Source of the DNA: a virus
IMG/VR virus record: IMGVR_UViG_3300020451_000305
Location: 1 to 58,380 of that record
DNA length: 58,380 bases
Direction: 5' to 3' (one strand)
In this document: one piece after another, positions 1-58,380 of the stretch
Numbering within the stretch: position 1 is the first letter of the stretch
Layout: the number at the start of each line of letters is the position of its first letter
Position numbers and translations under genes: made by a program
Notes under the pieces: generated by a model
What the model was told of the DNA's origin: nothing
Database searches by the model: none
Seen by the model: only the letters and a program-made list of their open reading frames with translations

Positions 1-20
1 CCGAAGGGTCTTTTTTTTTT
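1..20 (-). terminator. Half of a UUCG-loop terminator cut by the window edge
   Basis: Read on the minus strand, the stop codon of the 93-residue ORF is followed at once by a run of ten A, then GACCC and TTCGG at the edge. This is the left arm and tetraloop expected of a rho-independent hairpin of the form A-tract, GACCC, UUCG, GGGUC, U-tract. The right arm and U-tract lie outside the window, so completion is inferred. If complete it would end the transcript of the gp13-gp16 and small-gene cluster, and the A/T tracts on both sides could let it work in both directions. Confidence 0.6.
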
Positions 21-300
21 ATGTAACAGGATATGCTTTGTCTGACATATAATCTTCTGGTTTAGGTACTGGTGCATAGAACCCTTCAGGTCCTTCATAC
101 TGAGGACCACTATTTCTTCTAAGTGGTCTTTGTATAAGATCAACAGTTTCGTTAAACCATCTATCCATTGATCTTCCCATAGCACGGTAAGAAGTACCAA
201 GATAAATCTGCCCTGCTACAACAGATACAGTAGCAGTTCCCCAGAACATATAGTAAAATCTAGACTTTACTTGTGCTCTAACTTTATCACGTTTGTTCAT
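19..300 (-). CDS. Conserved-looking small protein with one possible membrane segment, unknown function
   Basis: A 93-residue protein I do not recognise functionally. The N-terminus is basic (MNKRDKVRAQVKSR), followed by a hydrophobic stretch at about residues 15-36 (YYMFWGTATVSVVAG...) that could be a membrane anchor or signal anchor with the N-terminus in the cytoplasm. The C-terminal third is rich in proline and tyrosine (GPEGFYAPVPKPEDY). Its ATG overlaps the TAA of the upstream 99-residue gene as TAATG, which suggests translational coupling. It is the last gene before the terminator arm at the window edge. Its position downstream of the neck and terminase genes suggests late expression, but no role can be assigned. 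Confidence 0.75.
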   Translation of the reverse strand: MNKRDKVRAQVKSRFYYMFWGTATVSVVAGQIYLGTSYRAMGRSMDRWFNETVDLIQRPLRRNSGPQYEGPEGFYAPVPKPEDYMSDKAYPVT

Positions 301-599
301 TACCGATTTAATATATTCTTCAAGGGTAGCATCTCTACCTTAACTTTGTCAACTATTTGATCTATTATATTAATATCAATTCCCATAAACGGTTCGATGA
401 TACCTAACATCCTTAGTAAACCGTCTACAAACAATGCTAATGCTGTAAAACCTAAGATCATACTAATTACAGTCGCATCTCTATTGTGCTTCCTCATAGA
501 CTCTTCGTCTATAGCACGAGCCTCAGCAACTGCGTCGCTGATCATTTTATCTACTTCGTCTTTAGTATAACAAAGAGATTTAATACGATCATCTGTCAT
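300..599 (-). CDS. Small membrane protein, unknown function
   Basis: 99 residues. The N-terminal half is charged and probably helical (MTDDRIKSLCYTKDEVDKMI..., then DEESMRKHNRDAT). It is followed by a hydrophobic segment at about residues 44-68 (VISMILGFTALALFVDGLL) that would span the membrane once, and an amphipathic tail. Four bases separate its start from the stop of the 52-residue gene upstream, and its stop overlaps the next start as TAATG, so it belongs to a tightly packed operon of small genes. Size and single span would allow a holin or other membrane accessory role, but there is no specific evidence for lysis function. Confidence 0.75.
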   Translation of the reverse strand: MTDDRIKSLCYTKDEVDKMISDAVAEARAIDEESMRKHNRDATVISMILGFTALALFVDGLLRMLGIIEPFMGIDINIIDQIVDKVKVEMLPLKNILNR

Positions 600-602
600 T
601 AA

Positions 603-761
603 CTACAGAAGAATCGCACCAATAATAAATCCTTTAGCAAATGATATGCAAAGCATTTTATAGTCAGATAGTTTAAATCTATCTTGAAACTTTTTAATAA
701 GTTTCTTATCCCACTCGACAAACTTGTCGAAGTATTTTTGTGTTGTATCAGCTATTGCCAT
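603..761 (-). CDS. 52-residue protein with a hydrophobic C-terminus
   Basis: A short gene found by translating the gap between neighbouring ORFs. It starts MAIADTTQKYFDKFVEWDKK, continues with a basic, probably helical stretch, and ends in a hydrophobic tail (FAKGFIIGAILL) before TAG. The ATG overlaps the end of the upstream 40-residue gene by 14 bases, and the stop lies 3 bases before the next ATG, exactly the packing of its neighbours, which is the main argument that it is real. The hydrophobic tail suggests a membrane-associated peptide. I do not recognise a family. Confidence 0.65.
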   Translation of the reverse strand: MAIADTTQKYFDKFVEWDKKLIKKFQDRFKLSDYKMLCISFAKGFIIGAILL

Positions 762-870
762 TGTGACCTGGTTTTTGAGGACAGTTTGCTTCGTGTTTCT
801 CTATCCACCTCTGACAATTCCAATGATTCTTCGGAGGGGTGAGTCCACAGTATTTACACTTGATTTCCAT
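748..870 (-). CDS. 40-residue putative C2HC zinc-finger protein
   Basis: I chose the ATG at 870, which gives MEIKCKYCGL and 40 residues. An upstream in-frame start would overlap the previous gene by over 100 bases. The protein has Cys5-X2-Cys8 and, after 17 residues, His26-X3-Cys30, a C2HC-type zinc-binding spacing. Cys19 is also present. The tail is polar (PQKPGHNGNS). Function is unknown; zinc binding is inferred from the Cys/His spacing alone. It overlaps the 76-residue gene upstream by 17 bases and the 52-residue gene downstream by 14. Confidence 0.65.
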   Translation of the reverse strand: MEIKCKYCGLTPPKNHWNCQRWIEKHEANCPQKPGHNGNS

Positions 871-1084
871 TGTACTTGCTATTAAAGTCTTTGAATGATG
901 ACTGAAGGGATTTAGGCTCAGGTTCTTTTCCATACTTTTGAACCTTCCATTCATTGTGCATAGCACCTAGGATCCAAGCTTGGGATAGTCCTTTAGGACC
1001 ATTCGTCAAGAGTTCTTTTTGAAATGCTGACAACCTTGATTTAGAAGCAAGATATTCTTGCCTCCAACTATGATCAGTTTCCAT
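854..1084 (-). CDS. Small hypothetical protein (76 residues)
   Basis: I prefer the ATG at 1084 (METDHSWRQEYLASK...), which overlaps the upstream gene by 11 bases. An in-frame ATG at 1120 would add 12 residues that merely re-read the end of the upstream gene in another frame. Neither start has an obvious Shine-Dalgarno sequence. The protein is soluble and basic, with aromatic residues around SQAWILGAMHNEWKVQKYG. No family recognised. It is one of a run of overlapping small genes between gp16 and the terminator at the window edge. Confidence 0.65.
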   Translation of the reverse strand: METDHSWRQEYLASKSRLSAFQKELLTNGPKGLSQAWILGAMHNEWKVQKYGKEPEPKSLQSSFKDFNSKYNGNQV

Positions 1085-1565
1085 ATGAGTAAGATTTGTT
1101 TTTAACTTTTGTTTCCCCATAAGGGTTGGGACGATTAGGTTTTACTTGACCTAACTTCATACCCTTAGTTCCTGCTCTACGAGCAGTTGGGTTTAGTATA
1201 GCATCTTTTTTACCTTTTTTGGTAATTATGGAATCCTGATTGTATTCCTTACCAAGACGCTTCATCTGTTTCTTAAAAGTTCTGAACTTTTTCTTGGGTG
1301 CATTAACTACAATAGATGGTTCTCTTACAGTCTTTGTTTCTCCTGTCTTCTCATCTTTCTCTGCATATTTTCCTTCTACCTTTTTATAACCATATCCTAA
1401 ACTACGAACTTTTTTACCTAGTTCTTTATTCTTTGCTTTGTTTTCAGCACTAGATACGTTACCTCTGTTTGCTGTTAACTGTGCAGTATTACGTTGCATA
1501 GAGTTTCTAACAGCACGAGATAACCCACCTTCAGCAATGAATTGTTTAAAAGATAGAGTTGACAT
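1074..1565 (-). CDS. Basic protein, distant resemblance to DUF3293-like phage proteins
   Basis: 163 residues, very rich in lysine and arginine. The N-terminus MSTLSFKQFIAEGG is of a type often seen at the start of marine T4-like phage proteins. From about residue 26 the pattern TANRGNVSSAENKAKNKEL, then a GYGYKKVEGKY stretch, then LGKEYNQDSII resembles a family of short phage proteins I associate loosely with DUF3293. That link is from memory and weak. Its ATG overlaps the stop of the upstream 179-residue gene (TAATG). The basic character could mean nucleic-acid or capsid-interior binding, which is inference only. Confidence 0.7.
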   Translation of the reverse strand: MSTLSFKQFIAEGGLSRAVRNSMQRNTAQLTANRGNVSSAENKAKNKELGKKVRSLGYGYKKVEGKYAEKDEKTGETKTVREPSIVVNAPKKKFRTFKKQMKRLGKEYNQDSIITKKGKKDAILNPTARRAGTKGMKLGQVKPNRPNPYGETKVKNKSYSYGN

Positions 1566-2104
1566 TAGCCACCTACAATTTGAACTTGTTCTAATATAAC
1601 TGCGTTACTACCAGCAACACATTTAACTGCACGTTTTACTAATGGAATGTTTCCAGCAGTTGCATCAGCAGCACTGAGAGCATAGTCTCCACTTGCAGCA
1701 GATGAATCATAATCTGTTGTAATAGTGGAAGCAGTAATTGCTGTTACTTTCTTACCACCTGATGCTGCTGATTCAAAGTCAGATGTAAATCCATCTGTAT
1801 CACCACCATCAACTGTTTCTATATAATCTCCAACACTAAAAGTATGTCTACCACCACCTGAGAATCCTTCAGCAGTGATTACCATTGCAGCAGCGTCTGT
1901 TGCAGCAGCGATCTTAGCGTTCTTTGCTTTACCTACTGACAGTAAAACTGCTTCTCCAGCAGCAAGAGTAATAGCAGGACCCTCGTCAAATTTTATTGTG
2001 GATGCTGATGCAGCGTACGCACGTACGACACCAGATTTGACCACTATGTATGCAGTTCCTGAACCACTCACTGTCGTTGTATCTAATACATTTAAAACTG
2101 ACAT
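1565..2104 (-). CDS. Probable virion structural protein, unknown role
   Basis: 179 residues, low in charge and very rich in Ala, Ser, Thr, Gly and Val (for example STIKFDEGPAITLAAGEAV, AKIAAATDAAAMVITAEG). This is the composition of small beta-rich virion proteins such as decoration or head-tail proteins. No membrane segment or known motif is visible. It begins 24 bases after gp16 stops, with a possible late-promoter core GATAAATA in that gap, and its stop overlaps the next start as TAATG. A structural role is inferred from composition and neighbours. Confidence 0.65.
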   Translation of the reverse strand: MSVLNVLDTTTVSGSGTAYIVVKSGVVRAYAASASTIKFDEGPAITLAAGEAVLLSVGKAKNAKIAAATDAAAMVITAEGFSGGGRHTFSVGDYIETVDGGDTDGFTSDFESAASGGKKVTAITASTITTDYDSSAASGDYALSAADATAGNIPLVKRAVKCVAGSNAVILEQVQIVGG

Positions 2105-2127
2105 TGTGTTCCTATTCCTTTACTAAG

Positions 2128-2595
2128 TTATTTATCCTTTTGTTTCTTCAAAAATTTAGCAAGTTCAGCAGTAGAACCAACAAACATAGTATTGTTTGTT
2201 ACGTTACCTGGTATGCTTTTAGCACTACCACCACCTTGAACTTCATCTAATTTCTTTTGAAGATCCATAAGTTTGTCAGCAGTATCACCGACATTCTTAA
2301 TTAGATTACCAGCTACTTCATATGCACGTGGTGAATCTGATTGTTGTGCGACATCTAATATTCCATCTACTGCCTCTTGTCCTTTTTCAATCAAGGAATA
2401 AAACTGACCACGAGAATACTCATAATCTTTTAAGATCTGTTTTTGGATAGGAGTAGACTCAACAGGTTCTGCTAAATCGGAACTCGTGTCCTTAGTAATG
2501 TCACTAACAAGAGAAGTCTCAACCTCTAGTGCATCTTCGATGCCACCATAGATCTTACTCGTCTTGTCCTGTGGTTGGGTTTCTTGATTTTCCAT
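2128..2595 (-). CDS. gp16: Terminase small subunit, T4 gp16-like
   Basis: Small subunit of the DNA-packaging motor, which in T4 forms rings that regulate the large-subunit ATPase/nuclease gp17. The central part, DYEYSRGQFYSLIEKGQEAV, then ILDVAQQSDSPRAYEVAGNLIKN and a coiled-coil-like TADKLMDLQKKLDEV, is the typical gp16 signature. The ends are acidic or disordered. I chose the ATG at 2595 (MENQETQ), overlapping gp15 by 41 bases; an upstream in-frame ATG at 2637 would enlarge the overlap. It follows gp13-gp14-gp15 as in T4. Unlike T4, where gene 17 follows directly, only small unrecognised genes follow here up to the window edge. Confidence 0.85.
   Translation of the reverse strand: MENQETQPQDKTSKIYGGIEDALEVETSLVSDITKDTSSDLAEPVESTPIQKQILKDYEYSRGQFYSLIEKGQEAVDGILDVAQQSDSPRAYEVAGNLIKNVGDTADKLMDLQKKLDEVQGGGSAKSIPGNVTNNTMFVGSTAELAKFLKKQKDK
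2129..2136 (-). promoter_or_regulatory. Possible late promoter core GATAAATA
   Basis: The minus strand reads GATAAATA between the gp16 stop and the start of the 179-residue gene, 24 bases before that ATG. It fits the NATAAATA form reported for cyanophage late promoters (T4 consensus TATAAATA). It overlaps the gp16 stop codon. A single 8-base AT-rich match is weak evidence. Confidence 0.35.
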
Positions 2596-3355
2596 CAGTA
2601 AATTCAGAATATATTTCGTTGAAACCGAAGTTATCATCTGCGTCAGCAGTGAATGGATCGGGTTGAACTTGATAACGAACCTCTCTAGGTGCTGTTGTAT
2701 CTACCGCCATAGCAGTATCAACGATAGCAGTCTTGATAACCTTGCTACTAACATCAGTAACAGGTCCATAGAGATAAGTCTTAGCAGTAAATGCCAACGT
2801 GTAGATTAATGTTCTACGTGTTGTAAAATCTCCCTCATAGTCATCATCATAATTAACAGAGTTAAGTGTTACTGGGAAATCTTTTTTCTCACCAATAGCA
2901 TCGACCAAGTTAATAGTTATATTAAACATTGGTTGAAATATTGGAAGAATTTGTTCTAAGATTTGTAATCCATCATCTTGATTTTTAGAAAGAATAGCAA
3001 GTTCAAAATCCACATTATATGGAACTGGCATAAAAGACTTTTTAGTCTTACTACCATCATTATTATCAACGTGTCTTATCACCTGAGTTGGTGATACCTT
3101 TCTAGTAGAATCATATGAAAATCCAGATATCTCAAAAGATATTCTAGGTAAACTGATTTGAGTTGATCTGTCAGTAGTAGTTCCAGCTTGTGCTAAACGT
3201 GCTAGGAATTTATCTTTAGGACCATATGCCAAAGGTACTTTCATAACCTCTGTCTTAGATCCACTCACACGTCTAATTTCGATATTGTTAAACAAAGTAC
3301 CGAAACCAATAACCGTCTTACGAAATATCTCGTTGTATGAATACGTTCCTAACAT
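2555..3355 (-). CDS. gp15: Tail completion / sheath stabiliser protein, T4 gp15-like
   Basis: In T4, gp15 caps the tail tube and sheath and joins the tail to the neck. The 266-residue protein has the family pattern: an N-terminus with YNEIFRKTVIGFGTLFNNI followed by VPLAYGPKDKFLARL, a PRISFEISGFSYD segment, then ILEQILPIFQPMFNITINL and TTRRTLIYTLAFTAKTYLYGPV. These align by eye with T4 gp15 along most of its length, and the sizes match. Its ATG overlaps the gp14 stop (TAATG), and the order gp13-gp14-gp15 is that of T4. The C-terminus is acidic and looks disordered. Confidence 0.92.
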   Translation of the reverse strand: MLGTYSYNEIFRKTVIGFGTLFNNIEIRRVSGSKTEVMKVPLAYGPKDKFLARLAQAGTTTDRSTQISLPRISFEISGFSYDSTRKVSPTQVIRHVDNNDGSKTKKSFMPVPYNVDFELAILSKNQDDGLQILEQILPIFQPMFNITINLVDAIGEKKDFPVTLNSVNYDDDYEGDFTTRRTLIYTLAFTAKTYLYGPVTDVSSKVIKTAIVDTAMAVDTTAPREVRYQVQPDPFTADADDNFGFNEIYSEFTDGKSRNPTTGQDE

Positions 3356-4221
3356 TAACTAGAGCCTCCAATCTCTCCAAATGGATTTCCTTGTGAGAAG
3401 TCCAATATACTATCACCTTGTGTCTCAAAGAATGAGTTTTCATCAAACTCTGAGTTAGTATTATTTAGGGTATTATAGCTCGCTGTAGTATGTGCTGCCC
3501 CAGATGTCTGTCCAGTAACGGTTTCTGGGATTGTAAAGATACCCGATCTATTGTAAATTTGTAGTTGTCTTGTAGTAGCATCCCAAGACTTAACTTCAGC
3601 AGTTACGTTAGATGTACCACCAGCAATCTGTTCTCCAACTGTGTAAGTTCCTGTACCACCTGTAGCAAAGTTAAGAGTAATTGTTGTAGCAAAGTTTCTC
3701 TCTACTTGATCGATAGCATCCACACCTGTGTCGAAGTCTTCGTCGCTGTACTCGTATAGTTCACACTCTAGACCCCAAGTATGGATTTTACCTAACTGGA
3801 AGAATGGTTGTTCATACTGAACAAATTGTATTTGAAATAATTTTTGTGCTAGAGGGAAGTAAATCAAATCTCCTTCATTTGGTCTACCCTCTTGTACTAA
3901 TGTAGCGTTATCATCAACAAGAGATGTGAATCTTGTTCTTGATATTATGAATGTAACTTTATCAGATATTCTTACACCAAACTTAGAAAATAAATCTCCA
4001 TCTCCACCAAATCCTTCTACGTTCTCAAGATATGCTTCTATTAAATAAGCATCATCAAACTTAGATAATGAGTCCTCACCAAAGGCAGGATCTTCATCTA
4101 CTATAACTCTGGGAATATAGTAAACATCCTGACCAAACATTTTGATCTGTTCTATGACCAGTTCTTCAACTAAATTTTGTTCACCACTGGTTCCGTGTGT
4201 GAAGTAAGAATTAGTAGGCAT
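3355..4221 (-). CDS. gp14: Neck protein, T4 gp14-like, with an inserted beta module
   Basis: Head-completion/neck protein that in T4 works with gp13 to close the head-tail junction. The N-terminal two thirds match the family: TSGEQNLVEELVIEQIKMFGQDVYYIPR, then a D/E-rich loop and FGVRISDKVTFIISRTRF, PNEGDLIYFPLAQKLFQI and EQPFFQLGKIHTWGLECELYEYS. At about residues 187-255 there is an extra segment (YTVGEQIAGGTSNVTAEVKSWDATTRQL..., VTGQTSGAAHT) that recurs in neighbouring baseplate and tail proteins and probably accounts for the extra length over T4 gp14. Start and stop both overlap neighbours as TAATG. Confidence 0.9.
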   Translation of the reverse strand: MPTNSYFTHGTSGEQNLVEELVIEQIKMFGQDVYYIPRVIVDEDPAFGEDSLSKFDDAYLIEAYLENVEGFGGDGDLFSKFGVRISDKVTFIISRTRFTSLVDDNATLVQEGRPNEGDLIYFPLAQKLFQIQFVQYEQPFFQLGKIHTWGLECELYEYSDEDFDTGVDAIDQVERNFATTITLNFATGGTGTYTVGEQIAGGTSNVTAEVKSWDATTRQLQIYNRSGIFTIPETVTGQTSGAAHTTASYNTLNNTNSEFDENSFFETQGDSILDFSQGNPFGEIGGSS

Positions 4222-5039
4222 TATCCTATCATATCCATAGGTGGTGTTTCATATGTAGTTCTTAACTGTTCTTCTAACTTTTCTAGTTCCTCTACTGCAT
4301 CACCATAAATCTTTTCACCATTAAGAGTAACTCCACCAGGTAACTGAACATTTTGGAACTTGGTCAAATTTTGACCCCAGTATTTTTTAATCATAGATGT
4401 AGCATAATCTTTAACCCACAAAACATTGTATATCTTAGTATAGTTCGCAGGGTCTATCGCACTGATACATTCCATAACAACATACTCACCTTCTCTCACA
4501 TCAGTCAAAGTATCCATATCAATATACAACTTACCATCAGATGAATTAAACCTAGTTGGTTTCATTCCTTCTAGTAAGAAGTTAATAGTTTGAAGGTGTG
4601 TCTGAATCATATAGTAATGATGAAACTGTGTTGATGTAAAATCAAACAAGTCATTCAAACGTAACTGATATCTAATATCAAACATATTTGCAGTACCCTT
4701 ATCTTGGAAAGTAAAGATACCGTTCACTGATCTAATATGATCTGGCATTATCAAATAGTTTGACTGTGTTTTAAATACAGTTCCTGTGTTTCCTGCTTGT
4801 AAAGTATCACTACCAGTTTCCTCAATATCTGCTTGGAATCTTGTGATATCTTCAGCAGTAAACTGATGCTTCATATACATTCTTTCAGAACCACCGTAAT
4901 GATATTCCTGAAATTTTTCAATAGTATAATCTAAAGCATCATCAACCTGATCATCTGCTACGTTAACTTCTAGCACAGGTTTACCCAACCTACGCAAGGC
5001 ATATTCTTTTAATGTTGCTTTTGAATTAGGGGCAGCCAT
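4221..5039 (-). CDS. gp13: Neck protein, T4 gp13-like
   Basis: Head-completion protein of the portal-tail junction. The 272-residue protein opens with SKATLKEYALRRLGKPVLEVNV, ADDQVDDALDYTIEKFQEYH and YMKHQFTAEDITR, the standard start of T4-like gp13. It later carries DHIRSVNGIF, YQLRLNDLFDFTS and a core around CISAIDPANYTKIYNVLWVKDYATSMIKKYWGQNL with a KFQNVQLPGGVTLNGEKI tail. It starts 4 bases after the long fibre gene stops and overlaps gp14 as TAATG, keeping the T4 order 13-14-15-16. Late expression is likely, from the promoter upstream of the fibre or by read-through. Confidence 0.93.
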   Translation of the reverse strand: MAAPNSKATLKEYALRRLGKPVLEVNVADDQVDDALDYTIEKFQEYHYGGSERMYMKHQFTAEDITRFQADIEETGSDTLQAGNTGTVFKTQSNYLIMPDHIRSVNGIFTFQDKGTANMFDIRYQLRLNDLFDFTSTQFHHYYMIQTHLQTINFLLEGMKPTRFNSSDGKLYIDMDTLTDVREGEYVVMECISAIDPANYTKIYNVLWVKDYATSMIKKYWGQNLTKFQNVQLPGGVTLNGEKIYGDAVEELEKLEEQLRTTYETPPMDMIG

Positions 5040-5043
5040 TTAG

Positions 5044-8000
5044 TTAACTCCTTGCTAGTGCTAGTAGTGCAGTCTTAAGTTGTGCGACTGTTGTAATCGC
5101 AGCGTTATTACCAATCGCAACTAACTGAGTATAGATGTCATCTATGTCAGCATCGTTAGCGTCTGCCTTTGTACCTTGTGCAGCAGTAGCATATGCAGTA
5201 GAGGCAGTTGCAGCAGCAGTACCTAACGTAGGTTTACCAGTTAGGTCATTGTATGCTCCAGAGAATAATGTAGGTTTGCCAGTTAAGTCATTATATGCTC
5301 CACTGGTTGCTACAGTTGCTAAGTCACCTGGTTGTGTAGCAGATGCAGCAAGTGTTCCCTGTGCAGCAGTTGCATATGCTGATGAAGCAGTGGTAGCAGC
5401 AGATCCAAGTCCAAGAGTTGTCCTTGCAGCAGATGCTGATGCGTCATCAACTAATGTTAAACCAAATGTGCTGATAGCAGAAGCATCAAGTTTTCCAGTG
5501 ATACCAGCAACAACACGAGCATCAGCACGTGCGTTAGTGTAATAAAGATTGGTTGATCCTTCAGATAGATCATCAGTATTAGCAGCTGCAATACGTGCAT
5601 CTGCTCTAGCATTAGTGAAGTAAAGGTTAGTTGATCCTTCAGAAACATTATCTGTGTCAAACTCAGTAAAGTCTATTGCTAGATCAGCAGTAGTAAGTTT
5701 GATACCAGTTCCATATGTGAAGTGAGTTCTAGTTCTAGCAGCAGTTGTAAAGAGGTTAGATGAACCTTCAGTTACATTGTCTGTGTCAATGTCTGCCTGT
5801 GTAACTGATAGAGTTCCAGAACTATGTGTGATACCAGTTCCGTAAGTAAAGTGTGTCCTTGTTCTAGCAGCAGTTGTGAATAGATTTGTAGATCCTTCTG
5901 TTACATTGTCAGTATCGATCTGAGATTCAGTTACTGTTAGTTCACCACCAGCAGATAATGCAATACCATTACCATAAGTGAAGTGAGATCTTGTTCTTGT
6001 ATTTGTTGTGAATAGATTTGTAGAACCTTCAGTTACATTGTCTGTATTGATATCACTCTGTGTTACAGAAATAGTATCTGTGTTTAACTGAATACCTGTA
6101 CCATATACAAAATGTGTTCTTGTTCTTGCAGCAGTTGTAAAGAGGTTTGTAGAACCTTCAGTTACGTTATCAGTATTAATATCTACCTGTGTAACTGATA
6201 ATGTGTAACTATTAGCAGCATCATCATATACCTTAGTGATACCAGTTCCAGCAGTAAATAAATTGTTTACTCTGTCATCTACACGTTCGTCTGTAAAGTA
6301 TAGGTTAGTTGAACCTTCAGTAAGTGCATCAGTGTTGTGGTTTGCAATACTACCAACTTCAGATTCTCCGAAGGTAATCAAACCAGTAATGTTCATATTA
6401 CCTTGAACTTCAAAGTTCGTAGTAGATATAAAGTTAGTTACTGATAAAGTGTTAGAGAATGGGTTGTATCTAAGGTTAGCAGAGTCAACGTGAACTGACT
6501 GATTACCAGTGTTTCCACCCATAAATGCAGGATAGAACAGTGCGTTGTTGTTAGTCTCAGTAACAGCAACCTGTGTTGCAGTATCAGCATTACCTGTTAC
6601 GTCACCAGTTACATCACCAGTGATCTGACCTGTAACTCCAAGAGTTCCACCGAAGGTTACAGCATCGTCAACGTTTAATGTTCCCTTGATATCTGTGTTA
6701 CCAGATGCAGCAAGGATAGATGCTTTAACTCCAGCAGCACCACCAACAGAGAAGTTACCACCAACGTATGCTTTCTTCTTAACTGATAAACCACCATCTG
6801 TAGATATAGATGCAGAAGCATCAGAGTATCCAGTAGAATCAGTTACGTTATCTGCTTGTACAAGACCAGCAAATGTAGCATTACCAGATGTGACATCTAT
6901 ACCACTGTTAAAGTCAGCATTACCATCTACGTTAAGAGTAGAATCGAAGTCAACTGGGTTTGTAACATCTAAAGTTCCAGCAATATTAGTATTACCAGAT
7001 ACAGATGCAACAGTAAATTTACTACTATTGATGTTCAGTGAACCACCTAGATTCAATGTAGATTGAAGTGTAGCAATACCTGATGCAGTAAATGTAGATA
7101 GGTTTGTGTTCTGTGTTACACCTAATGTTCCAGCAACAGTTGTATTACCAGTAGGACCATCAACAGTGAAGTTTCCTGCACCTACATTGAAGTCATCTCC
7201 AATAAATGTCTTCTTAGCAACTGCTAAACCACCAGCAGTACGAACTGAAGCACCAGTATCTGTGGCAGATCCAGCGTCAGCAGTGTTTGTTGCTTTGAAT
7301 AATCCTTGAACTTCACCAACATCTTTAACAAGTAAATCATCATCAACAGTTAAGTCTGTGTATATTCTTGCACTTCCACCGATAGAAACGTTTCCACCTA
7401 TTCCTGCACCACCTGTTAATCTAAATGCACCACCAGCAGAGTGAGAACCAGAACTTAAAGATTGTGCAGTGCTGTTTGTGGCAGTAACAATTCCAGTAAC
7501 ACCAAATGTGGATGTTATATTTGTTGCCTCATCTACGTCTAGTGTTCCATCAATTACTGTGTTACCAGATGCAGCAGCAACTGTAAACTTAGTAGAAGCA
7601 ATATCAAAGTCACCAGATATGCTTGTAGTTCCAGCAACAGTTAAATTAGATCCTGATCCAACAATATTAACAGTAGAGTTGAGTGTTGCAATACCTGTAA
7701 GACCAAATGTTCCAGCAACAGTTGTATTACCAGTTACTGCGTCAACGTTAAACTTATTATTTGCAACTGCTAGATCATCACCAACATCAAATGTACCTGT
7801 GACATTTAAGTTACCACCAATATCTGCATCGTCAACAACGAATAAATCATCACCAACTCTAAGATCCAATCCAATTCCAGCACCACCACCAACAATTAAT
7901 GTTCCTGTAGAAGGTGATGTTGCATTAGTTGTATCGAATAATTTGATAGAACCAGCATCAATACCAGATCTTGTACCACCAAATACTTCAGATGTGTTAG

Positions 8001-11000
8001 TTGCATTATGATATAGAGCAAATCTTGATTGTGAATCATCCCAACCAAAGAAACCTAATTTTGCTGAACCATCATAATATCTAAACTCAATACCACGATC
8101 TTTATTATCATCTGTGCTAGGTGCTGTATCTCCACCAAGAGTTAGAATAGGATCATCTAACTGAGTGGTAACTGTATTGATTGTAGTTGTAGTACCATTT
8201 ACAGTTAAGTTTCCTTCAATGGTAGCGTTACCACCAACTTCTAGATCATTAGAACCAGAAAGGGTGACAGGTGCATTAAATGTGCTTGTAGCGTTGACCG
8301 AGAGGGCATCTCCTGACGCATCTCCAATAGTTGTTTGAGCTCCTGTAATGCTGAATTCACGGTTGAATACTGCATCTCCGTGGACTGTAACTGTTCCAGC
8401 AGTTGCTGAACCCAAACCACTTCTACCAGCAACGACGTTACCAGCAGGACTGACACTAAACTCAACGTTATCAGTACTTGCTTTCTTACCAACGTATAGG
8501 TTATCCCCGATGTGAAGATCAGTAGCAATACCACCACCGCCAAAGGATCTAAAGTTAGATGAGTTATCTTGTGCATAGTTAGGAGTATATGCGGCTGTTA
8601 CACCAGTTCTGAACTTATAACGAACTCTTAAGAAGTTCTGTGTGTTGAATGTCTCGTTAGATGAACCTTGGTCTTTCTGATTTATCTGTCCGTTGATGTA
8701 AATATCACTATTGAATAGTGTATTACCTTCAATATAACCACCACCATCTAATCTTAGAGCACCATAGTCACTACCTGTAATTATATAATTGTTATTTCCA
8801 TCTGTGCTTATTGTTGGAGTATCAGTACTTTCAAAGTGAATTAAAGATGCAACATTTAATGATCCTTCTATATCTGTATTACCAGATGTACTTTGTACTA
8901 CAAATTTATCAGCAGATCCATTATTTAATTTAAAGGTCTTACCAGTTGTATCAAGTATGATGTCATTATGGAATGTAGAAATGCCATCGACATCTAATAT
9001 GTTGTTTAGAGTTGTAGCTTGATCTACATCAAGGGTACTGTTGAATGTAACACCACTGTCTACATCAAGAGTACCATCTGTATGTGTGTTACCGTTGTCA
9101 GAATCTACATCAAATACACTGACACCAGCAGCAGTTTGAATATCAAATTTCTTATTATCTGCTTTTATGATTACATTGTCAGTTATAGTTGTTTCTAACT
9201 GAACATCTAATGTACCTTCAATAACTGTATTACCATTATCTGTATCAACTGTAAACTTATCTACACCCGCAGCAGTTTGTATTGCAAATTCTTTGTTATC
9301 TGCTTTAATAATTACATTATTATTAATTTCTGATTGACCTGCAATCGTAACAGTACCACCAACGTGTGCGTTCTCGGAAAGTCCAAGTCCACCAGTTACA
9401 ACTAATGTACCAGTTGTAGTTGATGAAGCACCTGTGTTTGTTGTTAGTCTGAGATTACCAGCGATGAGAGCAGCGTCTGTACCAGTAAATACTTCATTGG
9501 TGTTAGTGGCATTGTAGAGGAACCTAAAGCCACCAGTGCCATTCCAGATATTAGAGTCTGCGTAACTTTCGTCCCATCCATAAAAACCTACCCTTGCTTG
9601 TGTATCATAATAAGAAAACTCTACACCACGATCCTTGTTATCATCTGCAACAGGAGCAGTGTCACCACCTAGAACCATAATTGGATCATCGATAGTTACA
9701 ACAGTAGAGTTAACTGTTGTTGTAGTTCCATCTACTTGTAAGTCACCACGAATCTGAACTTTACCAGTTGCAGCATCGTCGTCACCTGGATCCAAGATCA
9801 TAGTAGTAGCAGTGCTACTAAGAGTATCGTCTTGGAATTGGAATCCTTCTACATTAACACGATTTGAAACATTTGTCGATGATATTGTTATGTCTTCGTC
9901 TGCTGTAATGTTAATACTAGCAGTACCAGCACCAGCGTTGTTTGAAATAATATCAAGCGTTCTATCAGTAGAGGAAGAGACATTGTGATGAATTTTAAGT
10001 GAACCAGCAGTCCTCTCAATAGTTTGTAGAGGAGTGTTACCTGGTCTGTCAAGTTTTATAAAAGCACCACTTATATTTGTATCGACATTGATATCTACTC
10101 CACCAGCATTACTATTATCGGTGTTATTAGCACTGAAGAGAAGACCACCAGAAGTGCTATTTACTTTTACATAATTAAGATAATCAAATCCTGTGTGTGC
10201 AGTGGAAGTTGTTAGTTCATTATCTAATTCAAAATCTTGAACTGTATTTCCATCAGTAAATGTAATTTTATTATTCTGTAACTGAGTATTATCAACACCC
10301 ATTGCAGCAATGGTTACGTGACCATTAGCATCTACATCAAAATCTTCTTGTGCAAATGATGCAAGACCTTTCTGTTCAGTTCCTTCAGCAGCACAATATC
10401 TCCAACCATTTGCATCACCTGTGCTATGAGTAGGTGCTCCACCACCAGCAGAAATAGTTTGAATAGCTTGATATACCTTAGAAGCATTTGCAATTATGGC
10501 ATAACGAGCATATGTAGTTCCAGCATCATAACTAGCATACTTAGATCCTTCTACTGCTGTAGCAATAGGTACGTTCTCTGCTAGTGTAATACGACCATAT
10601 CTATCAACACTAAACTTGGTTGTGTTAACAGTTTGTGTACCATAAGGTTCTGAGTTACTACCAGCAGCATTAACAGATGTTAATGATTCAACGTTATATG
10701 AACCAACAACAACTGCTGTGTCAGCAAGATCAATGAATGGGTTCTGTGAACTACCATCAGGTACTGTAAATATAATTCTTCCCGCACCGCCAGTTAACTG
10801 TCTAGTGGTTATATTTCCTTGAGATACTCTAGCAAGTAAACCAACTGTAGATAGTCCTGCTAATGATGTTAAGTCATCATCTAATGGTTGAGCATCAGTA
10901 ATACCATAGTTTGCAAGTGTAGATGCAAGTTCAGCACCAATAACCCTACCTTGTGAGTTAACCCTAACACGAGTGTATAGATCACTAGCATCAGGATCAG

Positions 11001-11400
11001 CAGGATTATAATGTGGAAGTGTTGTTATTAATGATAAGTCAGTTGTTAATGTAAGGTTTGATGATCCATCAAAAGAACCTGATCCAGTAACCTGACCAGC
11101 AAGTTGAATTTGTCTAGCGTTAGCAAGACGTGTGGCAGTTGCAGCGTTACCAATAACTGTTGCAGTTATAGCACCAGCTTGGAAGTTACCATCAGCGTCT
11201 CTTTTTACAAGTGTATTAGCAGCGTTTGATTCTGTTTCTAGTGGTCTCTCATATCTTAAACTATTCCACGGAGTTACTCCATCCCCGATTTTAATACGTG
11301 ATGTATCAATTTCAATACCAAGTTCACCCTGTGCCAAGATAGGGTTGATGTTTGCCCACTGTTGAGCACCATCACGTCTTAATTGAATTCTATTTGCCAT
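5044..11400 (-). CDS. Long tail fibre-like protein with Mtd-type N-terminus and tandem repeats
   Basis: 2118 residues. The first 55 residues (MANRIQLRRDGAQQWANINP, then LAQGELGIEIDTSRIKIGDGV) are the N-terminal fold seen in major tropism determinant and other phage receptor-binding fibres, where it attaches the fibre to the tail. The rest is low-charge, beta-rich, repetitive sequence: many GNTxIxGTLDV-type units, a duplicated block of roughly 130 residues (about 540-685 and 1055-1180) with DDPI(M/L)xLGGDTAP and DNKDRG, seven EGSTNLF-type repeats (about 1680-1965), and a C-terminus with two AYNDLTGKPTL units. A receptor-binding or long-fibre role is inferred. It has its own late promoter just upstream, after a terminator. 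I found no reverse transcriptase, so there is no sign of a diversity-generating system. Confidence 0.85.
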   Translation of the reverse strand: MANRIQLRRDGAQQWANINPILAQGELGIEIDTSRIKIGDGVTPWNSLRYERPLETESNAANTLVKRDADGNFQAGAITATVIGNAATATRLANARQIQLAGQVTGSGSFDGSSNLTLTTDLSLITTLPHYNPADPDASDLYTRVRVNSQGRVIGAELASTLANYGITDAQPLDDDLTSLAGLSTVGLLARVSQGNITTRQLTGGAGRIIFTVPDGSSQNPFIDLADTAVVVGSYNVESLTSVNAAGSNSEPYGTQTVNTTKFSVDRYGRITLAENVPIATAVEGSKYASYDAGTTYARYAIIANASKVYQAIQTISAGGGAPTHSTGDANGWRYCAAEGTEQKGLASFAQEDFDVDANGHVTIAAMGVDNTQLQNNKITFTDGNTVQDFELDNELTTSTAHTGFDYLNYVKVNSTSGGLLFSANNTDNSNAGGVDINVDTNISGAFIKLDRPGNTPLQTIERTAGSLKIHHNVSSSTDRTLDIISNNAGAGTASINITADEDITISSTNVSNRVNVEGFQFQDDTLSSTATTMILDPGDDDAATGKVQIRGDLQVDGTTTTVNSTVVTIDDPIMVLGGDTAPVADDNKDRGVEFSYYDTQARVGFYGWDESYADSNIWNGTGGFRFLYNATNTNEVFTGTDAALIAGNLRLTTNTGASSTTTGTLVVTGGLGLSENAHVGGTVTIAGQSEINNNVIIKADNKEFAIQTAAGVDKFTVDTDNGNTVIEGTLDVQLETTITDNVIIKADNKKFDIQTAAGVSVFDVDSDNGNTHTDGTLDVDSGVTFNSTLDVDQATTLNNILDVDGISTFHNDIILDTTGKTFKLNNGSADKFVVQSTSGNTDIEGSLNVASLIHFESTDTPTISTDGNNNYIITGSDYGALRLDGGGYIEGNTLFNSDIYINGQINQKDQGSSNETFNTQNFLRVRYKFRTGVTAAYTPNYAQDNSSNFRSFGGGGIATDLHIGDNLYVGKKASTDNVEFSVSPAGNVVAGRSGLGSATAGTVTVHGDAVFNREFSITGAQTTIGDASGDALSVNATSTFNAPVTLSGSNDLEVGGNATIEGNLTVNGTTTTINTVTTQLDDPILTLGGDTAPSTDDNKDRGIEFRYYDGSAKLGFFGWDDSQSRFALYHNATNTSEVFGGTRSGIDAGSIKLFDTTNATSPSTGTLIVGGGAGIGLDLRVGDDLFVVDDADIGGNLNVTGTFDVGDDLAVANNKFNVDAVTGNTTVAGTFGLTGIATLNSTVNIVGSGSNLTVAGTTSISGDFDIASTKFTVAAASGNTVIDGTLDVDEATNITSTFGVTGIVTATNSTAQSLSSGSHSAGGAFRLTGGAGIGGNVSIGGSARIYTDLTVDDDLLVKDVGEVQGLFKATNTADAGSATDTGASVRTAGGLAVAKKTFIGDDFNVGAGNFTVDGPTGNTTVAGTLGVTQNTNLSTFTASGIATLQSTLNLGGSLNINSSKFTVASVSGNTNIAGTLDVTNPVDFDSTLNVDGNADFNSGIDVTSGNATFAGLVQADNVTDSTGYSDASASISTDGGLSVKKKAYVGGNFSVGGAAGVKASILAASGNTDIKGTLNVDDAVTFGGTLGVTGQITGDVTGDVTGNADTATQVAVTETNNNALFYPAFMGGNTGNQSVHVDSANLRYNPFSNTLSVTNFISTTNFEVQGNMNITGLITFGESEVGSIANHNTDALTEGSTNLYFTDERVDDRVNNLFTAGTGITKVYDDAANSYTLSVTQVDINTDNVTEGSTNLFTTAARTRTHFVYGTGIQLNTDTISVTQSDINTDNVTEGSTNLFTTNTRTRSHFTYGNGIALSAGGELTVTESQIDTDNVTEGSTNLFTTAARTRTHFTYGTGITHSSGTLSVTQADIDTDNVTEGSSNLFTTAARTRTHFTYGTGIKLTTADLAIDFTEFDTDNVSEGSTNLYFTNARADARIAAANTDDLSEGSTNLYYTNARADARVVAGITGKLDASAISTFGLTLVDDASASAARTTLGLGSAATTASSAYATAAQGTLAASATQPGDLATVATSGAYNDLTGKPTLFSGAYNDLTGKPTLGTAAATASTAYATAAQGTKADANDADIDDIYTQLVAIGNNAAITTVAQLKTALLALARS
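5510..6350 (-). repeat. Seven tandem EGSTNL repeats inside the fibre gene
   Basis: The encoded protein repeats a unit of about 40 residues of the form TDNVTEGSTNLFTTAARTRT followed by HFTYGTGI and a short linker. I count seven copies. The four central ones are closest; the first and the last two have the variant NLYFT/NLYYT with R(V/A)DDR or ARADAR. The DNA is likewise repetitive, so recombination could change copy number. Such units form slender beta-structured shafts in other fibres. Confidence 0.8.
7850..8222 (-). repeat. Second copy of the duplicated fibre block
   Basis: Encodes VNGTTTTINTVTTQLDDPIL, LGGDTAPSTDDNKDRGIEF and NATNTSEVFGGTRSGIDAGS, paralogous to the block at 9345-9762 in the same gene. 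The two copies have diverged clearly, so the duplication is not recent. Confidence 0.75.
9345..9762 (-). repeat. First copy of the duplicated fibre block
   Basis: Encodes VDGTTTTVNSTVVTIDDPIM, LGGDTAPVADDNKDRGVEF, FYGWDESY and NATNTNEVFTGTDAALIAGN. The copy at 7850-8222 shares the order and spacing of these motifs but lacks a few residues around the FYGWDE/FFGWDD region. Confidence 0.75.
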
Positions 11401-11441
11401 TGGTTATGGTATCCTACATTTCGGACAATATGCCTCCAAGA

Positions 11442-11449
11442 TATTTATA
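11442..11449 (-). promoter_or_regulatory. Late promoter, exact TATAAATA
   Basis: The minus strand reads TATAAATA, the T4 late-promoter consensus recognised by the gp55/gp33/gp45 system. It lies 41 bases before the ATG of the long fibre gene and directly after a hairpin terminator that isolates it from the upstream transcript. The leader holds AGGA about 11 bases before the ATG. Motif, spacing and isolation together make this the best-supported late promoter in the window. Confidence 0.8.
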
Positions 11450-11450
11450 A

Positions 11451-11477
11451 CCGTTAAAAAGAGACCTTTCGGTCTCC
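11451..11477 (-). terminator. Rho-independent terminator
   Basis: On the minus strand: GAGACC, loop GAAA, GGTCTC, then TTTTTAA. A 6-bp GC-rich stem (extendable by a G-U pair) with a GNRA-type tetraloop and a U-run is a textbook intrinsic terminator. It starts 8 bases after the stop of the 72-residue gene and ends just before the late promoter of the fibre gene, so it closes the gp8/DUF4815/coiled-coil unit. Confidence 0.88.
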
Positions 11478-11484
11478 TCTTATG

Positions 11485-11703
11485 TTATGCTCCCCCTGCT
11501 TCAACATTGTCAACAGTAGGTTCACCATCTTTGAGGATGTACTCCAGCGTTTCTATAGCACCTTGGAGTTTTAGTGCTTGTTGTTCATTCTGTCGAATCT
11601 TCTGAGCCATCTGTTGGTTCTCATCGACATATGCTTTTAATCTAGTTTTGAAATCAGAAAGTAGTTTTTCCTGATCTACAGTTTCAGGTGCGTCAGCAGT
11701 CAT
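11485..11703 (-). CDS. Small coiled-coil protein, last gene before the terminator
   Basis: 72 residues, acidic overall. Residues 10-58 (EKLLSDFKTRLKAYVDENQQ, then QQALKLQGAIETLEYILKDG) form a likely coiled coil. Its ATG overlaps the TGA of the upstream 76-residue gene (ATGA), and the hairpin terminator follows the stop. I do not recognise a family. Position between a DUF4815-like baseplate protein and a long fibre would suit a fibre-assembly chaperone or small structural adaptor, which is inference. Confidence 0.75.
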   Translation of the reverse strand: MTADAPETVDQEKLLSDFKTRLKAYVDENQQMAQKIRQNEQQALKLQGAIETLEYILKDGEPTVDNVEAGGA

Positions 11704-11930
11704 TTGTTTAATAAAGATTGTTTAATTAAGTTTTTCAACTCAGATAATTCTGATTTTAGCACATCCATATCTTTTTGCATAGTTTCGATTTTGAGATCTT
11801 TCTCTTGTCGTCTCTTAGCAGCAGATCCTGGAGGGGTTGCTTTTGTATTTAGTATGGCACCAGACTTGGTGTCTCGTACTAAATCAGGTTTACCTTTTAC
11901 GTGTTGAAAGTCAGGTTTCTTAGAGGTCAC
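11700..11930 (-). CDS. Small protein with C-terminal coiled coil
   Basis: 76 residues. The N-terminal half is basic and apparently unstructured (MTSKKPDFQHVKGKPDLVRD). Residues 38-76 (RRQEKDLKIETMQKDMDVLK, then SELSELKNLIKQSLLNK) are a strongly predicted coiled coil. It overlaps the stop of the 2404-residue gene by 11 bases and the following gene as ATGA. The paired small coiled-coil genes are probably translated together. No known family identified. Confidence 0.75.
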   Translation of the reverse strand: MTSKKPDFQHVKGKPDLVRDTKSGAILNTKATPPGSAAKRRQEKDLKIETMQKDMDVLKSELSELKNLIKQSLLNK

Positions 11931-14900
11931 TTAAAGCTAATACACGAAGGTTTTTAATTTCGGGTACGTATGCTTGGTTTCGAGATGTCATAATAATTTT
12001 AATCTGAGCAGCAGTGAATTCAGCACCTGTATAGGTGTATTCTAAATCCCTGAGAAGATATGCTTCAGTCTTTTGAACTGTCTTATCTTCCAATCCGTTT
12101 CCGTTAAAATATATATACCCTATTTCATCGAAAGTAATAGACGCACCAACAGGTTGTATACGATACATAACGTGAATTTCAGTATCAGGATGTCTCCATC
12201 CCTCAAACTGAACCTTCAAGGTATTCGCTGGATTCAGTAAGTTCATAGTCTTACTGATGTAAACAGCATCATTCTTATCACCACTTCTTTGCTCTGCGTT
12301 AGAATTAGCAGGATCAATCTGGTTGATTCTATTAGAAGTTGTAATTAATGAACAACGATCTGTATCAACCACAGGTGACAAGTTAGCGTTAGTTGAACTC
12401 ATTAGTAAGTTCATAGTCAATGACTTAGAACCACTTAGTTTTGCATCTTCGTTAACTTTAGAACATACCAATTTAGGGAATGTCATATAGTTATCTTCGT
12501 TTGCAATACAGTCTAAGTACACACCATCATTAATGAATGATGCTTCACTTACGTTTGCACCATTAAGTATGGATGTAGCAGAGACTGCGTTCAATCTAGG
12601 AATAATTTCCGTTTCAGGGAAGTTATTCATCTCAAGTTGTGGATAGAACTGTTCAAACTGAATGTTTTGTGTAGCAGTAACATCTTCACCACCATTCTGA
12701 ACTCCATTTGTAGATACAGATGTGACTGCAACCTTATATGAGTCAAGAGTTGGTGAACCAATAGCAGTGTGTAACTTGTTAATTTCTGTTAGAGGAATAC
12801 CATCTAAGTTATAGCACTCAATAATACTTGTATTACTATGTGCTAACGCAGCAGTTCCAGCTTTACCACGAGAACCAGAAGGTAATGTAATAATCTTACC
12901 GTCAGTTGATATATTACTATACTCAATAATTTCAAAATGTTTCTGACTAATTTCAGGATCACGAATAATAATGAATCCAGTGTTACTTGTCGCAACAGCA
13001 GCACCATTGATCGTTGTATGGAACGCTGAAGCATCTTGAACGTGTAACTGGAAGGTTCCTGAAACCGCATCCGCAGCTGTAATACCATTTGTATGATATG
13101 CAGAGTCAATGATTGTAGGAGCAACTTCTGAAATTACACCTTCTAGTCGTACATTATTAGCAGTATCGTGCATACAATGGTTAGCGTGCATCACTTCGAT
13201 CTCAGTAGCTTGGTTAAAGTATGAGATAGGAGCAGCAGGATAATCGTTGATATCATCTCCTGTTGCTGTTATACCACCAGCAGCGATAGTTCCTGATCCA
13301 GTTGTAGCACCACTTGTTGTTTGTGTTATAGCATCACCCACAGTGAACGTACCTGTAACAGATTTAATTGAAACAACACCAGTTCCTGAATTAAATGCAG
13401 TCACCATACCTGATGCTCCTGAACCGTTTGTTATTGTATTGTTTGCATCGAATGTACCTGTAACACCAGTCAGTGTAATATCAGCAAGTGATCTAGAAGA
13501 TACAAGTCTATAGATGTAACTAGCACCAGATGCAACACCTTCTCTAAAGGTTCCTGCAACGTCATCTACGATGATGTAAGCATTAGATGACCCTTGTACA
13601 CCTTGTACAACTTGTCTGATGATAGCAGACGGTACAGGGGATGTATCAGTCTGTGTAATCTCAGCACCAATAGTAAAGTTTGCTTGGTGATCAGAAAGAA
13701 TAATCTTAATCTCTGGTTTTAGAGTTCTGATTGGATTTGCTCTTAGTTGAGAAATACCACTGTTACCTATAGCAAGTTCAGCATTATTGAATACAGCAGT
13801 ACCTGTTGAGTTAGCAGTAAATTGTGCTTTATATAATATGAATTTTAAATCTTCATACTGGTCAGCAGTCCAAGTAGATGCGTTCTGTGATTTGAATAGA
13901 ACACCAGCATAGGGTTGTTCAGAGATCGTTCTGTCATTAGTAACATCATCCTCACCCATTCTTGATATCCAGAGTTTGAATTCGTTAGAGTCAGAAAGAA
14001 CAACTAAACAGTATTCTCTATTTTCTGTAACGTATACAGGTGAATCAAATGTAAATTTAGTAGCGACTGTTCCATTCTCAGATAGATTGATCTGTGAAGG
14101 TAAAAGTGTAACGTCAGAGAAAGCAAGAACTTTAGTGGTTGGATAACCATTTGCCATCTCTCTAACCTGTACTGATACAGGAATTCTCTCATCTCTTGTA
14201 TTGAAATATAACTCACAACTTGTTAAGAATGCACCACCTTTAGATTCAACCAAGAATGATTGTGCAAGAGGGTCATACCAACCTGTGTCTCTAGTTACGT
14301 TACTTGTAGTATTATTAACAGTTCTATCTTGTGTAACTGTATCTCTTACAATATCAGCATTTCTAACAGCAAAGATTGTTGTCTGTTTAGTTTCAATAAC
14401 ACCTGACGCAACATAGTTAGCAGATGCAGCAGAGTCAACTTGACCTGGTACTCTAGAGTCAGTATCTGATGTAGTAAGTCTTACAACACGTGTACCTGTA
14501 GCAAATCTTGGGTTAGTTGATACACGTGGATTTGGTACCCACATAATACCTTCCATATCACCGTTAGTGTTTGCAACTAAACGTTTTGTCTTAACAACAG
14601 CACGAGCACCAGATGTTTGTCCTACAAGAATCTCAGTTTCCTGTGGATTACCATAATATGCACCAGCAACTGTTTCTGACATTGTTTTAGTATCAATGTT
14701 TAAGAAACCTGTTGTAGAAGCATAAGATGTTGGAAGATCAGATCCATCATAAGGTGATTTACCATCATCAAATCCTGTCTCAGGACTTACAATTTTTAAT
14801 CTACATCCAGATGTTTGACCTATAACAGTTTCATCAGTAACAAATGGTGTGTTATTTGTACGACTATCATCAACTGGGTTCTTAATAACTTCAATCAATC

Positions 14901-17900
14901 TTGGTGTAGTGTAGAAGTTTACATCTACATTATCGATGAAAGCATAGAATCTTGTATTTGGTTTTAGACGTTGAATCTTAAACGCAATGTTTCTTGATCT
15001 AATAAAAGGTATTACTGTTTTTTCTAAAGTACGATCACCCATATTCTGACGATCAATTCTAGGTGTAACTCTACTTCTGATACCAGAACGTGACTGGTTA
15101 CTTACAGTGTTTGTAGTTGTTGTAGTAATTCTTCTAATATATGGCCACCTACCTCTTCTCATAGTCTGTGTATCAGATCTACTAGAAGCAGAAGACCAGT
15201 TTGTTCTCCAAGAGTTCCACTGTGTTGGAATAAATCCAGTGTTTACATCACCACCAAGACGTTGGATACTAGCAGTAAAGTCACCTTCAATATTAACAAC
15301 TCTATCTGGTACTCTACGTGTATCAACCCAGTCATCAGAAGATGGATATAAATCTAATCTACCAATATAAGCAAACACGTTGAATGGGTTTACATTCTCA
15401 ACTCTAGAAGCATATGGTTGAACAATAAATGTACTTTCAACATATGGAAGTGTTAAAGTTCCTGTTGAATGAAGAGTAACACTACTAGATGCAGTGGCAT
15501 TATATTCTAGAGGTACGTTCGTTGTATAATGGGACGCACGCATATTACCATCAGCAAAGTCTAGAGCACAAGCAAAGTCTTCGTGTGTTGATTCAGCTGA
15601 GTCAAAACTTGTAAAATTATCTACAAGGAATCCGTTTTTAAATTTATCAAAACCATCACTATCTTTGATAGGTAGAGATGCAGTTTCAAGTTCAAGAAGT
15701 GATAGTGAAGTATAATATTCTAAGTTATCAACTCTTCTTTCAATAAGACCGATATCACGCATAGTAAATCGTCTATTGTTTTCTCTAACAATATGAACTC
15801 CTTCAGGACCATATCCATATGGTTCGTGATATAAAGTAGCAAGTAACATTGCATTATCAATATTACCAGGTACATCATCTGCCTCACCAGGTATACCCTT
15901 TGCAACTTTGAATCCTTGCTGGTCTGTTAAGAATAACTTATCAATTCTTCCAACATAATAATCATAGTCACAACGGAAATCTGATTCTGGTTTTGGAATA
16001 TCAATAACCGTGGCGTTATTTGCAACACCACCTGAAGCAAATCCTCTATCTTTAAAGTCTAACGATGCACAGTTAACATAGTATGGTGAACTAACAGTTC
16101 CTGATCCAGATAAAACTGGAGTAACGGCAGGACGGAAATCAAGAACATCTCTGAGCTCTCTTGTTTCACCAGCAAATTTAATTGATGGAATATCTTTATA
16201 ATCAATACCAACGTATGACTGTGATGCAAAATAGTCACCTGTTGCTTCGTGTGTGAATCTGTCAAAAACTATCATCAATTTACGAAGAGGTGCACCAGCA
16301 GCAGCAAACTTAATTAGTTTAGATATGTCATAATAATGACCTTGCTGGTTAGGATCTAAGTAAAAGCTATCTGTAATATTACGAGAACCATTATTAATTG
16401 ATCCATCAGCATCATTAATAAGACCACTAATTATATTACCATTAGCATCGAAACCTTGTACAGTTTCACCAAGTGAGAATAGACTTTCATTTTCATATAC
16501 AAAATGACAAACATATGAAACAGAGTTAAAGTTTACAACACGTGCCTTTGCTTTAGATGTCTGTCCTTCAATAATTGTACCTTTGTTAAAGATAGTCGCT
16601 GCTTGCATTGTCAAGTTTGGAATAACAGCAGCATTATCATCATTTGATTCATATACAGCGTGTATATTATAAACGTCTGTAGATCCTAAAGATATTTCTT
16701 CATCTTCAATACGAGTTCCATACAATGATCCGTATGTCAAACCATATTTAACATTATCAGATGAGTTAGCAGTTTTCTCTACCTTCATACATTCCATCTC
16801 AGTTGCATTTTTAAGTTTCTTCTCAGCTGAGTTTTTAGAAACTGATGCAACTAAACGTACTGTATTTACACCTGTAAGACCAGATACTGTTAAGGAAGTT
16901 CTCGGTGTACCTGTGCTATTAAATGAGAGGTTGCTTTCGATGTCGATAAGTGTTCCTGCGGTTGGTGCGAGTTCCACCAAGGCGTAATGATCTTTATCAT
17001 ATGCCAAAAACTGTTCGTCTGCTGGTAAGGAAATAGTAAAGTCATTTGCTCCTGTAACTGTAATGTCGTCAAATGAACGTGCAACTATCGCAGATTCATC
17101 TGAGATGGACTTGATTGATTCTTTGGGCATCTCAATCATTAAATCAGCAGTTTCTCTATCATAGATTTGTGGTCTTTGACGAACCATAAATCCATAATCT
17201 CCTGCTGGAATATTGTTACCACTATAAGTTGCTGTAGTTGCACTTGTTAGATTGTTATCAATATTTGTTCCTGATAAGTTGATAAGATCAATGTATAACG
17301 TATTGCTATTGTTAAACGTTAATTGATCACCTGGTCTGAGGTCTAAAGTAAAGTTAGACTGTGTACCAGTAATAGTACCAGTACCACCACTAGAACTAAC
17401 ATTAAAGTTAGATCCAAGAATGATTGTTTCTTGATCTAATAAGAAATCACCAGCAAAAATAACTGCATTAGTATCAGGATCTTTACCGATCATTCCTTTA
17501 GCATCAGTTATTTCGTGTGTAAATGTTTCAACAACAGTTCCAATTTCTACACCATCTCTCTCAATAACTTCACCAGTTTTAAACTGTCCATATGACTGAT
17601 ACAATTTAATAAGATCAACACCATTATAATCTGCCTCTACAAATGCTTTTGCTTTAGAAGTACGTCCTCTAATAACGTGACCTTGTGCTACTGTTACACT
17701 TTGACTTAACTTCATCAAAGTTAGTGGTTGTAGATCAAATACGTATGCTTTGAATACTGTAGAAGAAGATGTTACGTTAGTACCATTGTGATATTCATAT
17801 GCAGCAACACGACCATAACCAATAATATTACCAGTTGCAGATAAAGATCCATTAGGTTTAACATCTCTAAATTCAACAACTTGATAGTTTGATGTAATAC

Positions 17901-19134
17901 TGTTTCCGTTTACAATAGGAGAACCCTTCACATTATTCATCAGCATATAATTGCCGAGTTCAAATGGAACAATAGAGTTCTGTAATGCTATACTTGTTCT
18001 TGATTTTTCTAAATCTACAAAAGTAGGAACTAGAGTTTCAGATTCATAACCTCTTACATATGCCTTTCCAGGTCCAACTTCAATAACATAATATGCTTCT
18101 GATGCTGTTATACCACCAGGTGATGTTGCACCTTGTAAATATACACCACCATTTGCACCATCATTCTTATGTTCTCTAATACGAACATCAAAGTCACGAA
18201 TAGTATAATCACCAGACTCATCAAATGTTCTTCTTGCAAGTTCTCTTGCTAATTCATTATATGCTGAACGTTCTACAAAAGTTTCAATCTGAGATTGATT
18301 GATTCTTAAAAGTTCAATAAAGTTTTTATCTGTATCATCATCGATAACTTTCTTAACTAGAGAAGTTCTAATTCTAAATCTATGACCACCTGGTGCAGAA
18401 TAGTTAGATGTACCTGTGGCATTATCGTTTAGATTTGGATCGTCTTCTGGAGTAACAATAGATTCAAAAATTTCAAGACCAACTCTATACGAGGGATTGT
18501 TAGAGTATTGATCAAGAATAATTGTTTGTGCAGAGACATCAACAAAATATCCACGAATGAAATATACACCATTAGCAATCGTTGCAGTAGAACCTACAGC
18601 AGTAGAGTTAGTAGGTAACAACTGTGCAAATGGAGTTCCAACTTCGATAAGTGAGTTACCATAAGTTATTTCAGTCTCAGATATTAACTGCTCGTTATTT
18701 ACAAATGTTCTTTCAGTAGATTCATCACCACCAGATGTTAGATACTTAACATATAATGTGATATATCCACGAGATGATTCTGTTGCTGGAATTGAAGATA
18801 TAACTTTTGCTTTTACACCTGTAGTTAAACCACTTATAATTGTTCCAGTTAAATTAGTTCTATATTGCTCAACATCTGCTCCTAAAAATGATCCTTGAAG
18901 TAATACTGCTTTTGCATCTAAGTCATAACCTATTTGACCAGGAATGACCATCGAGCCATCCTTGAACATATGAGTACCAAAAGATTCAATCTGATTCTGC
19001 ATCAAAGATTGCAGAGTTGTTAATTCTCTTGCTTGAATCGGATAACCAGGACGAAATAGAACTCGATAAAAGTTATTTGCTTTATCGAAATCGTCGAAGT
19101 ATGGCGATATGTTCAGATTGGTATTCTGTGGCAT
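11920..19134 (-). CDS. Large DUF4815-like virion structural protein, probably baseplate
   Basis: 2404 residues. The N-terminus, NLNISPYFDDFDKANNFYRV followed by LFRPGYPIQARELTTLQSLM, is the hallmark of the DUF4815 domain of large phage structural proteins. The next several hundred residues fit that domain (VGLEIFESIVTPEDDPNLND, FEVR-like segments, GPGKAYVRGYE). Later parts carry several GQTSxA(K/R)A modules (about residues 490, 860, 1430, 1500), an Arg/Ser-rich stretch near 1300-1340, and a C-terminus with FEGWRHPDTEIHVMYRIQP and TSRNQAYVPEIKNLRVLAL. It lies just downstream of gp8, where T4 has gp9-gp10. Baseplate or fibre-attachment function is inferred from position and domain, and I cannot show homology to gp9 or gp10. 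Confidence 0.85.
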   Translation of the reverse strand: MPQNTNLNISPYFDDFDKANNFYRVLFRPGYPIQARELTTLQSLMQNQIESFGTHMFKDGSMVIPGQIGYDLDAKAVLLQGSFLGADVEQYRTNLTGTIISGLTTGVKAKVISSIPATESSRGYITLYVKYLTSGGDESTERTFVNNEQLISETEITYGNSLIEVGTPFAQLLPTNSTAVGSTATIANGVYFIRGYFVDVSAQTIILDQYSNNPSYRVGLEIFESIVTPEDDPNLNDNATGTSNYSAPGGHRFRIRTSLVKKVIDDDTDKNFIELLRINQSQIETFVERSAYNELARELARRTFDESGDYTIRDFDVRIREHKNDGANGGVYLQGATSPGGITASEAYYVIEVGPGKAYVRGYESETLVPTFVDLEKSRTSIALQNSIVPFELGNYMLMNNVKGSPIVNGNSITSNYQVVEFRDVKPNGSLSATGNIIGYGRVAAYEYHNGTNVTSSSTVFKAYVFDLQPLTLMKLSQSVTVAQGHVIRGRTSKAKAFVEADYNGVDLIKLYQSYGQFKTGEVIERDGVEIGTVVETFTHEITDAKGMIGKDPDTNAVIFAGDFLLDQETIILGSNFNVSSSGGTGTITGTQSNFTLDLRPGDQLTFNNSNTLYIDLINLSGTNIDNNLTSATTATYSGNNIPAGDYGFMVRQRPQIYDRETADLMIEMPKESIKSISDESAIVARSFDDITVTGANDFTISLPADEQFLAYDKDHYALVELAPTAGTLIDIESNLSFNSTGTPRTSLTVSGLTGVNTVRLVASVSKNSAEKKLKNATEMECMKVEKTANSSDNVKYGLTYGSLYGTRIEDEEISLGSTDVYNIHAVYESNDDNAAVIPNLTMQAATIFNKGTIIEGQTSKAKARVVNFNSVSYVCHFVYENESLFSLGETVQGFDANGNIISGLINDADGSINNGSRNITDSFYLDPNQQGHYYDISKLIKFAAAGAPLRKLMIVFDRFTHEATGDYFASQSYVGIDYKDIPSIKFAGETRELRDVLDFRPAVTPVLSGSGTVSSPYYVNCASLDFKDRGFASGGVANNATVIDIPKPESDFRCDYDYYVGRIDKLFLTDQQGFKVAKGIPGEADDVPGNIDNAMLLATLYHEPYGYGPEGVHIVRENNRRFTMRDIGLIERRVDNLEYYTSLSLLELETASLPIKDSDGFDKFKNGFLVDNFTSFDSAESTHEDFACALDFADGNMRASHYTTNVPLEYNATASSSVTLHSTGTLTLPYVESTFIVQPYASRVENVNPFNVFAYIGRLDLYPSSDDWVDTRRVPDRVVNIEGDFTASIQRLGGDVNTGFIPTQWNSWRTNWSSASSRSDTQTMRRGRWPYIRRITTTTTNTVSNQSRSGIRSRVTPRIDRQNMGDRTLEKTVIPFIRSRNIAFKIQRLKPNTRFYAFIDNVDVNFYTTPRLIEVIKNPVDDSRTNNTPFVTDETVIGQTSGCRLKIVSPETGFDDGKSPYDGSDLPTSYASTTGFLNIDTKTMSETVAGAYYGNPQETEILVGQTSGARAVVKTKRLVANTNGDMEGIMWVPNPRVSTNPRFATGTRVVRLTTSDTDSRVPGQVDSAASANYVASGVIETKQTTIFAVRNADIVRDTVTQDRTVNNTTSNVTRDTGWYDPLAQSFLVESKGGAFLTSCELYFNTRDERIPVSVQVREMANGYPTTKVLAFSDVTLLPSQINLSENGTVATKFTFDSPVYVTENREYCLVVLSDSNEFKLWISRMGEDDVTNDRTISEQPYAGVLFKSQNASTWTADQYEDLKFILYKAQFTANSTGTAVFNNAELAIGNSGISQLRANPIRTLKPEIKIILSDHQANFTIGAEITQTDTSPVPSAIIRQVVQGVQGSSNAYIIVDDVAGTFREGVASGASYIYRLVSSRSLADITLTGVTGTFDANNTITNGSGASGMVTAFNSGTGVVSIKSVTGTFTVGDAITQTTSGATTGSGTIAAGGITATGDDINDYPAAPISYFNQATEIEVMHANHCMHDTANNVRLEGVISEVAPTIIDSAYHTNGITAADAVSGTFQLHVQDASAFHTTINGAAVATSNTGFIIIRDPEISQKHFEIIEYSNISTDGKIITLPSGSRGKAGTAALAHSNTSIIECYNLDGIPLTEINKLHTAIGSPTLDSYKVAVTSVSTNGVQNGGEDVTATQNIQFEQFYPQLEMNNFPETEIIPRLNAVSATSILNGANVSEASFINDGVYLDCIANEDNYMTFPKLVCSKVNEDAKLSGSKSLTMNLLMSSTNANLSPVVDTDRCSLITTSNRINQIDPANSNAEQRSGDKNDAVYISKTMNLLNPANTLKVQFEGWRHPDTEIHVMYRIQPVGASITFDEIGYIYFNGNGLEDKTVQKTEAYLLRDLEYTYTGAEFTAAQIKIIMTSRNQAYVPEIKNLRVLALSDL

Positions 19135-19138
19135 TGTT

Positions 19139-20674
19139 TTAGAACTCTACTACGATCTTGATGTCTTCAATTTGGTCTCCAGCACGAGAGATTGCTCTCC
19201 TATTGTCTATGTAGATGACTTTTCCAGAGTCCTTTTTCACTTCTGGTTTTGCATATCCAGATGTGAACGACATACCTAGGTCATATTCCGTGTTGTTTAT
19301 AACACGTGTTGCCTCACCAGGAATAATAGGGAAGTTAATATCAGGGTCAGCAGAAGTACCAGATCCTGAACCTACAACTGTATTACCTCCATCAAATACA
19401 GTTTTGTTACCAGAAATTTCTGGGAATATACCATCAACTCTGTTTTGATAATATTTCAAAACTTTAGTTGTTGAGTTCCAAGAAACAACTCTACCTCTAG
19501 CAGTCACCTGTTGACCACCAATAGTACGAGTCTGTGTAATAATTTCATCCGTGTTGAATGAACCTGTGAAATCTGGAGAAAATATCACAGCGTTTGTAGA
19601 TGATAATGTAATAGCATCTGCAAGTTCTTCAGTACCGTATTTAAGTGGATTCAAATTTAATCCAATACGTCTGTAATCGTTATCAGTTGGGAAGTCACCT
19701 GATCCTTCATCGTAGGTAAACTTCGTGTTAATCATCACACGATATCCACCAAGTTCGATTGCTGGATCAGATCCGTGTCCACCTTTCGGAGGAATGATTA
19801 CGTCAATAGCACCACCACTACCTGTACCAGCACCAATACCATTAATCTCATCAATAATAACTTTACCGAAGGAATAATTAGATCCTCCAGAGGTTACAGT
19901 AGCGTTTACAATACGTCCACCATCAACCACAACTGAGATTCTTCCACCAGTACCATCTCCTTTTACAGGGATGTTTTCATATGTACCGTTGTTATATCCA
20001 GAACCAGATGATTGGATAACAACTGTATCAATTTCACCACCAACAGCATCAGATATAACAGCAGTATCAGTCAACACTGGCATATAATCACCAGAGAAGA
20101 ATTTCAAAACCTGACCAACAGGGATAGTAAACATATACTTCCAACGATAACCATCAGCAGTCGTGATAATAGATGTAGATGTACCTGTCGGCTCAACCGT
20201 TGATGGTTTACCATTCGGATCTGAGGGCGATGTTCCATTGTAGATACATTTATATGCTTGATATGAACTGTTTACAACGTAGAAATCTGCGTCATATAAT
20301 TTAGTAGCACCAGAAGATGCAGTCTTACTAGATGAATAATCGTGACGATACATATCGTACACATAACCCAAACCACCAGTAGTTTGTTCTGGGGGTATCC
20401 AGTCAATACGACGTATAACCTGTACAGCGTCATTCGCTAGAACACGCTTCATTGAGATCATATCATCATATGAGTCAGAGAACTCCTGAAATGAATCAAC
20501 AGGGGTTGGTGGATTGTTTTCGTTGTCCCATTCTTGGGGTCTACCAATAAAAACATACAAGCGATCTCTGTTTGCACCAGCAGCTATGTCACTCTGGTTC
20601 TTATCAGGACCTTCGAGTGATTTGATGAACTTCTCCGCAGTGAATATTCTAAATTGGTCAGTTAGTAGTGCCAT
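19139..20674 (-). CDS. gp8: Baseplate wedge subunit, T4 gp8-like, with insertions
   Basis: A wedge component of the contractile-tail baseplate. The N-terminus FRIFTAEKFIKSLEGPDKNQ, VFIGRPQEWDNENNPPTPVD and the VIRRIDW/YDMYRHDY region match T4 gp8, as do the core TADGYRWKYMFTIPVGQVLKF and the C-terminus YIDNRRAISRAGDQIEDIKI. At 511 residues it is longer than T4 gp8 (334 from memory). The extra length is glycine-rich beta modules of the GSGY type (about 220-300) and a GxxV(T/S)W(N/D)xTTK module (about 380-440) that also occur in neighbours. An exact TATAAATA lies 23 bases before the ATG. Confidence 0.92.
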   Translation of the reverse strand: MALLTDQFRIFTAEKFIKSLEGPDKNQSDIAAGANRDRLYVFIGRPQEWDNENNPPTPVDSFQEFSDSYDDMISMKRVLANDAVQVIRRIDWIPPEQTTGGLGYVYDMYRHDYSSSKTASSGATKLYDADFYVVNSSYQAYKCIYNGTSPSDPNGKPSTVEPTGTSTSIITTADGYRWKYMFTIPVGQVLKFFSGDYMPVLTDTAVISDAVGGEIDTVVIQSSGSGYNNGTYENIPVKGDGTGGRISVVVDGGRIVNATVTSGGSNYSFGKVIIDEINGIGAGTGSGGAIDVIIPPKGGHGSDPAIELGGYRVMINTKFTYDEGSGDFPTDNDYRRIGLNLNPLKYGTEELADAITLSSTNAVIFSPDFTGSFNTDEIITQTRTIGGQQVTARGRVVSWNSTTKVLKYYQNRVDGIFPEISGNKTVFDGGNTVVGSGSGTSADPDINFPIIPGEATRVINNTEYDLGMSFTSGYAKPEVKKDSGKVIYIDNRRAISRAGDQIEDIKIVVEF

Positions 20675-20696
20675 ATGACTGCTATTGCCTTCCTTT

Positions 20697-20704
20697 TATT
20701 TATA
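20697..20704 (-). promoter_or_regulatory. Late promoter, exact TATAAATA
   Basis: The minus strand reads TATAAATA in the 36-base gap between the 621-residue gene and gp8. Initiation a few bases downstream would give a short leader that includes AAGGAAGG. An exact match placed in one of the few real gaps of this region is good evidence for a late promoter driving gp8, the DUF4815-like gene and the two coiled-coil genes up to the terminator at 11451-11477. Confidence 0.75.
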
Positions 20705-20710
20705 CTAGGT

Positions 20711-22576
20711 TTAATCAGGTTCATTGCGAACTGAGGAAGGATAGTAAATTTGTTGTATCGTTCCTACAATTCCAGACCCATTACCTGTGATTGTTTCATT
20801 ATTATTCCACAAGAAATTACCAGAATTTCCCACAGTTGAACCTACTGATAAGGTTTTTGTTGTTGCATCCCAAGCGGTAACAATACCAGTGATACCAGTG
20901 ATAGATCCTACAACTGTTTCACCTACAGTATAGTTACCTGTTGTATGTGAACGGAATAAGAAATCTACTTGTGCAACGTGTACATCTCCATCACCTAATG
21001 AACCCGCAACGGATACTGTAGGTGACAATGGAGGATTTGAACCATCAGCCATTTGGTCTCCAACAGCAAACAATGTTGTATTGGTACCACCTAATGTTTC
21101 CTCAATACCATATAATGATGATGCTATACCACCATCTAGATTTATCTCTCCAGCAAAATCAGTACCAGTATTGATCAAATCAGGTATACCATCACCAGCA
21201 CCTTGAAGTTCTGCAATATCTTCAAAATCTTTATCAGATATTGAACTGATAGGAACTGTTAATGTAACTATAGTTGATCCTGCTGAATCAATAATGTTAT
21301 GTGGTTCAACACCAGTTTGAGTAGATGATGCAACACCAGCATAAAAGTCAATAACCTGAGATTTAATTTGAGATGAACCACCATCAATAAATGCTAGTTC
21401 GTCAACTTCAAATGTCAGATACAATGCTCTTTCAGATGGTATCCAATCATATACCCTAGCAATTTTATTACCAGAACTTTCATTAGTTCTGACAACTCTA
21501 TCACCAACAAAGAAATTATATCCTGATACATTATTAGCATCTGCAAGTGCATCTAATGTCACTTTTTGATCGTACCTAAAGTTTAGTGCACGGTCACAAC
21601 CAGTAAATGATGTACCTGTCTTACCTGTATATCTTATTACTTCTCTTCCAATTAATATTTTTCCTGAACCTGGATATGGATCAGTTGTTTGAACATATAT
21701 TGTTTGATCATTCTCATCAACATTTGTTAATAGACCAGTAATATCATATATCGTAGAGTTAAATGACTGTCTATTTCTTGATGTTTTAGTTAAGTTTGTA
21801 TTTCTAGTAAAGAGAACTGAAGGAGCAGTTGAATATCCACCACCAGGATTAGTAACAGAAATATTAGTAATAGCACCAAGATCAACAGTTGCTAGTGCTT
21901 TACCACCAGATCCACCACCACCATTTAATAAAATAACAGGAGGTGTCTCATAAAATTCACCTTGATTTGATATATTAATTGATTTAACAATACCAAATTC
22001 ATTAACGTCAGCAACACCTGTTGCACCCTGTCCACCACCACCAGATACAATTAAGTTAACGTCACCTATTTCATAATTAGATCCAGCAGTTTCTAATGAT
22101 AAACCCGTTACAAGACCCGTAACAGGACGTAGTTCAGCACCAGATCCACCACCACCTTGAACTGTAGCAGTTACAACGTCTGAAAAATATTCATCTCCAT
22201 TAGATAAAACCTGAATGTATTGAATTGATCCAGCAGGAGCAAATACATTACCATTAATATCAATTTGATCTGTCTCGAATAATATTGCTTTTGCTTTTGC
22301 ACCTGTACCATTTCCAGCAGTTTCTATATTAATTCTAAATGGATCATATCCTTCACCAGGATCTAATACTTTTACAGCAGCAATTTGACCATTAACAATT
22401 ATGGGTTCTAGAACTGCCTCTCTAATAGGAGTTCCACAATTACCAATAGTTAACTGAGGTGGGTCAGACTGGTTATAACCACTACCGCCATCCACCACAA
22501 AAACATCTCTAACGCCAAATATAGAATTAAAGAGTGGTTCAATTACTGCACCTTGTCCTGGGACTGTTCTTGCCAT
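20711..22576 (-). CDS. Structural protein built of GSGY beta modules
   Basis: 621 residues. The first 270 residues are successive glycine-rich units (VVDGGSGYNQSDPPQLTIG, LDPGEGYDPFRI, VTNPGGGYSTAPSVLF and GGGGSGA linkers), the same unit found in the giant ORF and gp8. Next is a domain with SGKILIGREVIRYTGKTGTS, then FTGCDRAL, a motif also seen in the giant protein. The C-terminal part has a module with YTVGETVVGSITGITGIVTA and WDATTKTLSVG. There is no enzyme motif. It sits between a fibre-like protein and gp8, so a baseplate-periphery or fibre-adaptor role is likely but inferred. Confidence 0.82.
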   Translation of the reverse strand: MARTVPGQGAVIEPLFNSIFGVRDVFVVDGGSGYNQSDPPQLTIGNCGTPIREAVLEPIIVNGQIAAVKVLDPGEGYDPFRINIETAGNGTGAKAKAILFETDQIDINGNVFAPAGSIQYIQVLSNGDEYFSDVVTATVQGGGGSGAELRPVTGLVTGLSLETAGSNYEIGDVNLIVSGGGGQGATGVADVNEFGIVKSINISNQGEFYETPPVILLNGGGGSGGKALATVDLGAITNISVTNPGGGYSTAPSVLFTRNTNLTKTSRNRQSFNSTIYDITGLLTNVDENDQTIYVQTTDPYPGSGKILIGREVIRYTGKTGTSFTGCDRALNFRYDQKVTLDALADANNVSGYNFFVGDRVVRTNESSGNKIARVYDWIPSERALYLTFEVDELAFIDGGSSQIKSQVIDFYAGVASSTQTGVEPHNIIDSAGSTIVTLTVPISSISDKDFEDIAELQGAGDGIPDLINTGTDFAGEINLDGGIASSLYGIEETLGGTNTTLFAVGDQMADGSNPPLSPTVSVAGSLGDGDVHVAQVDFLFRSHTTGNYTVGETVVGSITGITGIVTAWDATTKTLSVGSTVGNSGNFLWNNNETITGNGSGIVGTIQQIYYPSSVRNEPD

Positions 22577-22580
22577 TTAA

Positions 22581-24230
22581 TCATTTGACTGTGATTGTAC
22601 CTATCATTGCAGGGTGTGCTGTGCATTGATAGTAAAGGGTGTTTGGAGCATCGAATGGGACTGTCCAAACTTGAAGTGCTGTTTTACTTCCTGAAACACC
22701 ACCTGTATATTCTGAACCTTGATCAGAAACTCTGAGTTCTAGTGGATGACCACCAGCAGCATTCTTAAGATCATAAGTGAATCCTCTATGAACTACAAGA
22801 GGACCATTAGCAGCATTACTTGCAGAGCCAGGTCCATTTACTATGTAATTCGTCATACCATTATTAGTGAATACATATAAAATTGTTGGAGATGGTTTGT
22901 AGATAGTAGAGTTATCGTGTCCTTTAATAATAGAAGAACCAGCAGGAGCATTGTTCAACTGAGAACCAATACCACCACCAATCTCATTAAATCCACTACC
23001 ATTATCAACTTCAAGATCACCATTAGTACCAATCTTCATTTTTTTGGTACCAATATTAATTGTACCGTTAGCAGGAAGTTCTAAGTTTCCGTCAGTGTCA
23101 ACTTTTAATTTACGTGCACTTGTACCGAAACGTAGTTCTCCATCTGGAAGTGTTAAGTTACCAGATGAATCCATACTAATTTTATTAGTAGTACCAAACT
23201 GAATATCTGTACCAGCAGCAAGAATCAAGTTATCACTACCATCAAATGATAGTTTTTTATTTGCACCACTACCAAATTTAATTTCAGCAGACTCTGGAAT
23301 CTGTAAGTTACCAGAACCATCAAATTCAATAGTATTGCTACTACCAAAATCTAATTTTTGTCCTGTTATTGAAACTGTACCTGTTTCATCTTCACTTAAC
23401 ATCTTATTGACAGATGTTATATGAACAGGGTTTGTGGTTGATAGTTCCTGAGATTGGTTTGCACCAGCAGCAGTAACAGTAATAAAACCACGTGCACCAC
23501 CGTTTTCAGCAGTAAATGATGCAAAATCAACCTCTGCCTTTGCACCAGTTGAATCTTCAATATGCAACTTAGTACCAGCTGTCATAGCACTAAAACGAGT
23601 TCTGAATTGTTCTTCTTGTGTTGAGTCTTCAGAAGATAGTTTTGATGATACAGTTCTAGTTGCACCTGTGTTAATACTTTCTACAGTATGTGTTTTCTTC
23701 TTCTTTCTTTGTAATTCTTGTGTAGTTGGATCTGCACTTATAGCAGTATCACCCAAGAAGATAGATGCGTTTGTAAAATAACCATCACGGAATCTTAGAG
23801 TTGTAGATCCAAGATCAAATGTATTATCACTATTAGGTAAGAAGTGAGTATTTACAACAACGTTACCAGAACCATTATTGGTTAGGTTAGTAATTGATGA
23901 ACCACCGCCACCACCACCTTGTAGATCGTCGCCTGGCTGCCAGCGAGCATTTGCAGTATTCCACTTAAGAACCTGTCCGTTAGTAACCCCACTAACGTCC
24001 ACGTCTGTCAGATTAGATGCAGCAAGTTGTCCTTCAGTAAATACTGAACCGTTCCATTTTAGGACTTGGTTTGTTGATGGTGATCCAATGGAAACTTGTA
24101 GGTTGGTGTTATCGCCAAGATAGGTATATAACTCGTTTATAACATTATTGAGTTTTATAGCACCGTCTCTCAGGGTATCACCTGTTCCATCATTGGCACT
24201 TACACCAATATTAAGATTCTGTTTAGCCAT
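22581..24230 (-). CDS. Tail fibre-like protein with C-terminal cupredoxin-like domain
   Basis: 549 residues. The N-terminus NIGVSANDGTGDTLRDGAIK, LNNVINELYTYLG is the attachment-type start found in T4-like fibre and whisker proteins. The middle is repetitive, with two QVLKWN units, then LPDGELRFGT- and IQFGTTNKISMD-like repeats. The last 95 residues form a cupredoxin-like domain with a His in AGGHPLELRVSD and the end motif YYQCTAHPAMIGTITV. This supplies Cys-X2-His-X2-Met, so the four type-1 copper ligand positions (His, Cys, His, Met) are present. Metal binding is inferred. A CATAAATA late-promoter-like core lies 25 bases before the ATG. Confidence 0.85.
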   Translation of the reverse strand: MAKQNLNIGVSANDGTGDTLRDGAIKLNNVINELYTYLGDNTNLQVSIGSPSTNQVLKWNGSVFTEGQLAASNLTDVDVSGVTNGQVLKWNTANARWQPGDDLQGGGGGGSSITNLTNNGSGNVVVNTHFLPNSDNTFDLGSTTLRFRDGYFTNASIFLGDTAISADPTTQELQRKKKKTHTVESINTGATRTVSSKLSSEDSTQEEQFRTRFSAMTAGTKLHIEDSTGAKAEVDFASFTAENGGARGFITVTAAGANQSQELSTTNPVHITSVNKMLSEDETGTVSITGQKLDFGSSNTIEFDGSGNLQIPESAEIKFGSGANKKLSFDGSDNLILAAGTDIQFGTTNKISMDSSGNLTLPDGELRFGTSARKLKVDTDGNLELPANGTINIGTKKMKIGTNGDLEVDNGSGFNEIGGGIGSQLNNAPAGSSIIKGHDNSTIYKPSPTILYVFTNNGMTNYIVNGPGSASNAANGPLVVHRGFTYDLKNAAGGHPLELRVSDQGSEYTGGVSGSKTALQVWTVPFDAPNTLYYQCTAHPAMIGTITVK

Positions 24231-24254
24231 AGTAGGGGGGTTATTCTACGTTTT

Positions 24255-24262
24255 TATTTATG
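24255..24262 (-). promoter_or_regulatory. Probable late promoter core CATAAATA
   Basis: CATAAATA on the minus strand overlaps the stop codon of the YHYH protein and lies 24 bases before the ATG of the 549-residue fibre gene. It fits the NATAAATA form of cyanophage late promoters with one difference from the T4 consensus. The gap also contains CCCCCCTACT close to the ATG. Confidence 0.5.
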
Positions 24263-26420
24263 TAAGGTCGAATTCATAATTAGTTGCGTCAAGTCTAATA
24301 TTATTTCTAGTAAAGTCTGGGTTATTATTGTCCCTATCAAAAGGAACTGAAGTCATATCAAATTTACCGACATTACTGTCCCACTTCAAAATACCAGATG
24401 TATCTTGTTGACTCGTTCCACCTGTTACGGTGAGGATTGCTAAGTTACTTGAAAGAGGTGAGTTAGATGCTTGTGTCTGTTCTCCAACAGGACCTATACA
24501 CACACATCTATACCTGTAACCTGACATAAACGCTTGTGCTACTACTTGTAAGGAAGAGTTATTCTGTCCTGTAAGGTTAGCCCAAGTAAATCCACCATCG
24601 GTAGATACTTGCCACTGGTAAGCAATAGTACCAGCTTCAGGTTCAATTACAGCAATCAAACTAAAAGTTTGTGTACCACCATCAGCAATAGTTGCATTGG
24701 TAGGTTGATTTGTAATTACCAGACTAGGTGTTTGTGGTGTGCTACTACCTCCTTCACTTTCACCTCCACTAGCAGGAGGTGCACCAACACCTTGGTTGCT
24801 AGGTATATTTAGCGTCTGTTTTGATGAAAGACCAAATATGTATGGAAACTTAGGAGTTAGGTAACGATTTGGAATTACAGTAATGGTACTGGTTCCAGAC
24901 ATACCCGAATGGAATTGACAAAAATAATATAAATGTGATGGTGCAGTTTCGCCAACTGTAATTTCCATATAAGCACCAGCAGTACCAGGTGTACCCACTT
25001 GAGTAACACCTGATGTGTATGTAGTACCAGCACCGTGAAAACCATCAGATGCGTCAGATAATAATAAATTATGATTCAGGATGGAAGGATCAGAAAGTAT
25101 GAACTTATATGTACTACCTTTAATAAATGTTAAGTTTGGATAAAGTGTTCCATCAATTCTATATTTGTTACCATCAGTTTCATTTGTAACTGTTACTACG
25201 TACTCTTTAGTCTCAGTTTGATCTTCCCATACTGTTGTAAAGTATGCAAAGGTTCCACTTGGAAATTCTGGAGTATTACAGAAACGACCATTATAAACAT
25301 CTAAATGTCTACCAGATGTATCAGCATTATATTCATAATCTTCCATCAATGCTCCTAAAGGAGGATTAGCAAAAGTTGTACCATATGTAGGACGACCAGT
25401 AGCAATACTGGTTTTCTGTTGATATCCAGTTTTCATAAGAACAACTGGAGATGTATTATCTGTAGGTAAATGATATCCGTAAGGTCCATATACAGGATAA
25501 CCATCAAATGCAAATCCTAAAATTTTAGAATGCCCATCAGGGTGACGCATATTATCCTGTCCATACTGACTCTGACCATAATAATCATTGTAAGAACCCA
25601 TAACTTGATTTGTTTTCCAACAAGTCAACATATCAGCATCGTGATAATGATATTGTCCAGATGCTTCAGGATGTCCACCACAACCATCCTCACCAAATGT
25701 CACCATTGCGTCATCACCAGCAGAAACCCAATGGAATCCTGAAGGAGGTTGACCAACAGTGCTGCTAAGATTTAATTGATTACCTTGTCCTGTGTGATAA
25801 TGACACCAATAATGAAGTGTTGATGGTGCATTACTAGGTACTACCCAAGTTATTGTACGTGTAGTAGCAGAGGTAAACTGCATAACGTACTCCATCATAG
25901 TTTTAGTAACACCATCTAACTTATAAGTGACACCCATCATATAATGATCTCCACCAGCTAACTCTCCATCACTAGATGTACTGAACATCATTGGGTGGTG
26001 CATAGCATTGTAATTAGCATTAGATGTTGCTGATTGATCAAAAGTATATGTTGCTCCAATCTTAATATCAAATGCTGGTTTTTCTATACCATTAAAATAA
26101 AATACACCTGTAGATTGTCCACCAACACTATCTACACCTACTGTAACTGACACATTATATGCGTCAGGACCATTGGCAGCACTAGAATTGTATATTGCAA
26201 CTCCATTAGCACTTAAACCAATAATTCCTACTGGTGTTGAACCAGAAGCAGTTGTATTTTCTCCACCCCTATACAAGAAAGAATGGTTAAAAGTATATGC
26301 TGCTGGTGTATATGGATTACTTACATTAGGAAATGTGCCATAAGACACAGGAGTTGGCATCCCATCACCTGTTATGGTTAATATCTTCGTCGCTGGATTG
26401 TAAGTACCTTCTGCTGCCAT
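24258..26420 (-). CDS. YHYH-domain protein with two cupredoxin-like domains and an Ig-like domain
   Basis: 720 residues. Domains by eye: a first cupredoxin-like domain (about 95-225) with HHPMMFST and YWCHYHTGQGNQL; a YHYH domain (about 240-400) with the literal motif YHYHDAD, then ILGFAFDGYPVYGPYGYH, LMEDYEY and NGRFCNTPEFPSGTFAYF; a second cupredoxin-like domain (about 420-525) with LNHNLLLSD and YYFCQFHSGMSG, a complete His-Cys-His-Met set; and an Ig-like domain (about 590-690) with QPTNATIADGGTQTFSL, YQWQVSTDGGFTW and YRYRCV. In the first cupredoxin the Met position is Gln. Its ATG overlaps the stop of the giant ORF. Surface binding by the tail is the likely role; no enzymatic activity can be claimed. 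Confidence 0.85.
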   Translation of the reverse strand: MAAEGTYNPATKILTITGDGMPTPVSYGTFPNVSNPYTPAAYTFNHSFLYRGGENTTASGSTPVGIIGLSANGVAIYNSSAANGPDAYNVSVTVGVDSVGGQSTGVFYFNGIEKPAFDIKIGATYTFDQSATSNANYNAMHHPMMFSTSSDGELAGGDHYMMGVTYKLDGVTKTMMEYVMQFTSATTRTITWVVPSNAPSTLHYWCHYHTGQGNQLNLSSTVGQPPSGFHWVSAGDDAMVTFGEDGCGGHPEASGQYHYHDADMLTCWKTNQVMGSYNDYYGQSQYGQDNMRHPDGHSKILGFAFDGYPVYGPYGYHLPTDNTSPVVLMKTGYQQKTSIATGRPTYGTTFANPPLGALMEDYEYNADTSGRHLDVYNGRFCNTPEFPSGTFAYFTTVWEDQTETKEYVVTVTNETDGNKYRIDGTLYPNLTFIKGSTYKFILSDPSILNHNLLLSDASDGFHGAGTTYTSGVTQVGTPGTAGAYMEITVGETAPSHLYYFCQFHSGMSGTSTITVIPNRYLTPKFPYIFGLSSKQTLNIPSNQGVGAPPASGGESEGGSSTPQTPSLVITNQPTNATIADGGTQTFSLIAVIEPEAGTIAYQWQVSTDGGFTWANLTGQNNSSLQVVAQAFMSGYRYRCVCIGPVGEQTQASNSPLSSNLAILTVTGGTSQQDTSGILKWDSNVGKFDMTSVPFDRDNNNPDFTRNNIRLDATNYEFDLT

Positions 26421-29400
26421 TAGTTGTCATCGAATATTTGATCAGGTGTGAAGTTATCAACAGTTGTTGCACCGATGTTGATTGTCAATGTAGCAGCGTT
26501 AGAGAGTGTAGGTGTAGCACCTGTGGATGTTAATCCGACTCTAAATTCATCGCCACCATCACCCTGAGTCGTGACAGGAGTAGTATAAACACTTGATGTA
26601 GCACCATCAATATTTATCCAAGTATCAGTTCCGTAATCCTTCTTCTGCCACTGATAATTGATTGTATTTCCACTAGGTGTTGTGGTTGCAACTACAGTAA
26701 ACGCAGCAGTCTGACCTTGGTTAACAGTTACGTTAACTGGTTGTGAAGCAACTGCTATAAGAACTTCACCTTGTGCTTGAGATTCACCTGTTGGAATGTA
26801 ATTAGGATCGTAGATATCAATACCACCATTAACACCTTCACCTGTAGGTCCTAAGAAGGTATCTGCAACTGTTGTTGAAACAGTAACTGTAGGTTGTACA
26901 TATCCTTGTCCTGCGTTCTTAACATCAATACGTGCGAGACCAACAAGTGCTTTGATCTTACCACCAAAACCAGAGGAGGAAATCACATCAACGTTTGGAC
27001 GAGATGTATAACCATCACCTGAGTTTGTAAGTATTGCTTCAGTAATACGTCCTTTCTCAATAGTTGCAAGGGCATCTGCGTTACGTCCACGTACAGATCC
27101 TGTATACTCGAATGTAATTAGAGAGTTAGAAGATTCAATAAGAGCAACTTCTCTTTCAAATTCTTCACCTTCAATGAATAAGTTATCTCCAGCTTCAATA
27201 GGAGGTACGACTGTTGCAGCAATAACGTCAACATCAGAACCAACGTAAGAGAATGCAACGAATGTAGAACCAGCACGAGGAACTTCAGAGAAGATAATAC
27301 GTGAACCAACAAGTTCAAAACCAATACCTGGTTCCTGAATAACACCATTTAACTGACAGATAATGTTATTTTCAGGTAATATCGTATTACTTTGTACACC
27401 ATCAGTTAGTGTTAGTGAGTAGAAGACTCCAGCTAACTTCAAGTTGAATGAATTACGTAATGAATCAAAGTCGAATGATATATCATCTAACTGTCTTAAC
27501 TTACCTACGTAAACACCGTGGAAACTAGATCCAGCAGCAGGAGCTTCAGTAAACTGAATATTATCTGAGAACGCAGTAAATGCGTTATTACCGCCTGGTG
27601 GTTGTAGAATACCATTCACAAATATCATCATATGTCCAGCAGGATCTGGGAAGTATGCTGTACCGTTAGTTTGAGTTAATTTAAAGTTTTTCTGTACTCC
27701 GTCAAATCCTCTAAAGAACCTTCTAACACGACCACGTAAAGTCTTAGCAACAGAACAAGCACCTCTGAATCCATAATCACCGATGATCTGAGCATTCTTG
27801 ACGAATGTTCCAGAAGTATCACCCAAATGAATGATCGCACGAATACCAATTTGTTCAATTTTTTCGATTCTTCCATATGCACTCGTATTTGTAATAGTTA
27901 CCGCAGCAATTCCTTGTGTATAAACACTTGGGAAGTTTGAACCAGCAGGAATCTTAGAAAGTGTATATGCAGCGTCACCAGCAACAACTGTTAAGTCATC
28001 ACCAATAGCAGAGAATCTACCTGTTTCATTTGCAAGGTATACGTAATTGTTATCAGCATCGTGCTCAGTAACAACAAATGTATGTCCTACAGACTGTCCA
28101 GCGTTCTGTAATTGTAAGGTATCACCAACTTGGAATGTATCACTAACTCCAGTATCAGTAATTAACGCAGAATATGTAAATCTGGTAATCGTTGTTGTAT
28201 GGAGATACTCACCAAAGTTAGGTAATTGATTGAATCCTTCAACCTCAATAATCTGATCAGTAACAGAACCGTAAATAACATCACCAGGTTCAAACGAACC
28301 TACTACAGTGGATACATCATATGTTACTCGACCTGATTGATTGTCAAGCAATGAACCATCATTATTTCTAACAATAAGAGCATTTGCTTTTCCAGAGTCT
28401 TGCTTACTGTATATTATATCCGTAGCGATAAATTCACCCTGTTTGAAGTTGACAAGGATACGTTTATGTGGAGATGCTGATGCAGTAGCAGTTGCACCTG
28501 ATGTAACACCCTCAAGATTATCTGAATTTGCGAATGTTCCAGAAGTCATTACTATCTTAATATAAGTTGCATTGTCAGTTGCAAGAACTGTACCAGAATT
28601 TCCTGTAGCACCTGTCTTAACAATAACCTCACCATTTGTAAACTTAACAGCTCCACTTGTATGAGTTACTGGAACATACTCTACTTTGTATAGAACGTTC
28701 GCAAGGTTATCTTGTATTCTGATTACTTCAGCATATGCACCACTTGTACCACCGAAGAATATATCAGCAGTATTAATACCACCACCTATAGGTGTAGGAA
28801 TATCTCTAGTACCATATGTGGTTTCAACACGTTCGATACCGTTATTAACACCAACAGAGAATGTATGAATTTGACCAGGTGTGCCAGGTGTAAGACTTGT
28901 TATTACATCTCCGTCAATATATTCTGCTAGGTATATTTTGTTTGCAGTTGTATTTGGATGGATATAATATTGTGGTCTATCAAGTTCTGTAATAGCAGTA
29001 CCAAGAACAATATAATTAACTAAATCGTATGCTTCAAATTTATGACCAACAGAATCTATAGAACCATCAGTATTGACAGCAACACCAACATCAACAGGTT
29101 CAGTTAGATATACAGTAGGAAGTGAGGATTTCTCAAGACCTGTCATTACTAAGTGGAATAATTGATGAATCTTATGTACAGCAGTTGCAGTAGGACGTAA
29201 TTCTCTATTAGTATAAGGAACCTCAGAGTTATTAGGACCTGGGTTGAGACAATCTTGCTCTACGGTATTAACCATATATTCTTTTATTGCTTCAGCGTGA
29301 TATATCAAGTATGTTCTAAAGACACCAGGATAAGCAACAAAGTTACCATTACTATCAAACCAACTATTAACTAATTGAATAGTCGCTATATTACCACCAG

Positions 29401-32400
29401 TAATTATATCGTATATCATTGCCTTACGGATATTTGTACCAAATACAATTTCAGCAGTATATCCTGTGTAATTATTAACTGACTTATAATATGCTTCTTT
29501 ATCAATATACTCGTGGTTAAACATCAATAATTTTGCTGCCTGTCGATACATCTCAGGTGCACCACCTAATGTATCCTCAATTAAGTCTGATAATGTTGTA
29601 GCAGCAGATGTTACGTTGTAACAAATACCACCACCACTGAAGAGTGTATTACCAGAAGAATAAGGTATAGGAGTAGAAGTCTTAGTAATACTTTGATTTA
29701 CAAGGTAACTACCATTTCCAGCAGCAGCTTCTCTGATAACACCTATTGGTATAGAGAATAATGTATTGATAGAAGACGCTACAACAGCACATTCACCATT
29801 ACCAGCAGTGTCATATGTGATTGTTGTATCTCTTACAGAAGCACGTTCACCTGTCAGTGGCCATTCACCTGGTAGTGTTCTTGTAATATTATCTAAGTAT
29901 GATCTTGGATTACTTGTATTACTTGAATCAAATAGATTGACAGTAATATTCATCAACGTTGTAATTGCAGATGCTTGGTTAGAACAACGAGCTGCTCCTC
30001 CACCACCTTGTACCCAGTTGACTGCATTAGAACTAGCACTTACAAATGTGTGAGCATAATTTCCACCATACTCTACAGCACCAGATGTTGCACTTACAAA
30101 TGTATGTGGATATTGTTCACTTGTAGGTGTTGGGTTTACATTAACCTTAATACGTCCATTTCTAAATCTAATACCGTGAGGTGTAGCAGATACAAATTGA
30201 TGTGTATAATTTCCACCAACACTGACTGAGTTTGCAGCAGCACTAATGAATGTATGAGTAGTTGTGTTTGTAGAAGGAGTTCTACCAGATGCTAAAACGT
30301 TAACTGTGATTGTTGTGTCTGAAGCACTCTTGACTGTTAGAGGAACATCATATGCTCTATCTTTTTTCCAAGTAATATTACCAGAAGTAGAAGTTTGATA
30401 TGTATGAGTTGTTGTGTTTGTAGAAGGTATCTCAGTAGATAATAAAACAGTAACCTCAAATGTATTTGAAGTTACGTTAGATATCTCTAACCAAGATCCA
30501 GATGCAGGGTCAGATGTTCTTGGATATGTGTGATCAGTTTGATAGTTATCTTCTGCACATCTGAATGTTATAGAATTATCAGCAATTTTTATTTGATCAC
30601 CATTTGCAAATCCGTGTTGGGGAACACGAAGAGTCATTACACCTGTTTGTCCACTATATGATGCGTCAGTTGAGGTATGAGTTGTAGTTGTTGTTCTAGG
30701 ATATGAGTGAGTTGTTGCGTTATTATCTTCTAAACAAGTAAATGTGAAAGCATTATCAGCAAGTTTAATGTGTGCACCAGCAACTAAACTATGATTACCG
30801 ATTGTGATAACCATATCACCTGTTGTTGGGTTATATACAGCATTAGATGGACTGTATAATTGTGTTGGAGATGTACCTACCTGAACTTCAAATGTATCAT
30901 TAGTTTTATTCTGAACAGGAAGATATATGTTATGAGAAGGATCAGTTAAACGAGGATATGAATGAACACTACCATAATTATCCATTGAACAAGTAAAGTT
31001 CAATGAATTAGTGTCAAACATTACCTGATCACCATTATTAAATCCGTGAGCAACAGAAGTGATCACCATAATACCAGTTATAGGATTATATGTTGCTCCA
31101 GTTGCAGTAAATGTAGAATCTGTTACTTGTAAAACTTCTAATGATTTACCACTAGCATAATCTGTTGAACGAGGATAAGAATGGTTGGTTGAATTACCAT
31201 CTTTTGTACAGGTAAATGTAACTGCGTTATCAGGTAATCTGATATGTCTACCAGCAGTAAGATTATGATTACCAATATCTAAGAATAGATTACCAGTTGC
31301 TTCTTCGTAAATAGCATATCCTACATCGTGAGTTCCATTAGATGTTGTACCAACGTCTACAGTAAATGTATCATTTGTTCTTGCAGTGATTGGTAGAGTT
31401 GCACCAGAGGCTGGATCCCAAGGTCTTGGATATGATTTGTTAGACTGATTACCATCAAATGCACAATTAAATACTAATGAATTTGGATCAAGAGTAATAC
31501 TATCACCAACCTGAAGATTATGTCCTGCTTTTGTAAGAACTAGATTACCGTTTGTTGGAGTATATGCTGCATCTGTAGGAGTTAACTGTCCAGTTGTTGC
31601 ACCGTTGTTATCAATAGTAATAGTGTTATCGTAGACAGCATATCCTTCAGTATATCCATTAACAGTAACTAACTCTTGTCTCATTACCTGAATAGCAATA
31701 TCTCTTGCTTGTTCAAAGATATACTTAACTTGTGTTGCTTGTGAGTTAATGTGTTGTACAGCATTACTAATAGTGATATAGAAATCACTAGCATACCAAA
31801 CAATATTGTTACCACCGTGTGCTAAGTTAAATGTAACTGCTTCTAGAACATCAATTACATCATCAACACAAGACTGATAACCATATCCACCAAATGTAAG
31901 ACTAGAATATTGTGACAAACCACGACCTACAGCAGTAGTAGCGATAAATCTTAAATTGTTTTTAATTTCATTAGAAGCATCATAATATTTGTTACCAGCT
32001 TCAGTTGATGTTGCAAATCCACCACCAGCGTTATAATCGTAATCAGGACGTGATTCTATACCACCTCCACCACCACCGAGTGCTCCACCTGATTCGTATG
32101 CAGATTCATAGGGATTAAACCCAAGTTTGTTCTGGATGGCGAGGATTGCCATATCACGTGCCATTCTCATAGCATAGATGGTTTCATCTGCTTGATCTGT
32201 CACGTGCTTCAGACCCATATCAGTATTCAAATATAATTCAGATGCTTCGTATACTTTCTCGTTAACACTAAATCTTAAATCGTGCATAACACCTTCTAAG
32301 ATATCAACAATATCATCTTCACAATGAACCTTACCACCAGGTACTCTGAAGTTGTAATGTTTGAATGCACTTTGTTTAACTGTTAGATCAACTGCTTCTT

Positions 32401-35400
32401 CAGCAATAGTACGTTTGTTAGCACCAATAAGATTAGCAGCATCTAAAGCACGATGTGATCCTGTGTAGATCTTTGGATCTGGAGGATAGAATGTACTTTC
32501 TGTTATTATGTTGCCTGTTAAGTCGTAGTTAACTGCTGCATCATATGCTTTTCTAAATGCTGGTAAATCAGTGTATTGGAACTGGAAGAAGTCATCAATA
32601 GTATTTGCATCTGTAGAACCAGCAGGAAGATTAGCAATATTCTCATTACGAGATAGTAATAAGTTCTGTAGTGCTTTTTCCATCAACCACTTAGCATATC
32701 CAATCGCTTCTAGCATTGGAAGTAACTCGTGTTCTACATCACCTATAAATCCAGCACTATTCAAATATGAATCAATAATTCCTTGAGCATTAGAGTTACC
32801 ACCAGTAATTAAATCTGTAGCAATAGCAGGAATAATATGATCCCTAATATCTCTTACACACTTCTCACGACCAGGTGAACCACCAGGTATATAAAGTTGA
32901 TTTACATCTACGTTATTGATATTAACTGTATACCTATCTTCCAACCAGTAAACAACTTCATCAGCAATACATTTACGGTTGAAGTATAGTAAATCAGCAC
33001 CATCTCTAAATCTATGTCCTGTAGGACCTAATACATCAAGAAGGTCATCCATCAATGACATAATGTAAGTTGTGATGTTACTACCAGGTGTAGCACTGAA
33101 GTAATTTGGAACACGAATACGTGTTGTGTACTCACCAGTTAAATCAGCTTGATCTTTTGTAATTACATCGATACAAAGTTTAGCAACTTCTCTCCAAACA
33201 TACATTGATTGAAGTAGTTCTTCATTAACGTGTGCTAATTCACCTTGTTGGTTAGCAAGATATCCTCTACCAATAATAATACTATTATAATTACCACCAT
33301 ATCTAAGATCTTTATAGATTGCAGGAATGATATACTCATAAGTATCTCTTAAACACTTATTTGTACCTGATAATGATGTACCAGTATCGCCAGGTATCAC
33401 AAAGTCTGGATACTTAGCTTTCATCCTACCCACTGCTTCTTCAGCAATCCAGAATTTGTTTGTTTCAATAATATCTGCACAATCTCTTTCTACCTGACGA
33501 CTAAGATCAACCTCTTCAGTCATTATTTCACTTCTCCACAATTCTATACCATCAGCAGATGCAGTTGATGTAATTGATTGTTGGAAGGTAGCATATATTT
33601 CACCTTTAATAATAGGAATAGGTGCCTCACCATCAAATCCAAATGATAGATTTAGATCAGAAGAATCATATACTGCTGATGGTATAAAGGATGCTGTATA
33701 TTCAGCAATTCCTTTCTTGACCATAAAGTTTTCCATATGACCAGTGAATGCTGTAGAGTTAGAAGCATTTGCACCAATCTTAAGTGGTAAGTTACCATAA
33801 TTTGTATTATCTGTATAACTTCCTGCTAATGTTCCACCAACAAATAATCTTGTAACACCAGTAGAACGAGTTACAGCAATATGTGTCCAAGTATTTGCAA
33901 CTACCCCAGTAGATGTAATTCTATCACTATTACCTACGTTCCAACGAATTTGATTATTATTAAGTAGTAGATAGAATGCACCAGTATCAGATGTGCTACT
34001 ACGGAAGTCTAGTAACATCTGTACTCCACTAACAGAAGTTGCTTTTATCCATAATTCCATAGTAAAGTCACCAGCAGCAACAGAACCATCACCTAGAGCA
34101 AGTTTATCAGTTGCTGGATATGTTAGATGTGCACTACCATTGAAATCTAATGATCCAGTACCAACAGCATAATCTAGATTATCTACAGTAACACCAACAT
34201 TAGTTAATAGAGTGTTAGTAATATATTCTCCAACAGTAAATGCTCCACTAGGATCTTTACTGTAAATCCATTTGTTACCACCATTAGAACCAATAACTGA
34301 TGCAGTATTTCCAGATGTTATACCTTTAACTGTATCACCAAATACGAAGAATCCACCTGTTGACTTATTCTTATAACTGTGTTTAACACACTTAATAGTC
34401 TCAGCATCTTGGAAAGCATATGCTGGTTCAACTCTTTGTAAGTTAAAGATAGACCATTGATATGTTGTTTTATCTGCCCCAGTAGGATCTTGAAGAGTAT
34501 CAGTAATAATCTTAAAGAAGTTAGTTACAGCAGATGTTTGGTTTACACAAGCATTATCACCTACTGGATATGAAAGTCTACCTGATGAGTAATCTGCTTG
34601 AGGTGCAGTCTTAGTTACTGCTGCTTGGAATGCTTCTCTTGTACCAGGTGATGCAGTTGTACCAAGATTGGTAATAAGAATGTCCATCAATGTAGTGATG
34701 GTTGATTGTACAGCAGCACAATTACCAGGATCATTAGTAATTGAACTATCAATAAACTGAACCCAACCGTGTGAGGTATCTACTTTAGCAACAGCATTAT
34801 TTTGTATAATTTGAACTGCCATTGTCTTTGCTTTTGTGAAAGCATTTACAATAGTGTTTCTGTCACCTGAAGTAACACCATAGTGAAGAATACGATCAGT
34901 TGCTTCCCAGATAAAGTCATTACCACCGTGTGCAGTGTTATAACCTAATGCTTCAATAACATCAACAATATCAGATAGACAATGCTCATCTCCACCTGAA
35001 ACTGTATAACCAGGATTCTGTAATTTAGCATAATGTAATGACTCGTGAGCAATATACCATTTGTTAGCAAGTAATAGTGCTCTAGCATCACCGTGACTAT
35101 TATCAGTCACCACATACTCAGGAGTTACAGTTGTATCTCTCCACTGTTGTTTTGTAGTATGAGATGCAACTATAACTTCCATATTGATGCACTTAAGAGC
35201 AAGATCTCTTGCTCTCTCCATTGCATATACAGTCTGTGCTACTTGCCCATCAACGTGATATATTGAGTTTCCTTGAACGTAAGTATTAGCGATATCCCAA
35301 ACTTCAGAGTTACCATCAAACTTAACTTGCCAAGCAATCATATTAAGAACATCAACTATATCATCAATACAGTTTTGATTACCTGTTGGAATAGTAAAGG

Positions 35401-38400
35401 AGGGGTAGAAAGCCAACATTAATCCCACGGCTTCTTCAGCGATAAACTCAGCGTTCTTTTCCAATGCCTCTGCTGCGTTAAATGCACGAGTATCAGGTTG
35501 GATTCTCATTGATGAGTTAGTGAAGAATAATTTCTTCAAACGAATATCTGTACCAGCAGCGAAATCAGTACCAGTTAAATTATCATAACGTATTTCTTGG
35601 TTACGTACGTTTTCAAAGTCTAAGAAGTCTTGGTTATTTGCAGTATCGGTATAAAGTTCAGTTGGGTTAATAACTGTTTCTGATATGTTATCAAGAATAA
35701 CATTAGGATATGTAATAGAAGGAACTCTCTGGAATACAAGACCAAAGAAAGTAGATGAAGGAGATAAATCAACAGTATCAATAATTTGACTAGATATTGC
35801 ATCTTGATAAGGAGCAATACTAATAACTGATGCTGCGATCTTAGAACGTGCAGAATAAATTATATCGTTAAACTTAATTTCAAATTCACCAGTTTCATAT
35901 GCAGCAGTACCAGATGTACGAGAAACAACTAAGTCATCAGATATAACACCATCTAATAAGTTATTCTCTTCAATAATAGCAAACTTACCAGACAAGTTAG
36001 TAATTCTTTCACCTTGTTCGTAGATAGTCTTAGATGTAAGTTGTTGAACATTAGATAGTACGGCATTAAACCCAGTTGAACTGGCGAGGACGTTATCGTT
36101 GATTTGGAAACTACCAACTACACTAAGAACATCAATATAATCAACACCTGAATCAATTACTAAAGCAGTACCTTCATTTTGTAGAGAACGAACTGTATTA
36201 CCTAATAATGGGAAGATACCACCAATAGTACTAAATGTCATTCTAGTAATGACAAGTTGTGAGAACTGTATTTGTCTGAACTTAATTCTAGAAGGTGCTT
36301 TAGGTGCTTCTGAGAATACTATAGAAGGTCCTGTTGTAGAGAATGAAGTACCTGGTGACTGTGCAACACCATTTAACAGAATGAACATCTGGTCTTCTGT
36401 TGCAGTTACTGATGAACCTTCAACATTGAGAGGGAACTGGGTTTTAATCCCATCAAATTGCTCAGAGATGTTATCAATCTTTTTAACAATAGAGGTTAAG
36501 ATTTCCTCAGAGTTAGTAAGTCTCTTCTGTCTGAATAATACTTCAGTATTATTAAACTCAGTGTATATTGGTTGTGCGTTAGCAAATGATGTAATCTGGT
36601 TAATATTAGTGAAACTGTTGATATTAACTTCTTTAACAAGGTCAGATACAACCTTTCTTCCAGAAATATCTTTACCACCAGTAATTGCTAGTTCACCAAA
36701 TAGGTTGAATCCAACAGGGTGGTTTGTTTCAAGAACTGGTTTTCTCCACTGGTTGATAGGTGTCTGAGACTTAATAACGTAAGAGAAGTTCTGATAGAAG
36801 TAACTATCTTGAATTTTCTGAACAATCTCTGATGGTTTACCAACGTCATCGATAAATTGACCTGGTGTAGTGGTTAGAGATGCAATTTCAAGTGTACCTC
36901 TTGCAATAGAGAGGTTATCAATCAAACCAGATGCACGAGAAACTTGACCTGTTACACGTTCACCAGATAACCATACACCGTCATAGTTCTCAAGTTTAAG
37001 GATTCTAGGTCCGATCTGCCAACCTTCGTTAGTAGAAACATAACCAGTAGCAGATGCAAGTTCAAGAGATGAACCTTGATAAACAAGTTCACCCTCTAAG
37101 AAACGAGATGTTTCAACGATAGCAGTTGCTTGACCACCAAATACCTCAGTAAGAAGTACCTGTCTACCTTCACCTTGAGTCAAGAATGTAATGTAAGAAC
37201 CAGATTCAGCATCTAACTGTGTTAAAGAGATACGTAACTGGTCAGATTCAAGACCATTTGCCTCTCCAGCAATAGCATAGTAAGTCTGGTTAGAAGATAA
37301 ACTAACCAAACCAGCAGAACTTGGTTTTGGTAGAATACCAACTGTAGATCCAAGACTTTCTGCTCTTAATTGTACTTGTGCTCCGTTTGTTATACCGTGT
37401 GGGAAGTTAAACTGTAGATATCCCAAATCAACGTTAACAACGTAGTTAAATTCTGATTTAAGTGTAACTGATGGTTCAGAACTATATCCTGAGCCAGGAT
37501 CTTTAATAATAATCTCAGAAAGTCTATTGTTTTTAACTATTGCATCAGCAGCAGCACCAGTTCCACCACCACCTTCGATTACAACAGCAGGAGTTGAGGT
37601 ATATCCAGAACCTGGATCAGTTATCTTAATTTGTGCTAGTAAAGCGGTATTAAACAGTTGAAGGTTTACGGGGAATGTTATCTCAGGTTTTAGTGTATAG
37701 TCGTGAGAGTAACCGAAACCAAATTCATTGTTCTTAAGTTTCTTGATCTTACCGATTGATTTACCTTGTAAGAACACAGATGCACCTGATCCTTCAGAAG
37801 GTATAACAACATCAAGAATACCACCAGAACCAGCAAGTAGAGGTCCTAAAATGCCAGGTATAGCATCAATATCAATAGATGCAGTAGTATATCCTTTACC
37901 AGCAGATGTTAGTTCAACAGCAGTGATAACACCAGTAAAGTCACCATCATCAGTAACCGTGATATTACAAGAAGCACCTTCACCATCTCCACCGATAGGA
38001 ACGTTATAATAGATGCCATTTACGTATTCTGTACCACCATTAGTGATACGAACTTTTTCTATTTCTCTGTTAGATGCAATGTCACTAACAATAGGTAATT
38101 TCTGATAGAATCCACCTGGATTTACCAGCTTGATGCTCGCAATAGGTCCAATTGCTTTTGAAGATGTTGTACTGTAAGAACTACGAGGTAGACCGAATTC
38201 ATTGTTCCCCACAGCAGCAGTAGTTTTTTCTGGTTCATTTAGTAAAGCGAAGTCGAATGTTTTTCCAGCATTGCTGGTTCCTGTAACAGTGAATGTTCCT
38301 GCATAAGGTGATGGTATAACGTCAATAAACGATCCTTCACCAACAGGAGAGTTGGATGCAAGAGTTCTTGACGGATCAAAATAGTATGAGATGTTGGTAA

Positions 38401-41400
38401 CATCTTCATTAATAATAAATTTAACCAACGGAGTTGGTGAATCATCATCAGTGAAACCTGGTGTACCCTCTCTAATGATGTTAATGAAAGGATATTCCAA
38501 TTTAAACTGGTTATCCTTAGAGAAGGATAAGTAATATCCTAAGTTTGAATTGTCATCAAGGTCAAAGATATACTGATGACCTCTAACAAATAAGAATTTA
38601 GGATGTTTAGCGTAAATATTGACATTAGATACTGAAGATCCACTTCCAGAGAATGTTGGATCTTGTACAGCAGTACTTCTTAAATTATATGTAAAGTCTC
38701 TTGATGAAAATACCTCTTTAATAAAGAATGATCCGTTATATTCGTTTGAAGAGAAGTTTTCAGTGAATATAATGTCATTAACTTCAAAATTATGTCTGCT
38801 AGTAGCAGAACAATAAACAATATCTGTATTTACAAGTGATCCTGAAGGTACAACGTCCTTACTAAGTGTTGCAGCAATACTAATTTTCTTAACACCAAGC
38901 AATCCACCGAATGTTGCAACCTTTCCAGTAGCATCAACAGAGAAAGTTAGGTTAACAGCATCAGCATCAATAGTATCTCCTTTAATAAAGGTAGAATCAG
39001 AATAGATTTCTTCAATCTTAATAGTGTAATCAGATGCTGAGAATGGTTTCCAAGAAGCAAATTGATTTAAAGTACCACCACTATAAGAAGTATTAGCAAG
39101 ATCTACTATGAAAATACCTGAAGCAGATGTATATGCCCAGTTTACGTTACCATCAGTTGTTGTACCACCAGTATGAACAGGTGCAATAGTACCAGATGTG
39201 GCAGTTGATGATGCAGTGTACCACTTTTTATCGTTATAAACGATGTCACCAGTAGTATATGGGTTATTAGTTACCCATTGTGGATATGTGCTTTCTTCTA
39301 CAAAACTCTGAGATAACTCGTTTGCGTCACCAGCAGTTGATTTTAGTAGTTTTGTGTTGTCAAATGTACCAATAATCTTACCAATCTTAACAAAGTTTAC
39401 TCCAGTATCAACAATTACACCATATGCACTGACTACATCAGCACCACCAATAACAGAATACTGTTGTAATGTAGAACCTTTAGTAAATGTTGCATTTTGA
39501 TTGAATGTAAGAGTTTTTACAAGGTCAATACTAGAGTATTTTGCATCTCTAAAGTAAAACTTAGGTATAACAGTAGTTGTTAGAAGTAATTTCTTACCAC
39601 CTGGTGTTGGAATAGTTGCAGTTCTACTTGCAAATGTTTCATCAGTAGATGTAAATGTCAATGAACCTGGTACGTGGTTTGCAACAACATCACCATAGTC
39701 AAGGATTTGAATACCAGCAGGACCTATAGCCCAAGGACTAACAGTAGTAGATTGGGTATTAAACGTATAACTGCTGTTGGAGGCGGTTGTTAAGATATGT
39801 CCTGTCTCTACATCGTTTAGAGTGAATGAACCAAGTTTTGTTTTATCTTTATCAAGTTTGTATATGAATGCTTGAGTTGTAGTATTTGTACCAGTTACTA
39901 GAGCTGGTGTATATGCTTCAATTCTTGTAGCACTTTGTGATACAGCAACGTTATCAATCCATCCTATCCAACTATCAGAAGAACTTGGAGTACCTTTAGG
40001 TCCGATAGTTACATCTTTTAAATTAACATCAACTGTTGTACTTGTATTGTTTATTGCTTCAACACCATTAACATAGACTCTATAAACATAATTACCAACA
40101 CCTACACGTTCTTTACTAAATGCAACGTGTACAAATGCTTCAGCATTAAAAGGTGTTACGTAAGTAGTAGCAGTTGAGTAAATTGTTGATCCACCAAGAA
40201 CTAAGAATACCTTACCAGCATTAGCACCAGAAGAAGCATCAAGACCAACCTTAACTTCATTAGCAACGTTATCTGTTACAGTGTATAAATGTGGTGTTGT
40301 ATTATTTGCTGCATACTGCGTAGAACCCAATGCCCAGAAACCTTCAACAGTCCAAGATGTTGCAACATCAGCACCGTATTGTAATGCCAAGGAGTTTGGA
40401 GCATCTAACTTAATAGCAGATGTGCCATCATACTTTTTAGTTTGATCTATTACAGCATTACCAGTTGCATACCACGCTTTGTTAGTACCAGTAGCAAGAG
40501 TGTCATTATATGTGTCTTCTAAAAGATTATCAGCAGTATTCCAGTTAAATATTGCTAGTTGTACAGATTCTACTTTATTACCAGCAACAATAGTATCACC
40601 TGAGTTATCACTAGAAACTACAGTTGCTGCATATCCAATACCGTTTGTTTCAGATACAGCAGCAGAATTAAGAATATTTCCACTATTCCAAGAAATTTTA
40701 CTCGTTACAGATTCTACATTATTGAAATCTCTTTCAACGCTACAAGATAAATCAATATTACCAAATACATCAAATTTAACACCACCATTCTTACAACTTG
40801 CGTAAGTTCCAGTAGGAACAAACATTTTACTTACAACAGTAGAAGTATATACGTCATTATCAAATTTTGTATATAAAACACCGTAGTTCTTACCATCAGT
40901 ATTAACAGCAGTGGCAGTTACATAAACTGATCCATATTCGTCAATAGACATTGTTGGATCTGTAAACTTGTAACTACTATTGGTTATAATTTTAGACCAC
41001 TGAACCTCAATAGTAACTCCATCATAGAATGTCTCACCAAGAATAATATCACTAGAACCAGCAGGATCACTAATACCACAGAATAAGAATGTATCATTTG
41101 CTTTCCAAAGTAACTGATGTAAATGTTCGTTACCAGAAGCAGAAGCAATTTTACGTTTTTCCATTACTGATCCATCAAGATCAAGTAATGCAACCCACAT
41201 ATCATCAGGACTGAGTGAGTTTGAATCAGTGTAACCACCAATCATAACTCTACCAAGTTGATCTAAATGTATGCTTGTAGCATAATCTCTACGTGTGGTA
41301 CCAGATATACCAGCAATATCACGTTGCCATTGAACAATACCATCAGGATTATTAGCATTATCAAAACCTGACTGATATTTGATAACAACTATATCAGGGT

Positions 41401-44400
41401 TATATACAAGACTTGTTGTATTTGGAGATAATTCACCAATAACGTAGATATTGTGTGGATTTGAGTTTTCAACATATACTGACTTAAAACTAAGGTTCTT
41501 AGTTCCTGATGCTGGTAATGATGGAACTAAAGCACGTTTCCAAAGAAGACGACCATCACTATTAAACTTAGCAAGCATACCTGATGTATCACCATTAGGT
41601 ACAGAACTATGTCCACAAACATAGAATGTACGATCATCTGCTACTTGAATATCATTAATAGAAACGATTCCAGACTGCTCTTTTAGGAATGCTAGGAAAT
41701 ATGATGCTTTCTTAAATCTTTGTGGATGTGATACTCTAATCTGTGGAGGATTTGTAGGACTATATCCAGAACCAGAGTTAACAATATTAGCACTATTAAC
41801 AGCACCAGCCTCTGTTCTATTCAAAGTAAGTTGAAAATCTTGACCTTGAGTAGATATTAATTCATATGTTGGAGGAATATCATCAGAATAACCTAAACCT
41901 GTCTGAGTTATAGTAACATTTTCAACACCAGGTATAACTTTAACTTTATATGTCTTATTGGTAGAATCTAATATTGGTGTCTCTTCAACAATAATTTCAT
42001 CACCATTACGTAATTCGTGTTCAGTTGCAGTTGTAATACGTCCATATGGCATATCTGATGACATATAAGAGGAATATCCCTGTATAGAAAGACCAGCAAC
42101 AGCACTTACTTTTGCAGAAGCACCAAATCCTTGTGTATCTTCATTATTAAAGAACAATTTATCACTAACTTTATAAGAAATACCTGGATTTTCAATAACA
42201 AATCCATCTATTTGAGCATCTTCAAATTTAGTAGTAGTTTCAATATCAATATCAACTTCAGATCTTGTAGATACTTTAGGGTAGTAATCAAATAATTGTA
42301 ATACAGGTTCTTCTGCAATAGTATAAGGTGTAGTATCTTCTAAGTTATTGATAACACCATCACGGTTTGTATCTTCAATTTCAAAGATTAACTCAAGACC
42401 ATCTTCAGTTACAAGAATATCAGTATCTTGGTTTGGTTGACGATCAATATCTATGTCAACATTTTCATAAGGATCTCTAAATCTAACAACATCAGCAGGA
42501 ATATTTGTTTGAACAGCATTCTGACTGAAGTTCCAAGAATCAGGTTGTGAGTATAGTTGAGGACCGCATACATATGGGAATACTGGATTACCAGCGTCTG
42601 ATGCGTCAATACCGACAAAGTATGCGTATACACCTTCAGGATATTCAGGAGTCTTACAAAAACGACCATTGTATTGATCTAAGTCACCTTCTTGGAAAGC
42701 ATACTCATAATCTTCAATAAATGATCCTGCTGGATAATCTGTTAGTACAGGACCATCTGCTCTAACTGGATTTGGGTTGGTTGCACTATCAAAAAGAAGT
42801 ATTGGTTTAATTTTATATGAAGATCTAATACGACGTACACCAGATGATTGGTTTGTAGCGTCAATATATCCATAAGGACCGTATATTGGGTTTCCATCAA
42901 ATGCCCATCCTAAAATAGGAGAATGTAAATATCCTGTTGATAATTCTTGTAATTGCTGAGTTGATTGATTTTTAAATACGTTATCACCTAAAACATATCT
43001 TAATTGTTTTGGATCTGATACGTGTGCGTATTCACCACCATACTGTGTATTATATCCTGCAAACACATAACCACGTGCTCCGTCAAAGTTTGATCCAAGT
43101 TCTTGCTGAAGGTTACGAGTCCACTCAAATACATTAGCGGTGAATGTTCCTTGAGAACCAACTGCTTCAAGACGAATAGTAGTGCTACCTGTAGTATATC
43201 CAATACCTCTGTTTACAACACTAACACCAATAACTTTACCTCTATCTTCTCCAACGCTACCTATTGACGCTTTTGCTACAGCACCATATCCATCTCCACT
43301 AATGATGATCTCTGGAGCAGTTGTATATCCACTACCAGCAGCAATAATAGCGATAGATACGATTCTACCGTTAATAATAATTGGTTGTGCTACAGCACCT
43401 TCACCTGAGTTTAACTTAATTGTAGGAGATGAAGTATATGCAGATCCTGCTGATGTTATTGCTACAGACTGAATAGGACCTCTAACACTTGCAGTAGCAG
43501 TTGCACCACTACCTTCACCACCTGATATAGAAACGTCAGGTTGTGATGTATATCCTTGACCTGGTGATTCAACAAGAACTCTTGATACAACACCATTTGT
43601 TATAACAGCAGTCGCAGTAGCACCAAATCCACCTCCACCAACAATAGAAACTAGAGGAGATGATGTATAACCAGTACCACCAGTGTCTACTTCAATTTCA
43701 CTTAAAGCACCGTTAACAGTAACACTAGCAGCAGCACCTGAACCGCCACCACCACTAATCTCAATAATAGGAGGATTTGCAGCATCATATCCTTCACCAG
43801 CAGAACCAATAGCGATTGATGTTATACCACCAAACTTAATCTTGCTTTCTGACTTATATGACCACACAGATACACCATTAACCCAACAACCAATCGGACC
43901 AAATGATGTGTCATCACGTTTTGATACAGTTTCTATGACACGTGGTATACGTACAAGTTTACGTTGATTACCTGGTAATAGTGCTGATCCAACAAATGGA
44001 CCTACTTCATAGTTTGGTATACCAGATGATGCAATATAAGAATACTGTGTATTAAAGAATGTATTTTGTACGTTCGTTGTAAAGTCTTGGATAGCAACAC
44101 TTATACCTTCTTCTGTAGATTTTCCTTTGTTCAAGTCAACAGATAATAAGATATTACCTTGAGGAGAAGCATCAGATGGAGCTGGGATATTATATTCAAA
44201 TATAGTTTGACTGATACGTGATGTGACGGTAAATGTACCATTGTATACAGTTGGGTTTGCACCGTAGATTGTTACAGAGTCACCAACAAGAAGACCGTGA
44301 TTATTTGAACAAGTAACAGTAGCAGTCTGATTATTAAGTCCACCTGGTACAATTCCAGTAACGCTAATGAGTTTCTTAACGTTATACAACCAAGAAGTAA

Positions 44401-47215
44401 CTCTTTGGTCTATAGATGTAGATCCTAAAGATGCAACATTTAATTTGTCACCTGGTAAGTAATATGAACCAGTGTCATTCAATACTGTAGATTTTGCATC
44501 TGCAATACCTAAAACACGTAATTTAATCTCATTTGACGCACCCTGATTAACATATACAAAGATATCTGAGAAAATTGTAGTACCAGCATCCCAATCCTCT
44601 ACCACTCCGTTCTTAGAACGTGTACATTCTATAAACTGGTTGAGTGTTTTTTCCTTATATTGCACTACTTCAGAATCATTGATGCGGATTGTACCGTTTC
44701 TTTCTGGCCAACCAATAGTAGAATCCACTGTAATAATCGATTCTGTTGTAGATAATGGTTCAACAAGCGTAGTTTTATACGGAATTGTGAACGTTCCTAG
44801 TAAAGTCTCTTCAGATATTGCTAATTCATATACTGTACCCACACCAGTGTTGATGGCAATTACGTTTTCAATCAATGCTGACGCTGCTTGAACTGATGAA
44901 TCAACAGGGTCAATATACTGCATAAGTTGTGAATCCTGTAGATCTTCAGCAGAACCACTAATTAAGTCAGCACGAAGTACGGTATCTACGTTCCAAGTAG
45001 CCGCAGATGGTTTGATAACCTCATCTTTTGGATAAGAAACATCAACATTTTCGGAGTATAGCATCTTGAAAAGATACTGAGTTGATATCTTCGTACCTTT
45101 AGATGCGTAAAAATCACTAATAGTTTTGATTATTTGCGGAGCATTGACTGTTTCATAATCAATCTCAGCGTTTGGTAGATATTGATTTACGTAACGATTA
45201 TATAATTCTTTGGCAAATAAGGTATCTAAGTTTTTAATTCCAGCAGATACATTATGTGAAGACTGTACAGTATCTGACTCTTTAGAATATACTTGATTTC
45301 CTTTTTGATCATAACTGGTTACAGCAGAAACACCACGCTTACAATTAACAAAAGCAGATGGTTGATATCCACTTCCTTTACTATGAATAGTGAAACCTGT
45401 AATTTCCCCAAAACCAACGTCACAAGATGCTTCTGGAGCAGGAGGAGCAGCAATAAAAACTTGAGGAGGTTCTGTATCTGAGTATCCAGTTCCAAAACTG
45501 GTTATATTGATATCAGTAATTTCACCGTTGAATATGGTTGCAACAGCAGTTGCTCCTGTACCACCTATAGGTTCGTTTGCAACATCCTTTCTATTATCAA
45601 CGATATAAACAGAAGGTGCATCAGTATATCCTTTACCACCAGTTAATAACTCAATATTTGTTACTCTTCCACCAGTTACACTAACATCAAGTATTTGTGC
45701 ACCCACAGGATCTATGACACGTGCCCTTGGAACAGTCATATAACCTTGACCACCTGATACTACAGTAACACCGTTTACCATACCGTCAGAGTCGATTGTA
45801 GCGACTACATTAGCAACAATAGCGTTATCACCAGTAGGAGGATCTAAGTAAATTAATGGAGGTGATGTATATCCTGAACCTTTAGCAATAACAGTAAATG
45901 AATCTGCTTTAATGCTTGTATCGTTTAATAATGGAGAACTTACTTGTGCACCACCTGGATTGATAAATTTGATTGATGGAATTCGATCATATCCACTTCC
46001 TGAACTGTCAACTATAAGTTGTGATACACCTTCGAGAGTATCGTCAACTATTGCTCTAATCTGAGCAGTTGTACCTTCTGTATCAGCAGGAGGGTCTACA
46101 ACAACTGTAGGAGGGTTATTTGCAGAGTAACCTTGTCCTGAAAATAGTAATTGAGTCTCTTTGATACCATTTACAAGTGCTTCCGCAGTTGCACCAGATC
46201 CAGTTCCTAAAGTTGATGCAATACTGACTCTAGGAGAAAAACCTAACCTATATCCACTACCACCATCTTTTACAATGACTGCATTTACTTCATCTCCACT
46301 AATTTGTGATATAGCAGATGCACCAGAACCAAATTGAGGTGCAATCAATTCTATAGAACGTACAACTATCTCAGTTCCTTCTGCAACCTCTGTTTTAAAT
46401 ATTAACTTGTCTTCAAATATTGTATATTCTTCAAATGGTCTTTTTTCAACTCTATTGACAACTACTATAGTAGAAACAGTAGATAAAGGTGAATAACTAT
46501 TGCCAGCTTCAAAAAGATGGAACTCTTTACCATTCTTTGCTACAGTAATCGTATCCAGTGTCTTAACTGGTATACTTGTGTAACCAATTAGGTATCTAAC
46601 AGTATTGATAGCACCTGTAAGTTCTCCTGTAGGGGTAAGAGGAGGCGTTACAAGACGTAGTTTATCTCCTTCTACAAAATAGTCTATATTAGGGAATTTG
46701 AACTCGTTATTGACGATTACAAGCAAATGTTGTGCACTTGAAGGTGATACTGGATCTCCAAGTAACTTTAATTCAAATTCTGTCTTTACTCCATCAAATT
46801 GGTTCGCTATAGGTTCAAATTCTTGTATCTTTCTGTCAAATTCCTGTTTATTAACACCTGGCGTAAAAATAATGTCTGGTGAGTGAGTTATACTCGCATA
46901 ATATATGACTTCATTGTCAATTTGAATAGTTCCGTCTTTCTCTAAGAAATAATTGACATTTTCTGCTATAATATTCTTCTGAGTAGGATCAACTGCCTCT
47001 AAAACAGCAGATTTTGATGAAAGGAAGTTTGGATCAAATTCTCCAGATCCAATATCAGCATAACGCAAAATATTCCCAAGAACATCATAGGGTTTACCTG
47101 ATTTTTCTTGAGATTTGTAGTATTGCTCTAAAAAAGCAACAAACTGTGTGTTATCATCTTTTATAAACTCAGGAATCTGATCCTGAATTCTATGTGAGAC
47201 GGTTACTGCCTTCAT
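26420..47215 (-). CDS. Giant mosaic baseplate/tail structural protein (6931 residues)
   Basis: One uninterrupted 20.8-kb ORF that starts 12 bases after gp6 and ends in TAATG with the YHYH gene. It occupies the gp7 position of T4, but homology to gp7 is not shown. Rough layout: N-terminal wedge-like region with IPEFIKDDNTQFVAFLEQYY (1-250); GSGY beta modules (290-620, 1100-1330, 1700-1800, 2990-3170, 6770-6850); a KDGTIQIDNEVIYY motif near 110 and a related one near 880; a YHYH domain (1430-1540); a propeller-like stretch (1830-2200); LamG-like domains (2240-2450 and 4340-4500); Cys-led helical repeats (3900-6000); HSYPR repeats (5200-5590); HTFVSA repeats (5600-5710); and a C-terminal Ig-like domain with YQWQKKDYGTDTW (6820-6915). 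It is a presumed virion protein of roughly 0.75 MDa. Confidence 0.88.
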   Translation of the reverse strand: MKAVTVSHRIQDQIPEFIKDDNTQFVAFLEQYYKSQEKSGKPYDVLGNILRYADIGSGEFDPNFLSSKSAVLEAVDPTQKNIIAENVNYFLEKDGTIQIDNEVIYYASITHSPDIIFTPGVNKQEFDRKIQEFEPIANQFDGVKTEFELKLLGDPVSPSSAQHLLVIVNNEFKFPNIDYFVEGDKLRLVTPPLTPTGELTGAINTVRYLIGYTSIPVKTLDTITVAKNGKEFHLFEAGNSYSPLSTVSTIVVVNRVEKRPFEEYTIFEDKLIFKTEVAEGTEIVVRSIELIAPQFGSGASAISQISGDEVNAVIVKDGGSGYRLGFSPRVSIASTLGTGSGATAEALVNGIKETQLLFSGQGYSANNPPTVVVDPPADTEGTTAQIRAIVDDTLEGVSQLIVDSSGSGYDRIPSIKFINPGGAQVSSPLLNDTSIKADSFTVIAKGSGYTSPPLIYLDPPTGDNAIVANVVATIDSDGMVNGVTVVSGGQGYMTVPRARVIDPVGAQILDVSVTGGRVTNIELLTGGKGYTDAPSVYIVDNRKDVANEPIGGTGATAVATIFNGEITDINITSFGTGYSDTEPPQVFIAAPPAPEASCDVGFGEITGFTIHSKGSGYQPSAFVNCKRGVSAVTSYDQKGNQVYSKESDTVQSSHNVSAGIKNLDTLFAKELYNRYVNQYLPNAEIDYETVNAPQIIKTISDFYASKGTKISTQYLFKMLYSENVDVSYPKDEVIKPSAATWNVDTVLRADLISGSAEDLQDSQLMQYIDPVDSSVQAASALIENVIAINTGVGTVYELAISEETLLGTFTIPYKTTLVEPLSTTESIITVDSTIGWPERNGTIRINDSEVVQYKEKTLNQFIECTRSKNGVVEDWDAGTTIFSDIFVYVNQGASNEIKLRVLGIADAKSTVLNDTGSYYLPGDKLNVASLGSTSIDQRVTSWLYNVKKLISVTGIVPGGLNNQTATVTCSNNHGLLVGDSVTIYGANPTVYNGTFTVTSRISQTIFEYNIPAPSDASPQGNILLSVDLNKGKSTEEGISVAIQDFTTNVQNTFFNTQYSYIASSGIPNYEVGPFVGSALLPGNQRKLVRIPRVIETVSKRDDTSFGPIGCWVNGVSVWSYKSESKIKFGGITSIAIGSAGEGYDAANPPIIEISGGGGSGAAASVTVNGALSEIEVDTGGTGYTSSPLVSIVGGGGFGATATAVITNGVVSRVLVESPGQGYTSQPDVSISGGEGSGATATASVRGPIQSVAITSAGSAYTSSPTIKLNSGEGAVAQPIIINGRIVSIAIIAAGSGYTTAPEIIISGDGYGAVAKASIGSVGEDRGKVIGVSVVNRGIGYTTGSTTIRLEAVGSQGTFTANVFEWTRNLQQELGSNFDGARGYVFAGYNTQYGGEYAHVSDPKQLRYVLGDNVFKNQSTQQLQELSTGYLHSPILGWAFDGNPIYGPYGYIDATNQSSGVRRIRSSYKIKPILLFDSATNPNPVRADGPVLTDYPAGSFIEDYEYAFQEGDLDQYNGRFCKTPEYPEGVYAYFVGIDASDAGNPVFPYVCGPQLYSQPDSWNFSQNAVQTNIPADVVRFRDPYENVDIDIDRQPNQDTDILVTEDGLELIFEIEDTNRDGVINNLEDTTPYTIAEEPVLQLFDYYPKVSTRSEVDIDIETTTKFEDAQIDGFVIENPGISYKVSDKLFFNNEDTQGFGASAKVSAVAGLSIQGYSSYMSSDMPYGRITTATEHELRNGDEIIVEETPILDSTNKTYKVKVIPGVENVTITQTGLGYSDDIPPTYELISTQGQDFQLTLNRTEAGAVNSANIVNSGSGYSPTNPPQIRVSHPQRFKKASYFLAFLKEQSGIVSINDIQVADDRTFYVCGHSSVPNGDTSGMLAKFNSDGRLLWKRALVPSLPASGTKNLSFKSVYVENSNPHNIYVIGELSPNTTSLVYNPDIVVIKYQSGFDNANNPDGIVQWQRDIAGISGTTRRDYATSIHLDQLGRVMIGGYTDSNSLSPDDMWVALLDLDGSVMEKRKIASASGNEHLHQLLWKANDTFLFCGISDPAGSSDIILGETFYDGVTIEVQWSKIITNSSYKFTDPTMSIDEYGSVYVTATAVNTDGKNYGVLYTKFDNDVYTSTVVSKMFVPTGTYASCKNGGVKFDVFGNIDLSCSVERDFNNVESVTSKISWNSGNILNSAAVSETNGIGYAATVVSSDNSGDTIVAGNKVESVQLAIFNWNTADNLLEDTYNDTLATGTNKAWYATGNAVIDQTKKYDGTSAIKLDAPNSLALQYGADVATSWTVEGFWALGSTQYAANNTTPHLYTVTDNVANEVKVGLDASSGANAGKVFLVLGGSTIYSTATTYVTPFNAEAFVHVAFSKERVGVGNYVYRVYVNGVEAINNTSTTVDVNLKDVTIGPKGTPSSSDSWIGWIDNVAVSQSATRIEAYTPALVTGTNTTTQAFIYKLDKDKTKLGSFTLNDVETGHILTTASNSSYTFNTQSTTVSPWAIGPAGIQILDYGDVVANHVPGSLTFTSTDETFASRTATIPTPGGKKLLLTTTVIPKFYFRDAKYSSIDLVKTLTFNQNATFTKGSTLQQYSVIGGADVVSAYGVIVDTGVNFVKIGKIIGTFDNTKLLKSTAGDANELSQSFVEESTYPQWVTNNPYTTGDIVYNDKKWYTASSTATSGTIAPVHTGGTTTDGNVNWAYTSASGIFIVDLANTSYSGGTLNQFASWKPFSASDYTIKIEEIYSDSTFIKGDTIDADAVNLTFSVDATGKVATFGGLLGVKKISIAATLSKDVVPSGSLVNTDIVYCSATSRHNFEVNDIIFTENFSSNEYNGSFFIKEVFSSRDFTYNLRSTAVQDPTFSGSGSSVSNVNIYAKHPKFLFVRGHQYIFDLDDNSNLGYYLSFSKDNQFKLEYPFINIIREGTPGFTDDDSPTPLVKFIINEDVTNISYYFDPSRTLASNSPVGEGSFIDVIPSPYAGTFTVTGTSNAGKTFDFALLNEPEKTTAAVGNNEFGLPRSSYSTTSSKAIGPIASIKLVNPGGFYQKLPIVSDIASNREIEKVRITNGGTEYVNGIYYNVPIGGDGEGASCNITVTDDGDFTGVITAVELTSAGKGYTTASIDIDAIPGILGPLLAGSGGILDVVIPSEGSGASVFLQGKSIGKIKKLKNNEFGFGYSHDYTLKPEITFPVNLQLFNTALLAQIKITDPGSGYTSTPAVVIEGGGGTGAAADAIVKNNRLSEIIIKDPGSGYSSEPSVTLKSEFNYVVNVDLGYLQFNFPHGITNGAQVQLRAESLGSTVGILPKPSSAGLVSLSSNQTYYAIAGEANGLESDQLRISLTQLDAESGSYITFLTQGEGRQVLLTEVFGGQATAIVETSRFLEGELVYQGSSLELASATGYVSTNEGWQIGPRILKLENYDGVWLSGERVTGQVSRASGLIDNLSIARGTLEIASLTTTPGQFIDDVGKPSEIVQKIQDSYFYQNFSYVIKSQTPINQWRKPVLETNHPVGFNLFGELAITGGKDISGRKVVSDLVKEVNINSFTNINQITSFANAQPIYTEFNNTEVLFRQKRLTNSEEILTSIVKKIDNISEQFDGIKTQFPLNVEGSSVTATEDQMFILLNGVAQSPGTSFSTTGPSIVFSEAPKAPSRIKFRQIQFSQLVITRMTFSTIGGIFPLLGNTVRSLQNEGTALVIDSGVDYIDVLSVVGSFQINDNVLASSTGFNAVLSNVQQLTSKTIYEQGERITNLSGKFAIIEENNLLDGVISDDLVVSRTSGTAAYETGEFEIKFNDIIYSARSKIAASVISIAPYQDAISSQIIDTVDLSPSSTFFGLVFQRVPSITYPNVILDNISETVINPTELYTDTANNQDFLDFENVRNQEIRYDNLTGTDFAAGTDIRLKKLFFTNSSMRIQPDTRAFNAAEALEKNAEFIAEEAVGLMLAFYPSFTIPTGNQNCIDDIVDVLNMIAWQVKFDGNSEVWDIANTYVQGNSIYHVDGQVAQTVYAMERARDLALKCINMEVIVASHTTKQQWRDTTVTPEYVVTDNSHGDARALLLANKWYIAHESLHYAKLQNPGYTVSGGDEHCLSDIVDVIEALGYNTAHGGNDFIWEATDRILHYGVTSGDRNTIVNAFTKAKTMAVQIIQNNAVAKVDTSHGWVQFIDSSITNDPGNCAAVQSTITTLMDILITNLGTTASPGTREAFQAAVTKTAPQADYSSGRLSYPVGDNACVNQTSAVTNFFKIITDTLQDPTGADKTTYQWSIFNLQRVEPAYAFQDAETIKCVKHSYKNKSTGGFFVFGDTVKGITSGNTASVIGSNGGNKWIYSKDPSGAFTVGEYITNTLLTNVGVTVDNLDYAVGTGSLDFNGSAHLTYPATDKLALGDGSVAAGDFTMELWIKATSVSGVQMLLDFRSSTSDTGAFYLLLNNNQIRWNVGNSDRITSTGVVANTWTHIAVTRSTGVTRLFVGGTLAGSYTDNTNYGNLPLKIGANASNSTAFTGHMENFMVKKGIAEYTASFIPSAVYDSSDLNLSFGFDGEAPIPIIKGEIYATFQQSITSTASADGIELWRSEIMTEEVDLSRQVERDCADIIETNKFWIAEEAVGRMKAKYPDFVIPGDTGTSLSGTNKCLRDTYEYIIPAIYKDLRYGGNYNSIIIGRGYLANQQGELAHVNEELLQSMYVWREVAKLCIDVITKDQADLTGEYTTRIRVPNYFSATPGSNITTYIMSLMDDLLDVLGPTGHRFRDGADLLYFNRKCIADEVVYWLEDRYTVNINNVDVNQLYIPGGSPGREKCVRDIRDHIIPAIATDLITGGNSNAQGIIDSYLNSAGFIGDVEHELLPMLEAIGYAKWLMEKALQNLLLSRNENIANLPAGSTDANTIDDFFQFQYTDLPAFRKAYDAAVNYDLTGNIITESTFYPPDPKIYTGSHRALDAANLIGANKRTIAEEAVDLTVKQSAFKHYNFRVPGGKVHCEDDIVDILEGVMHDLRFSVNEKVYEASELYLNTDMGLKHVTDQADETIYAMRMARDMAILAIQNKLGFNPYESAYESGGALGGGGGGIESRPDYDYNAGGGFATSTEAGNKYYDASNEIKNNLRFIATTAVGRGLSQYSSLTFGGYGYQSCVDDVIDVLEAVTFNLAHGGNNIVWYASDFYITISNAVQHINSQATQVKYIFEQARDIAIQVMRQELVTVNGYTEGYAVYDNTITIDNNGATTGQLTPTDAAYTPTNGNLVLTKAGHNLQVGDSITLDPNSLVFNCAFDGNQSNKSYPRPWDPASGATLPITARTNDTFTVDVGTTSNGTHDVGYAIYEEATGNLFLDIGNHNLTAGRHIRLPDNAVTFTCTKDGNSTNHSYPRSTDYASGKSLEVLQVTDSTFTATGATYNPITGIMVITSVAHGFNNGDQVMFDTNSLNFTCSMDNYGSVHSYPRLTDPSHNIYLPVQNKTNDTFEVQVGTSPTQLYSPSNAVYNPTTGDMVITIGNHSLVAGAHIKLADNAFTFTCLEDNNATTHSYPRTTTTTHTSTDASYSGQTGVMTLRVPQHGFANGDQIKIADNSITFRCAEDNYQTDHTYPRTSDPASGSWLEISNVTSNTFEVTVLLSTEIPSTNTTTHTYQTSTSGNITWKKDRAYDVPLTVKSASDTTITVNVLASGRTPSTNTTTHTFISAAANSVSVGGNYTHQFVSATPHGIRFRNGRIKVNVNPTPTSEQYPHTFVSATSGAVEYGGNYAHTFVSASSNAVNWVQGGGGAARCSNQASAITTLMNITVNLFDSSNTSNPRSYLDNITRTLPGEWPLTGERASVRDTTITYDTAGNGECAVVASSINTLFSIPIGVIREAAAGNGSYLVNQSITKTSTPIPYSSGNTLFSGGGICYNVTSAATTLSDLIEDTLGGAPEMYRQAAKLLMFNHEYIDKEAYYKSVNNYTGYTAEIVFGTNIRKAMIYDIITGGNIATIQLVNSWFDSNGNFVAYPGVFRTYLIYHAEAIKEYMVNTVEQDCLNPGPNNSEVPYTNRELRPTATAVHKIHQLFHLVMTGLEKSSLPTVYLTEPVDVGVAVNTDGSIDSVGHKFEAYDLVNYIVLGTAITELDRPQYYIHPNTTANKIYLAEYIDGDVITSLTPGTPGQIHTFSVGVNNGIERVETTYGTRDIPTPIGGGINTADIFFGGTSGAYAEVIRIQDNLANVLYKVEYVPVTHTSGAVKFTNGEVIVKTGATGNSGTVLATDNATYIKIVMTSGTFANSDNLEGVTSGATATASASPHKRILVNFKQGEFIATDIIYSKQDSGKANALIVRNNDGSLLDNQSGRVTYDVSTVVGSFEPGDVIYGSVTDQIIEVEGFNQLPNFGEYLHTTTITRFTYSALITDTGVSDTFQVGDTLQLQNAGQSVGHTFVVTEHDADNNYVYLANETGRFSAIGDDLTVVAGDAAYTLSKIPAGSNFPSVYTQGIAAVTITNTSAYGRIEKIEQIGIRAIIHLGDTSGTFVKNAQIIGDYGFRGACSVAKTLRGRVRRFFRGFDGVQKNFKLTQTNGTAYFPDPAGHMMIFVNGILQPPGGNNAFTAFSDNIQFTEAPAAGSSFHGVYVGKLRQLDDISFDFDSLRNSFNLKLAGVFYSLTLTDGVQSNTILPENNIICQLNGVIQEPGIGFELVGSRIIFSEVPRAGSTFVAFSYVGSDVDVIAATVVPPIEAGDNLFIEGEEFEREVALIESSNSLITFEYTGSVRGRNADALATIEKGRITEAILTNSGDGYTSRPNVDVISSSGFGGKIKALVGLARIDVKNAGQGYVQPTVTVSTTVADTFLGPTGEGVNGGIDIYDPNYIPTGESQAQGEVLIAVASQPVNVTVNQGQTAAFTVVATTTPSGNTINYQWQKKDYGTDTWINIDGATSSVYTTPVTTQGDGGDEFRVGLTSTGATPTLSNAATLTINIGATTVDNFTPDQIFDDN
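29340..35480 (-). repeat. Cys-led helical repeat families within the giant ORF
   Basis: Family A, about 100-150 residues per unit, has EAV...YP.F..PGG...C..DI.D......DL..GGN. I find copies with CIDDIVDVLN (near residue 3948), CLSDIVDVIE (4077), CLRDTYEYII (4619), CVRDIRDHII (4783), CEDDIVDILE (4964) and CVDDVIDVLE (5115), plus a degenerate copy with YDIITGGN (5935). Family B is shorter, of the form C...(S)AITTL..I..DTL: CAAVQSTITTLMDIL, CVNQTSAVTNFF, CSNQASAITTLMNI, CAVVASSINTLFSI and CYNVTSAATTLSDL. The copies interleave with LamG-like, HSYPR and HTFVSA segments. Function is unknown. Confidence 0.7.
30440..31590 (-). repeat. Five tandem HSYPR repeats in the giant ORF
   Basis: Each unit is about 70-80 residues: YNPTTGDMVITIGNHSLVAG, (D/H)xI(K/R)LxDNAxTFTC, two to three residues, DxN, then HSYPR (variants KSYPR, HTYPR) and a spacer ending NDTFEVQVG. 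I count five copies, with the conserved Cys and SYPR/TYPR in all. The pattern is reminiscent of repeats in other marine phage structural proteins. A beta-rich shaft or adhesion module is inferred. Confidence 0.75.
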
Positions 47216-47227
47216 CTACTTTATGAC

Positions 47228-49312
47228 CTAGAAGCAAGAGTTAAACTCTGGGAGTTCGTATACTGTAGTTGGATAATCAATAATATTTATCGGAGTTCCA
47301 TCGAAGTTAATTGCTGTAAAGTCGAATGGGTCAAAAGTAGGAACGTTTGTTCCGTCTATAGTGTAATCGATAGTTTGTACTGTAGGATTGAAAATGGTTG
47401 GATCCAAACCAGTTCCAATGTTAATATTTCCAGAAGCAGGAATGATACTAACTGGTATTCTAGTAGTACCGTCAGGTGTACTATGAACGTCAACAGGTCC
47501 TACACATACCTGTCCGTTCTTGTAATCGACAGTTCCGACATCCTTCTTCAATGTAACCTCAGTTTCATCAACTTTAGTCACCATAATTAATTTTCCGTAA
47601 CCATCGTCACGAATATTTACTGGAAGTAGTGCAGATGTATCATTTTGTATCAAAGATGACGATGCAATGGAAGTTGCATTGACACCACCCGCTATTGCCA
47701 ATAACGCTTCAGTGTAACCAGTAGCATAGAACGTACCAGTCTTCACTGTAGAATATCTAGGAGTACAAGAACCATTACTTGTACTTGAAGATCCTGATGT
47801 ACTACCAGACAAGTCATTAGGATTAGCAATTTCATTATTAAAGTTTACACACTTAGAAAATGTTGATCCAAATGCGAATCCTTCAATATTCATACCAAGT
47901 GACATATGTGTCACGTTACCACTGATCGAAGGATCAGAGGAATCTATCATCGATTGATACGCAGATTGGTCAATACGTCCGTTAAATCTTGTTGATTCCG
48001 CTTGACTATTGTATTGATCGATAGCCCCCAAAACTCTAGACGCAACTTCATTATTAGATAATGTAGTTTTATTGCCATCAAAGAACGCCCAAGTTTTAGG
48101 TCTAATGTAGAGTGTAATGGGATCGACAATAACAGGCTCGATTGCTGCAATGGAATATTTAAGTAAATCAGTCTTGATTCTTTTTTTCGTTGTTGTGTTA
48201 AGTAATGCTCCACTTTGTGTTCGGATTGATATGTATACTTTACCATAAACAGGTGGTTGTAATCTTTCTCCACCATATACGGTAACTGATCTAGCAGCAG
48301 GATAGACTTTTTTAGTAATGTATTCGTAGTCTGACTCTGTAACTGCTCTATTTTGACTGTTAAATGCCCTTGGAGCATTAAATTTAATACTCAAGGTAGT
48401 TTCTATGTCCTCACCATCTTGAGCACCGTCTACAGTCACTAAGGAGATGTTCGCTGCTGGTACAAATCTTTGCTCAGAGTCTTGAACTTTACCTATAAAT
48501 GTAAATTTCTTACAACCATTAGCAGCAGTACCTTCAGTTTTAACATATTCAAGTTTAATAACCTCACCAGATATTAGTTGACGACAGATAACACCATCAC
48601 CAAATACAACACTGTAACGCATATCATCTCCTTCTTCAAGGAAGAATCCACGAGTGGTACCATCAACATCTACAATATTCTGTACAAGGTTATATGTATC
48701 AATCTCTTCTGACTGTGTATTCGGTGAAATCGACACTTTTAATAGATCAGTGTCAACTTGATCAGCAGGAACTAGATAACTTCTCTTTTTAACATCATCA
48801 ACAATGTATTGATACGTAATTAAGTTACCTTGGTATATAACAACTTTGCTAAAAGTTGCAACACCAGTAGACTGATCTACAGTTGCAACCAAATCAGATG
48901 GTAATGTAAAGGTATATCCTGCACCATTAGTAGTAGAAATGAATACATCACCCTTTTTTAACGTTACAGATGAAGGATATGTTGTTCCAGAACCAATAGT
49001 ACCAGTTTGAACACTAAATGCAATACACGCTTTTGGTGCTTTTATTGATCTTGGCGTATAATTTAACTGTTTTGCTATCTTAACTACGTTATCTCTTATT
49101 GTTGCTGACTCTAGAAACGCCTCATTCATTGCCATATTAGCATTGAAAGAAGCATAGTATGTGTTATATGATAAAACGTCGAGTAAGTATGATGCAGCTG
49201 AGCCATCAAAATCGTAGTCTGTAAACTCATCTCTTGTACGCAGGTACGATCTTATAGACTCACGTATCTCTGTAAAGTCTAATGATGTTAAATTTGACGG
49301 AATTGCTGCCAT
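47228..49312 (-). CDS. gp6: Baseplate wedge subunit, T4 gp6-like
   Basis: gp6 forms the ring joining baseplate wedges around the hub in contractile tails. The 694-residue protein has the family start SLDFTEIRESIRSYLRTRDE, YDFDGSAASYLLDVLSYNTY, MNEAFLESATIRDNVVKIAK and LNYTPRSIKAPKA, comparable with T4 gp6. The baseplate-J-like core follows, with FNAPRAFNSQNRAVTESDYE and VYGGERLQPPVYGKVYISIR. It starts 1 base after the gp25 stop (gp25-gp6 is a conserved pair) and ends 12 bases before the giant gene. Cytoplasmic assembly, late expression. Confidence 0.93.
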   Translation of the reverse strand: MAAIPSNLTSLDFTEIRESIRSYLRTRDEFTDYDFDGSAASYLLDVLSYNTYYASFNANMAMNEAFLESATIRDNVVKIAKQLNYTPRSIKAPKACIAFSVQTGTIGSGTTYPSSVTLKKGDVFISTTNGAGYTFTLPSDLVATVDQSTGVATFSKVVIYQGNLITYQYIVDDVKKRSYLVPADQVDTDLLKVSISPNTQSEEIDTYNLVQNIVDVDGTTRGFFLEEGDDMRYSVVFGDGVICRQLISGEVIKLEYVKTEGTAANGCKKFTFIGKVQDSEQRFVPAANISLVTVDGAQDGEDIETTLSIKFNAPRAFNSQNRAVTESDYEYITKKVYPAARSVTVYGGERLQPPVYGKVYISIRTQSGALLNTTTKKRIKTDLLKYSIAAIEPVIVDPITLYIRPKTWAFFDGNKTTLSNNEVASRVLGAIDQYNSQAESTRFNGRIDQSAYQSMIDSSDPSISGNVTHMSLGMNIEGFAFGSTFSKCVNFNNEIANPNDLSGSTSGSSSTSNGSCTPRYSTVKTGTFYATGYTEALLAIAGGVNATSIASSSLIQNDTSALLPVNIRDDGYGKLIMVTKVDETEVTLKKDVGTVDYKNGQVCVGPVDVHSTPDGTTRIPVSIIPASGNINIGTGLDPTIFNPTVQTIDYTIDGTNVPTFDPFDFTAINFDGTPINIIDYPTTVYELPEFNSCF
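47284..47291 (-). promoter_or_regulatory. Possible internal late promoter core GATAAATA
   Basis: GATAAATA on the minus strand within the last codons of gp6, 68 bases before the giant gene. It fits NATAAATA and the distance is usable, but it lies in coding sequence and could be chance. Confidence 0.25.
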
Positions 49313-49313
49313 T

Positions 49314-49721
49314 TTAAGTACGTTCCAATAGGAAATCTACAGTCTGAGTTATTCTCTCACCAATAATTACATACTCAACTTCAACTTCTAAATTATTATC
49401 ATCATCAATATTGACATTTACCTGAGATACGGTAATACGTGGTTCAAGTCTGCCAAGTGTATTGACAATTTCTTCTTTAAGTTCCTCTAGCATAAAAATG
49501 TCAAAGTTTTCAAATAACATTTGACGTAATCTAGATCCTTTTTCTGGTTGAAAGGGTCTCTCTCCAAACCCTGTCATAACAAGGTTTTTCATTGATTGTT
49601 TAATGGAGTTTTCGTTTTTAACTACAGAGAAATCTTCAGTATTAGGATTTGCCTTCATAGACATACTGAAATCACGAAATTGACGTGATAAATTTCTTTC
49701 TGCTTTAAAACGATATGCCAT
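49314..49721 (-). CDS. gp25: Baseplate wedge subunit, T4 gp25-like
   Basis: A 135-residue protein of the gp25/lysozyme-like wedge family, part of the inner baseplate that starts sheath contraction. The pattern is typical: VKNENSIKQSMKNLVMTGFG, ERPFQPEKGSRLRQMLFENF and ELKEEIVNTLGRLEPRITVS, with a final strand VEVEYVIIGERITQTVDFLL. The EPR motif sits in the expected place. Length matches the family. The ATG overlaps the TAA of a 37-residue ORF (TAATG), and a GATAAATA late-promoter core lies 39 bases upstream, inside that ORF. Confidence 0.95.
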   Translation of the reverse strand: MAYRFKAERNLSRQFRDFSMSMKANPNTEDFSVVKNENSIKQSMKNLVMTGFGERPFQPEKGSRLRQMLFENFDIFMLEELKEEIVNTLGRLEPRITVSQVNVNIDDDNNLEVEVEYVIIGERITQTVDFLLERT

Positions 49722-49834
49722 TACTTTTTAGAGTCTTCCTTTTTAGACTTTTTCTTTAGGTATTTATCATACCTAGGGTCGGTTATCAGAACATTTTTCC
49801 TGAGAAACTCTTCTGAACAATCAGCTGTTAACAT
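49721..49834 (-). CDS. 37-residue ORF coupled to gp25
   Basis: Found by translating the gap upstream of gp25: it starts MLTADCSEEFLRKNVLITDP, then has RYDKYLKKK and a very basic tail. An AGGGAG Shine-Dalgarno lies 9 bases before the ATG, the best ribosome site I saw in the structural region, and the stop overlaps the gp25 ATG as TAATG. These two facts make it a credible gene. It could be a small structural peptide or simply a leader that couples gp25 translation. No family recognised. Confidence 0.6.
   Translation of the reverse strand: MLTADCSEEFLRKNVLITDPRYDKYLKKKSKKEDSKK
49761..49768 (-). promoter_or_regulatory. Probable late promoter core GATAAATA
   Basis: GATAAATA on the minus strand, 39 bases before the gp25 ATG, at the head of the gp25-gp6-giant gene run. 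It fits the NATAAATA form but lies within the 37-residue ORF, so the match may be partly forced by the codons for Tyr-Asp-Lys-Tyr. Confidence 0.45.
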
Positions 49835-49873
49835 AAAATATACTCCCTGTAGTTATATTTAGACGCAAAAATG

Positions 49874-50404
49874 TTACCCTGCCATTACAGTGGGTGATCC
49901 ATATGTTACTCTACTACTACAAGGGTATCCACCATATCCAGCAGGAGCACCAAGTTTATCAGTTACTCTTCCTATTGGAAGTTTAAAAGCTAATACAGTT
50001 TTAGTTGTTGCGAATAATATACGTGGATGACCAATACCTCCTTGGTCTTCTACAGTCAACAAACTACAAACTATCGGTGTAGGTATAATACACATTGCTT
50101 TTCCACACGGACACAAATAATTAATTATATTTGTCGTGGGTGACATATGGGGTGTGAACGTATCACCCATAATCATAATAGGCAACCTATTTACCTGTAC
50201 CAATGCTCTAGCAGGATTCAACGCACTTAAAGGCACCAAAGGAGTGGGTGGCCATAAACAAGTTTTATTTTTTACCTTGATTGATAATAATATAGGTGGT
50301 GAGTTACACGCTTGTGTACTATGAATGGTACTAGGAATCGGCCAACCGTGTCCTGAGTCAGGAAGTCCGTTATGATTCGCTACTGGTAGTACCTTAAATC
50401 CCAT
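49874..50404 (-). CDS. PAAR-like tail spike-tip candidate
   Basis: 176 residues, rich in Pro, Gly, Cys and His, without long helices. The pattern fits a divergent PAAR-type cone: VNRLPIMIMGDTFTPHMSPT, then NYLCPCGKAMCIIPTP, ILFATTKTVLAFKLPIGRVT and a terminal GGYPCSSRVTYGSPTVMAG, with the recurring G(S)PTV and (L)P(I/A)xRVxD-like turns and His/Cys residues that in PAAR proteins bind the metal at the spike tip. T4 carries such a protein (gp5.4) on the gp5 spike. Location next to gp25 and other baseplate genes supports this. No canonical PAAR tetrapeptide is present, so the call is tentative. Confidence 0.55.
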   Translation of the reverse strand: MGFKVLPVANHNGLPDSGHGWPIPSTIHSTQACNSPPILLSIKVKNKTCLWPPTPLVPLSALNPARALVQVNRLPIMIMGDTFTPHMSPTTNIINYLCPCGKAMCIIPTPIVCSLLTVEDQGGIGHPRILFATTKTVLAFKLPIGRVTDKLGAPAGYGGYPCSSRVTYGSPTVMAG

Positions 50405-50638
50405 TTAGTCGTCGTGATCGTCCCACGGATCTTTTAACTTTTTTGCTGGTTCACCAAATGCGGTAACTAAACCCCATATGGTAAGTATAACAAGAAACAT
50501 CAAGACAAGAACTGCCATTGCTGCTGCTGGAGGTAGTCCTGCATACTCTCCGTGAGGTATAATAGTATGAGGGCATTGTGTCCAAGTACCAGGTAAGTGA
50601 TATACTGGAGGACAAGATAAAAATAAATTAGTAACCAT
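50405..50638 (-). CDS. Small single-span membrane protein
   Basis: About 77 residues from the ATG at 50638; two ATGs just upstream (50644, 50647) would add up to three residues. A Pro/Cys/His-containing N-terminal part (FLSCPPVYHLPGTWTQCPHT) is followed by one clear membrane span (AAAMAVLVLMFLVILTIWGLV) and a short acidic tail (KDPWDDHDD). It overlaps the stop of the 1136-residue gene by 11 bases and lies directly before the PAAR-like gene. A holin-like or virion membrane-interacting role is possible, but nothing in the sequence decides it. Confidence 0.7.
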   Translation of the reverse strand: MVTNLFLSCPPVYHLPGTWTQCPHTIIPHGEYAGLPPAAAMAVLVLMFLVILTIWGLVTAFGEPAKKLKDPWDDHDD

Positions 50639-53600
50639 TGACATCATCAGTTAAGTCGCATTCTTCAAAATAAGGATTCCCATATCGGTTCAATGAATCA
50701 TCCAAAAGTTTAGCAGATCCACTTAGGTTATTAACCCAGTGCATCTTTCCAGTAATTGGTCCTAACTCTATGTATGAATCAAACTCAGATGTCTTTCCTG
50801 TATCAAACGCTACTGTGGAGTGAATAATGCTTTTTAAAGCAGAACAACCTGATGCTCCTCTTGACCACGAAGTAGTGAATAGATTACCAGAACAGATATC
50901 ATCTGATGCTATTCCAGTACCATTATTGTCATAACCAGAATAAACATCCAGTACACCATCAGTAACGAAATTGTGCCAGCAAGGATTCGGGAATTTGCCA
51001 TTAGAACAACTCGACATCTGTATTGTATTATAACTGTAGTTATTGTTTTGACCCGAAACTGTAACAGAACTTGACCCATATGCTGAATAGTTACCAGATC
51101 CTAACCAAGTATCAAGTTTTTGTAGCTCTGTTCCATAAAAATCAAAGGTATTTTCGTCTCCCGCATCAGGTACAAAGTTATATCCACCACTACCAGAAGA
51201 AAAACAACGTCCTTTTACGTTAGATCCACGTGTACAAGAGTGTGATCTGTCATTAGGACCAGCTGGTCTTGGTCTTGTAAGTGATGGTTTTGGTAATGAC
51301 TCTAACCAATCAATGAATTTTTGGTTAATTACTTCACCTTTTTGTGATACATCACCTTCTATAATCATTGAAACAGTGACTACAGCACTCTCTTGCTGAC
51401 TTGCACAGTATTTGTGTGGCAAATAACCATATGTTTTTAGTACACCTTTCTGATCATATGCAACATAAGGACAAGGTATATCAAAAAATCTACGAGTTTG
51501 GTACATATTAGCTTGCATAACCTCTACACAGTCACCACCAAGTATCCCATACATCCCATTATTGAATCTATTTTCTAGTTCTGCACTATTATCTCCACTG
51601 CTTTGTGTAGTTCTTGATAGAAAATCATCATTTTGCTCCCATCTAGGGTCTCCATAACGTTTAATATCACTTCCAAACTCAGATGGATTGAGATATGTAC
51701 CTAAATTCATCCAATCTTCACCAACTTCGGGTTCAAAACAAGCTATTGGTAGTTGATCACCACAAAATTTAGTTTTTTCTTCAGCATTTATATCATTCAT
51801 TGTAATATAACCATAATATCCTTCATCATCATCGGGACTATCGTAACCTGATATAGCACTTGCAAGCGATTCACTAGCTTCTGACATCACATCTGAGACA
51901 TCTGTATTATCAATAGTAGTATTATCAGAAGATTCTTCTGATTTTCTTGCTACTTCATTAATACTTTCATCTCCACCAAATAAAACTACCTCATCTTTTT
52001 GTAATTTACGTTGTACAACATCTATTTGTGGTTTCTCACCTGGTCTATATCCTGCACCTGGATCAATAATTGTTACTGCTGATACACTTCCTAGAGCATC
52101 TAATACTAAACTTGCTCTTGCTTGTCTGATTGTGCCAGAATATCCAGCATCACTTTCAAATCTTTCCTCCTCAGCTGCTTTAAACGCTTTGTGAGTTGCT
52201 TGTCCTGCACCTGGTAATCCCTCTTCTGATTGATTATTGATTTGATTATCTGTGGTATAGTTATCAGCAAAGGTCTCGTTAGTTAAACTACCTGTATTTA
52301 GGAAACCTTCTTGACGCATTATCTCTGGAATTGATATGTTTATGATAGGATCTACGTAATCTTTACCAGAATTGATAATTTCTATAGAACCAATCTCTCC
52401 TTTAGCGTTAACAGTTGCCTCTAAGACAGCAACATCTAGGTTTCTACCTGGTATAAGTGCTCCATTATCAACTTCTACCTTCACATATGCCACTTTTTTA
52501 GGAAATTCATAGACACCAAAGAACGCTGCTTTGTCTTCAATACCAAATCCTGCCAATATTTCTGCTACTCCACCATTAGCAGATGTATATGTACTCTGAT
52601 ATGTGAACGCATTACCGTTTACACCGTTCTGTGGTTGTAATCTGATGTAACCACACTTTAATTCATCACCAAAGTACCTTACACTTTGACATTTCCATCC
52701 ATTTATGACTTCCCCTATTGCAAAGAACCCAGTGTTAGAGGTATATCTGAAGAATACCATAAAGTCATCTGTACCTACAGTCCAAAATGACTCTGACATA
52801 CCTGATCCAGGTGGTGCATCTACGTGAAGACGTGTTTTCTTGGTTTTCCAAGCATCTTGACGCATTTCATAGTAATAACTATGGTAAGTTATGGTCTCTT
52901 CCCAGTTATTTGAGTTATTTGGGGCACAAGGAGCATCTGTAGTCAATAAATTGATGCCATATATCGGTCCTGAGAACGGAAATGACGTATCATAGAGATA
53001 ATAGACGAATTGACCCTCAAAAGCGTCGTGAAAACCTAAAAACTTAGGTAAACTTGCCTTTACAGCACCATTTTTACCATAAAACCACTCAAAATTAGCT
53101 TGATCGGTTAATATATCGACATTATCGGGATTACCCCACCCATTTATTGCTGCTGTGTTCGCTGTTTCTGATTCATAACTCTTTTTTGACCAAGGACCTG
53201 TAGTATCAAAGGCATACCAACCAGATCTATCTACCTCTCCAGTGTTAGTAGGTTTACCAGTTTCTACAACTTGCTTTTTTCTTCTAGGTGCTTTTGATCC
53301 AAATACGTATCCGTAGATTCCAATATATTGATATTGTTGCTCTAGAGGATTTGTCGAGTCGGGCACTCCCGCCACCCCTATTTGTAAATTAGATTCATTA
53401 GCAGGATCTGTGGTATAAAAATCATCTGTACCTCTTGGATCACCAGTACATCTATAGTGATAGAGAGGAATCATACTCTCACCAGCATTCAAAACACTCC
53501 CATTTGAGTGACTAGCAGGGTCTGTAGTATTTGACCAGATATATCCTAATAATGCTACAGAACCACTAGCAGAAGAAGACAGATAAGAATTAAAATTTGA

Positions 53601-54038
53601 AGAATCATAATGAACATATACAGCAGTTGTGTTGGTTAGGTTTTCTTTTTGTAGGTAGAACACCTGTCTACCACTACGAGGTTCTTTATTATATCTTCTT
53701 GGGTTAAGGGGAAGGTTATCAGGTAATTCTTGATCATAGTAGTACACGTGATCTAGTCTTCTCCCAGAATAAAATCTATATACTTCTCTTCTCTCTGAAT
53801 CGCAGTTTGCTACACACGTTTCCTGTTGTGTTCCAATATAATAAACTTCATCCTTACCAAATGCCAATGAGCCAGGTCCAGAACCATCCACCCTGATCTG
53901 ATATGCGTTATTCGTCATATTAGGGTCAGTGATATTCCCGAAAGAGGGATGATCATCTGATGTATATGTTCTGTTGAAGTCGTGTGAGTCTACAGGGTTC
54001 TCATAACTACGACCAGACTCAATCAGGTACGCTGGCAC
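50628..54038 (-). CDS. Large structural protein with DUF5648-like N-terminus
   Basis: 1136 residues from a GTG start that overlaps the upstream gene by 20 bases. Residues about 60-260 contain paired Tyr-rich repeats (VYRFYSGRRLDHVYYYDQEL, LLGYIWSNTTD, IPLYHYRCTGDPRGTDDFYT, YQYIGIYGYVFGS), the layout of the DUF5648 domain seen in secreted carbohydrate-active proteins. The middle has two beta modules like those of the baseplate proteins (IINSGKDYVDPIINISIPE, IDPGAGYRPGEKPQIDVV) and an acidic low-complexity stretch (about 690-760). The C-terminal 350 residues are Cys-rich (CVEVMQANMYQTRRFFDIPC, CSNGKFPNPCWHNF) and unrecognised. It is probably a tail-tip or adhesin protein, by context only. Confidence 0.75.
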   Translation of the reverse strand: MPAYLIESGRSYENPVDSHDFNRTYTSDDHPSFGNITDPNMTNNAYQIRVDGSGPGSLAFGKDEVYYIGTQQETCVANCDSERREVYRFYSGRRLDHVYYYDQELPDNLPLNPRRYNKEPRSGRQVFYLQKENLTNTTAVYVHYDSSNFNSYLSSSASGSVALLGYIWSNTTDPASHSNGSVLNAGESMIPLYHYRCTGDPRGTDDFYTTDPANESNLQIGVAGVPDSTNPLEQQYQYIGIYGYVFGSKAPRRKKQVVETGKPTNTGEVDRSGWYAFDTTGPWSKKSYESETANTAAINGWGNPDNVDILTDQANFEWFYGKNGAVKASLPKFLGFHDAFEGQFVYYLYDTSFPFSGPIYGINLLTTDAPCAPNNSNNWEETITYHSYYYEMRQDAWKTKKTRLHVDAPPGSGMSESFWTVGTDDFMVFFRYTSNTGFFAIGEVINGWKCQSVRYFGDELKCGYIRLQPQNGVNGNAFTYQSTYTSANGGVAEILAGFGIEDKAAFFGVYEFPKKVAYVKVEVDNGALIPGRNLDVAVLEATVNAKGEIGSIEIINSGKDYVDPIINISIPEIMRQEGFLNTGSLTNETFADNYTTDNQINNQSEEGLPGAGQATHKAFKAAEEERFESDAGYSGTIRQARASLVLDALGSVSAVTIIDPGAGYRPGEKPQIDVVQRKLQKDEVVLFGGDESINEVARKSEESSDNTTIDNTDVSDVMSEASESLASAISGYDSPDDDEGYYGYITMNDINAEEKTKFCGDQLPIACFEPEVGEDWMNLGTYLNPSEFGSDIKRYGDPRWEQNDDFLSRTTQSSGDNSAELENRFNNGMYGILGGDCVEVMQANMYQTRRFFDIPCPYVAYDQKGVLKTYGYLPHKYCASQQESAVVTVSMIIEGDVSQKGEVINQKFIDWLESLPKPSLTRPRPAGPNDRSHSCTRGSNVKGRCFSSGSGGYNFVPDAGDENTFDFYGTELQKLDTWLGSGNYSAYGSSSVTVSGQNNNYSYNTIQMSSCSNGKFPNPCWHNFVTDGVLDVYSGYDNNGTGIASDDICSGNLFTTSWSRGASGCSALKSIIHSTVAFDTGKTSEFDSYIELGPITGKMHWVNNLSGSAKLLDDSLNRYGNPYFEECDLTDDVNGY

Positions 54039-54288
54039 TATTCTTAACTATCTCTTCAAGTTTATTTAGTCTGAAAAACAAAGCGTCAAAGACTTCTACC
54101 AGATTACTATAGTGTGATTCACCAGGTATCTTATACTGGTACATATTGGCACCACGTGCTAGTAGGTTCTCGTGATTCCTTACTTGAGTCGCTAGATTCT
54201 TGATACTCTCAGCAATAATTAATTTCTGCCACTCGTCTTCTTCCTCCTTAGTCTTAAACTCAGGTATATTGTCGTAATTTAGATTCAT
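54019..54288 (-). CDS. Small helical protein upstream of the 1136-residue gene
   Basis: 89 residues from the ATG at 54288 (MNLNYDNIPEFKTKEEEDEW), which overlaps the TAA of the upstream oxygenase gene as TAATG; this coupling decides the start. An upstream start would re-read the end of the oxygenase gene. The rest is probably helical (KLIIAESIKNLATQVRNHEN, YSNLVEVFDALFFRLNKLEE). No family recognised. Coupling on both sides suggests joint translation with the oxygenase and the 1136-residue structural protein. Confidence 0.7.
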   Translation of the reverse strand: MNLNYDNIPEFKTKEEEDEWQKLIIAESIKNLATQVRNHENLLARGANMYQYKIPGESHYSNLVEVFDALFFRLNKLEEIVKNSASVPD

Positions 54289-54842
54289 TAGAAGTAATTT
54301 AGATTTAGAACAACTCGGTTTTGCACATTCGTACAAGATGTACCACTATGAGGTGTATTCACAGGAAAGGTAACTAAACGGTTTGCCTTCGACTCCACCT
54401 CTTCACCAGTACCAAAGAAAGTATAACCATCATTATCATTTAGATAGAATATACCAGTAGTAGCACCAGCAAATTCATTTTCTCCAAAGTTACCGACATC
54501 TGTATGCAGTTCATACTTTACCAGTTCCTTCGTACGAAAGTTTAGGTTTGCTTTAACTCTTATTATAGCACGAGGTTTAATAGTATTCAATAAAGGCAAT
54601 ACAGCATCGTATGCACTACTCGTAGGTACACCATTCTCATATAACGTATTACTTAGTTGCCAGTTATCTAATTCATTCTCCTTTAGTTCATCATATACAA
54701 TACTTGCCACGTGAAATACTTTAGTCGAGACATACCAAGGAATATCCCCAGATAACATATACTCACGTAGGTCACAGAACTCCTGCTCCTTCATAAAGTT
54801 ATCGTGTATTTCTACTTTAGGGGTAAATTTCAATAATTCCAT
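54288..54842 (-). CDS. 2OG-Fe(II) oxygenase-like protein
   Basis: 184 residues from the ATG at 54842 (MELLKFTPKVEIHDNFM); an in-frame GTG 27 bases upstream is less likely. The Fe(II) ligands of the double-stranded beta-helix are present: His113 and Asp115 in YELHTDVGNF, His165 in PVNTPHSGTS, and Arg176 in VQNRVVLNLNYF for 2-oxoglutarate. ATTGIFYLNDNDGYTFFG fits the central strands. Such dioxygenases hydroxylate proteins, nucleic acids or small molecules and are common in cyanophages. The substrate is unknown. The HxD...H...R set suggests an active enzyme. It is coupled to the next gene by TAATG. Confidence 0.85.
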   Translation of the reverse strand: MELLKFTPKVEIHDNFMKEQEFCDLREYMLSGDIPWYVSTKVFHVASIVYDELKENELDNWQLSNTLYENGVPTSSAYDAVLPLLNTIKPRAIIRVKANLNFRTKELVKYELHTDVGNFGENEFAGATTGIFYLNDNDGYTFFGTGEEVESKANRLVTFPVNTPHSGTSCTNVQNRVVLNLNYF

Positions 54843-54889
54843 TGAGTCGGGACGACGTTCGGGGCACACGGTTATATAGGGTTTAATAC

Positions 54890-55087
54890 CTACTCTATAA
54901 AACCATCAGCATCTAACTTCTCTTGTATACTTTTCCATATCTTCTGTACTTTAAGTAGTGGAGCACCTCCACACACCTCTGCCTTGTATATAAGACACCA
55001 CTGAGCAGAGTTGCATATAAGTTGCCTCTCTTCCTCTGTAAGGGTGATATTATATGTCTGAGGTGTATTCTTTTGTGGTTCTGGCAT
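54890..55087 (-). CDS. Small hypothetical protein (65 residues)
   Basis: Begins MPEPQKNTPQTYNITLTEEE and is mostly helical in appearance (RQLICNSAQWCLIYKAEVCG, KVQKIWKSIQEKLDADGFIE). Three Cys residues (C24, C31, C39) are irregularly spaced and do not form an obvious metal site. It overlaps the upstream 54-residue gene by 38 bases. A 47-base gap follows before the oxygenase. No family recognised. Confidence 0.65.
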   Translation of the reverse strand: MPEPQKNTPQTYNITLTEEERQLICNSAQWCLIYKAEVCGGAPLLKVQKIWKSIQEKLDADGFIE

Positions 55088-55214
55088 AGAAGTCTACTGC
55101 TCCTTGGAAGTATCCAAGTACACGTTCGATCTCTTTACTATTTCCATTGTTGTCACGATAACTCATAACTGCATCATAGCACAGTTTTTGCTCTGATAGG
55201 GATAGTTGCTTCAT
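55050..55214 (-). CDS. Small hypothetical protein (54 residues)
   Basis: Found by reading the gap between larger ORFs: MKQLSLSEQKLCYDAVMSYR, then a polar DNNGNSKEIE stretch and RVLGYFQGAVDFYARTTKEY. The start overlaps the stop of the upstream 57-residue gene as ATGA, a strong packing argument. Probably a short helical protein. No family recognised. Confidence 0.6.
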   Translation of the reverse strand: MKQLSLSEQKLCYDAVMSYRDNNGNSKEIERVLGYFQGAVDFYARTTKEYTSDI

Positions 55215-55384
55215 TTTGCTCTGTCTATTGTGATAGTATCCCCATCTAGACCAAATTCAATCTCATCTCCCTCCATAAGGTCTGCTTCTGAGATTAACCA
55301 GTCTGGAATCTTGACATATATCTCGCCAGTTTCTTCATCTTCTAAGATGGTGGCGATGTTTCTACGCATTCTTTCTGATAACAT
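55211..55384 (-). CDS. Small AbrB/MazE-fold-like protein (57 residues)
   Basis: From the ATG at 55384 the protein reads MLSERMRRNIATILEDEETG, then EIYVKIPDWLISEADLMEGD and EIEFGLDGDTITIDRAK. The strand-strand-helix-strand alternation, with (I/V)xIPxxL and a final xGDxIxFxLDGDTITI, resembles the swapped-hairpin AbrB/MazE DNA-binding fold. This is a fold-level impression only. A second ATG at 55369 overlaps the upstream gene by 8 bases and would remove five residues. The stop overlaps the next start as ATGA. If it binds DNA it could regulate the neighbouring genes; no toxin partner is seen. Confidence 0.6.
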   Translation of the reverse strand: MLSERMRRNIATILEDEETGEIYVKIPDWLISEADLMEGDEIEFGLDGDTITIDRAK

Positions 55385-55778
55385 ATAGTGTCTTGGATAT
55401 ATAGGATTCTACAGCTTCTATACGTGATATGTCAAATGCTTTATGATGTAATAAGTAACCATCGCCAATATACGCAGCACAGTGATTCATACGTTTATCA
55501 AATTTCATCAGTAAGAGGTCGTAAATCTGTAGATCGTCTATATCGAACACTTCGCCCATAGTGGATGTTTTTATCACAGACCATCCTTCATCCTCCCATA
55601 AGTCCTTTAGAAACTCTCTTGCGGTAAATGAGTAATCTTCTTTACAGGTATGAATTCCTTTAGCAATACCGAACTCATATAGTAGGGTGAAGCATCCTCC
55701 TCCACGTGTCTGCGACCACTCTTTACCAAGGAACTCTGAGTATTCCGCTTCTTTTTGTAATCGAACCTTTTTAGTCAT
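55362..55778 (-). CDS. NlpC/P60-type cysteine peptidase, candidate endolysin or tail hydrolase
   Basis: 138 residues. The catalytic elements of the NlpC/P60 fold can be placed: Cys29 in the helix start RGGGCFTLLYEFGIAKG, His99 in KRMNHCAAYIGDGYLLHH, and His111 or His112 as third residue. The IYDLLLMKF segment and the C-terminal strands SKTLYVIRKN fit the fold. Family members cleave D-Glu-diaminopimelate peptide bonds in peptidoglycan. In phages they serve in host lysis or, on the tail tip, in local wall penetration. No signal peptide or wall-binding domain is seen. About 120 bases of non-coding DNA precede it, without a clear promoter. Confidence 0.75.
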   Translation of the reverse strand: MTKKVRLQKEAEYSEFLGKEWSQTRGGGCFTLLYEFGIAKGIHTCKEDYSFTAREFLKDLWEDEGWSVIKTSTMGEVFDIDDLQIYDLLLMKFDKRMNHCAAYIGDGYLLHHKAFDISRIEAVESYISKTLYVIRKNA

Positions 55779-55898
55779 TTTTTTCTGGGACCTTTTTTTT
55801 CTATATGGGGTACCTTAAAAGTCGTTTTCGATAATATATGTCGTCCTATACTTTTGTAGGTTACACTAAAAACAAAAATTATATGTCGCTAAATGTTA

Positions 55899-56138
55899 CT
55901 AACTGTCCGCTAATCCTACTTCATAAAGTAAACCTTCCAGGACATAATAGTCTGCTAATTGTTTATACTTAGTGAGGTTAATCTGCTCAGTATCTAACAA
56001 GAACTGTAGCAACTCTATTTGTTCATTAGGGGGTAAGGATTGCTCTTCTATTAGTGTATAGTAAGAACGCATCTTTTCAGTCAGGGTAATACTTTTGTCT
56101 GTGTAATCCTCCGAGAGTTGTTGATAATTAGTAGGCAT
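55899..56138 (-). CDS. Small hypothetical protein (79 residues) behind a perfect sigma70-type promoter
   Basis: An acidic protein of probable helices (MPTNYQQLSEDYTDKSITLT, EKMRSYYTLIEEQSLPPNEQ, IELLQFLLDTEQINLTKYKQ). The second half could pair as a helical hairpin. No family recognised. It is the first gene after the promoter at 56181-56209, with a leader of about 35 bases. A 120-base gap follows before the NlpC/P60 gene. Early expression is inferred from the promoter. Confidence 0.7.
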   Translation of the reverse strand: MPTNYQQLSEDYTDKSITLTEKMRSYYTLIEEQSLPPNEQIELLQFLLDTEQINLTKYKQLADYYVLEGLLYEVGLADS

Positions 56139-56391
56139 AAGTTAGTGGGTAATTGTTGTTACTTAGTGTCTACATTTAGTATTATAGAGTATAAAGAAAT
56201 AAATGTCAAATATGCCCCTGAGATATGTGGGAATCCTCGGATATAGTTGCAAAGGTCTCTGTTCTGTGTTAAAGTGCTAAGACTGCTATACCTCTGCATA
56301 TTTCTGATTGTTTACACGTTATACAAAATACTTACCTATATTTATTTGTATATTTCCGATATGCTCCCATTTCTCTCTTATTGGTCTTATT
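56139..56391 (-). other. Largest non-coding gap in the window (253 bases)
   Basis: No convincing gene on either strand. It holds a perfect sigma70-type promoter near its left end (56181-56209) and an AATAAATA late-like core at 56339-56346. A minus-frame stretch encoding CITCKQSEICRGIAVLAL lacks a good start. I could not fold a tRNA. Sequence after the HNH-type ORF's stop still looks weakly protein-like in the same frame (NKTNKREMGAYRKYTNKYR), which would fit the remains of a longer homing endonuclease. Confidence 0.5.
56181..56209 (-). promoter_or_regulatory. Sigma70-type promoter, exact TTGACA-N17-TATAAT
   Basis: The minus strand carries TTGACA (56204-56209), exactly 17 bases, then TATAAT (56181-56186): a full match to the bacterial housekeeping promoter with ideal spacing. 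Transcription would start about 36 bases before the 79-residue gene. A host-polymerase early promoter is the natural reading. Confidence 0.85.
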
Positions 56392-56721
56392 TCATTCCCA
56401 TTTAAGATTAGTTGAAACATCGTTTAGTTTATTCTTGTCTATATGGATAACGTTTAAATCTGGGTTATCCGTGAATATAAACGCAAGTGCGGTAAGTCTA
56501 GCAGCACGTCTAACAACTGTTTTATTTTGCTGTCTTAGCGTGACCCTTCTGTATCCGTTTTCATTGAGATGGATTTTTAATTTCTTCCATTTCCCCCATT
56601 TAGTTGAATATATGTCCCCAAGGTTAGAAACATAATAATCTTCATAGTTTGGGATAGGTTTATACAATACTCCTTCATCATCCTGATAAGTATTTTCGTT
56701 AATCTTTTTAAATGGGTTCAT
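56392..56721 (-). CDS. NUMOD4/HNH-type homing endonuclease-like protein, degenerate or truncated
   Basis: 109 residues. Residues 20-50 (LYKPIPNYEDYYVSNLGDIY) are a NUMOD4 DNA-binding motif. The linker NENGYRRVTLRQQNKTVVRR and the end RLTALAF...VIHIDKNKLNDVSTNLKWE correspond to an HNH_3-type domain. His93 of the HxD motif is kept, but the usual His of the HRL motif is replaced (ARL, Ala74), and the protein ends right after NLKWE, where family members continue with a T..EN segment. It may therefore be an inactive remnant of a free-standing mobile endonuclease. It starts 26 bases after the oxygenase-like gene. Confidence 0.7.
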   Translation of the reverse strand: MNPFKKINENTYQDDEGVLYKPIPNYEDYYVSNLGDIYSTKWGKWKKLKIHLNENGYRRVTLRQQNKTVVRRAARLTALAFIFTDNPDLNVIHIDKNKLNDVSTNLKWE

Positions 56722-56747
56722 AGTCTTTTAACAAATAGGCGGGCGAC

Positions 56748-57398
56748 TCAAAAACAATTAAATGTTATGGTCATTCGGTTTGGTGTACTGTTTAGTTCAA
56801 AACCTCGTGATATGTTACTAGGATAAACTAAAATGTCTCCTTCTCCTACTGGTATGTCCTGAGTAAGATTATTAAATGGCGTTATTTTAGTTTGTTTTCC
56901 TTGCATAATGGGATAATGTGGGGATGATATGCTACGATTAAATTTTAAAGGACTATGTTTTTCTGGGATGTAGTTAACAAAATAACAACCTGAGTATAAA
57001 ACATTGCTCTGTTCGTGGGGTGCATACATCGATTCGTTACCAGCAACTTCAATAATGCTATCCGCAAATTGAATCTCCTGGAAGTTTTCCCACTCATAGC
57101 AATATGATTGAGAATTAACCTCAAATACTGCCTTTTGTATGGTCTCCTTAATGGTAGCAAGTGCTTCATTCTCTAATATGGCATTATCCCCTAATTGGGT
57201 TATATTAAAGCATATAGAGGTTCTAGGGGATGGGATGCAAGTTTTAGGATCGATTTGATCCAAAAAGTCCACTAAAATCGCTTTGTGTTCATTATGTTTG
57301 GGATTAGTGTATTTTCCTATAGGTGTCATAAACAACCCATAGACCGAGGTATTAGTAACTGATTCGGTTAAATTATCCGATAGAATAGACTCATCCAT
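56748..57398 (-). CDS. 2OG-Fe(II) oxygenase-like protein with altered metal site
   Basis: 216 residues from the ATG at 57398 (MDESILSDNLTESVTN); an in-frame TTG further upstream lies in the promoter -35 box and is unlikely. The layout is that of the TIGR02466/2OG-FeII_Oxy_5 group: FLDQIDPKTC..., YAPHEQSNVLYSGCYFVNYI, EGDILVYPSNISRGFEL and NRMTITFNCF. His128 is present, but the usual HxH reads His-Glu-Gln, and the distal His expected after the YPS strand is replaced (SRGFE, Arg198). Arg208 at the 2-oxoglutarate position is kept. It may be catalytically dead or use other ligands. A perfect sigma70-type promoter and a palindrome precede it. Confidence 0.7.
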   Translation of the reverse strand: MDESILSDNLTESVTNTSVYGLFMTPIGKYTNPKHNEHKAILVDFLDQIDPKTCIPSPRTSICFNITQLGDNAILENEALATIKETIQKAVFEVNSQSYCYEWENFQEIQFADSIIEVAGNESMYAPHEQSNVLYSGCYFVNYIPEKHSPLKFNRSISSPHYPIMQGKQTKITPFNNLTQDIPVGEGDILVYPSNISRGFELNSTPNRMTITFNCF

Positions 57399-57413
57399 AA
57401 ATTGACCATAAAA

Positions 57414-57438
57414 AATAGAGGTAATTAATACCTCTATT
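57414..57438 (-). terminator. 10-bp-stem palindrome at the promoter start site: terminator and/or operator
   Basis: AATAGAGGTA, a 5-base loop, then TACCTCTATT: a perfect 10-bp stem. On the minus strand it is followed by TTTT, so a transcript coming from the 111-residue gene could end here. It begins directly after the -10 box of the promoter at 57439-57467 and so overlaps the expected start site, where a protein-bound palindrome would block initiation. Which role applies cannot be settled from sequence. Confidence 0.65.
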
Positions 57439-57467
57439 ATTATATAGGTAGTTTTATACCCTGTCAA
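57439..57467 (-). promoter_or_regulatory. Sigma70-type promoter, exact TTGACA-N17-TATAAT
   Basis: TTGACA (57462-57467) directly abuts the stop codon of the 111-residue gene, followed by exactly 17 bases and TATAAT (57439-57444) on the minus strand. It would drive the degenerate oxygenase and the HNH-type gene. A palindrome covers the start site. Confidence 0.85.
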
Positions 57468-57803
57468 TTACCAAGTGGTCATTATGTGCATTCCGTTGTC
57501 AAAATCTCTTACAAGACCTCTACCACTCTGTAAAAACCAATTCCAGTTTTTCTGAAACACTCTAGCACCATTTAGAAATTCTGAGCATATAGCGTTTAAT
57601 CTGCTCTTAGTGGTGTTAGATTGCCAACCGCCATCGAATAATGTAACCTCAACAACATTGCCATCCCTATAGATAGTTGCTATCAAATTGCTATGTAAGT
57701 AAACTCTAGACTCGTTACCAGTTGTAAAAATCGCTGTGTTACCAGATGTGAAATTTGTTTGATTGCGAAGTGCATTGTTCATTCTCATTTCGATTTTTCT
57801 CAT
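57468..57803 (-). CDS. Small phage protein with GWxSxTTKSRLN motif, unknown function
   Basis: 111 residues. The core (NTAIFTTGNESRVYLHSNLI, ATIYRDGNVVEVTLFDGGWQ, SNTTKSRLNAI) has a pattern I associate with short conserved phage and plasmid proteins: a beta-hairpin with LHxNxIA, then GWxSxTTxxRLN. The biochemical role is unknown. AAAGGAG lies 9 bases before the ATG. It is expressed from a promoter module nearly identical to that of the 130-residue gene, and its stop touches the next promoter. The location and promoter type suggest early expression. Confidence 0.75.
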   Translation of the reverse strand: MRKIEMRMNNALRNQTNFTSGNTAIFTTGNESRVYLHSNLIATIYRDGNVVEVTLFDGGWQSNTTKSRLNAICSEFLNGARVFQKNWNWFLQSGRGLVRDFDNGMHIMTTW

Positions 57804-57834
57804 TTGGATTTTCTCCTTTGTTGCTTATAGTACT

Positions 57835-57862
57835 ATTATAGAGGATTGACACCTGTATTCAA
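57835..57862 (-). promoter_or_regulatory. Early-type promoter, copy 2 of a duplicated module
   Basis: On the minus strand TTGAAT (57857-57862), 16 bases, TATAAT (57835-57840), then a leader with GCAACAAAGGA. The TTGAATACAGGTGTCAA segment and leader are shared with the module at 58330-58357, at the same distance from the same upstream palindrome. The -35 box matches TTGACA at four of six positions. Confidence 0.7.
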
Positions 57863-57870
57863 TACAGAAT

Positions 57871-57892
57871 GTGACACTAATAAAAGTGTCAC
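57871..57892. repeat. 22-bp inverted repeat upstream of the early promoter
   Basis: GTGACACT, AATAAA, AGTGTCAC: a perfect 8-bp palindrome with a 6-base spacer, starting 30 bases from the -10 box. It lies between the stop of the 130-residue gene and the promoter. No U-tract follows on the minus strand, so an operator is as likely as a terminator. Half of the same element appears at the window edge (58366-58380) in the same position relative to the other promoter. Confidence 0.7.
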
Positions 57893-57908
57893 AAGATCGA
57901 TTGACTTT

Positions 57909-58301
57909 TTAGTATTTCATCATCTTATTATCGATAAGGATAACTTGATAGAATTTTCTTAAAAGATTTCTGTATTTGATAGTCTGCATATCATAATCGG
58001 CATCTTTAACAAATGCAATATAGGATACAGTTGAAAATTTTGTTTTGTCAATATGGATTGCTCTATAATCGTCTGCTGAAATATCATCCTGTGGAATATC
58101 GTAAACAACTTTACCTACTACATTACCACCGATGAGAATATTTGCAAATGCACCTCTTTGATCGTATTTGTGATGCAATGATACGTTATTTTTCCAACTT
58201 CCGTTACCATATGAATCGATTGCTGTTAAAAGTAACCTCTGGTAGGTGTCTAACCTTACTGTCTTGTTAGAGTGCTTTGCAAGTACTTTTGTGAAACCCA
58301 T
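57909..58301 (-). CDS. Hypothetical early protein (130 residues)
   Basis: Starts MGFTKVLAKHSNKTVRLDTY, continues with SYGNGSWKNNVSLHHKYDQR and GGNVVGKVVYDIPQDD, and ends in a basic stretch (MQTIKYRNLLRKFYQVILID, then NKMMKY). The ATG is supported by AAAGGA about 10 bases upstream. No family recognised. It is driven by the module at 58330-58357 and is the first of two genes with shared regulation at the right end of the window. Confidence 0.7.
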   Translation of the reverse strand: MGFTKVLAKHSNKTVRLDTYQRLLLTAIDSYGNGSWKNNVSLHHKYDQRGAFANILIGGNVVGKVVYDIPQDDISADDYRAIHIDKTKFSTVSYIAFVKDADYDMQTIKYRNLLRKFYQVILIDNKMMKY

Positions 58302-58329
58302 AATTTTTTTCCTTTGTTGCTATACCTCT

Positions 58330-58357
58330 ATTATAGTGGGTTGACACCTGTATTCAA
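58330..58357 (-). promoter_or_regulatory. Early-type promoter, copy 1 of a duplicated module
   Basis: TTGAAT (58352-58357), 16 bases, TATAAT (58330-58335) on the minus strand, followed by AGAGGTATAGCAACAAAGGA and the ATG of the 130-residue gene. Apart from a few bases it is the same as the module upstream of the 111-residue gene. Confidence 0.7.
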
Positions 58358-58365
58358 CATTGATT

Positions 58366-58380
58366 GTGACACTAATTAAA
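58366..58380. repeat. Left half of a second copy of the inverted repeat, cut by the window edge
   Basis: GTGACACTAATTAAA matches the first 15 bases of the 22-bp inverted repeat at 57871-57892 with one difference in the spacer, and lies exactly 30 bases from the -10 box, as in the other copy. The right arm is presumably just outside the window. Confidence 0.55.

Follow-up and report, generated by a model that had tools for sequence, protein, structure and literature searches.

The giant open reading frame downstream of gp6 in the IMG/VR virus record under study (58,380 bases; this whole stretch of DNA is called the window below) almost certainly encodes the baseplate protein at the gp7 position of a T4-like marine cyanophage, and its C-terminal arm contains seven modules with a very probable origin in the phycobiliprotein family of bilin-binding globins, to which light-harvesting antenna proteins of the cyanobacterial hosts belong. 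The initial annotation of this DNA had missed these modules, which are the real novelty of the frame. Cyanophage virion arms in which a phycobiliprotein-like domain recurs and retains the pigment cysteine would be new relative to the open-licence PMC papers, in whose listed titles and abstract beginnings we found no virion protein described as having a domain of this kind. The giant frame and its neighbours are arranged as follows:

49314..49721, minus strand: gp25, baseplate wedge (PHROG 261)
47228..49312, minus strand: gp6, baseplate wedge (PHROG 219)
26420..47215, minus strand: giant ORF, assigned as gp7-position baseplate protein of the PHROG 701 family (ORF, PHROG 701 profile and contig comparison)
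24258..26420, minus strand: next gene, 720 aa, YHYH-type neighbour (PHROG 25852, 2576)
19139..20674, minus strand: gp8, baseplate wedge (PHROG 438)

The giant frame starts with ATG, has no internal stop and encodes 6931 amino acids (computed mass 746.6 kDa). This length, the gap of 12 bases to gp6 (which ends at 47228) and the TAATG junction between its stop and the next gene are as initially annotated. Misassembly or a hidden frameshift, a concern of the initial annotation together with that of relatives in which the region is split into ordinary genes, could be rejected, and an assembly or frame artefact has practically no chance of being the explanation. Nothing was found in its favour, whereas all 20,796 bases of the frame are covered by other contigs at an identity of at least 95% (15 loci compared). 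Furthermore, in all 12 contigs that could be tiled from an N-terminal, a middle and a C-terminal locus, the frame is single and unbroken (6354-8596 aa), the three loci overlapping without a stop; five of these 12 encode a longer protein than the window does. Isolates, too, possess a single CDS of comparable length in place of several ordinary genes.

The protein belongs to the PHROG 701 family: all ten slices of it match phrog_701 (a 6136-position model annotated as 'virion structural protein') from profile position 1 to 6121, and the gene is an unbroken CDS directly after gp6. With the first 2000 residues as tblastn query, 480 of 50,697 phage records were matched, 287 of them at a query coverage of at least 80% in one place; by name, the 480 are Synechococcus phages (375), cyanophages (61) and Prochlorococcus phages (24), besides Sinorhizobium, Methylophilales and few more. 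Across the 19 cyanophage isolates fetched, the protein at the gp7 position ranges from 1573 to 8573 aa (the S-CBWM1 member being assigned by its C-terminal match alone), and four isolates exceed the 6931 aa of the window, namely P-TIM40 (7351), P-RSM6 (8573), P-SSM4 (7312) and P-SSM7 (7124). With so many matching records and these longer isolates, the size that had been called exceptional turns out to be usual in cyanomyoviruses, in which the family is already known, and the giant ORF by itself is no news. In a gp6 tree, the window groups with P-RSM6, S-SZBM1, S-WAM1 and P-TIM40.

Mass spectrometry of purified S-SM1 is reported to have found T4-GC969 among 41 proteins (Sullivan 2010, PMC3037559); the S-SM1 record assigns GC 969 to SSM1_102, a 6180-aa homologue with three module matches. 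For S-CREM2, 91 unique peptides covering 27.2% are reported from its 1937-aa protein at the gp7 position (PMC10665884). S-PM2 possesses two module-bearing frames of 3340 and 3792 aa, which, as the sizes fit, are presumably the two very large proteins (3338 and 3779 aa) for which mutations during host coevolution have been reported (PMC9910659).

The place directly after gp6 is that of gp7 in T4, so that gene order confirms the position given in the initial annotation; the giant ORF is separated from gp8 by three further genes. The giant protein cannot be named gp7 by sequence, since BLASTP against T4 gp7 gave no match at E ≤ 1e-5 and a profile of the 874-aa core gave none at E ≤ 10 against the PDB, gp7 included. 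In the literature, T4 gp7 is described as absent from cyano- and pelagimyophages and apparently replaced by VrlC (PMC7029224), which is encoded after gp8; the giant protein would then be an added fibre and not gp7-like. This published inference agrees with the missing sequence matches, but we regard it as unlikely that the giant is such a fibre, as its gene occupies the place of gp7 and a fold search with the 874-aa core puts gp7 of T4 and KP1 first (Foldseek, E 2.4e-3, probability 0.87 and 0.82; the AlphaFold2 model used is poor, with pLDDT 55.6, pTM 0.41 and 25 sequences). In VIA with the same poor model, gp7 chains rank 1, 2 and 4 (Z 10.5, 10.5 and 8.3 over 85-92 residues), a fragment of the T4 sheath protein gp18 ranks third (Z 8.8) and the remaining matches among the best 50 have Z of 5.9 or less. 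Because the core model is poor, these fold matches are a lead only. The wedge-like origin proposed by the initial annotation therefore stands in part: T4-type gp7 takes the best two places in Foldseek and three of the best four in VIA, but a sequence link is missing and the match covers a domain of about 92 residues in a poor model. Kinship with T4 gp7, and with it a gp7-like core, is thus a lead suggested by position and one predicted beta domain, and not by sequence.

Apart from the modules, the following parts of the giant protein were delimited:

46886..47215, minus strand: N-terminal segment, residues 1-110, common to S-SM2, Bellamy, S-CAM1 and P-SSM2 (BLASTP)
45371..46882, minus strand: GSGY-type beta-repeat-rich block, residues 112-615, not in S-CAM1, S-SM2, Bellamy and P-SSM2 (BLASTP, self-comparison)
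44006..45373, minus strand: core segment, residues 615-1070 (BLASTP)
42605..42949, minus strand: YHYH domain, residues 1423-1537 (PF14240, E 8.6e-29)
36380..37102, minus strand: core segment, residues 3372-3612, to which the 874-aa homologue from a pelagiphage aligns (BLASTP)
33719..33994, minus strand: LamG-like domain, residues 4408-4499 (PF13385, E 5.7e-12)
30386..31630, minus strand: HSYPR beta repeats, residues about 5196-5610 (internal matches)
26846..28843, minus strand: C-terminal conserved region, residues 6125-6790 (alignments to isolates of this or greater extent, 42-46% identical)

The YHYH and LamG-like domains of the initial annotation were thereby recovered with Pfam, its HSYPR repeats by internal matches down to 1e-49 and its HTFVSA repeats in the translation of the ORF, while the Ig-like domains have no Pfam match at E ≤ 0.1 in the giant ORF. 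The HSYPR repeats have no PDB relative at E ≤ 1. Weak Pfam matches below cut-off in the giant ORF include an endosialidase barrel and bCoV_NAB.

Relatives with a shorter protein (874 to 4156 aa among those compared) lack whole blocks of the window protein. In BLASTP, the S-CAM1 protein (3032 aa) aligns at window residues 6-122, 620-967, 1219-1582, 2866-3149 and 3368-3638 and is without residues about 123-619 and 1583-2865; the first of these blocks (~123-619) is also missing from S-SM2, Bellamy and P-SSM2. For the Pelagibacter phage Mosig, whose protein has 874 aa, alignment is limited to window residues 690-811 and 3372-3612 (BLASTP). By eye, the N-terminus of the Mosig protein resembles that of the window protein. 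The blocks missing in shorter relatives, together with the internal repeats of the giant protein, argue for growth by insertion, and of the fusion or repeat-insertion growth suggested initially it is the insertion that fits. An ancestral core of ~870 aa appears to have been lengthened by beta-repeat, YHYH, lectin-like and other inserts and by everything past about residue 3640, the C-terminal arm added to the core in this way amounting to about 3300 aa, as judged from these alignments.

Within this arm, residues 3903-5992 contain seven helical modules of about 120 residues each:

35159..35509, minus strand: phycobiliprotein-like module M1, residues 3903-4019, attachment-site Cys3949 (profile, alignment)
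34775..35122, minus strand: phycobiliprotein-like module M2, residues 4032-4147, Cys4079 (profile, alignment)
33131..33517, minus strand: phycobiliprotein-like module M3, residues 4567-4695, Cys4621 in CLRD (alignment; model of 33125-33526)
32639..33037, minus strand: phycobiliprotein-like module M4, residues 4727-4859, Cys4786 (profile, alignment)
32108..32476, minus strand: phycobiliprotein-like module M5, residues 4914-5036, Cys4965 (profile, alignment)
31652..32014, minus strand: phycobiliprotein-like module M6, residues 5068-5188, Cys5116 (profile, alignment, tblastn)
29240..29575, minus strand: divergent phycobiliprotein-like module M7, residues 5881-5992, without attachment-site Cys (profile)

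A model of the module finds 773 domains, many of them redundant, in 159 ORFs of the loci at hand. Two alignments were made from module lists pre-filtered by score, length and identity (60% or 72%): A1 with 43 of 47 and A2 with 74 of 80 listed modules, after M7 of the window, which lacks the cysteine, and three (A1) or five (A2) other short or weak modules had been dropped. Compared with the PDB, the A1 profile matched 163 sequences at E ≤ 10 (best E 6.8e-9; the best profile stretch comprises model positions 9-69 of 120), and the best 60 of these 163 are 58 phycobiliprotein subunits by name and two entries of a 'bacterial fluorescent protein' (8u0f). In this alignment, the invariant cysteine and the aspartate at +3 fall on the Cys and Asp of CxRD, the bilin attachment site of phycobiliproteins.

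The Pfam model of phycobiliproteins, PF00502, gave a consistent picture. It matched 20 of the 43 A1 members at E ≤ 1 (best 8.7e-8) and exceeded its cut-off in the window slice 31016-34015 (27.9 vs 22.2 bits); individual modules mostly stay under the cut-off, which is passed in five of 30 records. At E ≤ 0.01 it detected 19 of the 30 records, all listed places lying in frames of at least 3681 aa, and none of the eight records without modules. The AlphaFold2 model of M3 (pLDDT 85.9, pTM 0.81, 74 sequences) has a globin-like fold. The best 50 VIA matches listed are all phycobiliproteins, their complexes or 8u0f, with Z of 11.6-12.3 (for helical models, a Z under about 13 may reflect a common arrangement), rmsd of 2.4-5.0 over 113-122 residues and identities of 11-17%; in Foldseek, the same family occupies the best 50 matches listed throughout (probability 0.96-1.00, E at least 0.028, none ≤ 0.001). 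The model aligns to residues from about 20 to 151 of phycobiliprotein chains, and as the alignment starts at ~residue 20, the N-terminal helix may be missing in the module.

Could the likeness be a convergence of unrelated helical bundles? The low identity in the VIA rows, the Foldseek E-values, all above 0.02, and the resemblance of helical models to many things would agree with that, but the sequence profile by itself retrieves only the phycobiliprotein family among its best matches, in register with the attachment-site Cys and Asp, the predicted fold agrees independently, and PF00502 detects 19 of the 30 records but none of the eight without modules. Convergence is therefore highly improbable. 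Because sequence and predicted fold agree, homology of the modules to phycobiliproteins is very likely, and sequence profile, predicted fold and the Cys and Asp pair all place them in PF00502.

The pigment site is under strong constraint. Aligned modules are ~20-35% identical to each other, but the attachment-site cysteine is kept in 43/43 members of A1 and 71/74 of A2 (M7 being absent from both), and the aspartate at +3 in 42/43 and 74/74, respectively; in the window, six of the seven modules keep the cysteine. Arginine at +2, the usual partner at the bilin site, is present in just 21/43 (A1) and 31/74 (A2) and is often replaced by Asp. On balance, the modules probably keep some ligand at the conserved cysteine.

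Modules are found in cyanophages throughout: with M6 as tblastn query, all 313 matched phage records are Synechococcus phages (246), cyanophages (57) or Prochlorococcus phages (10), and some of the matches fall into different tail genes, for example that of the short tail fiber in Syn1 and that of YapH in P-HM2. To our knowledge, Prochlorococcus has no phycobilisomes; its phages nevertheless carry modules.

We compared the occurrence of modules with that of bilin lyases in 29 whole records, i.e., 16 cyanophages taken over as a fixed set from Sullivan 2010 and not picked for this analysis, 11 further cyanophages, T4 and Mosig. Modules are present in 21 of the 29, and CpeT (PF06206) in exactly the same 21; within the 16 of Sullivan 2010, 13 have both and three have neither. 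In S-ShM2, ACG-2014d and P-SSM7, no single CpeT piece reaches E 0.001, and these three pass as summed pieces in one frame (23, 25.4 and 28.6 bits, respectively, with the E limit raised to 10), while the eight records without modules have no CpeT even at an E limit of 10. Table 3 of Sullivan 2010 (PMC3037559) lists cpeT in 12 of the 16 cyanophages, with Syn1 missing; the Syn1 record is annotated with cpeT and matches PF06206 at 1.5e-35. Fisher's test for 21/0 vs 0/8 gives 2.3e-7, a value that ignores kinship. In the gp6 tree, which comprises the window and 28 of these records (all except S-CBWM1, in which gp6 had no match), the joint module/CpeT label needs three changes, one of them forced by well-supported branches. 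As the association is mostly kinship, with 1-3 independent changes, it was rejected as statistical proof, and we count the joint occurrence as a lead. Two extra viral scans for a wider sample yielded mostly short contigs and were left out.

In S-PM2, S-CAM1 and Syn1, cpeT is located 0.7-1.5 kb upstream of a module-bearing tail gene, with one to three small genes between, and in S-ShM2 and S-SSM5 it is located between a tail protein gene and gp5. Among 13 virus records near the window, seven have CpeT, most of the others being fragments; a sister contig of the window (G001) possesses two adjacent CpeT-like ORFs, and no CpeT was found in contig G003, which carries the giant ORF and is 172 kb long but may be incomplete. 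S-CREM2 and S-CBWM1 carry a CpeS-type bilin lyase and P-SSM2 and S-SSM7 carry pebS, all four without modules. Bilin reductases were rejected as partners of the modules, as they show no association with them (6/14 records with modules vs 2/7 without, p 0.66). T-type lyases are reported to serve the Cys-153 type site (PMC10452541), whereas it is the Cys-84 type site that is kept in the modules.

From these observations, the following working can be proposed. The core would join the baseplate wedge beside gp6, and the arm would reach from the baseplate towards the host surface. While the particle is assembled in the cyanobacterium, a bilin may be attached to the conserved cysteine in most modules with the help of a CpeT-type lyase from the phage itself, and the virion would thereby bear pigment. 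Taken as a whole, this working is a tentative one, which we rate somewhat short of an even chance. Only just short of an even chance is the competing possibility that the modules are pigment-less relatives of phycobiliproteins, serving as rigid spacers or surface-binding domains, with the cysteine needed for folding, a disulphide or another ligand. The absence of the cysteine from M7, the frequent Asp in place of Arg at +2, the occurrence of modules in annotated tail fibres and the lectin-like and repeat domains in the same arm are all compatible with it, but it does not readily account for cysteine and aspartate conservation at such low overall identity, or for modules and bilin lyase residing in the same 21 records. 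Overall, a gp7-position protein that grew by blocks and acquired a phycobiliprotein-like arm, with pigment loading as the proposed step, is the likely explanation of the giant ORF.

If the modules are indeed loaded, the virus particle would be coloured. Virions would then have covalent bilins on baseplate arms and tail fibres, the modules would be the substrate of CpeT, and the pigment might act as a light sensor or shield; this is possible but rather doubtful at present. Light-dependent adsorption has been reported for several marine cyanomyoviruses (PMC2984593), and the pigment would be a candidate sensor for it. Sullivan 2010 (PMC3037559) regards the role of phage cpeT as unresolved and speaks of a mystery for phage pcyA and pebS; a phage-made bilin acceptor, as the modules may be, would answer the question for cpeT.

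Of the known systems, T4 gp7 (PDB 5iv5, 5hx2), which initiates wedge assembly in the baseplate, is alike in position, and one of its beta domains, at T4 residues 760-855, can be superposed on the poor core model with Z 10.5 and rmsd 3.1 over 92 residues; however, it has 1032 aa, the window protein being 6.7 times longer and without detected sequence similarity, and it has no counterpart of the arm, the lectin-like and the phycobiliprotein-like parts. The giants of other cyanomyoviruses (P-SSM4 gp7, S-WAM1, S-SM1 T4-GC969) share the place after gp6, the family, a similar length and the single CDS; along its first 3700 residues, the window protein is ~50% identical to its counterparts in the nearest isolates, while its arm is divergent, with no difference in kind. 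Phage CpeT (a T-type bilin lyase) co-occurs with the modules and is proposed to act as a helper, without being related to the giant protein. BBAGs, the bilin-binding globins of other bacteria (Rockwell 2023, PMC10151467), to which the modules can be likened by description, are phycobiliprotein paralogues outside phycobilisomes; they are associated with bacterial pre-PcyA gene clusters, and that source names phages for PcyX/PcyA enzymes. Closest to the modules are the phycobiliproteins themselves (PF00502: phycocyanin, phycoerythrin, allophycocyanin), which are alike in profile, predicted fold and the Cys and Asp of the pigment site; unlike them, the window modules are arranged in tandem inside a virion protein, and their bilin is a proposed one.

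The gene following that of the giant gp7-position protein (window 24258-26420) carries a second YHYH-type domain, which is related to the internal one of the giant protein (PHROG 2576, 25852, 701). Near the start of this gene, approximately 430 bases (window 25748-26177) are missing from three close loci of other contigs (L078, L080 and L265); this absence is a block-sized indel. In the giant protein itself, each of the HSYPR repeats (window 30386-31630) possesses one cysteine (Cys 5251, 5336, 5409, 5494 and 5553) in the context F-x-C-x-x-D, and no relatives of these repeats were found in the PDB at E<=1. Furthermore, a domain of the pelagiphage core model (m0bb16e7a5f20, an AlphaFold2 prediction for a Pelagibacter phage Mosig protein) appears to resemble a fragment of the T4 sheath protein gp18 as well (3fo8; Z 8.8, 76 residues).

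Genes for CpeT, a T-type bilin lyase, or CpeT-like ORFs were found in other genomes. In G001, a sister contig of the window, two CpeT-like ORFs (146 aa) are located side by side (locus L603, record 77061-77951). In Syn1 (NC_015288), cpeT was found at 19938-20477 and is so annotated in the record, whereas Table 3 of Sullivan 2010 (PMC3037559) marks it as absent from this phage.

Upstream of gp25, the window encodes the following protein:

54288-54869, small protein, matching PHROG 274 (labelled DNA endonuclease V)

It also has a weak match to a 2OG-Fe(II) oxygenase family. In P-SSM2, a 2OG-Fe(II) oxygenase gene immediately precedes gp25.
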